Below, in pieces: positions 1 to 64,000 of a stretch of 64,000 bases of DNA (positions are counted from its first letter, which is position 1; every line of letters begins with the position of its first letter). A program made the translations under genes and the position numbers. The notes beneath the pieces were generated by a model that saw only the letters and a program-made list of their open reading frames with translations, searched no databases and was not told where the DNA came from. Source of the stretch: Tetracentron sinense (lineage: Eukaryota > Streptophyta > Magnoliopsida > Trochodendrales > Trochodendraceae); NCBI GenBank assembly GCA_015143295.1, contig CM026563.1, positions 6,634,001 through 6,698,000 of the forward strand, given 5' to 3'.

Positions 1-235
1 TGATGATGAGTCAGTCTATGGGTACTCCCAATTATACTCCCAAATATACTCCCTAATCCTAACCGTTTCTAACCAACCATTAAGGGTCAGGATTTCAGTT
101 GGCTTATTTTGTCTTTTCTATTGCCACATCAGCAGGAATCCTAACCGTTTAATAATTGAGATAAACGGTTAGGATTTGGGAGTATATATGGGAGTACACT
201 TTGGGAGTATCCCTAGACTAATTCTTTGATGATAT
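1..235. repeat. Foldback MITE-like element at window start
   Basis: Two arms are inverted copies of each other: positions about 15-70 (AGTCTATGGGTACTCCC, then several CTCCC words and CCTAACCGTTT) and about 165-225 (AAACGGTTAGG, several GGGAGT words, then CCCTAGACT). The arms carry repeated TACTCCCAA words and flank about 90 bp of unrelated sequence. There is no coding potential. A similar TGATGAT word lies outside each end, but I could not fix a target duplication, so the superfamily is open. Confidence 0.6.
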
Positions 236-1240
236 CATGTATACACTTCATAGAATATTTAATTTGACTATCCACTTCTCTTCCAGTCATGGGATATATC
301 GCACATATTCATCATTGATTAGCGAAAAATGAATTCTTCGAATGTTAAGAAAGAACCTGATTTTTTTACTGTGAGAGAGTAAGTTAGGTAGATTGGAATT
401 GTGCCCATATTTTATGGAGCAAGGTTTGGAGATGGATTAGCCCACAAACTGCTGAATTGAGCCATAAATCACATGGTTTTTGCACCCCCAAACTGTTGAA
501 TTGAGCCATAAGCCATATGGTTGTTGCTGATTCGACTCATACTGGGCTTAGTCGGCTCTGGAGCTGGGGTGATGCTCTGTATAAGATGTTCTAACCACTA
601 AAGTTCTAACATTACTTTGTGTTGTGAGTTGAAGGCAGATGGAGTGAAATTGCAGGTAACCAACTTAGATTATGTTGAACATTTGGTTGGTCAGTATGGT
701 TTATGTAATTGATCAATGCCACGAAACAATTGTATGCAGTTAATTAGAGTAAAGCATGTTATTTGCTTGTAATATAGTACTTTGTTTTTGGTAAATGTCT
801 CCTAAAAAGAATCTAGAGATATTCTAAGTCTCCTTTTTATACTTAAATTCGACCCGGTCTCCTTGTGCCTTTTCTAAAGAATTTTTTTTTTGTGCATTTC
901 TTGGTTCACTTTTTGACCACACAACAGTGATAGTTTTGATATTGAGAGTCAGTTCACTTTATAGTATTCTGCAGCTTACTGTTTTGTCTGATTTAGTTGC
1001 AAGTGTATCCTTTTGAGGTTCTTGTGCCATTCATTTTCTTCCTTGCATATTTGGAGACTTTTATGCATCTGTGCAACAAGTGTAAGTTACTATTAAGTCT
1101 TGTGGCTTAGCTGTGGGTAACATTGATCTCAATTCTTTTTAACATTCTTTTTGTTTTGACTTTGTACCAGTGTATTAATTGGAACTGAGTTTTACGACAG
1201 GTGGTTTGGCAGTTTTTTCTGTGTTGTATCTGGTTCATTA
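236..1240. other. Gene-free stretch or 5' UTR/intron of the first gene
   Basis: No ORF with family resemblance is seen. Positions 435-525 hold two imperfect copies of a roughly 45 bp unit containing GAATTGAGCCATAA. Several acceptor-like sites (for example TACGACAG just before 1201) precede the first coding exon at 1241, so 5' UTR exons may lie here or beyond the left window edge. Confidence 0.4.
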
Positions 1241-4200
1241 ATGGACATGCCCATACGGTGCAGTAACTTGGTTTCTGAAGGTAATTGCCTTCGTGACTTG
1301 AAGCCGTCATATATAAACCATAAGCAATGTACTAGTACCATCAGAGACAGCTCGCTAGTAGAGCTTGGAAATGCACTGAACGAGGTTTTGCATAATCAAG
1401 ATATTCGGGAACCAGGTTCAAGCTGTATTCCATCTTTAGATAGGCATGAGTTATGCCATCAAGAAAAGGACAAAAAGTGCGGAGAGTTGAAAATGCTTCA
1501 GGATAACTCTTCGGTTGCAACATCTCAGAAGAGCTTGTGCAAGTGTGCGACTTTTCCATCTTCTGGAAAGAAGTTTCCTCCATCTATGAATGAGAAAAAT
1601 AAGGTACCTGGTACAACATTGCATGGACAATTTGCTACGGAATCTGTGAGTCCAGCCTGCACTCGCTCAATATCTCTGCCTGTAAGCTTCCTGGTCCAAT
1701 CATCATTTAACTTTATATGTTGAATCCCTCCCAAGGTTTTTTACACATCATTGACTTCCGATTATTGATCATATTTCTGTTTGTCTGACTGCAACTCCTC
1801 CAATAAATAAAATCAGTTACGGGACAATCGATTTGCCAAATCTTTACATTGCCCCCCATTAGAGGTATTGATATATATTGATTGGTAATCAGAATTTTAT
1901 TAATGAACAAGGATACAAAAAAAGAGCACTGATTCACCAATCGTGAACCTAAAAAGGTAGAACAATCAACACCATACTAGGGCTATAACCCTCCTCATCC
2001 ATACTCCAATGCTTAATCAGCTTGCCCATAAATTAGGCGATGAAACTAGAAACCGTTGACTCCTCAAAATCATCCTTGGTTGAGGCCCAAGCTAACAACA
2101 GATTGTGAGCCCAATATCTTACTTTTCTTGGGAAAGCGAAGAGTCCAAAAAAATGTCTGTTTCTATCTCTTTCTAGATGAACTATGAGATATAGTCCCTG
2201 GAAGGAGAGCCCAAAAAAATGTCCAACTAGACTCCTAATGAGGCCAAAATGCTTGCAAGATAAGAAGCCCTGGAAGGAACAAAGGTATTAATATTGAAAC
2301 AACATTTAGCTCGCATCATGTCCTACTTGTACACGTACAACTATCTCATTTGGAAGGATCTTACAAGCTGTGAGAAGAGACCCGTTCTCCTTCCAGTTCC
2401 TCATCATTTCCATTTACAACCATTTCTCTGTTTCACAATTTTCATTGTTTTTTTAAGTTTTTCTAGTTTTTTCTTTCTTTCGTCATTTTTTTCTTTCTTT
2501 TCATTTGTGCTTTATTTTGGGGGTTGTAGTTTTTGCTGTCAGTGGATCGGGCCAGGATCCGAATCTCATCTGATTAGAGCAGATACTGATCTAGTTGCAG
2601 TCTTGCAGATCTATCGAAGTCTTGCAGATCTATCGAATCGGATACGGATCTGATTTTTCTTATTTTGCTTTTCGAATTCGATTATACTATGATCAAATGC
2701 AGATCCACGGCAACCCAGTCCAATAAAATTCCAATTCAATTATATGTATTGGCTTATAGATTTCCTAAAATTTTATTTGTATTTGTGAGACAAATATGCC
2801 CCTCTATAATATGGGATTTGAAATTAAACTATAACAAACTATACTTTGTTATTGTATAATATTGATATTTATTTAAATTTAATTAACTTATAAAAGCAAT
2901 TTGGAATCCCATATATAATCTATTTAACTGAATCAAACCCTAACTCATCTCTTCTTACTTCCACGGCTGTCTCTTTCCTTTTCCTCTCCGGCATCTCCAA
3001 TTCTCAATTGACGCGAAGCCAATGCTTGATGGCATTCATGAGGTTAAGGTTTTGACTTTTGAGAGGACAATATCAGGGATTCGATTTTGGGCCGATTTCC
3101 ATAGAGAGAGGGAGGAAAGGGCTTTAAGTTTGGGGAGGAGAGGGAGCGAGGCTGATTCCTATCTGTTTTGTTTACACTTTACTGCACTAATTGGTGTGCT
3201 GGTGTTGAAAACGATTTGAAAAGAGGGAGAAAAAGGATGGAAGGATAGACAACTAATGTGTTTCTCATCTATAATAGGTTTGCCCTGTATTAGAAGCCAA
3301 TTTGTTTATACTTTACAGCACTATTTGTTGTGCTGGTGTGTAAAATGGTATTTGAAAAAGTGGGAAAAGGAATGCAAGGATAGACAGCTAATGTTTTTCT
3401 CATCTACAATAGATTTGCCTTTGTTTGCCCACTAAATAAGGGAAAATTTCTCAATTTTAGTTATAATGAAATGTAATTTCTCTTCACAAATATTAAACTA
3501 TGTTGGAGTTATTTGCATTCCTTTGGACATATGGATATTACTGAAAATTCTGTGAGTAGTTCTGATATTGGAAACTTGCCATCAGCAGCCAAAATTTTGC
3601 CAAATTTAAATCTGAGATTCTGTTTTAAATAACTGGCTTTATTATTGAAATTTAAGTGCTTTGCATCATAAAAAAAATGTCTGATAAAATTCTAACTTGA
3701 TATTTTTTTTATGAAAGTGTATGTAATCTGAAAGTATGGGACGCTGATGGTTGGTTTTACCTTGAAAAGTATGAACATGTGAATTTTAATTGTTCCATTG
3801 GGTCGCTTAGACGGATGAACATCCAAGTTATTGCCAAACATGTCAACATTTAATAGGGGACCACTTTTCTCTTTTTGAGCCTCCCGCTCTCTACTAATAG
3901 CTTTAGGATACAATTTTGAGTATGAATGAAGATCCAGAGATTATAGACAGTGCGAGGTGACCTTTTTTGTTGTTATGTGTGTGTGTGTTTCAATTTTTTT
4001 GAATTTATCAACACTGACAATTCATAGTAGTTTGAGAAGTTGAAACTTTAATGTAATTCAAGCCATAGCAAACATAGAATTGTATTATTGGGTTGTTTTG
4101 TAATTTGGTTCTTTTGGATGTTTAGGATTAAGAATCTACATTTAGCCTGAGCTGTAGCGTAGGAGATTTTTATTGAATATGTGTTGGAACTTGGAAGTCA

Positions 4201-5000
4201 TTATCTTTTAGGAGTTTGACATAATTTGGGAGTTCTTAAGTGTGTGCTCTTGTTTTAGTTGAGTTTACTTGCTATCTAGAGTGAAAACTGAACTCTTTTT
4301 TGAGTGGTTTTCATTGAAGGTGTTTTGGCTGGAACAATACATGAAGACTTAAATGCGGTTAAGTTAAGCTTCCAAAAGTGTTTGAATTGTCATACGTCAA
4401 CACGTGATTGTGGCGATGACATCCGTTGGAACACCAGTGGATGCAATAATTGTGTTGTTTGGATCCAAGCTACCAAACAGGCCTCTCTTCGAGAAAATAT
4501 GCAATGACCCTAATATTACTGTTGCTTTGATATCTTCTATTGACATTTTTTTCCTGTGTGTTTTATCTTCTCAGACTCCTTTGAAGCTTGTGTCTGCCAT
4601 TAAAGGTAGCCGTGAAAAACAGGGGATGCCACTGAAGAAGCTGACAGTGAAATGGGCTCCGGATGTGTATGACCCCCCTGTTACAACTGTATCACACACA
4701 GTGAAAAGCCACAACCAGCAACGCTCCAGGACGAACAAGAAGAATGGAAAGCACAAGCAGAAGGGCAAATCTTCACGAGGGAGCAGCAGTTACAAGAAGC
4801 AATATCGGAAAAGTGTTGGGAGCTCCGATATGCATTCCAAGTTACCGGCAACTAGTGATAGATCGCACTTGGGTGGTTATAGTCAGTCTGAGGTGGAACT
4901 GGTGGACTTTGCAGTTACCAACCAGGACTCCAATTGTGGGAGTAGCTTCCTTAGGACGTCGCTTGCTAAAGTGCACATCTCAGTTGCTGAGGCTACATAG
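1241..5000 (+). CDS. Plant protein of unknown function, two coding exons
   Basis: The coding sequence reads as join(1241..1681, 4575..5000), 288 residues. Exon 1 ends at a GTAAGC donor (1682) after a whole codon; exon 2 starts after a TTCTCAG acceptor, also in phase 0, so the frame is continuous (TRSISLP joined to TPLKLVSAIKG). The N-terminal half is Ser/Cys-rich with no domain I recognise. The C-terminal half has a compact block, KLTVKWAPDVYDPP, followed by a Lys/Arg/Gln/Ser-rich stretch that resembles a nuclear-localising or RNA-binding tail, then an acidic-hydrophobic end (SEVELVDFAV). I recall this C-terminal block from uncharacterised plant proteins but cannot name a function. The ATG at 1241 is the first Met of the open exon; the frame stays open upstream, so an extra 5' coding exon cannot be excluded. 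The 2.9 kb intron is much longer than the exons. 3' UTR sequence probably runs to about 5250. Confidence 0.7.
1682..4574 (+). other. Large intron of the first gene
   Basis: The intron starts with GTAAGC and ends TTCTCAG. It holds a 19 bp direct repeat (about 2601-2640, CTTGCAGATCTATCGAA) and a promoter-like patch at 2920-3020: a TATATAA-like word, AAACCCTAA (a telo-box word common in plant 5' leaders) and a CT-rich leader, followed by a 65-codon ORF at 3022-3219 without recognisable relatives. The rest is AT-rich with no gene signal. Confidence 0.5.
3167..3419. repeat. Tandem duplication of a ~118 bp unit in an intron
   Basis: Positions 3167-3284 and 3302-3419 align along their whole length. 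Both start TTTGTTTA-ACTTTAC-GCACTA, both contain GGATAGACA-CTAATG, and both end CTCATCTA-AATAG-TTTGCC. Divergence is visible but moderate. The second copy includes none of the short ORF at 3022-3219. Confidence 0.75.
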
Positions 5001-5484
5001 ATGGACATAATCGAATATGATCCCCTACAACTGTCCTGTTTTAGTAGATAAATAACTTCGGGTTCAAGGTTTTGGTGTTCTCCATTAGAACTGGAGTGTT
5101 ATGGTGATCTTACAACTCTAGACAACTTGTTATGTATCTGGAATGTTTTGGCGCTTATGCGTGGTAGTTTGAGCGTAGCACGTTTTGTATATAGGAATTT
5201 CATGGGATCGGTAGAAATGTACTGTGATCTTTTGGTTTTTGGAAATTGGAAGGACTAGCTTTAGGCAAGTCCCCCCACTTCTTCAATAGGGATTTGATTC
5301 TTGTTTTTGCACTGGACTTTTGATCTACTTAATGTTGAGTTCCTAGTAATTGCAACACCCATTGGTTTAACTTATTGGTTACTGTTATCTGTTGCAGGGT
5401 CCTCATACTATACCACCACTTTGTTTACTATTTAGGGTCACTTCCTCTTTTATCTCAATGTTCACTGTCAGTAGTCGTAACTCT

Positions 5485-5642
5485 TACACGCTGGGGTTTG
5501 TCCCAGTGGTTGTGTATCTCCCTTTGGGGGGAGGTGTGACTCGTGTTTGAGTCTTGGTGTGGCTGCTGAGTGCTCACCTTGAGTTCTGGTCCCCTAACCA
5601 TAGATAGATAAATGATCTAGCTCTGCCTACCCAAGAAAAAAA
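5485..5642 (+). mobile_element. SINE-like retroposon
   Basis: About 158 bp ending in a run of A. Near the 5' end are a box A-like segment (GTCCCAGTGGTTG) and a box B-like segment (TGTTTGAGTC), as in tRNA-derived SINEs. AACTCT occurs directly before (5479-5484) and after (5643-5648) the element, a short candidate target duplication. Family unknown to me. Confidence 0.6.
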
Positions 5643-5709
5643 AACTCTATTAATTATTCCATATTGTAAAAAGAAAAAAGATAGATACAAGGCAAAGGCA
5701 CTTCTGTCA

Positions 5710-5965
5710 TTGCAGATTGAAAATTTGAGTCAATTTGTCAAGGTTTCTAACAAAATTAATTCATACCACCAAGAGATTTCAAGTCTTATGACTGTATGAG
5801 ATTTGAGATCATTAATTTTACTGCATCTGAAATCTTATTGGAATTGCAAATTTTTTTTTGGTTGAACATAACCAAGAGATTAATAACTAGATACATTTGG
5901 TTCTCAAAAGAAAATGCATATAAATGACAAAACTTTGGACTTTGTAAGTCTCAGCAAAAGAACAG
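5710..5965. repeat. Left copy of a ~260 bp direct repeat flanking the ADF gene
   Basis: This stretch aligns with 13706-13975 in the same orientation. Shared words in order are AAATTTGAGT, GTTTCTAACAA, ATTAATTC, GAGATTTGA, ATCATT, ACTGCAT, GAATTGCAA, CCAAGAGAT, GGTTCTCAAAAGAAAA (left copy) and CGGACTTTTGAAGTCT-like words near the end. The two copies lie 8 kb apart with the ADF gene between them. Confidence 0.65.
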
Positions 5966-6806
5966 AACATATCCTAATTCCTAACAGAACAAAAGTCATG
6001 GGTTGGGCACCCAAACCGCTCTATACTAGACACCCAATTCATGGACCAGGATCATGGCTGCCAATGGGCTGGGGCACCCTATACACTCTATACTAGCCTT
6101 GGGCTGTATTGCACCCAATTCACTCTAGATTGTTGTTGGTCATTGATTCCAACCTTCAGCTCAGAATCATTAAATAAAAATAATACTTGTTGAATTTATC
6201 TTTCAATGATATAGAGAAGAAGAAGAATATTTTTTTATGAAATTTAGGGAATGCTAATATTTTAAGTACTTTTCACTTTCTCTCTAACATAGTTATACTA
6301 AGTTAGTAACGCTAAGTATAGGTGATTGCACTCATCTGGCTAGGTCAATTTTGGCGTAGGAAATCTAAACCATACAAGTCAAATGATAGAAGATCATTAG
6401 AGCACGTCTCTAGTATAGTTATATTGAAGGGGCATTTTTATTTTTTTGTTTGGGAACTTGGGTGTCCCCGACCCTTTGGGTCAGGCCTATTTATATTAGG
6501 GGACATTTGACATCTCTTTTCTGATTTAATAAGAACCGTTTATATTAGATTTATAAGATACGATTTGTTTTTATTGAGGTATTGTTTTACAATAATATGC
6601 TTAGTAAAATCAAATTTTTTGACGAAAAAGATCTTATTTCTCATATATTATTTGACACAACATGCAATTAAACATTTATTTATTTGAGTGACATTTTTAG
6701 TGAGAGATATAATAGGCATTTGCAAAAGTATGAGACACAAAAGATATTTGCAAAAAGTGATAAAGACATAAAAATCTGCTTAAAGTGGATCAAACGCACA
6801 TGTGTT

Positions 6807-7126
6807 GGCCTTGGATTGTCTCTGTCGAAGCCAGAAACCCCTTGTCTGGCCAACCATAGAATAGGGGACCAGTGGTGGAGAAGTCAAAATCATGGGCCCT
6901 ATGATTTTGACTTCTCCACACTATATGGCTCATGATTTTGACTTCTTCACACATTATATGACACATGGCGATAAAGTGTTGAGATAAAGGGGGAGAGATT
7001 CAAGTGGGGAGAAGTCAAAATCATAGGGAGAAAATGAAATGACTTCTCCCCTTTTTAACGCCACATGTCCCCTACTCTATGGTTGTCCGAGAGGGGATTC
7101 TGGCTTCACCAGAGACAATCCAAGGC
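6807..7126. mobile_element. Mutator-type MITE (family M, copy 1)
   Basis: Terminal inverted repeats begin GGCCTTGGATTGTCTCTG and end AGAGACAATCCAAGGC. The flanks carry a 9 bp near-identical duplication, ACATGTGTT (6798-6806) and TCATGTGTT (7127-7135), which is the length made by Mutator-like transposases. Inside are further inverted words (GAGAAGTCAAAATCAT and ATGATTTTGACTTCTCC), so the whole element can fold on itself. There is no coding content. Related copies lie at 22905-23155 and 61184-61470. Confidence 0.8.
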
Positions 7127-7184
7127 TCATGTGTTGATGTGCGCAGATAAATCTCTACCTACTTTAATAGATGTATATATATTT

Positions 7185-7380
7185 GGAACTTGGGGAATCC
7201 CCAACCCTTTGGGTTAAGACTAATTCCCGAGGGTGCAACATGAGCCCACAACCCACCACACCAAGTAAGTCTGGAGTGCAGGGGGCTAGCCCCAAAAAGG
7301 GAGTGAGAAATGGAACCCAGGACCTCCCACTCGGGAAAGGCCCAGGAATCACTGATCCACCCCTTTGGGTTAGACCTACT
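7185..7380 (-). mobile_element. SINE-like retroposon, minus strand
   Basis: Read on the minus strand the segment contains GAGTGGGAGGTCCTGGGTTC, close to the box B region of tRNA-derived plant SINEs. The phrase CCAACCCTTTGGGTTA near one end also recurs as CCGACCCTTTGGGTCA at 6469, which suggests a second fragment of the same family there (about 6450-6510). No clear target duplication was found. Confidence 0.45.
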
Positions 7381-7994
7381 TTTAATATAATAATTAGCTC
7401 TAAAAGAAAATTTAATTTAGAAATTACATAAAACTTCTTAACCTCTTATGCTAAAATATATAATATTGGATTGAACAATCTTATTTTTTTGAAATAAAGC
7501 TTTAATCTTTGAAAAAATTAAGTAATGGGTAATTTGGTCCCTTCATCTTGTTATTCAATGGATCCTCTCCTGTGGTATACCTGATTACTATAAAGGATAG
7601 AACGTTGCCGTTGGTGTTTCGAGAACCCAATGGCATTTCACGTAGATTCTACACAAACTGCAGATATTTAGGTAATTCGCCACCGACCCAAAAACTAAAA
7701 AAATTAACTCGAATCCGATCAGAACAAAAGAGTGTGGCGCAGCCTCATGGGGTAGCATGCGTGCTATACTTTCCAGCACACACATGACGTGGCGACTTTT
7801 CATCGGCCCAATAGGCTATCGCTGCTGTGGTCATGTATGACCATCATCATGATATTAGGAGAAGCCACCGAACGAGCAGGGTGTACATTTCATTGCAGAT
7901 CCCTTCTTTTCTTGAAGGGGTCTTCTCTATATTCTCTCTGTGCCCTAGATTTTCTCCATCCTCGCCTGTATCATCTCAGATAATCTCCTAAACA

Positions 7995-9392
7995 ATGGTG
8001 AGTTTTTTTTTTTTTTTTTCTATTATCACTCTCTTTTTGCTTCGCTAGGGTTTCGTCCTCTGCTCTCCTGATTCTCTATATTTGATTTCTATTTTTTGTT
8101 TGATGATCTGCAATGATCTGGTCATCTGATTTGGCCAAAATTAGGGAGATTTTGGTTGATTTGGATGTGATCGACGTTTTTTTTTTCTTTCTTTCTAGGT
8201 TTTGTGTAGCTTGCAGATCTGATCTGCTTTTGATTCGACCTTAGATGCCTGATAGAGGCTTGATGTATCTGATTATCCGATCTTCGTTGCTGAATTTTAT
8301 GAACTGGTTTTATTTGGATTTATGTCGGCGATGGAAAATTGTTGTGAATGTTAATGTTATAGATCCCATGGCCGAAGCCATGAATTGTGTGTTTTGCACT
8401 TGAAATTCGTCTTCGCTGATGGTCGTTGTAAAATTCTTGTTCTCGTTTACAGTCCACTGTTACAATCCACTGTAATGCCATAGTTTTAGGGTTTTATAAT
8501 CTGATCTGTCTGCTGGATTTGCAGTTTTTAGTTTGTTTTTACATGATTTGGTCTCTGTAAGCTCAAGAACTATTAACAAACAAAAGTAACAGTTTGGTGG
8601 TGTATACCGTTGCATGGATTTTGATTTACCATTGTATTGTAGTCTGTAAAGTTTTTCTTTGTTGATGGTTGCTAGTTGCTGTTTATGCATAGTCTTAGAG
8701 GTATGGTCTTTTAACGGTTTTGGTATACCATATTTTCCCCTTGTGCGCATAGATTAGATCTCTTCTAGATAATGGTATAATTTTCACCTATGGCAAATAG
8801 ATTAGATTTCTTCCAGATAGTGGTATTTTTATTCTCTTTTTTTATTTTAATATGTGATCTTCATCATTGTTACTCCAATCTATAGGCCAACGCAGCATCG
8901 GGGATGGCTGTGCATGATGATTGCAAGCTAAAGTTTTTGGAATTGAAAGCCAAAAGAACTTACCGCTTCATAGTTTACAAGATCGAGGAGAAGCAAAAGC
9001 AGGTTATTGTGGAAAAGGTTGGCGAGCCGGCCGATAGCTATGAGGATTTCAGTGCAAGCCTTCCTGCTGATGAGTGCCGATATGCTGTCTATGATTTTGA
9101 TTTTGTGACGGCAGAAAACTGCCCCAAAAGCAGGATTTTCTTCATTGCATGGTAATATTTAATGTTATACTCATTTGGTTCATATTTCATGCTCTACTCT
9201 TTAACCATTGCTGTTTTTTGTTTTATTTTTATTTTACGAAGGTGTCCTGATACGGCAAGGGTGAGAAGCAAGATGATTTATGCGAGCTCCAAGGACAGGT
9301 TCAAGAGAGAGCTTGACGGTATTCAGGTAGAGTTGCAAGCTACTGATCCTACCGAGATGGGTCTTGATGTTATTAAAAGCCGTGCCAGCTGA
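7995..9392 (+). CDS. ADF: Actin-depolymerizing factor (ADF/cofilin)
   Basis: Exons: 7995..7997 (only the ATG), 8886..9151 and 9242..9392, giving 139 residues, the usual plant ADF length. The lone-ATG first exon followed by an 888 bp intron is the hallmark of plant ADF genes and settles the start. The protein begins [10 protein letters not shown], with Ser6 as the conserved phosphorylation site that switches off actin binding. The ADF-H fold runs over almost the whole protein; recognisable blocks are [22 protein letters not shown], and the long actin-binding helix [20 protein letters not shown]. The ending [13 protein letters not shown] is typical. ADF severs and depolymerises actin filaments in the cytosol and nucleus. 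Splices are GT-AG, including the split Trp codon TG|G at 9151/9242. The gene looks intact. Which subclass it belongs to cannot be settled by eye. Confidence 0.97.
7998..8885 (+). promoter_or_regulatory. Long leader intron of the ADF gene
   Basis: The 888 bp intron directly after the ATG begins GTGAGT and then a T run and ends TATAG. Known plant ADF genes have a large first intron in this place that can raise expression; here that is inference from position alone. The transcribed leader before the ATG is probably CT-rich sequence from about 7890. No TATA box was assigned with confidence. Confidence 0.5.
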
Positions 9393-12002
9393 ACATGAAT
9401 TGCTGGCCTTGCAGTGGCGATTTCCTCTTTGCAATGTACTTTGCTTAAGGGAGATGTTAATAGTTTGTGGGTCAGTGAACTTGGCTAGATATGATATTGG
9501 CTTGTTTTTCAAGTTTTACCATGCAGTCTTGTCTTCATCTAGAACAACTTCAGTGATTTTCGGGTATATGATATATTTTGTGATTTGTTATTTCTGGAAC
9601 CTATGAAATGTGTGTCTTCTTGTAGTCTGATGTCTACAAGCTAATATGTAACAGTTTGTGGGGGTAGCAACACTTTAGTTTGTTATTACAACTTTGAGAT
9701 GGATTTTCAACCCTCCTTATCTTTATTCAGATTGCAGAGAAGGGAAGCATTTATTTATGCCTTTCCGGATTATGATTTTTTTTCCTCCTAGTTTGTTCTT
9801 ATACATCATCTATAATCATATTATTAGAATGCCTGTACTCTATTCTTCATGTTATTTGGGTGAAATTTTCTGTACTTCATCACCAAGTTGGGGGTGCTAT
9901 ATTGCACATATATCTATCTGCACCTGTGTATGCCTTTTTAAAATGTATATACACATGCATCATGCATGTATTTTCATACTAAACACTAACCTTCTAAACT
10001 TTATTGATTTAAAATTGGAAGCATGACTACGCTGAAGCAAATAATGAGGATGCTAACCTTCATTTTGACCGATGTTTCACCTGTAAGTATTTCTTGTGAA
10101 ATTTAAAGTAGATTCCCCAACTTTATGAATATTTAGTTGTCATTTTTATTTTTTATCTTTTAAATTTATTGCTAATTTTCTAACTTTACTCCCAAAAATT
10201 ATTTACTTTTATTTCTATACTAGAAAAGCAGGATCAAATGTCCTGGACCATATTAATCTGAGGCATCATGGCGATATGGCTGATTGTAATGAACTCCATC
10301 TCCATGCAAATGTGTCAATGAGTTCGCCAAATCAGGAATTGCCTTTCCAGATTCAGCTGAACTGGTACTGAGTCATACCGTTTAGTGTTATTTGAGTTGG
10401 TCATTAAACCGTGGTTTTCCAGTCTATTCAATGTCCATTTTCCTCTCACTGTGCTCGTCCACTCTTTATGTGTTTGAATTTTCCCCAATGGACTGATGTG
10501 GTTGTGGCCTTGTGGGGTTATCTCTGGATGAAAAGGCATAGTGTAGGAAACTTGATGCCTACTTCTTTTGGTTATTTTGTTTCAGTGGTTGTGTTTTTCT
10601 ATTTCTTTTCCTATCGATTTATGTTGGAGGTTCGTATCTCTTTGGGCAATTCATTAATGACTGTTGAGTTCGGTTAACAAGTTGTCTTCCTCCTGGGACC
10701 ATATTAAGTGTGTGCGTAAAATTTGGCAAGGAGGTTGTAGGTTTTATTACTTACAAAGTTTAGGTTATCAAAAGTAATCGTAATGATTTTCTTCAAACCA
10801 GCAAAGACTGCAGTGTGACCATTGGAGCACTTGGTAATTGGTATTGTGATATTCCATAGATCGTGGTATCTCAGAATTAGCCAAGAAGTTGCAGACTTGC
10901 AGTGCTGTTTTCAGTCTCGTGAGTTCCATTTGCATGCTACTCTTAACTTCCTCTGAAGGTTTTCTCTTCTTTCACTTGTTTGTTTGAAGCTTAGGCCAAA
11001 AGAATTTCAACGGTTTGGGAACTAGGCTTCAAAAGAATATATCATTAGGTGTTTGAAACCCTCGATGTAGTAGTGTGGCGAAGCGAATGAAGATCCTTGA
11101 AGTAATGGTAAGGGTGTCCTAGAACTTTTGTAAGATAAACTAAGTTTATTAGAATTTAGTTATGGTGCATAGTTGGTCCTTACCTATTATCTGGAGATCC
11201 TTTGGGGATAGCTTCTTCAATGAAGGTCCTTTGGAATTCAATGGCATAGAGATTCAAAAAGGTTCTTGCTACATAGTGAAGTCGTCACCCAGAATACTTG
11301 TTTGGTCTATATATGTCTCATCTCTTATATCAAAGTGCTGGCTGGGAAAAATGGAATTGTTGGTGTATGCTGATGAAAAGTATCACGCATTTGAGTGGAT
11401 GGGAAATTATTTATTGTCCAAAGTATTTGGGATGTGATATCCATTATGTGGCGTAGGAATACAGTTGAGCATAGTGCGAGATCAAGTATGGTTAAAGGTC
11501 AAGTTTGGCAGTTTGTGAAATTTTACTGATCATATTAAAGAGATAATGAGGAGACAGTGAGGGATTAAGTTTCAGGCAGATGCATGCAGTTTTCCTGGGT
11601 TGTATATAATTTTAATATATTAACAGCTTGGCGAGAGCCGTGTACAAACTAAATCTTGGGTTGGAGGGAATTTGTTTTGTTTGGTCGTTCAGATCACCTT
11701 TGTAACAAGGGAGTGAAAGTTTGATAACCTAGGTTTCTTCTTTGTGCACATTCTGGTGGGAGGAATCAATGGGACTTATCACAATCAATTCAGATATCTT
11801 AGATCCAAACAAAATAGAGGTGATCGATGATAGGTTAGGCGATTTTCTGTTAGATAGTTGAAATCCTGAAGTCATATATAGTGGTGGCCTGGTGGTAGCT
11901 GAATATCTGGGGCTTCTAACGGATTTAATGTTTGGGGCAGGCTGGACAGAAGGCCTTCTGGCAATTTGAGAGCTTGTTTTTCTCTTCTTTTTAGGGATGT
12001 AA
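9393..12002. other. Intergenic, no gene recognised
   Basis: The first 250 bp are probably ADF 3' UTR. The rest shows several open frames under 110 codons that are AT-biased and resemble no protein family I know. No terminal repeats or tRNA-like boxes stood out. Confidence 0.5.
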
Positions 12003-12645
12003 GAGCATCTCTAACACTCAAGCTCCATTTCCTCAATTTTTTCGTCAAAATGGAGAGCTCCTGACAGATAGGGAGTCATTGTCTCAGGTTAAACTCCAAC
12101 ACTCATTCTCTATCTTCTCCTTATTTCTCTTTATTCACCCCTTTCAATGGTCATTTTTTTGAAAAAAAATGAAGTTTGAAATGCAATGGCGAGTTGAAAA
12201 TGCTCGCCAGATTTGGCAAGCGGAAACTTTTTCTCCAAAATGGCTTGGCAATTCAGCAAGCCTGTTGGAGCGAAGATTTTGCCTTCACATTCCCTAAACC
12301 GGCGAAGGGAGTCAGGTTAGGGAGGTGTCCTCTTCGCCAGTTTAGGGAGCATCAAATGCAAAAACAGTCCTACAAACTCGCTACTACCGCTCTCCATTTT
12401 AGGGAAACTCAAGTGTTCTTCTATTGCCATTGCATTGTTTACTATATATATAATTTTTTTTTTAATTTTTAATTGACCATTGGAAAAGTGGATACAAAGA
12501 GTAAGGGGAGATGGGGAAGAAGTATGGAGAAGATATGGACGGAGGTTGGAGTCCAACCTGAAACAGTGGCTCCATGTCTGTCATGAACTCTCTATTTTGA
12601 TGAAGAAATGTGGGAAATTTATTAGGTTTGGTGTTGGAGATACTC
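12003..12645. mobile_element. Tourist-like (PIF/Harbinger) MITE, 643 bp
   Basis: Terminal inverted repeats are GAGCATCTCTAACAC on the left and GTGTTGGAGATACTC on the right. Both sides are flanked by TAA (12000-12002 and 12646-12648), the 3 bp TWA duplication of the PIF/Harbinger superfamily. The inside is non-coding. The end sequence GAGCATCTCCAACA is common in plant MITEs. Confidence 0.8.
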
Positions 12646-12648
12646 TAA

Positions 12649-14147
12649 GAAATGTCAAAAAAGATGAGGATGGCAAAAGATCACGAATTTCTGTCTGGCT
12701 TTTCTTTGCAATATAGAGAGAAGACCCCTGCTATTAGTATTGGTGCTTTGTTTTCTGGACTAAATGACAAATATGGAAATTCACTTTTTGATAATGCTGA
12801 GGAAAAACCTGCTCCTGAGTTTTGAAAGTTCCACACTAATTGGAGGCTACTGTTTTTTGTGTGCATCCCAGTGACTGGTTTGATCTCCAAAGTTGGTCCA
12901 AATATCCAGATGATATTAGGTGTGAATTCTGCAGCTGTACGTGGCATTGATCAGTGACAGTGATGGATCATACCGAGAAGTTTCACTCTTTTGCAGGAAG
13001 TTTGAACTGCAGTTGTTTGAATCTGTTGGTGGCGGTTATGAGTAATTTGTTTAAAAGAGTGTATCAAGGGATTTGAACCCTTGAGTTAAAAAAAAAAAAC
13101 TGCATTTATCTAGGTAATTAGTGGTGTAGGTTAAGAGTTAGGTTATTTCAAAGGTGGGCTTATAAACTGTCATACGGCATATTCAATCTGAGCCCTCTCT
13201 CAAAGGAGGAAATACAAACACTGGAGCAATACTGAGTTGATAAGGTGGTCGCATAGCTTGACACTTCAGCTGTCTATTCTTAGTAGTAAAAACACAGGTT
13301 GCATTGTTGTTGTAAAGATTGAGCAAAATGGTTTGTTGAAGATCTGTTGAAATTTAGGAGTTCCCATTTATTCTCTACCCAAACAGTATGGTATGGTGGA
13401 TCTGTTGAGATTGAGCAAAATGGTTGAAGATCTTGGGAGCCAACTTACTGCAGATGACAAGTGCCATTGGTGATGAGTGTTTCCCAAGTCCTAACAATTA
13501 TGAAGAAATTTCTGAGTTTTCTTCTCATTTCGAGTTCTTTCACTCTGCCTCACTTTGTCTGAACAAGGAGTTGCAAAGTGGCACAATTTTTTAAAATATT
13601 CCCCCCAAAGAGGAGAATGTAATTGGGAGGGACTGAAAATAGCAAAATACTTTTAGACTTGTGACTTATAAAGCTTGACATTTCACACTTTGTTGTGGTA
13701 GTTGTTGGAAAATTTGAGTTACTTTGTCATGGTTTCTAACAAGATTAATTCTTATCATAATGAGATTTCTAGTCCTACCATTTTTTTTTATTTTTTATGA
13801 GATTTGAAATCATTCATTTCACTGCATGAAGTCTTGGAATTGCAATCCAAGAGATGAGAAACACAATACATCTAGTTCTCAAAAGAAAATACATATTGTC
13901 CAAAAAAAAACTTACGAAGTGCCGGACTTTTGAAGTCTGCGAAGTGCTGGACTTTTGAAGTCTCTGCGAAAGAATGGTTATGATAGTTAACTAGTTTCTC
14001 AATATTTTAATATAAGAAATGATATCTCACACTAGGAAGAAAGTTACCGGTGGAATCTTTAGGGGATGTTAATAAGTATTAATTGTGCCAACTTAATAGA
14101 TAGTGGGATCTATCTAAATTGAGCCGACAAAAAACCTCATAGCAAAT
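12649..14147. other. Intergenic, with right copy of the ADF-flanking repeat
   Basis: Positions 13706-13975 are the right copy of the direct repeat described at 5710-5965. At 13911-13970 the phrase GAAGTGC-GGACTTTTGAAGTCT occurs twice in tandem. Otherwise no gene or element is recognised. Confidence 0.55.
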
Positions 14148-15196
14148 TGTTATGTTATTTCTAATTTCTTCGAGGGAAACCAATCTCCTTGAGTTACTTC
14201 GAGGGTAACGAGCCTCCTTGAGGTAAATCTCTTTTTGATTTTCAATTCATTGATTTTCTATGGTTATAGGCTTGAGTTGAGATTGGGGTTGTGTGTGGTG
14301 TGCATGAGTGTGTGTGTTGGTTATAAAAATAAAAACTACATGAAGTTTATATGGGGAGGACTTTCTCATAACTACCCATTACCTCTAACTAACCCCTAAC
14401 TCTAACCAATCCTAATTCTACCCGACCACTAACTCTAACCAACTCTAATTTTAGTCACGTAACATACCATTCTTCTTACACAAATCTTGTCCTCAAGATT
14501 TAGACCTTTTTATTTTTTTTTACATAAACAAAAACCTATGAGTAAAAATCAGCAATGTTGGGCTTCTTTTTAGGGTGATTTTCACATTCAAACATCCTTG
14601 GATGAACTCGTTCTACCTCGATTTGTCTTGATTTCTGATTGATGGTTGTAATTGGATCTAAGCACTTGAAACTCCATTTATTGCATCTTAAACTTCATCT
14701 TACACATCATTTGACTCCTCATTTTATTGTATCTTCAACTCTATCCTGTACATCATTCTTGACTGCATCTTAAATAACAAGACTACATGTGTAAAACAAT
14801 GTTTTAAATGTAGTTTTGAGGGTTGAATTTATATTCCTCAGATCATTAATAATCCTCAAATCTTCTCGAAGCTCTTTCCAGGTATAAGTGCTCATGCTTT
14901 GAAAACGGATCGACCTTACTCTTGATACCAATTGTTACATACTTTCTAGTTTCTTCGAGGGAAACCGACGTCCTTGAATTACTTTGAGGGTAACAAACCT
15001 CCTTGAGATAGATTTCTTTATGATTTCATTAATTTCCTATTTACAAAATTACATAAAGTTTATATAGGGAGGACTCATCCTCATAACTACCCACTACCTC
15101 CAACTAACCCTTAATTTTAATCAACCATTAACTCTAACAAATCCTAATTCTGACCGATGACTAACTCTAACCAACTCTAACTCTAGTCACGTAACA
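14148..15196 (-). mobile_element. Short non-autonomous LTR retrotransposon fossil
   Basis: Two direct repeats, 14148-14464 and 14933-15196, both start TGTTA and end GTCACGTAACA and serve as LTRs. Directly left of the right-hand repeat is TTGATACCAATTG; read on the minus strand this is a primer-binding-like TGGTATCAAG, so the element points to the minus strand. The other internal edge carries CTTGTCCTCAAGATT, a palindromic word typical of the 3' end of Ty3/gypsy elements. The internal part is under 0.5 kb with no coding sequence, so this is a TRIM-like or deletion derivative. The two LTRs differ visibly, so it is not recent. Target duplication is not evident. Confidence 0.7.
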
Positions 15197-16149
15197 CGGA
15201 TCATATATTTCCTGTTCACTTGATCAATACTTTGCTTTCATGAATTGAACTACTGCGCCGTTGTATGGTGTTTAAGAGCATCAAGGTCAGATATAGAAAA
15301 AAGATCTAAAAAGGAATGGGCTGAAAATGTTGATTTGGAATGAGATAGTGTTTTCCCTTTGAAATTGAAGATTTATGTAACCATTCCCGGTTTACCAGTA
15401 AATCGTTAACCAACGAGCTAAAGAGCTGTCTACCTTTAATTTTGGGTTGTTTTTTCTTAAAACGTTTAGACTCTAGAGTAAAGGAAGAAGCGAACAACCG
15501 TTTAGAGCTTTTTCCCCGGATGTAAGAAGAAAATTTCAATTGTGGTAGTTCGGATTGGTGTAATTAAAACCGGACCAGACCAGCCGGGTTCCCCGTTCTG
15601 AAAACCCCTCAAAACCGGATAGTATTAAAAATCGGTAGAACCAGCTAGATCCGATCGGTTCAACCAGAAATTTGGGGTTAAAAACCAATAGAACTGGCAA
15701 GGGAAAAATGAAAAAGAAAAAGAAAAAGAAACATTAATTTATTAATAAAATGACATGGTTGAACCGGAACGGTCCAACCGGGAATCAAATTCCCATATGC
15801 TGCCTCACTGCTTCGGCTATTTAGCTGGCCAAGAGTAAGAAATCAATGACTTTTGAGTGGCATTCAAAAGGTTATATCGGATATATCAACTTAAATATGA
15901 TGCCCTAAACTCTGTGGTAGACAGTTGGTTGAAGTCAATAATACTAACTCACTACAGATTAACCCAATCCCAATCATTAAAAAGTGGATAAGTGATGCCT
16001 TGTACCCACAAAAATAACCTTAATCCTAAAAGTTGATGCGACATTCGAACAAGCCATTTGCAGCAGAATTCCTCTCGTAGCTATTCAAGTTCAGCAATGC
16101 CAAAGTAGTAGATTGGATATAAAAGGATTTAACTTAAATCTTTACCCTA
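15197..16149. other. Intergenic, no gene recognised
   Basis: AT-rich sequence with CCGG-containing words (ACCGG, CCGGTT) from 15570 to 15790, perhaps an old repeat with degenerate AACCGG motifs. No ends or coding signal were found. Confidence 0.4.
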
Positions 16150-16340
16150 AAAAACCCCCGAGGGTGTAGCCCAGTGGTCACTTGGACGAACCGTAAACCC
16201 AGAGGTCTTGAGTTCGATTCACTGGCTCCCCTCAATGACGTCTGCATGGGGTGTGGGGCATGGGGTGGTCCCTATGTTAGCCCGTGGGACTAGTTTGAGC
16301 TTTCAAGGCTCAGATATCCACGGTATCAAAAAAATAAAAA
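16150..16340 (+). mobile_element. SINE-like retroposon
   Basis: Box A-like GTGTAGCCCAGTGGTCA and box B-like GAGTTCGATTC lie about 40 bp apart, the arrangement of a tRNA-derived SINE. The element ends in an A-rich tail followed by (AT)n. No clear target duplication. Confidence 0.65.
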
Positions 16341-16366
16341 ATATATATATATATATACCTTAACCC

Positions 16367-16555
16367 ACACCCCCGCCTCTTGCGTGAGTGGTAGGGGTGT
16401 GGCCTTCCAAGGGTGGAGGTATGGGGATCTAATCTCCCAGGGGTAAGGGTTGCAAGAGCCTCAATGCCCCAGCTAACTTTTGACCGGCTGACTCTATTGA
16501 CGTAGGTAAATGATATCTACCCCTGTGGTGTCCTCAAAAAATAAAATAATCTATC
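16367..16555 (+). mobile_element. Second SINE-like retroposon, next to the first
   Basis: The body contains GCGTGAGTGGTAGGGGTGTGG and ends CCTGTGGTGTCCTCAAAAAA. Both sides carry the same phrase of ATs followed by ACCTTAACCC (ending 16366 and near 16575), a long target duplication of the kind LINE machinery makes. It apparently inserted in the AT-rich tail region of the neighbouring SINE. Confidence 0.6.
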
Positions 16556-16608
16556 TATATATATATACCTTAACCCTAATCTTAAAAGTTGATTTTGCAT
16601 CCTACAAG

Positions 16609-17077
16609 TAGAGTTGTAAATAGAGCGGATTGGGAACAGATAGTAGTATATCCGAATTCGTATCCGATTATATATCGGATTATCCAAATCCAAATAAATA
16701 TCCGTCGGATAGTAAAATATGATATCCAAACTCTAATTAAAATATTCAAATTCGGATAATATCTAAATTATCTAATTAATATTTAAAAAATGTAAAAAAT
16801 ATATAAATTTTATTTTTAAAATATGAAATTATATTTTATATCTATTTATATTAAAAACAACAACTTAATGTATTAAATTTTGTAAAAAATATATATATTT
16901 TTAATGATTATTTTAGTTTTATAAACTCAAAATATTATATACATATATTCAGCCAGATATTTATCGAATCGGAATACAAGTATCCGAATTCATGTCCAAT
17001 TATAAATGGATGATAAAATTACTATCCGAATTGCTCCGCAAGATACCTAATAATTTCCACATCGGTTTACACCCCTA
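16609..17077. mobile_element. hAT-type MITE (family D, copy 1)
   Basis: The 8 bp word CCTACAAG flanks both ends (16601-16608 and 17078-17085), the length made by hAT transposases. Terminal inverted repeats are TAGAGTTGTAAAT and GTTTACACCCCTA. Subterminal regions are filled with degenerate TATCCGAAT/GGATA words. No coding content. The copy at 44687-45176 is of the same type. Confidence 0.85.
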
Positions 17078-17598
17078 CCTACAAGCCATACCTACAAGCC
17101 ATTTGAGAGATATCCTTCATGTAGTGAATTCAAGGTTAGCAATTCACCGAGTACATTTGTTAAAAGGATATATTTAAATCCTAATCCCTAACCCCTAATC
17201 TTAAAAGCTGATGAGGCACCCGACATGTAGAAATCCTTTTGCAACGGATTCAAGTTCGCTCAATGCACCGGGTAGTTTGCACCGGATATCTTTAGAAACC
17301 AGAGCAGCGTTTTTTTTATGAGACTAACCTTGAATAGAGCTCGGTTTCAACCCAAAAAATGGCCTTGGGAAAAGGTATTTGTGGAAAAAAAATTAGTATT
17401 ACAAAATACCCTTTTTTATGTTCATTATTACCAACCTACCATTGCCCAAGCAATTTCTTGGGTTGCTCCGGTTGACTGTTCAACCGGATGTTCATAATTA
17501 ATCTCTATTTTTATGACTGGTGATCCTCTCTAGTTGTAACCGGTTTTGTACAAAACCGATTACAACCCTGTGGACATCACATTTCCCTTTCTATACCG

Positions 17599-17795
17599 CT
17601 TAACTGTGGTTAAGATTCATCTATCCCTAGAGTTCATCACCTCTCTTTGGTTTTTAGAAAAAATATTTTAAAATAATTAAACCTAAGAGTTGGTAAATTT
17701 TAACCACAGTTAACAAAACTTTTTATTATTTTTTTCTAAAAACCAAAAATTGGTAGGTGAACCTTAGGGGTGAATAAATCTTAACCATAGTTAAG
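17599..17795. repeat. Foldback repeat with TTAACYRTGGTTAA ends
   Basis: The left end CTTAACTGTGGTTAAG and right end CTTAACCATAGTTAAG are inverted copies, each followed inward by an ATTCA/TGAAT and CCCTA/TAGGG word and then TTTTTAGAAAAA-type sequence. Similar arms appear at 27480-27590, 34285-34405, around 44425-44690 and 58975-59095, so this is a dispersed family. Confidence 0.6.
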
Positions 17796-17959
17796 AGCTA
17801 TCAAAAGAGACATGTGGCCACCTCAGGAGCGTAACCGGTTACAACCGGAGAAGAATACGTCCCTATTTTTATCCCTCAATAGAATTGGATGGCAAGCACG
17901 GTAATTAGTGCCTTAGAGAGGATCTAATATAAATGACACTGCTCTTCCCCTCCCTCCCA

Positions 17960-18091
17960 ATGGGTTTATCCGTTAAAAGAGCTCTCTTGAGTTTGTATCC
18001 CCATTGGAGTCTGTTCAAAGCCTCAACTGTAAGTTTCAGAAACGTTTCTGCAAAAGTGCTTTCTGATGACATGCCTGCAACTTCTTTCTGA
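17960..18091 (+). promoter_or_regulatory. Possible upstream ORF in the leader of the PPR gene
   Basis: A 43-codon frame, MGLSVKRALLSLYPHWSLFK..., lies about 370-500 bp before the PPR start. It contains a strong donor, ACT|GTAAGT near 18030, and a T-rich acceptor TTGTTTAG lies at about 18404, so it could be a 5' UTR exon spliced to the PPR exon, in a different frame. The Leu/Ser/Arg composition would also suit a short presequence. Both ideas are inference. Confidence 0.3.
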
Positions 18092-18458
18092 ATCTAGTTT
18101 TTTTTTTTTTTTTTTAATTATTTATACAAGGGAAAATCCCCACTTCTTTCTGCTATCCCATTACTGAAATCAACCATTTTACTGAGTTTCTTCTTGTGGG
18201 TCTTCTTATTTCATATCATATAACCAATTTCTTAGCATTGAATTAACCTCTCTGGTGTTCTTGTTGTTGGCGGTGAAGAATTTCTGCAGTTCTTTTGTGA
18301 AATGAAACTCTAATTTTTGTTCTCTATATGTTTGTGGGAATTCTTTTCTGCTATATCCAAAATTAAAATCACAACATTCTCTTTTTGAATTTTTTATTTT
18401 GTTTAGCATTTGGGAGAAAATCTTCTATTCACCAAAAGATATACAACTAAATTTCACC

Positions 18459-20786
18459 ATGGCTTCACTGATCTCCTCTTGTCTCAAATTCTATCCTTGG
18501 GGGGTCGTCTCACAAAATTCACAGCCCCCACCTCAGCTTCTCTCACGTAGAACCTCCAGCTTCATCTCTTTGGCAGCCCTTCAACACCATGAAGAGCTTA
18601 CCACATTTTTGGTTTCTGGTTCAGATCATCTATCTGCCTCCTCTTCCTCTCCTAACCATCAAATTCCACCCAATTTCACCCCCAAAGACCTCCTCGGCCT
18701 CCTTCGCAGCCAGAATGATGCAGAATCGGCACTTCGTCTCTTTGATTGGGCATCAAAGCAGCCAAATTTCACCCCCACATCATTAATATATGAGGAGATC
18801 ATTGAACAACTGGGAAAGGTGGGGTCTTTCGATCGGATGAAGCGTCTACTGCAGAAGATGAAGCTCTCCAACTGTGAGATAAACGGAGGTATTTTCCTGA
18901 TCTTCATTGAAAGCTATGCGAAATTCAATTTATTCGATGAAGCTGTTGGTGTGCTTAGAATGATGGAAGAAGAATTTGGGTTGGAACCAGATACATGTAC
19001 TTATAATTTTCTGTTGAATGTTCTTGTTGAGGAGAACAAGCTAAAATTAGTTGAGTCTGTGCATTCTAACATGAACAGTAAAGGAATTAGACCAGATGTT
19101 TCAACGTTCAATATCTTGATAAAGGCCCTATGTAGAGCTCATCAAATTAGGGCTGCAATTTCTATGATGGAGGGGATGTCTAGCTATGGCTTGATCCCAG
19201 ATGAGGAAACTTTCACAACCCTCATGCTTGGTTTTGTTGAAGAAGGAAATATGGAAGCAGCATTGAGAATTAGAGAACAAATGGTGAAAGCCGGATTAAT
19301 GTTAAGCAACTTAATTGTAAATGTTCTGATCCATGGATTCTGCAAAGACGGCAGAGTAGAAGAGGCTTTGAACCTCATACAAGAAATGTTTCTTGAGGGG
19401 TTTCATCCCGATAAATTCACCTTTGACACTTTGGTGAATGGTATGTGCAGAGCTGGGCATGTTAAGCATGCCTTGGAGATCTTGAACATGATGCTGAAGA
19501 GGGGATTTGATCCTGATATAACCACTTACAATACCTTGATATCTGAACTCTGTAAGTCAGATGGAATTGAAGAAGCCATGGAGGTTCTCAATCAGATGGT
19601 ATCTACGGGTTGTTTACCAAATACTGTCACGTATAACACTCTGATCAGCACCATGTGTAAGGAGAACCAGATTGAAGAGGCCACTGAACTTGCTCGTGGC
19701 CTTTCAACCAAAGGACTGTTACCTGATCTCTGGACATTCAATTCTCTAATTCATGGTCTCTGCATGACTGGTAACCGGAAAATCGCAATGGAACTATTTA
19801 GTGAGATGAAGCACAATGGGTGCCCACCGGACGAGTCTACTTACAATATTTTGATTGGTAACTTCTGTTCTAAAGGGAGGCTCCATGAAGCGCTGAGGCT
19901 ACTGAAAGAAATGGAATCAAACGGCTGTGTTCGAAGTGTAGTAACATATAATACTCTGATTGATGGGTTCTGCAAGAATCGGAGGATCGAAGAAGCTGAA
20001 GAGATTTTTGATCAGATGGAACTACAAGGGGTCTCAAGGAACATGGTGACTTATAACACCCTCATTGATGGTCTGTGTAAGAGTAAGAGGGCTGAAGAAG
20101 CAGCTCAACTAATGGACCAGATGCTAATGGAAGGATTGAAACCTGACAAGATCGCCTACAGTTCCTTGCTCTCACACTTCTGCAGAACAGGAGATATAAA
20201 GAAGGCAGCAGATATTGTCCAAACCATGACTTCAAATGGGTGCGAACCGGATGATGTCACATATGGAACTCTCATTGGGGGGCTGTGTAAGGCAGGTAGA
20301 GTTGAGTTTGCTAGTAGACTCCTCAGAAGTGTACAAATGAAAGGAATGGTTCCAGCCCCCCAGGCCTATAACCCAGTAATACAAGCGCTATTTAAACGGC
20401 GGAGAACCAGAGAAGCCATTAGGCTTTTTCGAGAAATGATGGAGAGGGGTGATCCTCCAGATGAGATCTCATACAAGATTGTTTTTCGTGGCCTCTGCTC
20501 CGGAGGAGGGCCAATTGGAGAAGCCGTTGATTTTCTGGTTGAGATGACAGAGAAAGGATTTTTGCCAGAATTCTCTTCTTTCTCTATGCTGGCTGAAGGT
20601 CTTTGTGCTTTATCCATGGAGGACAAACTGATCAAGCTTGTTGACATAATTATGAAAAAGGCAAAATTTTCCGATAGTGATTGTTCCATGGTAATGGAAT
20701 CACTTAAGATTCGGAAATTTTATGATGCATTGGCCATATTTGGCCGTCTCCTGAATAGCCGAAAACCCAGAAGAATTTACAGGTGA
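18459..20786 (+). CDS. MEE40: P-type pentatricopeptide repeat protein, MEE40-like
   Basis: A single uninterrupted exon encodes 775 residues. The frame is open from 18399, but ATG at 18459 sits in a good context (CACCATGGCT) and gives MASLISSCLKFYPW, matching the start I recall for Arabidopsis At3g53700 (maternal effect embryo arrest 40). The first roughly 80 residues are Ser/Pro/Gln-rich with few acids, like an organelle targeting sequence. From about residue 130 onward come tandem 35-residue repeats, about sixteen, with the classic phrases TYNTLI-GFCK, PDVSTFNILIKALC and VTYNTLIDGLCKS. The C-terminus, RKFYDALAIFGRLLNSRKPR, also matches the MEE40 family; no E, DYW or SMR domain is present. 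P-type PPR proteins bind organellar RNA in a sequence-specific way and act in its processing or stability. The exact RNA target is unknown. No defects are seen. Confidence 0.95.
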   Translation: MASLISSCLKFYPWGVVSQNSQPPPQLLSRRTSSFISLAALQHHEELTTFLVSGSDHLSASSSSPNHQIPPNFTPKDLLGLLRSQNDAESALRLFDWASKQPNFTPTSLIYEEIIEQLGKVGSFDRMKRLLQKMKLSNCEINGGIFLIFIESYAKFNLFDEAVGVLRMMEEEFGLEPDTCTYNFLLNVLVEENKLKLVESVHSNMNSKGIRPDVSTFNILIKALCRAHQIRAAISMMEGMSSYGLIPDEETFTTLMLGFVEEGNMEAALRIREQMVKAGLMLSNLIVNVLIHGFCKDGRVEEALNLIQEMFLEGFHPDKFTFDTLVNGMCRAGHVKHALEILNMMLKRGFDPDITTYNTLISELCKSDGIEEAMEVLNQMVSTGCLPNTVTYNTLISTMCKENQIEEATELARGLSTKGLLPDLWTFNSLIHGLCMTGNRKIAMELFSEMKHNGCPPDESTYNILIGNFCSKGRLHEALRLLKEMESNGCVRSVVTYNTLIDGFCKNRRIEEAEEIFDQMELQGVSRNMVTYNTLIDGLCKSKRAEEAAQLMDQMLMEGLKPDKIAYSSLLSHFCRTGDIKKAADIVQTMTSNGCEPDDVTYGTLIGGLCKAGRVEFASRLLRSVQMKGMVPAPQAYNPVIQALFKRRRTREAIRLFREMMERGDPPDEISYKIVFRGLCSGGGPIGEAVDFLVEMTEKGFLPEFSSFSMLAEGLCALSMEDKLIKLVDIIMKKAKFSDSDCSMVMESLKIRKFYDALAIFGRLLNSRKPRRIYR

Positions 20787-21117
20787 AGACGCAGCCTGAG
20801 GAACATCCGTTGCATGGAAAATAAAGGTCTCTAAATTGCATGTTTGTACAAGTGAATTTGAAATCAGAAAAGATTTCCAGGTCAGTTTGAATCAGCTCCA
20901 AGGTGAGGGAGGAAGAGTCAAAAGCCAGAAGATCATCTCGGCTGTATTATGGCAGGTTGATCATATTATTGTACAGTTTGTGTTCTTTGGCAGGTCTCTT
21001 GCTCTTGTAACTTCATCTATTTCTTTTTCCAGCACAAGAAGACTCCCGACACTATAACAGAAAAGCTTGAGTTAGAACTTCTTTTGATGGACCATCTAAA
21101 TAAGCTCATTACATCAT

Positions 21118-21214
21118 CTTTTTTTTTTTTTTTGTAATGAGTACCCAAGCCCACCCTTTGTGTAGACTGGGTAAACCCAGGCGCATGCAAGACCCTGCAA
21201 GCCACATGAACGGG
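21118..21214 (-). mobile_element. Short SINE tail in minus orientation
   Basis: A T run at the left is followed by GTAATGAGTACCCAAGCCC..., so the poly(A) side is on the minus strand. The 17 bp phrase TAAGCTCATTA-ATCAT is present on both sides (21101-21117 and 21215-21231), one mismatch apart: a clear LINE-mediated target duplication. At under 100 bp it is a 5'-truncated copy. It sits about 330 bp after the PPR stop codon. Confidence 0.8.
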
Positions 21215-22619
21215 TAAGCTCATTAGATCATTATCATCTAGTTACTTTATTTTTATTTATATATTATAATGTCTTTTCATCTTATTAGTGATATACAAAA
21301 AATCTGGAGGGAATATAATCTTTTTTTTTATTTAATATTTCCCTCACCTTCTTTCTTTCTTCTCTCAAACCTAAAGCTCCGTTCCCTTAGATTTCCACCG
21401 AACTCCTAATAGATGATCCTAAACTGTCTAAGGGGTTATAATCAACCCCTAAGTTTAGGATTAAGGTATCAAAATATTTTCATTTTTCTTTCATGATGTC
21501 TTTATTAATGGTTCCTTGCACCTAGTTTTGGTTGACATACGACAATACAACCACAAGGTTGAAGGTTCAATCTCAGCTACTCCCCGAAAAGTAATTATTT
21601 GAAATCTGCAATGAGATATAAAATGTTGTATTGAGATTTAACAGAAGCCTGATTACAATCTGTAAGAAAGGTACGAGACGCACCAATTGATGAAGAAAGA
21701 GGAGAAAATGTGTGCAACCAATAGAGCACCTCTAAAACAGAAAACAAACATGAACGAAAAAAGGGGACTAAATTAATTACTAAACTCTTAATTAAGGGTT
21801 TTTCAGACCTAACGAGGCTTTCGAAACCCAAAATTGATCTAAAAATAGTACGGTAAAAATTTATTAGAAACAATAAAAATGACTTTGAACTGTGTTTTGA
21901 CCCTCTAAATGGCATTTTTTTCGTGGTTCAATGGATTCTCATTGATTGGATAATCATAGGGCTCGTTGATAGCTTTCCAATAGTATAATAATTACCGCAA
22001 CTCTGACATCTGAGCGCAAAACTGCATCTGTTGGAAGTGAGATCGCACAAAAAGATGCTACTTCTTTTTGTCCAATCTATCATCGTCTAAATATTTCAAA
22101 AAATTCACCAGCCACCACCTACTCTATATCATGATCTATTCTACATCATAGCATGATCGTCTCTTGCAATCCAATAGCAGTTAGGGGGTGGCAATCTAAT
22201 TGGCTTTGGGCCGGATTAAGCATTCTTGCAAAGAGCATATATGATCTTCGTAAGCAAGCCTGTCATTCTCACAATTCACAAACAGATTAAAAACGCAAAT
22301 CCAAATCCAAATTCATGGAGGGAGAATAAAAAATCATCATGTGTGTCTAACATGCCTTCCTTACCAGTTCCAGTAAATGTGAGTACAAGAATTTGAAACG
22401 CTTACGTGGGAGGAAACATCTGCACCACATAATTCAAACAGGGAGAAAGGGTGTTACAGAATCAGCCTAAATCGAAATGTCTCGTCATACTATCCCTTAT
22501 TCCCTTTGTTCCTCGAGCGGTTGCACATGTCAGTTGATACGCTTCCAGCGATTCTATAGACTTATTCCAGCACTTCCCTCAAATGAGACCAACATCTTCT
22601 TGCCAGAAACTATTTTTTA
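21215..22619. other. Intergenic, no gene recognised
   Basis: AT-rich sequence with a minus-strand open frame (21595-21915) of 106 codons that resembles nothing I know. No ends of mobile elements found. Confidence 0.4.
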
Positions 22620-22805
22620 AGATTACATTCTTAAGGACAGGTGCTCTCGGCAAAGTGGTTGCCGCGTGCATTGGATGCGCCTCACGCTGGTCCTATTCCT
22701 GAGAAAATTCGAAATTCGTGGAAATGGAGATTCTCGAATTAAAAATTTGAGGTGGGCGTTTATACCACGCAAGCATGGGTACCCCCATTGCCCAAAAAAA
22801 AAAAA
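22620..22805 (+). mobile_element. Possible SINE-like retroposon
   Basis: A GC-richer patch (AAGTGGTTGCCGCGTGCATTGG, GCGCCTCACGCTGG) ends in a pure A run at 22794-22804. The composition contrast and tail suggest a retroposon, but box B and a target duplication were not found. Confidence 0.35.
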
Positions 22806-22904
22806 GTTAGTTGGCATTAGCTAGTGGGATAGAGAGCTGAGCGCCCAAGTAGGCTAAACACGGTATGCGTTTTCAACCACCACATTGTCACTAAAAGAAG
22901 GCAA

Positions 22905-23155
22905 ATGGTTGAGGTCTCAGGCTTCTACACATTAGGTGACATGTGACAATAAAAAAGGGAGAAGTCATTTCATTTTCTCTCCATGATTTTGACTTCTTTT
23001 ACACATTATACGACATGTGACAATAAAGTGGAGAAAAGGGGGGATAGATATCAAGTGGGGAGAAGTCAAAATAATGGGAGATTGACTTCTCCGCCACATG
23101 TCACTTAATGTGTGGAAGCCCGATACCATGTTTTTTGGCATCGCCAAAGTTAATC
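22905..23155. mobile_element. Mutator-type MITE (family M, degraded copy)
   Basis: It shares internal words with the copies at 6807 and 61184: GGGAGAAGTCATTTCATTTTCTC, CATGATTTTGACTTCT, ACATGTGACAATAAAG and GGGGAGAAGTCAAAAT, with CACATTA/TAATGTG arms. The ends are eroded and no target duplication can be read. Confidence 0.6.
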
Positions 23156-25474
23156 CTTTGCCCTCAAAGAAATAGAATACTGAACACCCCACTCAGTGAG
23201 AAAAGTAAAAAATTAACACCTTAAATACTCATTATAGTGGTGTATATATATATATATTTTGTTAGTAGCCTAGCATTTGAAATGAGTGGGGAAGTTGTGG
23301 GGAGTTCCACGTGTCACCACTTTACTGGTAGAAGGATGAAGGATGTAGGTTTGTCTGAAGTATGTTGAGGAGAGACCTTCCACCATGTCAAGACACTCTG
23401 AACTCAAGTCAGTATTGGAAGAAGAAAAAGAAGAGATAAGGATAGTTGAGAGAGGATTTTTGGAGTTCTTAAAGTATGGGATTTGCTCTTAACTGGGGTA
23501 GATCAAAGGGATAGGGTCTGATTTTCGTGAGAGTTGCCAACTCTTGATCACTAGGATTCCCAGTGTATTTATAGGCAGAATACCCTTATGGTCATTCATG
23601 TTAATAGATTGTCATACATCCTACCTCATCATCATATTAGTGTCAGACAAATACTTCATAAATGTACATCCCTTCTCTGCAGGTCGGTTCTGCTCGCAGA
23701 AATGATCTGAAATGACTAGCATTTAATATTAGGTCAGAGATAATATCTAATTCATGAGTGCATTAATCCTCTAACAACGGATTGTTTCCCAATGTTTCGC
23801 CCTTGGATGAGCACGGTTTCATCCTTGGAAGATATGCTTGCTTTACCAATTTTTCCCATTATAGGTGTACATATGAGTATCTCAACCGCCACACCTAATG
23901 AGAGTGGAACTTGATCACTCTCTTAAGAGATCACACGCTATCATTGTTGCAACATGTGCACTTGTTAATCTAGATGACTATTTTTTAGTATCAATCTTAG
24001 GGTTAAGGTTATAAAAAAATTAAAGAGTTTAAAAGATAGGTGTCTAGTTGTTAAAAAAAGGCAAGGTTTTCACAACCTTCTTCCAAAGATGCTCCCATGT
24101 GTTAAAATGGTTGTAGAAGAGATCCTGACCCTTAACACATGTGTAGGCAGCGAAATATCATAGTCTATAGTGTAGGTATAAGGTGCATCTGCACATACCT
24201 AATCACTACCCAATTGGATGGTTGAGCTTCACACGTGCCAAAGACATGTGTTATAGTTGGTAAATGATTGTATGCCTATTAGTTTGCTAAAATTTAATGC
24301 GAGTAGCCAAGACAATGATGCCTTACGGATGTGATGAGTGCTAATCCCTATGAGACTGACACAAGTCTAGAGATCTAGGGTCTATCCCTATAGACTGACT
24401 AAGTGTCAGTCCCTACAAGACCGACTAGTGTTCAAGGAAAAATCTTGACCCTCGTAGACAAGCTTATGTACCTACAAAATTAACATGAGCCTATAGCCTA
24501 AAATGATCGTTGGTGTCTTTGGACAAACGTTCTCAAACCACCCAAGTGGTAGTCAATATTTGGTTTCCACGTGGTAGAGGATCCCGAGATGAGGACCCCT
24601 TTTTAAGACCCAATGAAATGTCACATGACACCCATATTTGAAAAGATCTAAGACTCTGTTGAGTCACTAGTAAAAGGATGCCATCCGACACTCCATCAAT
24701 GAGGAGAGTTATCCTCTTCTCTCTCTTTCGAGGATAAGAGATTTTCTCATAAAATGGGAAAATACAAGATAGAGCCCTTAGAATCGAGGACTTTGCTCAG
24801 AGATTTCTAGTAGATAGAAACCAATTGTTTAAGGACAAATGACCCTCTTTAATGAGAGTTGACCATGATTTGGTCTCTCCAAAAAAGTAAAAATTGAGTG
24901 AGAGATCAACCAAGACTCTCTCCCAAGTATAAAAGAGGAAGTCTCCAATAAAGACTTCCAAGAAAAGGAAATCATACGAGAGTTCTCCAAAAACAAATAG
25001 AAGACAACCCAAGGAAGAAGATGACTCACAAACAATGGATAATATCAAATGAGCCTCTTAAATGACCACCTCTCTCTATTTCTCTTTTATTCGAAACAAA
25101 TATCTCAATAAGACACGCTGTAATGCTTACAATGGCTTGGACAACCTCTTTCTATAAAAAGAAATATTTTTATTGTTTATTTATGTCTTTCATTTTGTTT
25201 TTCTTCTTAATCAGAGATTCTTCTCTTAAATTTGAGAAATTAATTAACAATTTAAGTTTATTTAGATTGGAATGATAGTCTCTCACAAAATATATAAGAT
25301 TCATACAATAGTTGAAGTAAAGTTAAGATAAAATCTTGTCTTTAAGATTACTCAAAATTTGAAAGGGTAATCACAATTTGCTTTGTTAAAATAAGCCCAT
25401 TATTCAAAGAGAAGCAAATTGTTTGTGGCTTTGCCTAGTATCTTGTGGTGTAAAGGCTAAGATGCATGGTCTTA
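23156..25474. other. Intergenic, unclassified repeat-like sequence
   Basis: No host gene is seen. The stretch has a GA-rich part (23380-23480), TATTTATAGGCAGAATA near 23568, repeated CCCTA-GA-ACTGAC phrases at 24350-24425 and several long minus-strand frames without recognisable family. It could be the remains of one or more old long terminal repeats, but I found no paired ends. Confidence 0.35.
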
Positions 25475-25864
25475 GAGCATTCCTGACAGCCTCACCAAAA
25501 TAGTTTTTTGGTTATTTTGGTGAGGCAAATCAATAAAAATGGCAAAAATGAGTCCGCAACAGCCTCATCAAAATAACAATTTTTGTGAGTGTACAGTGAT
25601 CACCAAGTTTGGTCAGTACTGTTCAATCACCAAAGTTAAATATTTCTCTCATTTCCTTTATTGTGGTCCTACAGAAATAATAAAATAAAGGTTTCTCTCT
25701 CCATTTGTAGTATTTTGATCCCACACAAATAATAAAATAGTGTGCGTTTTGGTTATTTTGGTGAGGCTAGTGGGAGTGTTTTAAAAAAATGGATAGCCAA
25801 AATAGGAAATGGTGAGTTTTGACTATTTGGTGAGTAAAATTTGGTGAGTTTGCTAGGAATGCTC
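25475..25864. mobile_element. Tourist-like MITE (GAGCATTCC family, copy 1)
   Basis: Left end GAGCATTCCTGACAGCCTCA, right end TGCTAGGAATGCTC, with TTA on both sides (25472-25474, 25865-25867). The interior repeats TTTTGGTTATTTTGGTGAGG words on both strands. It lies about 600 bp upstream of the H2B-1 promoter. A 392 bp sister lies at 59619-60010. Confidence 0.85.
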
Positions 25865-26474
25865 TTATATGGATTAAACAAGGGAAATAGTTAACGTATC
25901 TCGGAAAGAGATTTTAAAATCCAAGGCTGGACCTCATTAGTCTATGCCCCCTTTCTTAAATACCCATTAACTGTGGTAGGTATTTAAGAGGGAGACATAG
26001 ACCAATGACGACCAACATTGGATTTTAATATCCATTTCCCATGCTAATCACTACTATTAAACAATTGCACAAGAGAGCTTAACCTTTAAACAATAAAGCC
26101 ACTGTGAAGGGAAAATAATCACACCTTCTAGCTGGTGGAGCGAAGGAAGAAGTTTTCGTCCCCTTTTCTTGCCACATGTCTCATTTTAACTCTTTAATTG
26201 TGGTTAAAATTTCTTAATCACGAGGGTTAAAGCATTTAAGGACAGAAGGATTTGTGAGTGGCAAGGAGCAATCTTCCGCTCCTTCCTCGATAGAGGATTA
26301 TTGCTCCAAGGCCACAGATGATTTGGTTCCAGTTCCGAGGCAACGATACCTCGATCCGTGTCAAATAAAACCAACTAATGTTATTTCACCACGTATATAT
26401 AAACCCTTTTCAATATAAATTCGCTCATTCCTCGTCATCTCCAAGCCAGCGCTTCGTCACCTCAAAGTCAAGAG

Positions 26475-26492
26475 CCACGTCATCGATCCGCG
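26475..26492 (+). promoter_or_regulatory. Histone Type I element of H2B-1
   Basis: CCACGTCATCGATCCGCG joins the hexamer (ACGTCA) and the reverse octamer (GATCCGCG), the S-phase promoter element known from plant histone genes. It lies 140 bp before the ATG. A second, weaker octamer-like word (CGATCCGTGTC) lies near 26351. A TATAAATG word at 26532-26539 is the likely TATA box. Confidence 0.9.
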
Positions 26493-26614
26493 CGTCTTTC
26501 CATTCCCCAATAAAAATCAATTACCTATGCTTATAAATGAGAATCGAAACCCCCAAGTCTTATGAAAAACTAATCTCGCTATTCTCAAATTTGTTCATAG
26601 TTTCTGCTGTTGCA

Positions 26615-27079
26615 ATGGCGCCAAAGGCAGAGAAGAAGCCCGCAGAGAAGAAACCGGCGGCTGAGAAGCCGACGGAGGAGAAGAAAAGCACCGTAGCAGA
26701 GAAAGCTCCGGCAGAGAAGAAGCCCAAGGCGGGAAAGAAACTACCGAAGGAGAGCGTTGCTGCTGTTGACAATAAGAAGAAGAAGAAGCGCGTGAAGAAA
26801 AGCACCGAGACCTACAAGATCTACATCTTCAAGGTCTTGAAGCAGGTCCATCCTGATATCGGGATTTCCAGCAAATCCATGGGGATCATGAACAGTTTCA
26901 TCAACGACATCTTCGAGAAGCTTGCCCAGGAGTCTTCCAAACTCGCTCGTTACACCAAGAAGCCTACCATCACTTCTCGGGAGATCCAGACTGCTGTTAG
27001 ACTTGTTCTTCCTGGCGAATTGGCCAAACACGCTGTCTCTGAGGGCACAAAGGCAGTCACCAAATTTACCAGTTCTTGA
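26615..27079 (+). CDS. H2B: Histone H2B, copy 1
   Basis: Intronless, 154 residues. The frame is open upstream to 26537, but [19 protein letters not shown] is the family start; the upstream Met would lie almost on the TATA box. Residues 1-60 form the basic Lys/Ala/Glu/Pro tail with KKPAEKK-type repeats; residues 61-154 are the histone fold, with [40 protein letters not shown] and the C-terminal helix ending AVTKFTSS. Lys150 in AVTKFTSS is the conserved monoubiquitination site. H2B pairs with H2A in nucleosomes. The Type I element 140 bp upstream fits S-phase expression. The protein is identical to copy 2 at 60248-60712; the genes differ at seven synonymous sites. Confidence 0.98.
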
Positions 27080-27666
27080 ACTGTGTTGATTTCATTGATG
27101 CTCAGATCTCAATTAGGGTTAGATATTTTTTTCTTTTGAGCTTTGTTCTCTCCATTCTGAATGGATTTTCTTCTTACGTTTCGTTTGGATTTAGATGCTT
27201 TTCTGATGTAATATACTGATATCTGATTCAGAAATTAATACACGCTTCTTCAGATCTATTGTGTGGTTTTTTAAACTATCAAAAAAAAAAAAGGATCCGC
27301 TTACATAGGGCTACGTGTCTTGCTATCATGGGTTCCAGCATCTTTGTGAAACTCCTCTAGTCTCTCCAACAGAGCTGGACGGAAGATTAGGGAAAGAGCA
27401 ATAGTTCGCTCCTCGCAGAGGATCGAATTTCTGCTCCTCGCTCTCAGAAAGTCAACTCAACTGAATGAACTTTAGTTAATTTTTTTAAAAACTCTTATGG
27501 TTAAAAATCATTCTACTTTATTTATCTAAAAACCAAATGTAGACGGGTGAACCCTAGGGGTTAGTGAATTTTAACCATAGCTAAATGGAGCCAAAAGAGG
27601 GACTTGTGGCATTAAAATGGGACCCGAGCTTCGTGTCACCGATTGAGGAGTTGATTATTTTCCTAA
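27080..27666. other. H2B-1 3' flank
   Basis: The 3' UTR probably runs to about 27260 (TGATGTAATATACTGATATCTGATTC). This block recurs after H2B-2 (60713-60890), after the H2B pseudogene (46023-46195) and as an isolated remnant (34411-34600), so it marks duplication units. The remaining sequence pairs with 60890-61606 of unit 4. Confidence 0.7.
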
Positions 27667-27813
27667 TCCTATGTTTGGTTGCTAAGAAAATAAGTAAAAA
27701 CATGGAAAAGAAAAGAAAATTTGACAAAACACAACTAAAAATTGTATTAGAAATTCTAAATTTTCTTTTATTTTCCATGTTTTCATCTATTTTCTCGGCA
27801 ACCAAACATAGCA
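27667..27813. mobile_element. Tourist-like MITE, 147 bp, with visible empty site
   Basis: Inverted ends TCCTATGTTTGGTTGCTAAG and CGGCAACCAAACATAGCA; flanks TAA (27664-27666, 27814-27816). The sister unit 4 reads TTTTCCTAAGGGAAAAC at 61601-61617, exactly the uninserted site. The insertion is thus younger than the unit 1/unit 4 duplication or was never in unit 4. A same-length relative sits at 44512-44658. Confidence 0.93.
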
Positions 27814-28651
27814 TAAGGGAAAACGGTTGCTATAGTGGGTTTTATTTTCTTTGTGAAACTTGTAAGTCTCTACAATAGAAAAAGTATTTGTGGATTTTTG
27901 AAATTTTTGACTTCGTATTTCATGAAATAAATGTGAATTATTCGCAAAGTTTTGGACAAGTTATGAATAAATATATACTATATGAAGTATCTTTGTTTAT
28001 AATTAAGAATACTATTTATATAGATTTATCCATGGGGTGAAGAAAACGAAGAGGCACAAACCTTTGTGCCCTGAGATTTATCACATACAATGTTATCTTG
28101 AGTTTGTTTGTTGTAAATTTTACCATTCTTTGTTTAAGGAACTATCACCCTGACTGTGCATAACATAGAAAAATCTCTAAAAAAGAACCTCACTGCAATT
28201 TTGTTTGAGTTCAAAATCCACATATCTAAATTATGTCATAGATGGATTTTCTTTGCTAATTAGCATAGCTTGTGCAAAATATTTATGAAATTGCTGACAT
28301 CCTTGCTGTCCTATTCATATGTTGTCATAGATATCCATCATGCTCACCAAATTGGCTTGCAAAGCTACATTAAAAATTGTGTTTCAGCGTGTATTTTCGG
28401 TATGAGAAATAGTTAACGGACCCATGGATCCTATTTGCAAACCTAAGGCATCCACCCTATCACTACTCTTTTGGTATCAATTGATTTCATTTGTCATTTG
28501 GACTGAACATTGAACTGACTATGAGAGTAAACATGATTCCTTGTGGAACATGTTGCAATAGTATAGACTCTAAGGTACATGTTGCAACAATATAGGTTGT
28601 ATGGGTTTTCACTTTCTCCCCTTATAAAACAAAAAATGTATGGTTTGTATT
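27814..28651. other. Spacer shared by units 1 and 4, partly like UNC93 intron 5
   Basis: Positions 27900-28025 (words GAAATAAATGTGAATTATTC, ACAAGTTATGAATAAATATA, AAGTATCTTTGTTTATA) match UNC93 intron 5 sequence at 36295-36400 and, shortened, at 48120-48180, and unit 4 at 61725-61830. No coding sequence is recognised here. Confidence 0.55.
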
Positions 28652-29420
28652 CAAGGTTGTTAAATCTTAATTGAATCGTAAAATCGTTTTAGGACCGATT
28701 CGATTCAAATCGGGATTCAGATCGTAAATCATAAGATTCAATCCATTTAAAAAAAAATTGTTTAAAAAATACAAAATTTTAGTTAATAAATCTGAAAAAA
28801 AGAATACTGTATTATCTAAAAGATTTCATTCATATCTATTGATAAAAGAAAGTAATGAACATTTCATTACATACACTACAAACAACGCGAATGAACTCCT
28901 CAAAATGAAAAAAAATATTAATATCATTAAAGATAAATCAACAAAAGTAAACTCATATAATCATGTTGTATGAGATCAAGTATCAAAAGACTTGTACAAA
29001 TGAAAAGACTAATAAAATAAACTATGAAGGAAACTATCAAGTTTTCCCAAAATCCAACTCCATAATCATTCTTCTTCCTTTTTTTTTTTTTCTTATTTCA
29101 CAGCACGTTAGCAACAAAGTGAAAACCCAAATAGGGGTTTTGGCATGTCCGTAACAAGAGTTTTTGTTTCTTCTCTTTTCTTAAAAGTCATAAAGTACCT
29201 TTAGAAAATCAAAAGAATAAAAAATATTTTTTAAATATTGGTCCGTAAAAGGGGTTTCGTGCTCAAATCGCACGATTTGAATCGCAAATCGTAATCAGAA
29301 TCACAAATCAAATGAGATTTACCTAATTAAGATTTTCACTTCCAATTTGAATCGTTTTGCTTGGGATTCGAATTGAATCGTAGGATTTGAATCGCAAATC
29401 GCAAGAATTTAACAACCATG
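28652..29420. mobile_element. hAT-type MITE (family B), 769 bp, with empty site
   Basis: The ends CAAGGTTGTTAAATC and AATTTAACAACCATG are inverted; TTTGTATT flanks both sides (28644-28651, 29421-29428), an 8 bp duplication. The sister unit 4 has the uninserted TTCGTATT at 62377-62384. Subterminal parts are packed with AATCG/CGATT words in both orientations (28670-28740 and 29260-29410). The middle is AT-rich and non-coding. Confidence 0.92.
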
Positions 29421-29947
29421 TTTGTATTTGGTTGTTTCTTGTTTCAATGCTGCTTTTTTCCTTTTGGATCCTTAATTAAGAAGTTTTAACTGCAAATATG
29501 GTGCCCTCTGTTTGCAGTTGCTGCATAAGGAATTGAGAATTTGATAGTATTGTAATTCTGAGGAAAAAACATTTAGGTCGTATCAAAAGGGTAGAAGATG
29601 ATTGATTAGAATAAAATATTTGGACTATATGGCGCAAAATGAGTCGATTTAGATCCTCAATTATGAAGTTTTAATTGCAGATATGGTTATCTTTGATGGT
29701 TGTTCTGATTCTCAATAGAATTACCCATGTGGGTGCCGATCTGCGGATTATTTTATTCGTTTCTTTGTATGTTTACAAGCATCTGTCACATTTTATAATG
29801 TTACTTTTTATCATGCAATATATGTATTCGCATTCTTTTGTTCTTTCAATATCAATCGTGACTCACTTTGACAAGACCGAAGAAACATCATGATATTTCT
29901 TCTCCAACACCTTCAACAATCTCTTCAATTATTCAATGGAAGCTGAG

Positions 29948-30435
29948 ACTCACTTTGACAAGACCACAGGAACCTGAATTTTTAAAACTGTCCATCGGGT
30001 TCATTCTATATGGGTGAAGAGCTTTGCTGAACTTGAGGAAGAAATGATGGCTAAAATTCCAAAATTTAAAGCCCGGTCAGTAAACAAGAAGGCCTGCTTC
30101 CTTTGCTTAGTATTTATTTCTCAATGGGGATACCATATTCAGGATTTTCTTTGTTTATGTGGCCTATATGTTGCACTCAATTTAGTCCTCTTCTCCGTAG
30201 ATCTTGGAAACTCCTACATTGCCTGCATTGCCAAGTAAATACCCCTCAACTACCAGAATTTCAGGTAAAATGTACCGTGAAGGGATGTTGATGAGAAAGA
30301 TATAAAAGGCATTGTTTTGGTCATCACACTAAAATAGTTCTAATCTACTCAGGAATTTCATTTGTAAATAATGAAGATGGCAAATCAGCACACGAAACAT
30401 CAATAGTTGTATTATCCACTGAAGCTTCTTTCCAG
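29948..30435 (+). pseudogene. TPX2: TPX2 fragment, three broken exons (copy 1)
   Basis: Three exon remnants of TPX2, the spindle-assembly and microtubule-nucleating factor, are recognisable. Exon a (about 29951-30089) reads LTLTRPQEPEF, then in another frame FAELEEEMMAKIPKFKARSV; exon b (30201-30264) reads ILETPTLPALP, then TPQLPEFQ in a shifted frame; exon c (30353-30435) reads EFHL, a stop, then MKMANQH. The family sequence is KIPKFKARP-NKKI, APTLPALP, STPQLPEFQEFHLKTMERA. Splice sites around exons b and c remain. With frameshifts in a and b and a stop in c this cannot make TPX2. The same stop in exon c is present in unit 4, so the fragment was dead before it was duplicated. It lies between H2B-1 and UNC93 exons 8-10, same strand. 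No other TPX2 exons were found. Confidence 0.85.
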
Positions 30436-31937
30436 GTTAGAAAACCTCTTTTTGATCTTCTCAAAACCTCTACAATCATGTCAGCTTCATTTATTTTCAT
30501 ATACTGAGAAATAAATGACTTATATGTATGATAAAATCAAGGGAAACCCCATAAGCTTACAGAACCTAGAACTCCTCATCTTGAAACATCCTTGCGATCA
30601 CGTCCCCCCAAGTAGTTTTTGAAGGGGATGATTCATGTTCAATTGAAGTTGAATTTGTATGCTTTTCCATTATAAGAGAAATTACAAATATGTTGATACA
30701 CAGGTTGTACATGTTATTCATTTGCAAGTTTTGGGGCCTACCATGTACTCAGGCCAGAAATTGACCTGAGTGGGTAATTGTAAGTCGTAACTATCTGATC
30801 TCTATATTTGTTTTGATTATTCGCCATATCTTTTCTGATTTGTGTTGATTAGATGGTAAGGATCACCTGATCAGGTCATTTTGTGGCATGGGAGGTGTCC
30901 TAGGTGGGTCATGTCTTATCATGGTCCCACCCTCTGAATTTGAGTCCTGGATAAAATGGTATGATATGGTCGAATGGATCGACGAATTGGCGATCTATTT
31001 CCTCTTACCATACAATAAAAAGATAGGTAATGAACTTAGTGTTACATGTTAAAGTACCAAACTTTGTTGTAACATCTCTTTCTTACTTGTATTTATCATC
31101 TAAAGTGTTTGCTGTTGATAACTACACTATCATCATTTTTGGAAGCCACAGTTTTAACAATTTTCACATCTGGTATCCAAATATTTAACTTTGATGCCCC
31201 ATAGGAAGTGAGTCTTAATATGCCAGGCTTTCTAAAAGCGCAGAAGAGAAAAAAAAGACTGTTTGGTGCATGATTGTGGAAATCATTTTAATCAATCTAA
31301 GCTTGTGTTTGGGCTTCATGTCAGTGTTCGTTGGCGGTTGGTCGATTTACATCTGGTCTCTCATCAATCACTTTAATAGTTTCTGATGGAGCTTTTGTTC
31401 ATGCCATTGTACTGCTGTGGCTTTTGCTTAAATACAGGTAAACTTCTGCTGACAAATCTAATTATAATGATTTGTAGAAGTTTAGTGGAGTGTAAAATTT
31501 GATGTACAGCCACTATCATCTTTGGCAGCTCTTAGCTTTACTATATTGTTATGCAGATTAACTAGTGGAGTGCTTGGCTATGTATACCCACTTCTCATGG
31601 CAGCCTTATTGGGCATCGGTGATGGGGTATTCAATACACAACCGAATGCTTTGCTTGGAATGCTCTTCAAACATGACATGGTAATAATTTATATCTTTTC
31701 GCTCTAAGTCCTGATACTATTAGTGTCTTGAAATATTATGACAGTTCTTTTACTCACATAAATTTGAGGAAGCTGATCGGCATCCCAACTCCTAACCTAA
31801 TTGTTTATTCCTTTTTGTCACATGATTCCCTAAAAGACACACACACCTCTACAACTCCTATATGGATTCATTCTCTCAATTTTAGGGTCCAGAGGGTGTC
31901 CTTGGTTCCACCATGGATTTCAATCCTTCGACTATTA

Positions 31938-32254
31938 GGCTCCTTTCTTTTGGTGGAACTTTTAAAAGTCTGGAACATAAATATTTTGAAACAAGAGGCA
32001 AGAGTCTGCGAGGAGATGGGAGAAGGTTTCTAATTCTTTTACACAATGGTATCTCATACTTAATGGGTTCAATTTATTAGAAATTCCACACGTATGGAAC
32101 TTAAAAAATCCAAAATTTTTCGTGGAACTTGAAAGTTCCATTTCTGTAGAACTTTTGCACTCTATGGAATAATGTAGTTCTAGACATTAAATAAAATTAG
32201 GCATGAAACAATGAATATTCTAGACTTTAAAAGTTCCACCAAAAGAATGGACCC
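31938..32254. mobile_element. Tourist-like MITE in intron 9 of the UNC93 tail
   Basis: Inverted ends GGCTCCTTTCTTTTGGTGGA and TCCACCAAAAGAATGGACCC; TTA on both sides (31935-31937, 32255-32257). Inside, TGGAACTT/AAGTTCCA words repeat on both strands. The equivalent place in unit 3 carries a different insertion, so it is specific to unit 1. Confidence 0.85.
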
Positions 32255-32898
32255 TTAAAAGTGGTGGAACAATGGGATTTGTTGCCTGAGTGGAATGCAA
32301 AGTGTGTCTAAAAAGAAACGTAAAAGAAAACACGTCTTGAAGTGACAAAGGTGAAGAAATTCAATTATTAGACATCAGTTACAGCCCTTATTACCCATTT
32401 CTGTAGATCTGACACATGGAGTTCTTGTTTGCTCCTTGGAAGGCATATCATATACTTAAAAGTTAAAACGAGGTATTTAGATTAAACAGAATTCTTGTTA
32501 GAGATTGAAGCTATTTCAGTTCGTGGCCATATTCATGGGTTTATCGTTTCTTCTGGGAGAAGGAAGCAAAGGTGTCGCAGATTTAACAAAGGAACTCTAA
32601 CATGGGGTGAAAATGCAGGGGAATGAGGGACTCAATTGAGGGTCCAACATTACTATGTCATATATCTCATAGGTTTTAGAGTTTAACCCAGTCTGATGGT
32701 TGTAACCATCAGATTGGTAGTTTCTTTTTCTTTCATTCTTTTCCCTTGCCATCTGTTTGGTTGACGAGTAAATATGTGAAAACAGATAAAGGAAAAGAAA
32801 TTTAGAAAAAAATGCTACTAAGCTTTGTATTAATGAAACTATATTTTCCCACTTCTCTCTGTTTTCACCTATTTTTTCAGCAACCAAACTGGGGTTTA

Positions 32899-33047
32899 GG
32901 CTCCGTTTGGTTAGCAAGAAAGGAAAAGAGATGGAATAAATTATAGAACAATTTTTTTTTTTGCCAATCAAATTTAAAATGCTCCATTTTTTTATTTTAT
33001 TTTTATAGTTTTTTTATTCTTGCATTTTCTTGCTAACCAACGGAGCC
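32899..33047. mobile_element. Tourist-like MITE, 149 bp
   Basis: Ends GGCTCCGTTTGGTTAGCAAG and CTTGCTAACCAACGGAGCC, flanked by TTA (32896-32898, 33048-33050). Remnants of its right half occur at 40060-40135 and 56760-56845 in the other UNC93 copies, so this insertion predates the unit duplication. A weaker sister hairpin (TGTTTGGTTGACGAG ... CAGCAACCAAAC) lies just left, 32752-32892. Confidence 0.8.
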
Positions 33048-33153
33048 TTAACAACTTACCCTTATGTTTCCTTGTTTCCCTTATCTAGACTCTGGAATCT
33101 GGATAATGTACTAATAGTGCACCCACAGGTCTTCTTGGGATCATTTTGAGTTG

Positions 33154-33487
33154 TATAGTTACCAAATCCACATATTATACCCGTATAATACTTTTACGGG
33201 GTCGCCGTTTATAACGGTGTAATTTTGCTGTATTGTGTATTATATGCATATTACCATAAAATACGCGTTAATACATGAATTTCGTATTAAATATTATAAT
33301 ACACGTATTTTTCCCATACTCGACCGTCTTAAACGAATATTTCGCATTAAATGATTATTATTAGTTAGTATCATGATTGTTATTTATTTATAATTATTAA
33401 TTTGTTTTACAATTTTACCGTATAACACCCATTTTTCCCAAATGGATCATTGCCATATTATACCCGTACCTATACTTGATAACTATG
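33154..33487. mobile_element. hAT-type MITE (family C), 334 bp, with empty site
   Basis: Ends TATAGTTACCAA and TTGATAACTATG; flanks TTGAGTTG (33146-33153) and GTGAGTTG (33488-33495), 8 bp with one change. Unit 3 reads TCATTGTGAGTTGAATATC at 56927-56945 and unit 2 the same at 40217-40235, the uninserted state. The inside is built from CGTATAATAC/GTATTAAATA-like words. It lies 44 bp before the exon 10 acceptor region. Confidence 0.88.
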
Positions 33488-33717
33488 GTGAGTTGAATAA
33501 GTAATTAAAGAAAATGTTTTATGGTCGACAGGAAGGGGCATTTGCACAGCTCAAAGTCTGGCAGAGCACATTGACTGCAGTTGTGTTCTTTCTGAGCCCC
33601 TGCATCACATTGCAGGCAATGTTGGTGGTTATGCTTGCTGCCCTCTGCATCTCAATAGCGGGGTTTCTGTTTCTAATGCTTCGGGTAGAGAGAGCTTTTA
33701 CTTCTTCTGGGTCTTGA

Positions 33718-34410
33718 TATTGGCAGAAGCAGATCCACCTGGTTATTTCTTCCAAAGTAAAATTTATATCTTATTCTTGTTCATTTCTCATGTTTAATCC
33801 ATCTATAATCTCTTGAATCACTACGCTGTTATGTGTAAAATAGCTTCTTCAGCTTAGATTTTGTATCAGAAGTTTTTTTTTTTTTTTTTTGTATCAGAAA
33901 TTTTAAGATGGTGTCATCATTTAAATGGTCTCATCTCAAAGAAAAGTATAGATTTGTAATCCTTTGGCTTGCCTTTGTTTATTGCTATTTTTTTTTTGGT
34001 CACTTGAGGTTGTTAGTAAGGATTAATGCTGAACTAAGATTAATGAGATGCTATGTAACTATTGGATAATTTTCATTTGGTGGCATGCATTTTTTCTCTT
34101 CATCTGGTAGGTATTCAGGCGGACTCCACTAGGGTTCTAGTAAGTGCTGACTGCTGACAAAAAGTCCGAAATATTTGACATTGGAAGTTTTCCCATACTT
34201 CCCAAACGAGATCGAAGCACATCCAATTGCAATTGGATTCGGGAAGAGTTCAATCGCACCCACAAGTCACCATGTGTCCCTGTTAATTCCAGTTAACCAT
34301 GGTTAAAATTTACTAAACCTTAGGTTCAACAATCTAACTTTTGTTTTTAGAAAAAATATTAACCCTAAGGGTTACAAATTTTTAACTAGAGTTAAAAGTT
34401 TTTCTAAAGA
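33718..34410. other. 3' flank of the UNC93 tail and foldback repeat
   Basis: 33718-34215 aligns with the 3' flanks of the other UNC93 copies (40451-40800 and 57158-57640). At 34285-34405 lies a TTAACCATGGTTAA-type foldback arm. No gene is seen. Confidence 0.6.
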
Positions 34411-34600
34411 TTTACCAGTTCTTGAATTGTGGTGATTCGATTGATGCTAAGATCTCAATTAGGGTTAGATGTTTTTTTTGTCTCTCCATTCTCAATGGAT
34501 TTTCTTGTTCCGTTTGGTGTTAGATGCTTTTTCTGATGTAATATACTGATATCTGATTCGGAAATCAATACAAGCTTATTCTTCAGATCTATTGTTTAAT
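34411..34600 (+). pseudogene. H2B 3' end remnant
   Basis: TTTACCAGTTCTTGA, the last codons of H2B, is followed by the H2B 3' UTR block (TCTCAATTAGGGTTAGATGTT, then CTGATGTAATATACTGATAT). Everything upstream of the last five codons is absent; a foldback repeat lies directly against the break. It marks the left edge of duplication unit 2. Confidence 0.85.
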
Positions 34601-35075
34601 TCACTTATTGATTAGGCTGTTGTTTTACCAAAATGCCCTTACATGGGGCTACTACGTGTCTTGCTCTTCTCTCGATTTGTTGTTTCTTCATCTCCTTTTG
34701 ATCTGTTTTGGTCCTGAATCCGAACCCTCTCACATGCGTTCTAGTTCTTAAGATTCTGCAGGCAATTCCCCTCTTTTGATTTTTAAATGATAAGATTGTA
34801 TTTGTAGGGTTTTAGGTTTATTTAAGGTTCTTGGTTTCTGAATTCTTGATAACTTGAAGTGAGAATTCCAAGCTATGGATTCTGTAGAATCCCGGGATGA
34901 AGAGGGATCCCTGTTTGTCAGGGATTTGCCATTAGAAACCCCAAAGAACCATGTAAGAGATGTTCATATATTGAGCTGTGCATTCCTGTTTATATTTTTG
35001 GCTTATGGAGCAGCTCAAAATTTAGAGAGTACAGTGAATACGGTGAGTTTCTGTTCTCATAATTTGAATTTATGG

Positions 35076-35262
35076 AACCAATGAGGGGTTGGGCTAGTGG
35101 CCAAGATCATGCCTCAGGAAGCGGAGGTCTTGAGTTTGAGTACCTTCCCCTTGTTGGCCACCCTCGGGGATTTATCCTGACTTTTTTGCTTGTGTAGAGT
35201 AAGGGGGTTTGCACGGCCGATGATCTAAGAGGCCCGGATACCATTGTTACTATTTTTTTTAA
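35076..35262 (+). mobile_element. SINE in intron 1 of UNC93 copy 2, with empty site
   Basis: 187 bp with box A-like GGGCTAGTGGCCAAGA and box B-like GAGTTTGAGTACC, ending in T/A-rich sequence. AATTTATGG flanks both sides (35067-35075 and 35263-35271). The complete UNC93 copy reads GAATTTATGGGGTATTG at 47046-47062, the uninserted site, so the insertion is specific to unit 2. Confidence 0.88.
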
Positions 35263-37190
35263 AATTTATGGTGTATTGTTTGATTGGTTCTGCTGTAATA
35301 TCAAAGACTGCTTTTTTTGTTGCTTCTAAGTTGAATTGATAATTTGCGTACTACTTCACTGGGGATACTGTATCTCTCCTTCACAATTTTCTCTTTGGTG
35401 GCTTCTCCCATGGTCTGTATACTAGGTTCAAAGAATGCTTTGGTTCTTGGCACTAATGGTTATTGGTTGTTCATTGCCGCGAATTTGAAACCCACCTGGT
35501 ATGCCTTTGCTCTTGTAAAGCTCATTCTAATTTGTGTTATAAACTGAATAGAAGTATCTTTGAATTGATCCAAACTATTCAATTGGCGAGTTTCATACAT
35601 GTGTTCTAAATTTATGAAACATTATGTAGTGCAATATCCACTACTTCTTCCTGTAGGTATACAATGGTGCTGGCTTCTCTGTACCTTGGTTTTGCGTCAT
35701 CAATAATCTGGGTTGGGCAGGTGGCCAAGCATGTTTAGATTTTCTTGTGGCTCTTTATTTTCTGAGAAATTGATGGTCAGTAAATTCATTTCCCACTTTT
35801 ATTATGGCCCTTCAGGGGATGTATCTCACTTCCACTGCACGCAGCCATGCAAAATATTGCCATTTGCATGAAGGAGCAGTAATTGGTAACTTCAATGGAG
35901 AATTTTGGGGAATGTTTGCGTGTAACCAGGTGCAATGTTATTTAACATATATCATGCCTGACTCTGTATTATATGATGTTTTTTGAAGAATATACTTATT
36001 AATGGATCTCAATTCTCAAGTACGGTGACAATCTGTTTTTAATTTTGCAGTTTCTTGGTAATCTCATCTCACTTGCTTTGTTGAGAGATGGAACGGTATG
36101 TTTCGTTTTCTGTTCCAATATTTTGTTAAGTGCTTTTAACTCACTACATACACAACTATACATAGTAGCAAAGTTCTCCATTAAAAAAAAATAAAATCGT
36201 TAATAATTTACAACTTTTTCTTCAAATGATTAAATCATGAAGTATTAGCTACATTTAGAAAATAATCTGACTTTAGAAAAAGTCTCGAATCTCAGGAAAT
36301 AAATGTGAATTATTCGCAAAGTTTTGGACAAGTTATGAATAAATATATAATATATGAAGTATCTTTGTTTATAGTTAAGAATACTATTTTTAGATTTTAA
36401 TCTTTCCCGACATGTTCCTTTTTTTTTTTTTGAATTTTGCCAGTTTTTTTTTTTGGAAAATTCCCCCAACTGAATCATACGAAACTCCGTCTTGGTGACT
36501 ATGGATGTGAGGCCATGTAATGGTAAGTCATTTATGTGAAGATCAGAGAGATCTTGAAGAATACCAATCCATAATACAATGCTCTAATGGGAAGACTGTA
36601 TATCACAATGCACAGTATGTCACAATCATGAATGAGTGATTTAGGATTCATGATTCATGAAATGCCAATGATATGTGAGAATAAATTCATGTTTTCAAAA
36701 TCAGATAGTGAGGAATAAGGATTTGTTCTAAAAATTTCTAAATAACAAAGCAACGGGCACCCTGGTTGCCTAGACATCCACCCCAAAGTCAAGGTGCTTG
36801 ACTGACCTGTTTAGTTGACTTCTCACCAGGGACTGTCTTTTTGGCTAGTTTACTAGGAATTTTCCTTTAGCAACACTGCATGGGTATAGACATGTTGATC
36901 GAGTTATTAGGGAGATTTAATTTAGTCATTTGAATCTTGACTGGATCACAAGATAATCAAGTCTGGGGTCGAGTCAGAATTAAGTTATGTTGACTCAGTT
37001 GAGGTCTGAGCTGACTAGAAAAATGACCATTCCATACACAAACTAATTCCAACTAGTTACTCCCCCACCACTGACCGGCCAAAAAAAAAAGAGGCTTCTA
37101 CCACATGCTTAGCTCTTGATGTCTATAATGTTTTAGACACGAGTCCTTAACTATCTGTATGAAGGTTTTATTTTTTCCAATCGTGAAAAA

Positions 37191-37709
37191 ATACCGGCTC
37201 TTTCTAGTCTATTGGTGGTGGGAGCAGCTCCTGTTGGCCGGAACCACAGAGGCGATATCATCTCGGTTAAGAAGAAAAGTCTTTGGGGAAGCTCCCCTCG
37301 GTGTGCCGAGGTTGAAGCTCTTCGTTTGGGTCTCAAGATGACAGTTGAATTTCAGTGGCACTAGGTCATTTGCGAGTCTGATTCTAAAGAAATTATAGAT
37401 TTTCTCAATTGTTTCTCTAACCAGCAGCATTGGGAAATATCTACCCTTCTTGAAGATATCTTGTTATTAAGCGCTCAATGCCATCTAGTGAGGTACTCGT
37501 TCATCCCTCGAGGCCTCGAGAAGCTAATGGGCTAGCCCACCAACATGCTCAGATTGCTTTTAACAACTCTCTTTGTGCTCTCTCTTTGCAGGCACCCACT
37601 CTTGTTTCAGGTGCCCTTTCGTCGGGGTCTCAGGCCCTTACTGTGTTTGCTCGATTCTGATTAAAACAGTATCTCTTAACCAAAAAAAAAAGAAAAAGAA
37701 AAGAAAAGG
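37191..37709 (+). mobile_element. 5'-truncated L1-type LINE 3' end
   Basis: Ends in an A-rich tail (37681-37709) after TCTCTTAACC. Before it, the RNase H-like domain found at the 3' end of plant L1 ORF2 is readable in pieces: EALRLGLKMTVEFQWH, then VICESDSKEIIDFLN, then YSFIPREANGLAHQHAQIAF, and the frame ends FARF-stop at 37660. A stop interrupts it after FQWH and frame changes occur. The sister intron 5 in unit 3 (GTGAAAAAAGTG... at about 49311) lacks the insert. Only about 520 bp of the original several kb was copied, the usual L1 outcome. Confidence 0.88.
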
Positions 37710-37784
37710 AATACAAAAATACATGATACACTGGATTGATATAACAAGTAGTGAGTGGGAAATTTCTTTGTTTTAAAAGCTGTG

Positions 37785-38220
37785 CTTGTAGTGGAGCCTT
37801 AATCTTAGATCTCACCAAGTAGAAAAGAAATGCTGTCAGTTGTAGCGCATTGTTGATCACTGGCCAATCCTTCTGGTGTATGACAGGTGAATGTAGGATC
37901 TTGATTAAGTAATTTTTATCACAAACCATCTGGAATCTCCGTTTGTTGTTTCCAGTTCTGAAACCTGCTATAGAGGAAGTTGAATAACAATCCTACAAAG
38001 GGTACAAGTGTTATTATCCTCTGTCCAGGAAACCTTTCGTGTCCATGGATGTCACTTTGGAAGTGGGTTTCCATGACTTTCTTTGTTGGTTCTTGTAGAG
38101 CCCTAATCTCAAATATCAACAAGTAGAAAAGAAATACTGTCAGTTGTAGTGCATGGTTGACCATTGGCCAATCCTTCTGGTGGATGATCAGTGGATGTTA
38201 ATCTTGATTAAGTGTCTCAA
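37785..38220. repeat. Tandem ~140 bp duplication inside UNC93 intron 5
   Basis: Two units, about 37785-37925 and 38092-38215, share AAGTAGAAAAGAAAT-CTGTCAGT, TGGCCAATCCTTCTGGTG and ATCTTGATTAAGT. The same pair occurs in the complete copy at about 49405-49545 and 49733-49870, so it predates duplication of the gene. Confidence 0.75.
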
Positions 38221-40450
38221 TGTAACTGTGAAATCAATTAGGAGCTATCTATATAGCATATTTTTCTAGTTTGTTGAGTGTTGACCATATATTTTGTCCA
38301 TCCCAAAGAATGAACGGGCTATATGGCCATGATCAATCAAGTTGATTTTGAACCTAGGAGGTCTTCTGAGTGGAGCAGGTAGAATGGTGCATCTCAATCC
38401 CATTTGAACCCATCTCCTTACGTTCTGTCTGGTGATCAATACTACTAACTATAATACTTTGAATATTGATTAACCTCATTTATTATCCTTGGAACTGAAA
38501 TGTCTAGTTTATTGAATACATATCCAGGCATAGGCTTTATGGTTGCATTGGGACTAATCGGATATGCATATTGGACATGCCAATTATATTTGAACTGAAT
38601 ACTACATTCTTTAGACATCAATCTCCTGCTTCTGGATGATGGTTTTGACATTCTTGCACATCACATAAAAGGGACAGTAAAGGAGATGAGGGACCATATT
38701 AATGTACTTCTTACATAAAAGGGACGGTAAAGGAGATGAGGGACAAAAATCTTCCGCCAGTTTCTACTCTTCAGTAGCGTCCCTTTTGAAGTTGGCCATC
38801 GCTCCTTTATTTGACAAACAAATGCTATTCATTATCCCTCTTATTGCATATTTAGGCTTATAACAAGCATTTGTGTGGTAAATACTCTACTTATACTGTA
38901 CCATGCCTTTTTCTTGGTAAAAATCCAACTGGGATCAATTCACATTTTCTTCTGCTTAATATTCCTTCTTTCTTCCACTTCTGTTTAATTATTCTAATAA
39001 TAGTTGTTCTTTCCATACTATGACATAAGAATGACTATTCCATATCAGGGCCAAATTCACGAAATATATTGTAACACCAGCACTTCGTGTCTGGGGCGTG
39101 GGTGGTGCAATGGCAGTGTATGGAGCTTTTGATGCAATAGTAAGTATGAGGATGCAGTGAACGAATAGTTTCTTATCAGCGGAAATCATGTACCAGTAGT
39201 GCATCTCAAAATTGGGTACTATTGGTAGATTTCCTTTATATCACTATTGAAGGTTACTGATTTTGAATGCTGGGCTTGGGAACATTTTTTTTTCTCTCCT
39301 TTATCCATTTGAGGGGACTGAAAATCCCAACTTTCTCGCCTTACCAAGTTTAACATCATGTCTTTAAGAAAACCAAAACAGTGGAAGTCTCTCTTGGTCC
39401 TCTAATAAACAGTTTCTACGTTTTTTTTTCCTAGTGCAACATGTATCTTGAATTGGACATTGATGTCATCATCCTGGTGGTAAGTTAATTTAGTACCAAT
39501 GCAAGTGGTTGGGTATAAGAATCATGTCACATACCTTTATTGACAATGTCATTTTCACCATAACCATAGTGTGCTTTCAAGAGGAAAAGAATATGCCCTG
39601 TTGGACTGATTAGAAAGAGTTTGCCAACATAAGTTGTACATGTTAACCATTTGCAAGTTTTTGGGCCTACCATGTACTGGCAGAGTGCATGGACTGCAGT
39701 TGTGCTCTTTCTGAGCCCCCACATCACATTGCAGGCAGTGCTGATGGTTATGCTTGCTACCCTCTGCATCTCGTTAGCTGGGTTTCTGTTTCTAATGCTT
39801 AAGGTTGAGAGAGCATCTACTGAGTCTTGATATTGGCAGAAGCAGATCCACGTGGTTATTTCTTCCAAAATAAAATTTATATATTCTTCTTGTTCATTTC
39901 TCATGTTGTTTAATCCATCTGTAGTCTCTTGAATCACCACACTGGTATGTGTAAATTTGTATCCGAAGTTTTAAGATTCTGCCATCATTTAACTGCTACT
40001 ACGAGTGGTATTAGAGAAACTTCTTTTTTTTTTGCTTTTCTTTCTTTTCACCTATTTTGCTAATCAAACTTAAAATGCTCTAATTTTTTAGTTTCCTTTA
40101 TTGCATTTTCTTGCTAACCAAGGGAGCCTTAACAACTGGTCCTTATGCTTCCCTGTTTCCCTTATCCAGACTCTGGATATTGTACTGTTAGTGCACCCAC
40201 AGGTCGTCTTGGGATCATTGTGAGTTGAATATCTAAGTAAAGAAAATGTTTTTTTGGTGGACAGGAAGGGGCATTTGCACAGCTCAAAGTCTGGCAGAGC
40301 GCAACGACTGCAGTTGTGTTCTTTCTGAGCCCCCACATCACATTGCAGGCAGTGCTGATGGTTATGCTTGCTGCCCTCTGCATCTCGTTTGCTGGGTTTC
40401 TGTTTCTAATGCTCAAGGTTGAGAGAGCATTTTCTTCTTCTGTGTCTTGA

Positions 40451-41790
40451 TATTGGCAGAAGCAGATCCACGTGGTTATTTCTTCCAAAATAAAATTTAT
40501 ATATTCTTCTTGTTCATTTCTCATGTTTAATTCATCTAGTCTCTTGAATCACTACACTGGTATGTGTAAAAAAGCCTCTTCAGCTTAGATTTTGTATGTG
40601 AAGTTTTAAGATTGTGCCATCATTTAAATGGCATCACCTCAAAGTAAAGTATAGATCCATGATCCCCAATGATAGATGATTAATGCTAGCGACGTACCTT
40701 TCTTTTATTACTTTGGTCACTTTAGGTTATAGGGATTGTAGGGATTAATGTTGACAAAACTAAGATTAATGTATTGCAACACATCTTTTTGTAACTACTA
40801 ATTGGGCCATCCACGTGCAAGTGTATTTTCACCAAATTGAACATGAAAAATGTAACAATTCATTAAAACTTTACCCTAGAAACAAATATACAAAAAGAAA
40901 ATGAAGAAAATCAAAAAAAATTACTGCAAAATATTAGTAATTCCAAGATGTGAAATCGGAAAATAATTCAAAAGTGTTGAAAAGGAGGGGGGCAAAAGAT
41001 GGGCTTGTATTAACTAATCCAAAGGCAAGTGCAGTAGCGCCTACGAGTGTATTTTAGCAAATTTTATACACTTAAGTTGTGCATGACATGTAATTTGTGG
41101 ATGAGAAAGCTAACTTTTTAATAGACTGCAAGTAGCGATTCACAAGGCTACAAGCACGTATGCTTCGATACCAAAAAAAAAACACGTATGCTTCAAGTTA
41201 ACACGTAACAATAAGTCTACAATATGCTTCATTTTCACACATGTAACAAAGCTTTTCAGAGATAGACAAGGGAGATGTAAAACTGAGGAAGTAGATTGAT
41301 GTTTTATATTTTAGTTTAAGAACTAAAGAATCCACGTTTAGGAGGACTAATGTCTAATTAAACAATTAATCATAATTCATAACGAAGTGAGACTCATTTC
41401 CTGTAAATCACTAATTCTAGGAATATGGACTTAAAAAATCAACTGAAAATAGAAGAGACATGTTCACCGTGTAAAAGAATAAACAAGAGTGGAAAATATG
41501 ATTCTGAATCTTAATAACAACAAACAAAATCAAGTGAACAAGCAACCATCAAGATCAAGATCAAGAGAACTTTCTTAAATGGAGCAATTTCATTTTCAAA
41601 AGCTTCCAAGACATCAGGAATTCTTTGTGCTAACACAACTTTCGGGACGTACTGTAACTACTTGCTGTTGAGAAGTTATTTCAAGCAACTATCACAACGT
41701 AAAGGAATATTATTATTCGGGACGAAAAGTTAATGCATGGAATCCCAAAAAATTTCATACATTAGCAAACACCAACAAGAAAATTGATTT
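40451..41790. other. 3' flank of copy 2 and unique spacer
   Basis: 40451-40800 aligns with the other UNC93 3' flanks. From about 40800 the sequence has no counterpart in the window. AT-rich; no gene seen. Confidence 0.5.
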
Positions 41791-42082
41791 TTTTTTTGGT
41801 TAAGGCAACTACACCACAAGGCGAAAGCTGCAGTCAAAGCAAGGAAACACACACACCCACACACTCACTCTCACACACACTCTCAACCCTTAGAAGATTC
41901 ACCCATACACTCCCCAAAAGGGGTACCAATCATTTGGGACATGATGAAACTTTTGAGGAATTGAGAACTGGGAACCTTGTCCGATGTAAGACTAAACAAA
42001 TGAACTGTTTTTTTGGTTTTGGCAACTACACCACAGGGCCAAAGCTGCAGTCAAAGCAAGGAAACATACACACCCACACACA
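41791..42082 (-). mobile_element. Dimeric SINE-like retroposon
   Basis: CAAGAAAATTGATTT, 15 bp, occurs exactly on both sides (41776-41790 and 42083-42097). The insert begins with a T run, so its A tail is on the minus strand. Two similar monomers are present: 41800-41870 and 42012-42080 share GGCAACTACACCACA, AAAGCTGCAGTCAAAGCAAG and GAAACA-ACACACCCACAC. On the minus strand each ends GTTGCC-TAACC or GTTGCCAAAACC followed by A. Long exact target duplications point to LINE-mediated insertion and to relative youth. Confidence 0.82.
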
Positions 42083-42097
42083 CAAGAAAATTGATTT

Positions 42098-43255
42098 GAT
42101 TACGATTAAAAAGACAAAAGATCATTTTATATTTTAGTATTGTGGAATGTTGTGACTGTTCATACATATTAGCAAAGAAAAATTGTAAGCGTCCACCAAA
42201 GGCATAAGTGAATTTCTCACTAAAACTGAGACATTATACAGCCGATCGGTGCTGTAGGACCTTGTGGCATATATTAGCAAGTAAAATAATTAAGTGTCTA
42301 TGATGGACACTTAAACCTTGTTTGTCCTACATCCAATATCACAAATGAGTCTAGCCGTCTAGGAATATGGTTGCGAAGTAGAACCCTCGGACTTATCTTA
42401 TGTGTTTTAATTCCTCGGACTCTTATCTTATGTGTTATAATAGGCAGAAGGTTAAAGTCAAACAACAGCTAAAATAATTATCTTGATAAAACCTCAGACT
42501 CAATTACAAAGAGGGGAGGTGTTTTGTAGGCCTACCCATTCAATACAACACCGAAGCATGCATGCAAGGGACACTTCAATGAGCCCTCCACACATATTTA
42601 TAATACTATTTATACAGGTTATAGATAAACACCCTTTTTGATAATGAAATAAATGACCTTGTGTGGAAGAGAGTATGAGAACTTTTTGAATTGTGAGAGT
42701 GTGGCTAGCATTCCTCATAAAAATATTGGACTCTAAATGCTCCTGTGTTCACCAGAGAACAATTGTTTTATATTAAAATTTAAAACATACCCTTACTTTA
42801 GGATTATATTTTAAGTTTGTGTTTGATTGGATGATTTTTATATATTTGATTCTTAAATGCAAATATGAGATTATTAGCTATAAAATTTTATAGGGAATCA
42901 GCCAATGATCTTGACTTTGGAAACACATTAGATGTACAACAAGTGGAATAATTACCAGGGTTTTGAACAGTAAAGATTTGCCATTTGGAGAAATTTAAAC
43001 CTTGCAAAAGAATTCGCCTTAGGATGAGGAGACTGTAGATTTCAAGATTGCGTATTCGTAGGGATTGGCTGAAGGAGAGAAGAAAAAAATTCAACCCTCA
43101 AAGCTTAGGTTTTAGGGGGCATTGCTAGATATAGCAAACTTACAATACTTAAGTAGCTCTATATTTGCAGAATTTTTTTTTATCACTTCCTCCCAGATTG
43201 AGCCCACTATTTTTGGAAGTTTAAAGGATCTGGGTACCACAAGTAATTACCTCAC
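42098..43255. other. Unique spacer, no gene recognised
   Basis: CGGACTTATCTTATGTGTT and CGGACTCTTATCTTATGTGTT at 42389-42436 form a short tandem repeat. No coding or terminal-repeat signal was otherwise found. Confidence 0.45.
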
Positions 43256-44020
43256 TTAAAATCTCACAAAGTTACTACCAGTATAAGAAGTGCATCACCA
43301 AGTAGAGTCTCACAAAGTTACTGTTGTTTTAAAATTATTCAGAATATAATTAATGAAAGTAATAAGGAAATAAACTAAAACAATAAAGAACTCACGGAAT
43401 TTGCAGAATAACAAGAATAATAAGAAATAATGGAAAATCCGAGTCTTGTGTATCACAGTTTCCTTAAGACGAATTTATTCCCTCTCGGTATTCAAGGTTG
43501 GTGAGTAATCGTCTCCCAAGATAGAACAAATTACAGTTAAGAAGATGTAGTACTCCAATCTTCAAAACTCAGCGAACTCGACCAATGTTTGTACTCGAAC
43601 ATCTTTGGTAAGGAGAGAGAGAGAGAGAAAGAGAGAGAGAGATATGCAGAATGATTCTTAAAAAATTCGATACTTTGAATGAAGGAATGAGAGTCTATTA
43701 CATAGACTCCCTTGTGCCTGTTCGGAAGAGGCACAAAAAGGGACTGAAAAACAGTTTTATTTTTTGAATGTTTGAAACACCAACGGATACTATTTGAAAT
43801 CGATCGTCCAAACCCAAAACCCTTTTATCCATACCCATATCTATCCGGGTCAAAAATATGGGTCAAAACATTGCTTATTTTCCGGGGCAAGCGGGTCGCA
43901 CTCCGGGTTTCTTTATCGGGTCAATTCTCATTCACCAACATATGGTAAATCTCTTATCAGGTCAATTTTCCAACAGTTACTACCAGTATAAGAAGTGCAT
44001 GACCAAGTAGAGTACCGAAA
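43256..44020. repeat. Tandem ~45 bp repeat split by an LTR insertion
   Basis: ACAAAGTTACTACCAG, TATAAGAAGTGCATCACC and AAGTAGAGT form one unit (43266-43308). A second unit starts CTCACAAAGTTAC at 43309, is interrupted at 43322, and resumes after 43975 as GTTACTACCAGTATAAGAAG to AAGTAGAGT (about 44012). Confidence 0.85.
43322..43975. mobile_element. Solo LTR fossil, 654 bp
   Basis: Starts TGTTG and ends CCAACA, the inverted TG...CA ends of an LTR. GTTAC flanks both sides (43317-43321 and 43976-43980), a perfect 5 bp target duplication. No internal region remains, as expected after recombination between two LTRs. It carries a GA microsatellite at 43612-43642. The perfect duplication suggests moderate to young age; family not determined. 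Confidence 0.82.
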
Positions 44021-44511
44021 TATATATGCAGGATTTAAGCTATTTTAGACATAAGCTTCTGAAAAAACCTAAGTACATTTGTAATATTACTGCTAATGAT
44101 CTAATTACATACACCCAAAGAGAGCTCACCAATGATAATGCTTAAACATATAAATCTTACGGGGAAAAAAATCAATCTCTGAAGACAATGGATTTGTACG
44201 CAACCCACAAATTTTAAGGTGGTGCTACGCTATTATTTGTAAAAGTGATTATTTGCTAATTCATTTGTACACAGTAAATTCTTATCATAATTGATTTTGG
44301 CTAATAAAATCAGATCCAAACACCCCATAAGTGTATTTTAAGTGCACAAATATAATTTTTAAAAAAGCAATGATTAGCGGACCCTACCTATCTTACCCCT
44401 GTTCTAGTGTCTTTTTTAACACCCCTTTAACCCTGGTTAAGCTTAAGAAAATTAAAGTTAAGATATATTTTTTTAATTATAAAAAATCATGGATGGATTG
44501 CTTAACCCTAA

Positions 44512-44658
44512 TGTTATGTTTGGTTGCTGAAAAAATTGATGAAAATATGGAAAATAATATTTTTTTTTGGATTTTTAATATAATATTTAGTTGTGTTTTG
44601 TCTAATTTTCTTTTCTTTTCCATGTTTTTACTTATTTTCTCAACAACCAAACATAAGA
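44512..44658. mobile_element. Tourist-like MITE, 147 bp
   Basis: Ends TGTTATGTTTGGTTGCTG and CAACAACCAAACATAAGA with TAA on both sides (44509-44511, 44659-44661). Same family and length as 27667-27813. It sits inside an older TTAACC-type foldback repeat (arms about 44427 and 44675). Confidence 0.85.
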
Positions 44659-44686
44659 TAAGGGTGAGTGAATCTTGACCACAGTT

Positions 44687-45176
44687 AGGGCTGCAAACGG
44701 ATGCGGATATTATCCGTATCCGATTCGCATCTGCATCCATTTAGTCGGATATTTATCCGAAAAAATATCCGGTGGAGCGAATTCGGATAGTAAATCACCA
44801 TCCGTTTATAATCGGATACGGATTCGGATACTGATACATCCGATCCGTTAAATATCCGTCTGATTATATAATATATATAAATAATATATTTTAAATTTAT
44901 AAATTTAATATTACCTTTAAAATATATTTTTTAAATAAAAAATTATATATTTTTACATTTTTAAATATTAATTTATATTATTTGAATATTTTTTTTAAAT
45001 AATCGGATAATCCGGATACTATCCGAATCCGAATATTTTTAATCGAAGTCGGATACGGATGTCATATTTCAATATCCGCCGGATATTTATCCGAATACGG
45101 ATATTTGGATATATAAACAGATACGAATTCAGATATACCATTATCCGCTTTAGATCCACTCCGTTTGCAGCCCTAG
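44687..45176. mobile_element. hAT-type MITE (family D, copy 2), 490 bp
   Basis: Ends AGGGCTGCAAACGGATGCGG and CTCCGTTTGCAGCCCTAG; CCACAGTT flanks both sides (44679-44686, 45177-45184), an 8 bp duplication. Both subterminal zones are dense in ATCCGAAT/GGATATTTATCCG words, the centre is pure AT. Closely related in design to 16609-17077. Confidence 0.92.
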
Positions 45177-45669
45177 CCACAGTTCTGTTTGTTTAAAAGT
45201 ATGGCATAGACAAATGAGGACCGACTATTTTGTAACGTAATGAAACCCCGGTCCGTTAAGTATTTTCCGAAGAAAAATGTGTAACTCACCTAACTACACG
45301 AACGACAAACCCCATAAGCTATAAAATTGTTTTGTTTTGCTTTGCTATGTAGTGCCGGCTGGAATAGATGAAGATTCCAAAATCCTCCAGGTCTGATTGA
45401 CGTCTTGCACAATTGCAACCATAATCACAATTCCCAACCATAATCAGTTATTTCAATTGGGTTTCGTTTTTCAATTGATGATTATCATTTCAAGCTTCTC
45501 CATTCAGGCGGTCACAGAAATCATCGAGGCAACGAAGCAAAGAGACTCTTGATCTTTAAGAAATTAGAATTTGTTTACTCATTTAGGTGCTCTTTTCGAC
45601 CTCCCATGTTTCCCAGATCTCTTCAAAGTTGCAGAAAAGATTTAACCCTAGAAATTGAATTTCTTTCTA

Positions 45670-46051
<382 letters not shown>

Positions 46052-46245
46052 TAAATTAGGGTTAGAAATTTTTTATTTGTCTCTCCATTCTCAATGGATT
46101 TTCTTCTTACGTTTCGTTTGGATTTAGATGCTTTCTGATGTAATATACTGATATCTGATTCGGAAATCAATACAATCTTCTTCAGATCTATTGTGGTACC
46201 TGGATGGTGAAAAACGGACTTTCATTAATTTTTAGGGAAATGATT

Positions 46246-46382
46246 CTGAGACCGCAAAAGGGCCACGACTGTGCATGCATGCACGCGATTTAAGGTGGGG
46301 CCTACCATGTGAATGTGAGCCCCACCAAAAACCAGAAACCCCGTGCATGCATGCACGGTCCGGCCCTTTTACGGGGTCTCAG
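46246..46382. mobile_element. Foldback MITE with CTGAGACCGCAAAAGGG ends
   Basis: Ends CTGAGACCGCAAAAGGGCC and GGCCCTTTTACGGGGTCTCAG; inside, GTGCATGCATGCACG occurs on both arms, itself a palindrome. 137 bp. A relative lies at 59393-59525. No target duplication was read. Confidence 0.75.
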
Positions 46383-46854
46383 TAGCAAAGCCCTAATTTT
46401 TATTGGATTTGGGATCCCCTCCTGTGCTCACCGGCGAGGAGCCCACCAGCACTAGGAGGGATCCAACACGAACCCCTGTGCAGAAACGAAAGTCTCTGTC
46501 CTACACTTCGTTTTGGCGGGAAATACAAAGGGTAAGCAGCAGCTTTGGAGTTGATGCCACTACTGAAGGTGATCGCGTGTCTTTTCTGAATTGGAAAATT
46601 CGTTACAATGACTGATTTATCCATAAAATAATGGAAATCATGTCTCTCGGGTTGTTGTTTTTTCTTCGTTGCCTTTTGTTCTGTTTTGATCCCGAATCCA
46701 AACTCTCTCACATTCCTTCTAGTTCTTAAGATTCTGCCGGCAATTCCCCTCTTTTGATTTTTAAATGATAAAAGACTGTATTTCTAGGGTTTTAGGTTTA
46801 TTTAAGGTTCATGAATTCTGAATTCTTGATCAGTTGAGGTCAGAATTCGAAGCT

Positions 46855-49800
46855 ATGGATTCTGTAGATTCCCGGGATGAAGAGGAACCCCTAATTGTCG
46901 GGGATTCACCATTAGAAACCCCAAAGAACCATGCAAGAGATGTTCATATATTGAGCTGTGCATTCCTGTTTATATTTTTGGCTTATGGAGCAGCTCAAAA
47001 TTTAGAGAGTACAGTGAATACGGTGAGTTTCTGTTCTGATAATTTGAATTTATGGGGTATTGTTTGATCCGTTCTGCTGTAATTTCAAAGGCTGCATTTT
47101 TGGTTGCTTCTGAGTTGAATTTGTGTCCAGGAGGATAATTTGGGTACTACTTCACTGGGGATACTCTATCTCTCCTTCACAATTTTCTCTTTAGTGGCTT
47201 CTCCCATGGTCCATAAACTAGGTTCAAAGAATGCTTTGGTTCTTGGCACTACTGGTTATTGGTTGTTCATTGCCGCGAATTTGATACCCACCTGGTATGC
47301 CTTTGCTCTTGTAAATCTCATTCTAATTTGTGTTATAAACTGAATAGAAGTATCTTTGAATTGATCCAAACTATTCAATTGGCGAGTCTCAGTCTTGTGT
47401 GTTAAATTTATGAAACATTACATAGTGCAATATCTACTTCTTGTTCCTGTAGGTATACAATGGTGTCGGCTTCTCTGTACCTTGGTTTTTCGTCATCAAT
47501 AATCTGGGTTGGGCAGGTGGGTAAGCATATTTAGACTTTCTTGTGACCCTTTATTTTCTGAGAAATTGATGGTGATTAAATCTTTTCCACCCTTATTATT
47601 CCCAATCAGGGGACGTATCTCACTTCCACTGCACGCAGCCATGCAAAAGATTGTCATTTGCATGAAGGAACTGTAATTGGTAACTTCAATGGGGAATTTT
47701 GGGGAATGTTTGCAAGTAACCAGGTGCATTGTTTTTAACATATATCATGCCCGACTCTGTATTATATGATGTTTCGTGAAGAATACATTTATTAATGAAT
47801 CTCAATTCTCAAGTTTGGTGACACTCAACATGTAGTATCTCTTTTAAATTTTGCAGTTCCTTGGCAATCTCATCTCACTTGCTTTGTTGAGAGATGGAAC
47901 GGTATGTTTCATATTCTGTTCCAAGATTTTTTAAGTGCTGTTAACTCACTGCACAACACAACACAACTATATATATGAATGTGAGCATAGTAACAATGTT
48001 CTCCATTTTATTTTATTTTTGAAAAAAACCCTTAATAATTTACAACTTTTTCATCAAATGTTTAAATCATGAAGTATTCGCGATTTTTTGAAAAATTTGT
48101 GACTTTATAAAAAGTCTTGTATTTCATGAAATAAATGTGAATTATTCGCATTTATAATTAAGAATACTATTTATATATTTTAATCTTTGTTGACATGTTT
48201 CCATTTTTTTTTTTTTTTTTTTTTGAGTTTTCTGAATTTTGCCAAATTTTTTTTTTGAAAATTCCCCCAACCAAATCGTTCCAAACTCTGTCTTGGTGAC
48301 TGAATGGGAGTGATCGGTAGTGTGGAGCCTGTTCAGACTGAACATCCTACCTTTTTTTTCGCGGGGGTAGGGTACTCTTGTACTTTCGTACTTTGTTATG
48401 TAATCCTAATACTATTAAGCATAGGGGTAGGCTACTGTTGTTAGATCGCAACTCTGTAATTTTCTCTTGCTCCCGATCATGGTGAAAATCTCAGAGACTC
48501 TGTGGACGTACCTCAACTTGAGGGAAACATGTAAATCTGGTTTCTTATGTGTGTTCTTGTTATCTGTTTCTGTTTTTGTTTTTGTATTTCACAGATCTTG
48601 TTTAGGGTTTATTCCCTAACAGTGAGACCGTGTAACGTAAGTCATTTATGTAATGATTAGAGAGATCTTGAAGAATACCAATTCATAATACAATGCTCAA
48701 ATGGGAAGACTGTAGATCACAATGCATCGTATGTCACAATCACAAATGAGTGAATTAGGATTCATCATTCATGAAATGCCGATGGTATGTGAGAATAAAT
48801 TAATGTATTCAAATAAATAATTCAAAATCAGATAGTGAGGAATATGGATTTGTTCTGAATAACAAAGCAACGGGCACCCTGGTTGCCTAGACGTCCTCCC
48901 CCAAATCAAGGTGCTTGACTGACCCAATTAGGTGGCTTCTCATCTGGGACTGGCTACTAGACTAGGAATTTTCCTTTAGCAACACTGCATGCATTTAGTC
49001 ATGTTGATTGAGTTATTGGGGAGAGTTGATTTAGTCACTTGAATCTCGACTGGATCACAAAATAAATAAGTCTTGGGTCGAGTAAGAATTAAGTTACGTT
49101 GACTCAGTTGAGGTCTGAGCTAACTTAAGAGGTTTTTTAACTACTAGAAAAATTTTCATTCCATACACAAACTAATTCCAACTAATTACTCCCCCACCCC
49201 TGACCGCCTAAAAAAAGAGAGGCTTCCATCACATGCTTAGCTCTTGGTGTCTATAATCTTTTAGACACTAGTCCTTAACTCTCTTTATGAGGGTTTTAGT
49301 TTTTCCCATCGTGAAAAAAGTGTTATAATGAAAATAAATACAAAAATACGTGATACACTGGATTGATATAACAAGGTGTGTGTGGGAAATTTCTTTGTTT
49401 TAGAAGCTGTACTCGTAGTGGAGCCTAATCTTTGATCTCACCAAGTAGAAAAGAAATGCTGTCAGTTGTAGCACATGGTTGACCACTGGTCAATCCTTCT
49501 GGTGCATGACAGATGAATGTAGGATCTTGATTAAGTAAATCTTATCACAAACCGTCTGGAATCTCGGTTTGTTGTTTCCAGTTCTGAAACCTGCTATAGA
49601 GGAAGTTGAATAACTCTCCTACAAAGGGTACAAGTGTTATTATCCTCTGTACTAGAAGCCTTTGGTGTCCATGAATGTCACTTTGGAAGAGGGTTTCCAT
49701 GACTTTCTTTTTTTTAATGCTATGGTTCTTGCAGAGCCCTAATCTCAAATCTCACCAAGTAGAAAAGAAATGCTGTCAGTTGTAGTGCATGGTTGACCAT

Positions 49801-52800
49801 TGGCCAATCCTTCTGGTGGATGATCAGCAAATGTAGGATCTTGAGTAAGTGTCTTAATGTAACTGTGCAATAAGGACCTATCTATATAGGATATTTTCTA
49901 GTTTGTTTACCATATATTTTGTCCATCCCAAAGAATGAACGGGTATATGGCCATAAGTTGATTTTAACTTAGGAGATCTTCCGAGTGGAGCAGGTAGAAT
50001 GGTGCATCTCAATCCCATTTGATCCCGTCTCCTTATGTTTTGGCTGGAGATCGATATTACTACCTATAATACTAGGAATATTGATTAACTTCATTTGTTA
50101 TCCTTGGAACTTAAATGTCTAGTATATTGAATACATATCCAGGCATAGGCTTTATGATTCATTGGGACTAACTGGACACGTATATTGGACATACCAATCA
50201 TATTTGAACTGAATACTACATTCTTTAGACATCAATCTCCTGCTTCTGGATGATGTTTTGAGTCGTTTGACATTCTTGCACATCACTGCAGGGAGGAAGT
50301 ACCAGTGGCACGACCTTGTTATTCGTTGTCTTCCTTGGCAGCATGACCTTGGGCACCATATTAATGTGCTTCTTACATAAAAGGGACGGTAAAGGAGATG
50401 AGGGACCAAAATCTTCCACCAGTTTCTACTCTTCAGTGGCGTCCCTTTTGAAGTTGGCCATCGCTCCTTTATTTGACAAACGAATGCTATTCGTTATCCC
50501 TCTTATTGCATATTCAGGCTTACAACAAGCATTTGTGTGGTAAATACTCTACTTATACTGTACCATGCCTTTTTCTTGGTAAAAATCATACTAGGATCAA
50601 TTTACACTTTTTTCTTCTAATTTTCCTTCTTTCTTCCACTTTTGTTTAAAAAACCTAATAATAGTTGTTCTTTCCATGCTATATACCATATCAGGGCCGA
50701 ATTCACGAAATATATTGTAACACCAGCACTTGGTGTCTCGGGTGTGGGTGGTGCAATGGCAGTGTATGGAGCTTTTGATGCAATAGTAAGTATGAGGATG
50801 CAATGAATGAATAGTTTCTTATCAGCAGATATCATGTACCAGTAGTGCATCCCAAAATCGGGTACTATTGGTAGATTTCCTTTATATCACTATTGAAGGT
50901 TACTGATTTTGAAAGTTGGGAACTGTTATGTACCTAGCTATAGACCTAGCTATAGGGTAGTTATTTAGATACAATGGAAATACAATTACAAACCCAGGTA
51001 TAAAACTACCCACATCTATCCTACAATAACTATCCACCAAAGAGACCACTAAAACACAAACACTAACTACTTATACATTAACTACCTATGTGAGGCCCCA
51101 AATTAGATACGTATCAATGTTATGTACCTAAGTTGTTGTAGGGGTAGTTATTTAAATACAATGGAAACACAATTACCCACGTATAACTACCCACTTCTAT
51201 CCTACAATAACTACCCACTAAAGAGACCACTGAAACACAAACTACTTATACATTAACTACCTATGTGGGACCCCCAATTAGATACGTATCATTCTCCACC
51301 CCTTGAAGCAACCTTGTCCTCAAGGTTAAGGTAATAATATGAAATCTTTTCTTGTTCTTTCGCTTCTTCTTCCACAAATTCTTCTGCTTCTTCCTCTTCC
51401 TCTTTTTGAAAGACCACACATATTTTACAAAGTTAACTCTAGCATGAATATTTTGCATTTGTTACGTGTCTTTTATTGGAAAACATAAAAAAGGAAGAAA
51501 GGGGAGAGGGTATGGCTGATTCGAGGCAGCCCAGGACCTCCATTGATGCGTCTTCGAGGGGGCAAACCTCCACATGTTCTCTTAAAACAACTATCTTCAT
51601 TCAACGTATCTAGAAATGAGTAATTACAGACTCTTTTGTCAATACTATAGTAGATACAAACTACCCAAACCACCCACTAATCCTATCTCTAAATAACTAC
51701 CTTTATAACTACCTAGGTACATGGCATTCCATCTCTCTTGAAAGAACCTTGTCCTCTAGGTTAGAATTTTTTTTCATTATTTTTATATACATAAAAAATC
51801 CCCAAATAAAGATCCATCGTGGATGGGCTTCTTTGGAGGATGATAACATTCCTTCCAAAAACTTCAATTCAGCCACCTTTGATCTTTTTTCTGGAGGCAG
51901 AATTGATTGTTTCCCTCTTGAGGAAGGTAACAAACCACGATTGATGCTCCACCTCTTCGATATCTTCAAACGGCATGAATTCTGAATGCAACATGACTTC
52001 ATACACCTCCTTAGGGGGACCCCCTACGTAAAGGGCGTTCTTTGGGATGAGATGAGCCATGGAGGCAAGGATTAAAAATAGGGTTTCGGGGGATGTATTG
52101 GTCCCAACTGAGACCTATATGTATCGGTTTTGGATGATACATATAAAATTTTCTTAAATTTTTTTTTTTTAATTAAAAATCAAATGAATTATAAGAACCA
52201 AATATAAAGTCATGGGAGCAACTAAAAAACTAAGTAGCAAACAAAAATACAATTGCACAATAATGAAACATGAATAACTAATAAACGATACGTATCATCC
52301 TTTTCGTATTAGTATAAATATCGTACAGGGGACTACCGATACTTATACGTATCGCCCGTTTCATATCGGTTTCGGTGATTTTCATTTCCATGCATGGAGG
52401 TCCTTAATCTTCCTTCTACTTCTCCCTTTTATTGATTTTGATCATTGTAAAAATGATCCATCTTAGACTCTAAGGTCGACATCCGATGCATCACTTCTTG
52501 TATTATTTTTCCATGCCTTTCGATTGTCTCCTTGAATAAACTCACCATCTCTTCAAGCTTGTCAATTCTTCTTCCTTCCGCCATGGTAGGATCTTCCACT
52601 TTGATACCATTGTTACGTGTTTTTTACTAGAAAACATAAAAGGAAGAAAAGGGAGAGGGTATGGCTGATTCGAGGCAGCCTAGGACCTCCATTGATGCCT
52701 CTTCGAGGGAGCAAACCTCCACATGTTCTCTTAGAACAACTATTTTCATTCAACATCTTGAAATGAGTAATTACAGACCCTTTTATAAAAAAGACAATAG

Positions 52801-55800
52801 TAGTTACAAACTAGCCAAACCACCCACTAATCATATCTCTACCTAGGTACATAACATTCCATCTCGCTTGAAAGAACCTTGTCCTCAAGGTTGAAAATTA
52901 CATACGACTCTCGGATCTTCAACTAAGACTAATGAAAATCGTCATTGTAGGATAAAGATGACCACTTCGAGGGGGTCTTCCTCCAAAAAACCGCTTCGAG
53001 AGGGTTTTCCTTCAATATTTAGCAGTCACAACTTCAATCATCTATCTAACCATTGTTGAAATCACCACAAAGTCGCAGGAACCTTACTTTGATACCAATT
53101 GTTATGTGCCTTTCTTAAATAAAATAAAAACATAAAAGAAGAAGGGGAGGGAGATATGGCTGATTCGAGGCTGCCCGGGACCTCCATTAATGCCTCTTCG
53201 AGAGGACAAACCTTTACATGTTAGAACAACTATCTTCATTCAACATATTATAAAGACAATAGTAGTTACAAACTACCCACTAATCCTATCTCTAAATAAC
53301 TACCCCTATAAATACCTAGGTACATAATAGGAACATTTTTTTTCTCTCCTTCATCCATTTGAGGGGACTGAAATTCCCAACTGTCTCGCCCTACCAAGCT
53401 TAACATCATGTCTTTAAGAAACCAAAACAGTGGGAGTCTCTCTTGGTCCTCTAATATACATTTTCTACTTTTTTTCGTAGTCCAAGATATATCTTGAATT
53501 GGACATGGCAGTAAGTTAATATAGAACCAAGATGATGCAACTGGTTGGGTATAAGAATCATGTCACATACCTTTATCTACAATGCCATTTTCACCATAAC
53601 CATAGTGTGCTTTCAAGAGGAAAAGAATATGCCCTGTTGGAATGATCAGAAAGAGTATGCTAACATGAGTTCTACATGTACTGGTGCCACCTTGAGGATC
53701 TAGGCCAGAAATTGATCTGAGTGGGTAATCGTAACCAGCTGATCTCTATACGTTTTTGGATGATTCGCCATACCATTTTTGATTCTAGGTTGGATGGTAA
53801 GGATCACTTGATCAGGTCATTTTGTGGCAAGGGAGGTGTCGTAGGTGGGTCATGTCTTATCATGGTCCCACCCTCTGAATTTTGGCCTGGATAAAATGGT
53901 ATGTTATGTTTGAATGGTGTGGCGAATCAGTGATCTGCTCAAGGAATATGTCAATGTTTCCTCTTGCTATATGATAAATATTTGGTGAATACTTGTATTT
54001 ATCATCTACAGTGTTTGCTGATGATACCTATACTATCATTTTGGATATCTTTTGGACTCCATAATTTAACAATTCTCTTAACCAGTATCGAAATATTTTA
54101 CTTTGATGCCCCATAGGAAGTGAGTCTTAATATGTCAGGCTTCCTAAAAGTGCAGGGAAAAAAATGACTTTGGTGCATGATTGTGGAATCATTTACTTTA
54201 TTAATCTGAACTTGTGGTTGGGCTTTCGTGTCAGTGTTCGTTGGCTGCTGGTCGATTTACATCTGGTCTCTCATCAATCACTTTGATAGTTTCTGGTGGA
54301 GCTTTTGTTCAGGCCATTGTATTATTGTGGCTTTTGCTTAAATACAGGTAAAGTTCTCCTGGAAAATCTAATTGTAATATTTTGTAGAACGTATAGTTGA
54401 GTGTAAAATTTGATGTAAAGCCACAATCATCTTTAGCAGCTCTTATGCTTTACCATATTGTTATGCAGTTTAACCAGTGGAGTACTTGGCTATGTGTACC
54501 CACTTCTCATGGCAGCCTTATTGGGCATCTGTGATGGGGTATTCAATACACAGCTGAATGCTTTGCTTGGAATGCTCTTCAAACATGACATGGTAATAAT
54601 TTATTTTTTTAAGCTGTCAGTCCTGGTACTATTTAGTGTTGAAATATTATGACAGTCCTTTATACGTAAATTGGAGGAAGCTGATCGGCATCTCAACTCC
54701 TAACCTAATTGTTTATTCTTTTTTGTCACGCTATTCCCTAAAAGACACACACACACACATGCCCCTCTACAACTCCTATATGGATTTATTCTATCTATTT
54801 TAGGGTCCAGAGGGTCCTTGGTTCTACCATAGTGACAAAGTAGGGGTTTGGAAATAATTCAGAAAGGGTCAACTTTTAAAAAAGTCGGGAAAATACAGGA
54901 ATAATAAATTTTTTTTAATAATTATAAATATTATCCAAAAATTTTATTATATACACAATAAGCAGTTTATTTACTGAACTAAACAAATAATTCTGGAAAT
55001 TTGCGACTAATTCAAGAATAATTCGGCAAACTTAAAATTCATGAATAATTCAGCAGACCTAAAATTCATTTATAATTAGCAATGAGATTTGCTGCCTGAA
55101 TGGAATTCAAAGTTTGTCTAAAAAGAAACGTATATAAAAATAACAGAATTCTTGAAGTGACAAAGGTGGATAAATTCAGTTATTGCCCTTGTCACCATTT
55201 CTGTAGTATGAGACATGGAGTTCTTGTAGGCTCCTTGGAAGACATGCTTAAAACGAGGATTTTAGATTAAACAAAATTCTGGTCAGAGATTGAAGCTATT
55301 TCAGCCATTGTTTAAAAATCGCTAAAACCGATACGTATCGGTTACGGTTAGACTCAATACCCGAAAGCGTACCTATACAACTTTTTTGAAAAAAAAATAG
55401 GATTCTGCCAAAACCGTTATGTATCACCCGAGTCCTACGATACGTAACGGTTTTGGCCGTAAGACTCAACCGATGTTTTTGAGATAAAAGGGTTACGTAA
55501 ACTCCTAAAAACATACAAACAATCTATTTTTCTCTTCCTCTCTACTCATTCTATGTCTTGAAACCTTAAAATCCGTTTTATTTTTGGTGATTGAAAACTT
55601 GATTTAGGACTTCACAGTGTATATTTCTACTTTCGACTCACCTATTGCCTTATATTTCATTATTTTTACATTTTCAATTGATATTGATTTAGAATAATGT
55701 TGTTACCCATCCACAACATTTTATTTTTATTTATTGTGATTTTTCGATTTTTTTTCAAAACAAAAAAAAAGGCCAAAACTGATACGTATCGGCCATAGGA

Positions 55801-57157
55801 ATCAATTTCGGTCAGGACCACTACGGTCCCCGAAACCGAGTTTTTTATCCTTGATTTCAGCTCGTGGCCATATTCAAGATCGTTTCTTCTGGGAGAAGGG
55901 AGCAAAGGCGACGAAGATTTAACAAAGGAGCTCTAACATGAGGTGAATGCAGTGGGAAACATAGTAACAAAGTTCGGATTCGGGAATTATTCGGCAGAGG
56001 TTAAGTTCGAAAAAAAGGGGAAAAAATCGGCAAATTCGGGTTAAGTTCGGGATAAGTTCGGAAAAATAAAAATTAATAATTATAAAAAATAAGAACGTGA
56101 TGCCAACTAATCCATCTACCAATCTCTATGTATTGACATCTCTTACTATGTTAACATTTATTCCAATTTCTAAAAAACAAGCATTATGTAAACTCGCAAA
56201 CTCAAGAAAAAAATTACATAAGGCTTAAGTAAGCTTTATGTAATTTATGAAAAAAGAATAATTTAGATTACATGTTTGTATATGCAAATCAAATTATATA
56301 AGCAATTCAAAAATATATAAAAAGGAGAAAAATAATAATCTGAATAGATAAAATCAGAAAAGCAATATATGAGTGTATTTATTTGGCATAACATAGTTAT
56401 CTAGTAAAATATAGAAATAGCTCAGAATAAATAACACAAATCTTATTTTCTCTTAGTTCAGTGGAAATTCAACAGACTAACCAGCATACAAAATTATATT
56501 TTTTCTCTCAAATCAATCGAATGTAATCAAAATCCTAGGTCCTCATATGTCAGAGATCTCATAGGTTTTAGAATTTAACCAGTCTGATGATTGTAACCAT
56601 CAGATTGGTTGTTTTTTTTTTCTCTTTCATTCTTTTCCCTTCATTTGTTTGGTTACCGATAAAATATGTTAAACCAGATAAAAGAAAAAGAAAATTAGAA
56701 AAATTGCTACTACGAGTGGTATTAGAGAAACTTTTTTTTTTTTTGCTTTTCTTTCTTTTCACCTATTTTGCTAATCAAACTTAAAATGCTTTAATTTTTT
56801 AGTTTCCTTTTTTGCATTTTCTTGCTAACCAAGGGAGCCTTAACAACTGGTCCTTATGCTTCCTTGTTTCCCTTATCCAGACTCTGGATATTGTACTGTT
56901 AGTGTACCCACAGGTCTTCTTGGGATCATTGTGAGTTGAATATCTAAGTAAAGAAAATATTTTTTGGTGGACAGGAAGGGGCATTTGCACAGCTCAAAGT
57001 CTGGCAGAGCGCATCGACTGCAGTTGTGTTCTTTCTGAGCCCCCACATCACATTGCAGGCAGTGCTGATGGTTATGCTTGCTGCCCTCTGCATCTCGTTT
57101 GCTGGGTTTCTGTTTCTAATGCTTAAGGTTGAGAGAGCATTTTCTTCTTCTGAGTAG
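46855..57157 (+). CDS. UNC93-like: UNC93-like protein 3, the complete copy
   Basis: Ten exons: 46855..47022, 47131..47294, 47453..47516, 47610..47723, 47857..47901, 50292..50539, 50695..50785, 54235..54347, 54469..54592, 56975..57157; 437 residues, the length I recall for Arabidopsis UNC93-like protein 3 (At3g09470). All junctions are GT-AG and in phase, and no stop interrupts. Start MDSVDSRDEEEPLIV matches the family; an in-frame Met seven codons upstream is less likely. UNC93 proteins are multi-pass membrane proteins related to the major facilitator superfamily; hydrophobic blocks begin at HILSCAFLFIFLAYGAAQNL and recur to the end (VVFFLSPHITLQAVLMVMLA). Conserved phrases include GSKNALVLGTTGYWLF, SSSIIWVGQGTYLTS, FNGEFWGMFASNQ and GVSGVGGAMAVYGAFDA. 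In Arabidopsis the protein has been tied to potassium balance and stress response; transport activity is unproven. Intron 7 holds a 2.4 kb LTR cluster and intron 9 a hAT MITE; both should be spliced out. Ser replaces Arg at the exon 8/9 junction. Confidence 0.93.
47902..50291. other. Intron 5 of the complete UNC93 gene
   Basis: 2.4 kb, aligned along most of its length with 36096-38666 of copy 2 except for the LINE tail found only there. From 48300 to 48640 it carries a segment absent from copy 2, with AGTGTGGAGCCTGTTCAGAC, TAGGGTACTCTTGTACTTTC and ending TTAGGGTTTATTCCCTAACAGTGA; this resembles an LTR or retroposon tail but no pair was found. Confidence 0.5.
50924..53329 (-). mobile_element. 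Cluster of Ty3/gypsy-type LTR fossils in UNC93 intron 7
   Basis: The whole insert is bounded by GGAAC on both sides (50919-50923 and 53330-53334), and copy 2 has the uninserted GGGAACATT at about 39279. It begins TGTTATGTACCTAG and ends CTAGGTACATAATA. Parts: two tandem related repeats at 50924-51117 and 51119-51290; three LTR-like repeats at 51460-51726, 52611-52856 and 53100-53329; short internal parts between them. TTTGATACCA before the second and third LTRs is a minus-strand primer-binding site; CTTGTCCTCAAGG beside the LTRs and a gag-like start (MAEGRRIDKLEEM, minus strand near 52583) mark the gypsy type. Nearly all of pol is absent. It is broken, with several losses and nested or recombined parts; a hAT MITE later jumped into it. 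LTRs differ from each other, so the cluster is middle-aged at least. Confidence 0.8.
52066..52392. mobile_element. hAT-type MITE (family A) nested in the LTR cluster
   Basis: Flanked by CATGGAGG on both sides (52058-52065 and 52393-52400), a perfect 8 bp duplication. Ends CAAGGATTAAAAAT and ATTTTCATTTCCATG. Subterminal words are GATACGTATC, TATCGGTTT and relatives. Same family as 55306-55853. It is younger than the LTR sequence it interrupts. Confidence 0.9.
54829..55080. repeat. Insert with AATAATTC words in UNC93 intron 9
   Basis: Relative to unit 1, extra sequence starts CATAGTGACAAAGTAGG and ends near ATTCATTTATAATTAG. AATAATTCGGCA/GAATAATTCAGCA words repeat. The start resembles CATAGTAACAAAGTTCGG at 55963, so both may be one hAT-like family; the right end was not resolved. 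Confidence 0.5.
55306..55853. mobile_element. hAT-type MITE (family A), 548 bp, with empty site
   Basis: ATTTCAGC flanks both sides (55298-55305, 55854-55861), an 8 bp duplication; unit 1 has the uninserted GCTATTTCAGTTCGTGGCC at 32509-32527. Ends CATTGTTTAAAAATC and GAGTTTTTTATCCTTG. Subterminal words CCGATACGTATCGG and ACCGAAACCGAG. It lies in intron 9 of the complete UNC93 gene. Confidence 0.9.
55960..56545. repeat. Insert with AAGTTCGG words in UNC93 intron 9
   Basis: Unit 1 lacks this stretch (its 32625-32655 joins directly). It begins CATAGTAACAAAGTTCGG and has many TTCGGG/AATTCGG words in the first 120 bp, then AT-rich sequence. The right end and target duplication are unresolved. Confidence 0.45.
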
Positions 57158-57765
57158 TCTGATATTGGCCGAAGCAGATCCATGTGGTTATTTCTTCCAA
57201 AATAAAATTTATATATTCTTCTTCATTTCTCATGTTGTTTAATCCATCTGTAGTCTCTTGAATCACCACACTGGTATGTGTAAATTTGTATCCCAAGTTT
57301 TAAGATTCTGCCATCATTTAAATGATCTCACCTCAAAGTATAGATCCATGATCCCCAATGATAGATGATGCATGCTAGAGGCATGCCTTTTTTTTATTAC
57401 TTATTTTTGGTTACTCTAGGTCGCATATGAAACCATGGTAGCAGGAATTAATGATTAATGTTTATTAAACTAAGATTTAATCTTGTGCATGACATCTTTT
57501 TGTAACTATTTAATAGCTGTCGTAGGAGGTTTTTTTTTTTCATGGTAGCTGTTCAGGCGGACTCCACTAAGGTTGTAGTAAGTGCTGACTATAAGTCCAA
57601 AATATTTGACATCTGATTGAAAGTTTTCCCATGGAAAATAGTTAATGTATCCGAGATTCCCATTTTATCACGGAATGGCCGGTCTTCATTGTTACACGCC
57701 CCAAATTTAAAATATTTGAAATCACTCATGGGAAGTTTCCCGTGGAAAATAGTTAACGTACTTGA
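57158..57765. other. UNC93 3' flank and tandem ~105 bp repeat
   Basis: 57158-57640 aligns with the other UNC93 3' flanks. GGAAAATAGTTAA-GTA with TTCCCATTTTAT, GGAATG-CCGGTCTTCATTG and CACGCCCC (57635-57710) recurs as 57743-57765 plus 58911-58965, split by the hAT element. Confidence 0.65.
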
Positions 57766-58902
57766 CAGGGCCGGCCCAAGCCATTTGGAGGCCTAAAGCG
57801 AAAATTTTAAATGGGGCCTTTTTATATATATTTTTAATATTATTAAGAAAAATTAACTAAAATTTATTTTTTTCGTTTTTTGAGATGCAAAATTACTAAT
57901 TAAACTTTTGTATTCAAGTTTTCCTAACATATCCTTTTCAATTGAGGCTGGGGCTCGAGTCCGTGTAGTAAGTTAATCCTTAGTATATTTCTAATATAGA
58001 GTCTGGCAATTACTCTATAATAGCAAGCACCTTGTACAATGCATATAGCTTCCAAACAATCATTCATTTGTATGAATCATTTTTTTTCTCCTAGATTAAA
58101 ACAGAGCAGACAGCATACCAAAGTAAGTTAATCCTTGGACAATAGCGAGAAGGGGGGCAACTTGGGTTGACAGAAACCAAATACATAACAACTCATACTG
58201 CACAAATTTAAGGTGAAAATGGTAGCTTAGATCATTAAAAGGGAGAATCCCATATGATTTTGTGGCAATAGATTTGCAGCTGGTGGAAATCATATGGACA
58301 GAATATTTCAACAAACAGGTGGTCTGCACAATATACATGGGCATGGGGAACCATCTAAAATAATTAAAAGATAAAAACAAAAAACAAAACAAAATAACAA
58401 AGTGGAGGCATGATGAGTGGTGGTGGGAGTCTGGGACAAACCTGTGTAGCCAACACACGATCCTCCAGTGCGGCATTGCCAAGAACTTCTTGGTTACAGG
58501 CAAACCTTTATGGCAGAGAAGATGGAGAGAGGGAAGAGAGATGGATGACACTTGACAGGATGAGATAGTGCTTGCAAAGAGATGTGAAACTCTTTATGGG
58601 AGAAAGGATGGGATAGTGCTTGCAAAGAGATGTGAAACTCTTAATGGGAGAAATGGAACGGTAACCTCCTTGGAAGATGAAGAAAATCAATTTGTTGGAA
58701 ATACGAGTGCCTATTTCCCTTGATTAGTTGGTTGGAAGATTTGATTAGTTGGTTGGAATATGAAACGCATGTATTGAAATTTGAAATAACCAAACAGCAA
58801 CATTCAGGGAAATAAACGATGGAAGAAGGCTTGATTTGGGGCCTTCATTTTTGCTTGGGCCTAAAGCAAGGGCTTTGTTGGCTTTATGGACGGGCCGCCC
58901 TG
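57766..58902. mobile_element. Non-autonomous hAT element, 1137 bp
   Basis: GTACTTGA flanks both sides exactly (57758-57765 and 58903-58910), an 8 bp duplication. Ends CAGGGCCGGCCCAAGCC and GGACGGGCCGCCCTG; CAGGGCCGGCCC is a widespread hAT end. Inside are a minus-strand frame of 151 codons (58096-58551) without transposase resemblance and a tandem pair of ~55 bp units (58559-58645, TGCTTGCAAAGAGATGTGAA). GGCCTAAAGC occurs near both ends. The non-transposase interior could be captured host sequence. Confidence 0.9.
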
Positions 58903-58969
58903 GTACTTGAGGTTCCCATTTTATAAGGGAATGACCGGTCTTCATTGGTCCACGCCCCAATTTTAAATA

Positions 58970-59618
58970 CTCACATATTGTGGTTAAGATTCACTCATCC
59001 TAGGGTTAAGCAATCTACTATGGTTTTTCAAAAAAAAAAAACAAACTAAAATCTTAGTTTTAATTTAGTTGAGCTTAACCAAGGTTAAAGGGGTGTTAAA
59101 AAGGACACGGGTTAAGATTTGAAACGGACCCATGGGTTCGCTAAGCACTGCTCTTTTCCCATACCTCCCAAACATTTTATGCAATCGAACTCGGATCTAG
59201 TAATCCCCCAGACCTGGGCCCGTTATTGAGGTGCTGCACAAAAAAATTGCTACCTGAGCCGAAGCCTGCCACCATTAGGGTTGAATGGGAAAAATGATTT
59301 TTCCGCGTTTTGGCACAGCCAATAGGGCAAGCGTAGGGCCATCCAAAAAAAAAAAAAAAAATTTTTAACAAAAAAAAAAAGAGACTTTGCTACTGAGACC
59401 GCAAAGGGTTGAGACCATGCTTGTGATGCATGGATATCAAAATTTCATTAAACCCGTTTATTAAATTTTGAGATACGTCCATCACATGCACGGTCTCAAT
59501 GTGGTCCCGACCCTTTGCAGTCTCACTAGCATTTTCTAAAAAAAAAGGGTTGAGTTCATTGGCAAATCTGGTAATTATAACAGTGTATTTGCAAATTAAT
59601 GCAAAACCTAACAGGTTA
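58970..59618. other. Intergenic with foldback repeats
   Basis: 58975-59095 is a TTAACC-type foldback (arms ATTGTGGTTAAGATTCA and TTAACCAAGGTTAAAG). 59393-59525 is a relative of the MITE at 46246: ends CTGAGACCGCAAAGGGTTG and GACCCTTTGCAGTCTCA. A runs at 59344-59380 suggest retroposon tails. No gene. Confidence 0.6.
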
Positions 59619-60010
59619 GAGCATTCCTAACAGTTTCACCAAATTTGTCCTATCAAAATAATCAAAACTCACAAAAAGTAATGTTGGTGAACTACTTTTT
59701 TAAAACACTCAGCAGCCTCACCAAAATAACCAAAACTATCATTATTTTATTATTTGTGTTACTTCCACAATTAAATAAAAGGGGAGAGAAACCTTTATTT
59801 TATTTATGTGGGCCCATAAAAGAGGAAAAGAGAGATATTTTGATTTGGTAGATATACATAACTCATCAACATTGATGAGTACTGTACACTCATCAAACCG
59901 AAATCTTCAAATTGATGAGACTGCTCGAGATTATATTTTGCATTTTTCAGTCAATTGCTCAACAAAATAGTTTGAAAAAACCCATTTTGGTAACACTGCT
60001 AGGAATGCTC
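59619..60010. mobile_element. Tourist-like MITE (GAGCATTCC family, copy 2)
   Basis: Ends GAGCATTCCTAACAG and GCTAGGAATGCTC; flanks TTA (59616-59618) and TTG (60011-60013). It ends only 72 bp before the H2B-2 Type I element and replaces the upstream sequence that H2B-1 has there. Confidence 0.82.
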
Positions 60011-60082
60011 TTGTATGCGTAAACGGGCCCTAAGGAAATTCGCTTATTCCTCGTCCTCTCCAAGCTGGCACTTCATCAAGAG

Positions 60083-60100
60083 CCACGTCATCGATCCGCG
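60083..60100 (+). promoter_or_regulatory. Histone Type I element of H2B-2
   Basis: The same 18 bases as at 26475 (CCACGTCATCGATCCGCG). TATAAATA at 60141-60148 is the TATA box. Homology to the H2B-1 promoter starts only at 60036, so the extra octamer-like word of copy 1 is absent. Confidence 0.9.
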
Positions 60101-60247
60101 CGTCTTTCCATTCTCCAATAAAATTCAATTACCTGTGCTTATAAATAAGAATCGAAACCTCCAAATCTTATGAAAAACTAATCTCGCAATTCTCAAATCT
60201 CCTTTTTTTCTTTCGCGCTCGTTTTGTTCATAGTTTTTGCTGTTGCA

Positions 60248-60712
60248 ATGGCGCCAAAGGCCGAGAAGAAGCCCGCAGAGAAGAAACCGGCGGCTGAGAA
60301 GCCGACGGAGGAGAAGAAAAGCACCGTAGCAGAGAAAGCTCCGGCAGAGAAGAAGCCCAAGGCGGGAAAGAAACTGCCGAAGGAGAGCGTTGCTGCTGTT
60401 GACAATAAGAAGAAGAAGAAGCGCGTGAAGAAGAGCACCGAGACCTACAAGATCTACATCTTCAAGGTCTTGAAGCAGGTTCATCCTGATATCGGGATTT
60501 CCAGCAAATCCATGGGGATCATGAACAGTTTCATCAACGACATCTTCGAGAAGCTTGCCCAGGAGTCTTCCAAACTCGCTCGCTACACCAAGAAGCCTAC
60601 CATAACTTCTCGGGAGATCCAGACTGCTGTTAGACTTGTTCTTCCTGGCGAATTGGCCAAACACGCTGTCTCTGAGGGCACAAAGGCTGTCACCAAATTT
60701 ACCAGTTCTTGA
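60248..60712 (+). CDS. H2B: Histone H2B, copy 2
   Basis: Intronless, 154 residues, identical in protein to copy 1 at 26615. The seven nucleotide differences in 465 are all in third positions and synonymous (for example GCA/GCC in codon 5 and ATC/ATA in the PTITSRE block). The frame is open from 60224 but the family start MAPKAEKK at 60248 is preferred. The leader differs from copy 1 by an extra CTCCTTTTTTTCTTTCGCGC patch. Type I element and TATA box are retained, so it is probably expressed. The histone fold and Lys150 in AVTKFTSS are as in copy 1. Confidence 0.98.
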
Positions 60713-61183
60713 ACTGTGGTGATTTCATTGATGCTAAGATCTCAATTAGGGTTAGATATTTTTTTTCTTTTGAGTTTTGTTCTCTCCATTCTGAATGGAT
60801 TTTCTTCTTACGTTTCGTTTGGATTTAGATGCTGTTCTGATATAATATACTGATATCTGATTCAGAAATTAATACACGCTTCTTCAGATCTTTTGTGTGG
60901 TTTTTTAAACTATCAAAAAAAAAAAAAAAAAGATCCGCTTACATAGGGCTACGTGTCTTGCTATCATGGGTTCCAGCATCTTTGTGAAACTCCTCTAGTC
61001 TCTCCAACAGAGCTGGGCGGAAGATTAGGGAAAGAACGATAGTTCGCTCCTCTGGCGAGGAGCGAATTACTGCTCCACGCTCTCAGAAAGCCAACTCAAC
61101 TGAATGAACTTTAGTTAATTTTTTTAAAAACTCTTATGGTTAAAAATCATTCTATTTTATTTCTCTAAAAACCAAATGTAGAT
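60713..61183. other. H2B-2 3' flank
   Basis: Near-identical to 27080-27540 after H2B-1: 3' UTR block, A run, GATCCGCTTACATAGGGCTA, and the AGTTCGCTCCTC patch. Confidence 0.75.
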
Positions 61184-61470
61184 GGCCTTGGCTTGCCTCT
61201 GGCGAAGCCAGAAAGGCCTTATCTCGGGGTTCCATAGAATAGGTGACATGTGGTGAAGTCAAAATCATGGGGCCATGATTTTGACTTCTCCACCTATAAT
61301 AAGACATGTGGCGATAAGTGTGTGAGAATAAGGGTGTGAGATATCAAATGGGGAGAAGTCAAAATTATGAGGAGAAAATGAATGACTTCTCCCCAATTTT
61401 ATGGCAAGTGTCGCACAATGTATGGAACCTCGAGAGCCCTTTCAGGCTTCGCCGGAGACAATCCCAGGCC
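61184..61470. mobile_element. Mutator-type MITE (family M), 287 bp, with empty site
   Basis: AATGTAGAT flanks both sides exactly (61175-61183 and 61471-61479), a 9 bp duplication. Unit 1 has the uninserted CCAAATGTAGACGGGTG at 27533-27549. Ends GGCCTTGGCTTGCCTCTGGC and GCCGGAGACAATCCCAGGCC. Internal words as in 6807-7126. Confidence 0.94.
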
Positions 61471-61479
61471 AATGTAGAT

Positions 61480-62899
61480 GGGTGAACTCTAGGGGTTAGT
61501 GAATTTTAACCATAGCTAAATGGAGCCAAAAGAGGGACTTGTGGCATTAAAATGGGACCTGAGATGCACCTCTTCGTGTCACCGACTGAGGAGTTGATTA
61601 TTTTCCTAAGGGAAAACGGTTGCCATCGTGGGTTCCAGCATCTTTGTGAAACTCATAAGTCTCTACAATAGAAAAAGTATTCGTGGATTTTTGAAATTTG
61701 TGACTTTAGAAAAAGTCTTGTATTTCATGAAATAAATGTGAATTATTGTTAAAGTTTTGGACAAGTTATGAATAAATATATACTATATGAAGTATCTTTG
61801 TTTATAATTAAGAATACTATTTATATAATTTATCCACAGGTTGAAGAAAACGAAGAGGAACAAACCTTTGTGCCCCGAGGTTTACCACATACAATGTTAT
61901 CTTGAGTTTGTTTGTTGTAAATTTTACCATTCTTTGTTGTTTAAGGAACTATCACCCTGACCGTGCATAACATAAGAAAATCTCTAATTAAGAACCTCTT
62001 TCCAATTTTGTTTCAGTTCAAAACCCACATATCTAAATTATTTCATAGATAGATTTTCTTTGCTAATTGGCATAGCTTGTGCAAAATATTTATGAAATTG
62101 CTGACATCCTTGCTGTCCTATTCATATGTTGTCATAGATATCCATCATGCTCATCAAATTGGCTCGCAAAGCCACATTAAAAATTGTGTTTCAACGTGTA
62201 TTTTCGGTATCAATTGATTTCATTTGCCATTTGGACTGAACATTGAACTGACTATGATGAGTAAACATGATTCCTTGTGGAACATGTTGCTATAGTATAG
62301 ACTCTAAGGTACATGTTGTAACAATATAGGCTGTATGGGTTTTCACTTTCTCCCCTTATAAAAAAAAAATGTATGGTTCGTATTTGATTGTTTCTTGCTT
62401 CAATGCTGTTTTTTTCCTTTTGGATCTTCATTAGGAAGTTTTAACTGTAGGTATGGTGCCCTCTGTTTGCAGTTGCTGAATAAGGAATTGGGAATTTGAT
62501 ACTATTGTAATTCTGAGGAAAAAACATTTAGGTCTTATCGAAAGGGTAGAAGATGATTGATTAGAATAATATATTTGGACTATATGGCGCAAAATGAGTC
62601 AATTTAAATCCTCAATTATGAAGTTTTAATTGCAGATATGGTTATCATTGATGGTTCTGATTCTCAATAGAATTACCCATGTGGGTGCCGATCTGCGGGT
62701 TATTTTATTCGTTTCTTTGTATGTTTACAAGCATCTGTCACATTTTATAATGTTGCTTTTTATCATGCAATATATGTATTCATACTCTTCTATTATTTCA
62801 ATATCAATCATGACTTACTTTGACAAGACCAAAGAAACATCATGATATTTCTTCTCTAACACCTTCAACAATCTCTTCAGTTATTCAATGGAAGCCGAG
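61480..62899. other. Spacer of unit 4, paired with unit 1
   Basis: Aligns with 27545-29947 of unit 1 after removal of the two unit 1 insertions (27667-27813 and 28652-29420). No coding sequence recognised; small frames such as 62630-62845 (29675-29893 in unit 1) are not conserved in a coding manner. Confidence 0.65.
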
Positions 62900-63388
62900 A
62901 CTCACTTTGACAAGAACACAGGAACTTGAATTTTTAAAACTGTCCATCGGGTTCGTTCTGTATGGGTGAAGAGCTTTGCTGAACTTGAGGAAGAAATGAT
63001 GGCTAAAATTCAAAAATTTAAAGCCCGGTCAAGTAAACAAGAAGGACTGCTTCCTTTGCTTAATATTTATTTCTCAATGGGGATACCATATTTATGATTT
63101 TTTTTGTTTATGTGGCCTATATGTTGCACTCAATTTAGTCCTCTTCTCCATAGATCCTGGAAGCTCCTACATTGCTTGCATTGCCAAGTAAGTACCCCTC
63201 AACTACCAGAATTTCAGGTAAAATGTACCGTGAAGGGATGTTGATGAGAAAGATATAAAGGGTGCTGTGTTGGTCATCACACTAAAATAGTTTTAATCTA
63301 CTCAGGAATTTCATTTGTAAACAATGAAGAGGGCAAATCAGCGCGCGAAACATCAATAGTTGTATCATCCACTGAAGCTTCTTTCCAG
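62900..63388 (+). pseudogene. TPX2: TPX2 fragment, three broken exons (copy 2)
   Basis: Counterpart of 29948-30435. Exon a (62900 to about 63041) contains FAELEEEMMAKIQKFKAR; exon b (63154-63217) reads ILEAPTLLALP then TPQLPEFQ in a shifted frame; exon c (63306-63388) reads EFHL, the same stop as in copy 1, then NNEEGKSA/TMKRANQ-like sequence. The stop in c and the frame breaks in a and b are shared with copy 1, so they predate the duplication. Not functional. Confidence 0.85.
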
Positions 63389-64000
63389 GTTAAAAAACCT
63401 CTTTTTGATCTTCTCAAAACCTCTACAATCATGTCAACTTCCATTTATTTTCATATACTGAGAAATAAATGACTTATATGTATGATAAAATCAAGGGAAA
63501 CCTCATAAGCTTACAGAACCTAGAACTCCTCATCTTGAAACATCCTTGCGATCACGTCCCCCCCAAGTAGTTTTTGAAGGGGATGATTCATGTTCAATTG
63601 AAGTTGAATTTGTATGCTTTTCCATTATAAGAGAAATTACAAATATGTTGATATACTACTATTGTGACACTGTTATCAGGACTTCCCTTTGATACCGGTG
63701 TCTGTAAGTAATTTTCTGAGATTTCAATATTTATTATGGAATTTGAGCAGTTATGGGTTTTGTATATGGAAATGAACTCGGTGGAAATTTTTTTAATCGC
63801 ATTTGGTCATTTGAGAGTAATTACAATTGAGTTATGTCCACCAAAGTTCTTGAAGGTTGACAAGAAAAGAATATGGTGTAGAATAAAAACAATTGAGCAA
63901 TATGAGGTGCCCTGTTGAACTGATCAGAAAGACAGTCCGCCTACATAGGTTGTACATGTTATTCATTTGCAAGTTTTGGGGCCTACCATGTACTCAGGCC
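63389..64000. other. End of unit 4, running into UNC93 intron 7 sequence
   Basis: Up to about 63650 it follows unit 1 (30436-30700). Then 63650-63890 is present only here. From about 63900 (CCCTGTTGAACTGATCAGAAAG ... TTGCAAGTTTTGGGGCCTAC) it matches UNC93 intron 7 sequence at 39595-39675 and unit 1 at 30705-30755. UNC93 exons 8-10 are expected just beyond the right window edge. Confidence 0.7.

Follow-up and report, generated by a model that had tools for sequence, protein, structure and literature searches.

Pieces of H2B, UNC93 and TPX2 form an array of four units (A to D) on chromosome C13 of Tetracentron sinense, beginning in the window (the whole 64,000-nucleotide stretch analysed here). 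The original prediction held this array to be unusual; its layout is real, yet of a familiar kind, namely tandem duplication plus decay, and the arrangement is mostly ordinary. Very probably, an ancestral H2B-UNC93 pair was duplicated on C13, a Helitron carried TPX2 exons into the common ancestor of A and D, and the units then decayed separately. We base this on the units themselves, the neighbour pair at two related loci, the dispersal of the TPX2 piece, the tree and the intact reading frames.

Units and gene content of the array

Self-comparison, together with the sequence to the right of the window, placed the four units on the + strand between 26.4 and 67.7 kb (Table 1), the right end lying at ~67.66 kb, i.e. 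past 64 kb. Matches between units scored far above chance: 26417-27546 aligned with 60036-61185 at 92.9% over 1161 columns (1740 bits), and 29420-30701 with 62376-63656 at 94.6% over 1285 columns (1991 bits). Unit A 30697-34413 matched unit D 63942-67664 at 93.3% over 3773 columns, and because of this match UNC93 exons 8-10 of unit D could be placed at 64604-66971, 0.6-3.0 kb beyond position 64000, where they had been predicted within about 4 kb. Self-comparison and the exon content of each unit likewise bear out the predicted four-unit array of H2B, TPX2 and UNC93 pieces. As in tandem duplicates, the units share one strand and one place, and the flanks outside are those of one locus. An Rfam scan of the window gave no matches.

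Table 1. Features of the array (window positions)
Feature	Position	Strand	Basis or remark
Unit A: H2B, truncated putative Helitron piece with TPX2 exons, UNC93 intron 7 to exon 10, 3′ flank	26417..34410	+	Homology to D 60036-67664
H2B gene, unit A, 154 aa from second in-frame ATG, full CDS	26615..27079	+	Open frame
Putative Helitron-derived fragment with TPX2 exons, unit A	28021..30701	+	87-91% to dispersed copies on C4, C17, C8, C10
A-only insert within TPX2 fragment	28643-29419		GTTTGTATT on both sides; D site has one copy, one base changed
UNC93 exons, unit A: 8 (31325-31437), 9 (31558-31680 aligned), 10 (33532-33712 aligned)	31325..33712	+	Exon alignment
H2B remnant, unit B: final 16 CDS bases (34410-34425) and 3′ UTR	34410..34595	+	Self-comparison, CDS alignment
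Decayed UNC93, unit B: exons 1-5, partial 6, 7, partial plus full exon 10	34668..40797	+	Exon alignment
H2B pseudogene, unit C	45762..46195	+	First 195 CDS bases unaligned (aligned only from base 196); 11 internal gap columns; stops in all three frames
UNC93, unit C, complete, 10 exons, 437 aa	46855..57157	+	Splice sites, open frame; Pfam UNC-93 (PF05978) 123 bits, cut-off 22.9
Apparent insertion, unit C 3′ flank	57633..59162	+	TTTTCCCAT on both sides; uninterrupted in A; read from flanks
Unit D within window	60036..64000	+	Runs on to ~67664; self-comparison, right-hand sequence
H2B gene, unit D, 154 aa, full CDS	60248..60712	+	Open frame; Pfam core histone (PF00125) 75.6 bits, cut-off 26.4
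D-only insertion	61184..61470	.	9-bp target duplication AATGTAGAT; site uninterrupted in A, one base changed
Repeat piece also in UNC93 intron 5 of units B and C	61700..61832	.	Sequence match
Putative Helitron-derived fragment with TPX2 exons, unit D	61828..63678	+	Both ends truncated relative to other copies
UNC93 intron 7, unit D, leading into exons 8-10	63681..64000	+	63681-63990 matches C7 UNC93 intron 7 in two pieces

The histone genes, which we take to be H2B on recognizing their sequence, are intact in units A and D, where the proteins are identical and the frames differ by seven silent changes. UNC93 is intact in unit C only; its dN/dS of 0.20 against the C7 counterpart suggests that it is constrained. 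The predicted preservation of two H2B genes and one UNC93 gene is thus upheld, and unit B retains neither gene intact. By exon alignment, UNC93 exons 1-7 were found neither in unit A nor in unit D, and exons 8-9 were not found in unit B, in which exon 10 is partly repeated (39677-39995 and 40265-40445). Apart from this small repeat, the segments within every unit keep the order of the ancestral pair, and the array is better termed 'decayed' than 'shuffled', as it had been called.

Collapsed or misplaced haplotypes might mimic two units A and D, which are ~4% apart and give an A-B-C-D order that is odd for tandem duplication. We consider such an assembly artefact highly improbable: the window contains no N, A and D sit in different flanks with different insertions and target duplications, and no second haplotype copy is seen, because whether the H2B gene or the UNC93 protein is the query, no match listed outside C13 exceeds 88% identity.

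The TPX2 piece and the H2B-UNC93 pair

The array holds only a piece of TPX2, not a complete gene. We identified it by its DNA, which is ~90% identical to a gene with clear TPX2 domains, because Pfam is borderline: the unit D pieces reach 29.6 bits against a cut-off of 29.5, with no single stretch passing. Pieces of the TPX2 gene on C3 score 99.3 and 38.9 bits. Outside C13 the piece has at least 21 matching rows, by our count at least 19 places, and six of 14 places examined end alike at 3′, in a hairpin and then CTAG (one base altered in two of them), with T as the next base throughout. This is a Helitron CTRR-type terminus, reading CTAG in four cases (three of them local C17 copies), CAAG at L021 and TTAG at L030. 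The palindrome of 16-20 bp that Helitrons carry near the 3′ end is represented by CCCGTGCATCGCACGGG, with at most one change in all six ends; hairpin plus end gave six exact matches in the genome and the reversed control none. Helitrons also begin with TC and insert between A and T without duplicating the target; here, the sequence common to the copies could not be traced to a clear 5′ end, nor was the 5′ side of the insertion located, and neither terminus is present in the window's copies. A recurrent end at query base 1282 was rejected as the element end, since other copies run past it and the later deletion in A starts there. Collectively, these features indicate that the TPX2 piece probably comes from a Helitron-like transposon that is dispersed in the genome and carries TPX2 exons, the copy here being truncated.

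On C7, a PPR gene, two H2B genes, UNC93 and the right-flank stretch follow in the same order as on C13, the left-flank collinearity consisting of one gene (PPR) placed by search only. On C12, H2B, an UNC93 remnant and part of the right-flank stretch occur in mirrored order. The neighbours expected of a tandem duplicate are therefore present at both related loci, which are the only other places with H2B and UNC93 among the matches listed and have the flanking stretch in common. In Arabidopsis, one UNC93 and one H2B gene bear consecutive locus numbers, which suggests that they are adjacent. We infer that H2B and UNC93 are an old, inherited neighbour pair.

The original prediction had read H2B, TPX2 and UNC93 as unrelated host genes brought together, amplified as one block and shuffled repeatedly. 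All three pieces do lie together in A and D and were copied together, and this part of the claim stands. However, C7 and C12 both have H2B next to UNC93, and a search with the TPX2-bearing fragment (E up to 0.001) gave no match there, over 40 kb of C7 and 30 kb of C12, nor any trace in units B and C. TPX2 was rejected as a third host gene because the piece is dispersed across the genome, with relatives that end in a Helitron-type terminus; it appears to be transposon-borne and confined to the A/D lineage, beside an inherited H2B-UNC93 pair. A three-gene block is accordingly very unlikely. The idea that a transposon captured the H2B-UNC93 pair and dispersed the unit, so that the array consists of transposed copies, could point to the transposon pieces in units A, C and D. 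We give this almost no credence, because the four units share one strand and one place, and the other H2B-UNC93 places listed, C7 and C12, share the flanking stretch, with none listed at non-syntenic positions. H2B and UNC93 being neighbours elsewhere and the TPX2 piece apparently transposon-borne, stepwise copying of an ancestral pair is the reading we prefer.

Order of copying and proposed history

K2P distances are 0.03-0.055 between A and D, 0.04-0.09 between B and C, 0.11-0.15 between AD and BC in UNC93 segments, and 0.23-0.32 between C13 and C7. Tree support is 100/100 for (A,D) and 100/99 for (B1,B2,C). Support for the branch joining all C13 units against C7 was 90/97 in the joined tree but only 71/61 for the exon-10 segment by itself; it is the distances that carry the point. 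Probably the AD and BC lineages parted first, B and C next, and A and D last; distances and tree agree with the earlier claim that units were copied more than once. In the A-D comparison, 16 of 18 windows differ by 1.8-6.2%, and the other two by 14% and 30% because unlike inserts face each other there. The H2B 3′ UTR (180-199 columns) gave distances of 0.04-0.09 that do not separate AD from BC, and this segment may therefore have a different history or constraint.

One oddity remains. B and C are close relatives that lie side by side, yet A and D, the most similar pair, occupy the two outer positions; since the youngest split parts the outermost units, plain adjacent tandem duplication is not enough. 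Inversion was rejected as an explanation, every unit being on the + strand.

A and D derive from one Helitron/intron-7 junction, retained in D at ~63678. The repeated intron-7 breakpoints noted originally are thus a single inherited junction in these two units, but A carries an extra 290-bp deletion there and B has a separate intron-7/exon-10 join of its own. In unit D, the intron-5 repeat, the Helitron piece and intron 7 are collinear with UNC93. The copies of this repeat in A, B and C are 88-92% identical to that of D; of the other copies listed, the best reaches 87% over 55 bp and the rest 72-82%, 40 of the 109 candidates having been scored. C7 intron 5 has no match to the repeat-bearing part of the unit C intron. 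We rejected the view that the piece is sequence unique to UNC93: it occurs as a dispersed repeat, and its C13 copies are mutually closest among the matches listed.

On the preferred reading, the ancestral two-gene neighbourhood would have consisted of H2B with UNC93 after it in the same orientation, and at least three duplications would have taken place on C13 after its parting from the related chromosome C7, probably by unequal crossing-over. In the A/D ancestor, a Helitron with TPX2 exons would have been placed within UNC93, with intron 5 on one side and intron 7 on the other. Exons 1-7 of UNC93 would have disappeared, as would the two ends of the Helitron; insertion presumably preceded this deletion, rather than the Helitron serving as filler in break repair. 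A and D may have reached their outer positions when a block was duplicated and parts of it were later lost, or when a copy was placed away from its source. Separate decay would then have kept H2B in A and D and UNC93 in C, with both lost in B.

On both C13 and C7, a single intact UNC93 gene is accompanied by two H2B genes that are likewise intact, and on C7 H2B was copied with no UNC93 remnants between the copies. It is conceivable, though unlikely, that H2B copy number at this locus was repeatedly selected while UNC93 was held at one, the pairing being a functional neighbourhood beyond mere inheritance. As part of this, the two chromosomes would have reached the same state independently by different duplications, which we regard as doubtful; on C13, the pair would have been copied and its members lost reciprocally.

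Known systems

In plants, neighbouring genes are commonly duplicated in tandem as a segment, and the copies then become pseudogenes independently of one another. The array resembles such duplicates in its same-strand units, its stepwise divergence and the intact copy of one gene beside decayed copies; it differs in that no unit retains both genes and that the closest pair is non-adjacent. It offers a readable order of events, in which two adjacent genes were copied together and later separated, the surviving member varying from copy to copy, and a caution that a gene fragment common to duplicated units, such as TPX2 here, may be transposon cargo. The H2B-UNC93 neighbourhood, which occurs at three loci of this genome and, it appears, in Arabidopsis as well, is a small testable case of long-kept gene order. 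Among the papers listed, a literature search found no account of tandem duplication or microsynteny of H2B with UNC93-like genes, no Helitron capture of TPX2, no relevant CACTA/TPX2 transduplication (the works mentioning TPX2 being unrelated by title) and, judged by title, no tandem array of an H2B gene pair with pseudogenes.

Like the gene-capturing Helitrons of maize and rice in the available portion of PMC2575219, the related copies have a 3′ hairpin and a CTRR-type end followed by T, and host-gene exons with introns were captured in several dispersed copies. Unlike the elements described there, the array copies lack both termini, and it was duplication of the host locus, not transposition, that increased their number.

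A single kind of transposon for all TPX2-bearing places was rejected, as two kinds were found, Helitron-like and CACTA-like. The second, younger family lies outside the window (L026, L027, L028, L031 and L033) and has only the captured gene in common with the Helitron family. Its CACTA-type ends resemble those of Pack-CACTA elements (PMC8903248, as far as its available text goes). For the rice and maize set, that text reports 5-nt duplications, whereas the only CACTA-type element seen here with both ends has a 3-bp repeat, CAT, at its sides.

Layout of the array and its surviving genes

The window was compared with itself, the UNC93 gene of unit C was spliced, and the right flank and related loci were fetched; the whole 1.16-Gb genome was searched with H2B, UNC93, the TPX2 piece, the PPR gene and other pieces. 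The ten-exon UNC93 gene, the PPR protein gene and the genome size indicate a flowering plant. To score what each unit contains, two references were aligned to all four: the coding sequence of H2B from unit D, and the ten exons of UNC93 from unit C. Self-comparison and alignments bore out an array of four readable units (A–D, left to right), all on one strand, and UNC93 exons 8–10, which the original prediction placed within about 4 kb past position 64000, were located at 64604–66971, in unit D. The four-unit finding is real and well described. In the exon alignments, the UNC93 remnants of A and D lacked exons 1–7, and that of B lacked exons 8–9 and part of exon 6.

Units and selected features of the array (window coordinates)
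Feature	Position	Strand	Content
Unit A		+	full H2B; UNC93 exons 8–10
Unit B		+	last 16 bases of H2B; UNC93 exons 1–5, part of 6, 7 and 10
Unit C		+	broken H2B; all ten UNC93 exons
Unit D		+	full H2B; UNC93 exons 8–10, those exons right of the window
H2B, 180-aa frame, unit A	26537–27079		
Repeat-enlarged part of UNC93 intron 7, unit C	50955–53325		
First repeat set, intron 7	50955–51116, 51142–51291		
Second repeat set, intron 7	51459–51762, 52610–52892, 53127–53325		
D-only insertion	61184–61470		dispersed repeat

At protein level H2B of A and H2B of D are identical; their coding sequences differ at seven silent positions. H2B of D gave dN/dS ratios of 0.08–0.13 against the two C7 copies and the C12 copy (related loci on other chromosomes), and UNC93 of C against that of C7 a ratio of 0.20 (dN 0.072, dS 0.355). 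Because of these values both genes look constrained, pairwise ratios not being proof of current function. In unit A, an in-frame ATG 26 codons upstream opens a 180-aa H2B frame; the frame listed for D begins at the 154-aa ATG. Intron 7 of UNC93 in unit C is enlarged by two sets of mutually similar repeats, as seen by self-comparison.

H2B and UNC93 as old neighbours

H2B and UNC93 are long-standing neighbours. C7 carries, in this order, a PPR gene, two H2B genes and UNC93, then stretches matching 72.1–77.4 kb of the C13 locus, a region with pieces of a short-chain dehydrogenase gene on the opposite strand. The C7 PPR gene is 87% identical to that of the window, which encodes a 775-aa protein, and in UNC93 of C7 none of the ten exons is missing, splice sites are in place and the reading frame is open. 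C12 is a mirror image, with H2B, UNC93 remnants and part of the same flanking stretch. Among the 28 H2B matches listed, only those at C13, C7:7.55 Mb and C12:36.67 Mb lay near a listed UNC93 match, both listings giving the best candidates of the genome search. In Arabidopsis, AtUNC-93 is At3g09470 (PMC5989354) and HTB7, an H2B, is At3g09480 (PMC7694166); these consecutive locus numbers imply, from numbering alone, that the two are neighbours.

The two intact C7 H2B genes beside one intact UNC93 (C7:7548875 and C7:7556056) arose by a separate duplication (K2P 0.084 between copies); the stretch between them yielded no UNC93 exon.

Origin of the TPX2 piece

The TPX2 piece is cargo of a transposon. 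In the genome, window 29420–30760 has at least 25 matches, at least 21 of them outside C13, making at least 19 places once neighbouring matches are joined; 14 of the 19 were fetched. Two, on C3 and C2 (L022 and L029), seem to be the TPX2 gene proper: similarity between them runs in pieces across ∼5 kb, and parts of L022 give Pfam hits to TPX2_importin and TPX2. Six (L021, L023, L024, L025, L030 and L032) have a 3′ end in common, with a hairpin, CTAG (or CTAG with one base changed) and then T, matching the Helitron description in PMC2575219. Five (L026, L027, L028, L031 and L033) form a young family with CACTA-type ends, and L034 gave short matches only. Over the common TPX2 sequence, each of the three kinds is ∼83–92% identical to the A and D pieces; the pieces were assigned to the Helitron group because D 61828–62153 and 62326–62875, outside the gene-shared part, have long matches only within that group (L025, L030; L021), a short match in L034 being the sole exception. 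Neither Helitron end was present in the A and D pieces, and neither units B and C nor the stretches fetched from C7 and C12 gave any match to the fragment.

It seems that two families each captured part of the TPX2 gene (L022 4073–5164), the two parts overlapping: the older family is Helitron-like (∼83–90% to the gene), the other is the young CACTA-like one (99% over 617 columns in L026, L027 and L028, and over 475 in L031). The C14 copy (L028 2129–5710) is an element of 3582 bp whose CACTA-type ends are CACTATGTGAAAA / CACTACGTGAAAA, with CAT at either side and a TPX2 piece inside; the 5′ end of its family has at least 40 genome matches at 94–100% (40 of 174 candidates scored). Three near-alike Helitron/TPX2 copies within 75 kb (L023, L024 and L032; C17:23.56–23.64 Mb) share the flank at the 3′ end and are apparently local duplicates.

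Construction and order of events

Left of the Helitron piece, A and D carry part of a repeat present in UNC93 intron 5 of B and C. The A, B and C copies match that of D at 88–92%, other copies among those listed at 72–82% or, at best, 87% over 55 bp. To the right, D matches UNC93 intron 7 of C7 from 63681. With the intron-5 repeat on one side and intron 7 on the other, A and D are thus the same gene pair, in which remains of a Helitron have taken the place of the central part of UNC93. Afterwards, A lost an additional 290 bp at the junction and acquired a 777-bp insert, and D acquired an insert accompanied by an exact 9-bp duplication; for each insert the other unit retains the uninterrupted site, one base changed. 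The array is best explained as an inherited gene pair that duplicated and decayed, a Helitron fragment being caught in one lineage.

Another copy (82%) of the dispersed repeat behind the D-only insertion lies at C7:7556894–7557179, at nearly equal distance past an H2B gene. The target duplication and the uninterrupted site in A argue for separate insertions in D and C7, in which case the like distance would be a coincidence.

K2P was 0.03–0.055 for A–D, 0.04–0.09 for B–C, 0.11–0.15 between these pairs in UNC93 segments, and 0.23–0.32 for C13–C7; a short H2B 3′ UTR segment (180–199 columns) gave 0.04–0.09 throughout and did not separate the groups. The tree grouped A with D (100/100) and the two unit B rows with C (100/99). 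The branch joining all C13 units had 90/97 in the joined tree, in which the unit B and C12 rows fill less than half of the columns, and 71/61 on exon 10 alone. As the closest pair, A and D, are the outermost units, adjacent duplication alone is insufficient: a larger block may have been duplicated with later loss or, alternatively, a copy may have been set down at a distance.
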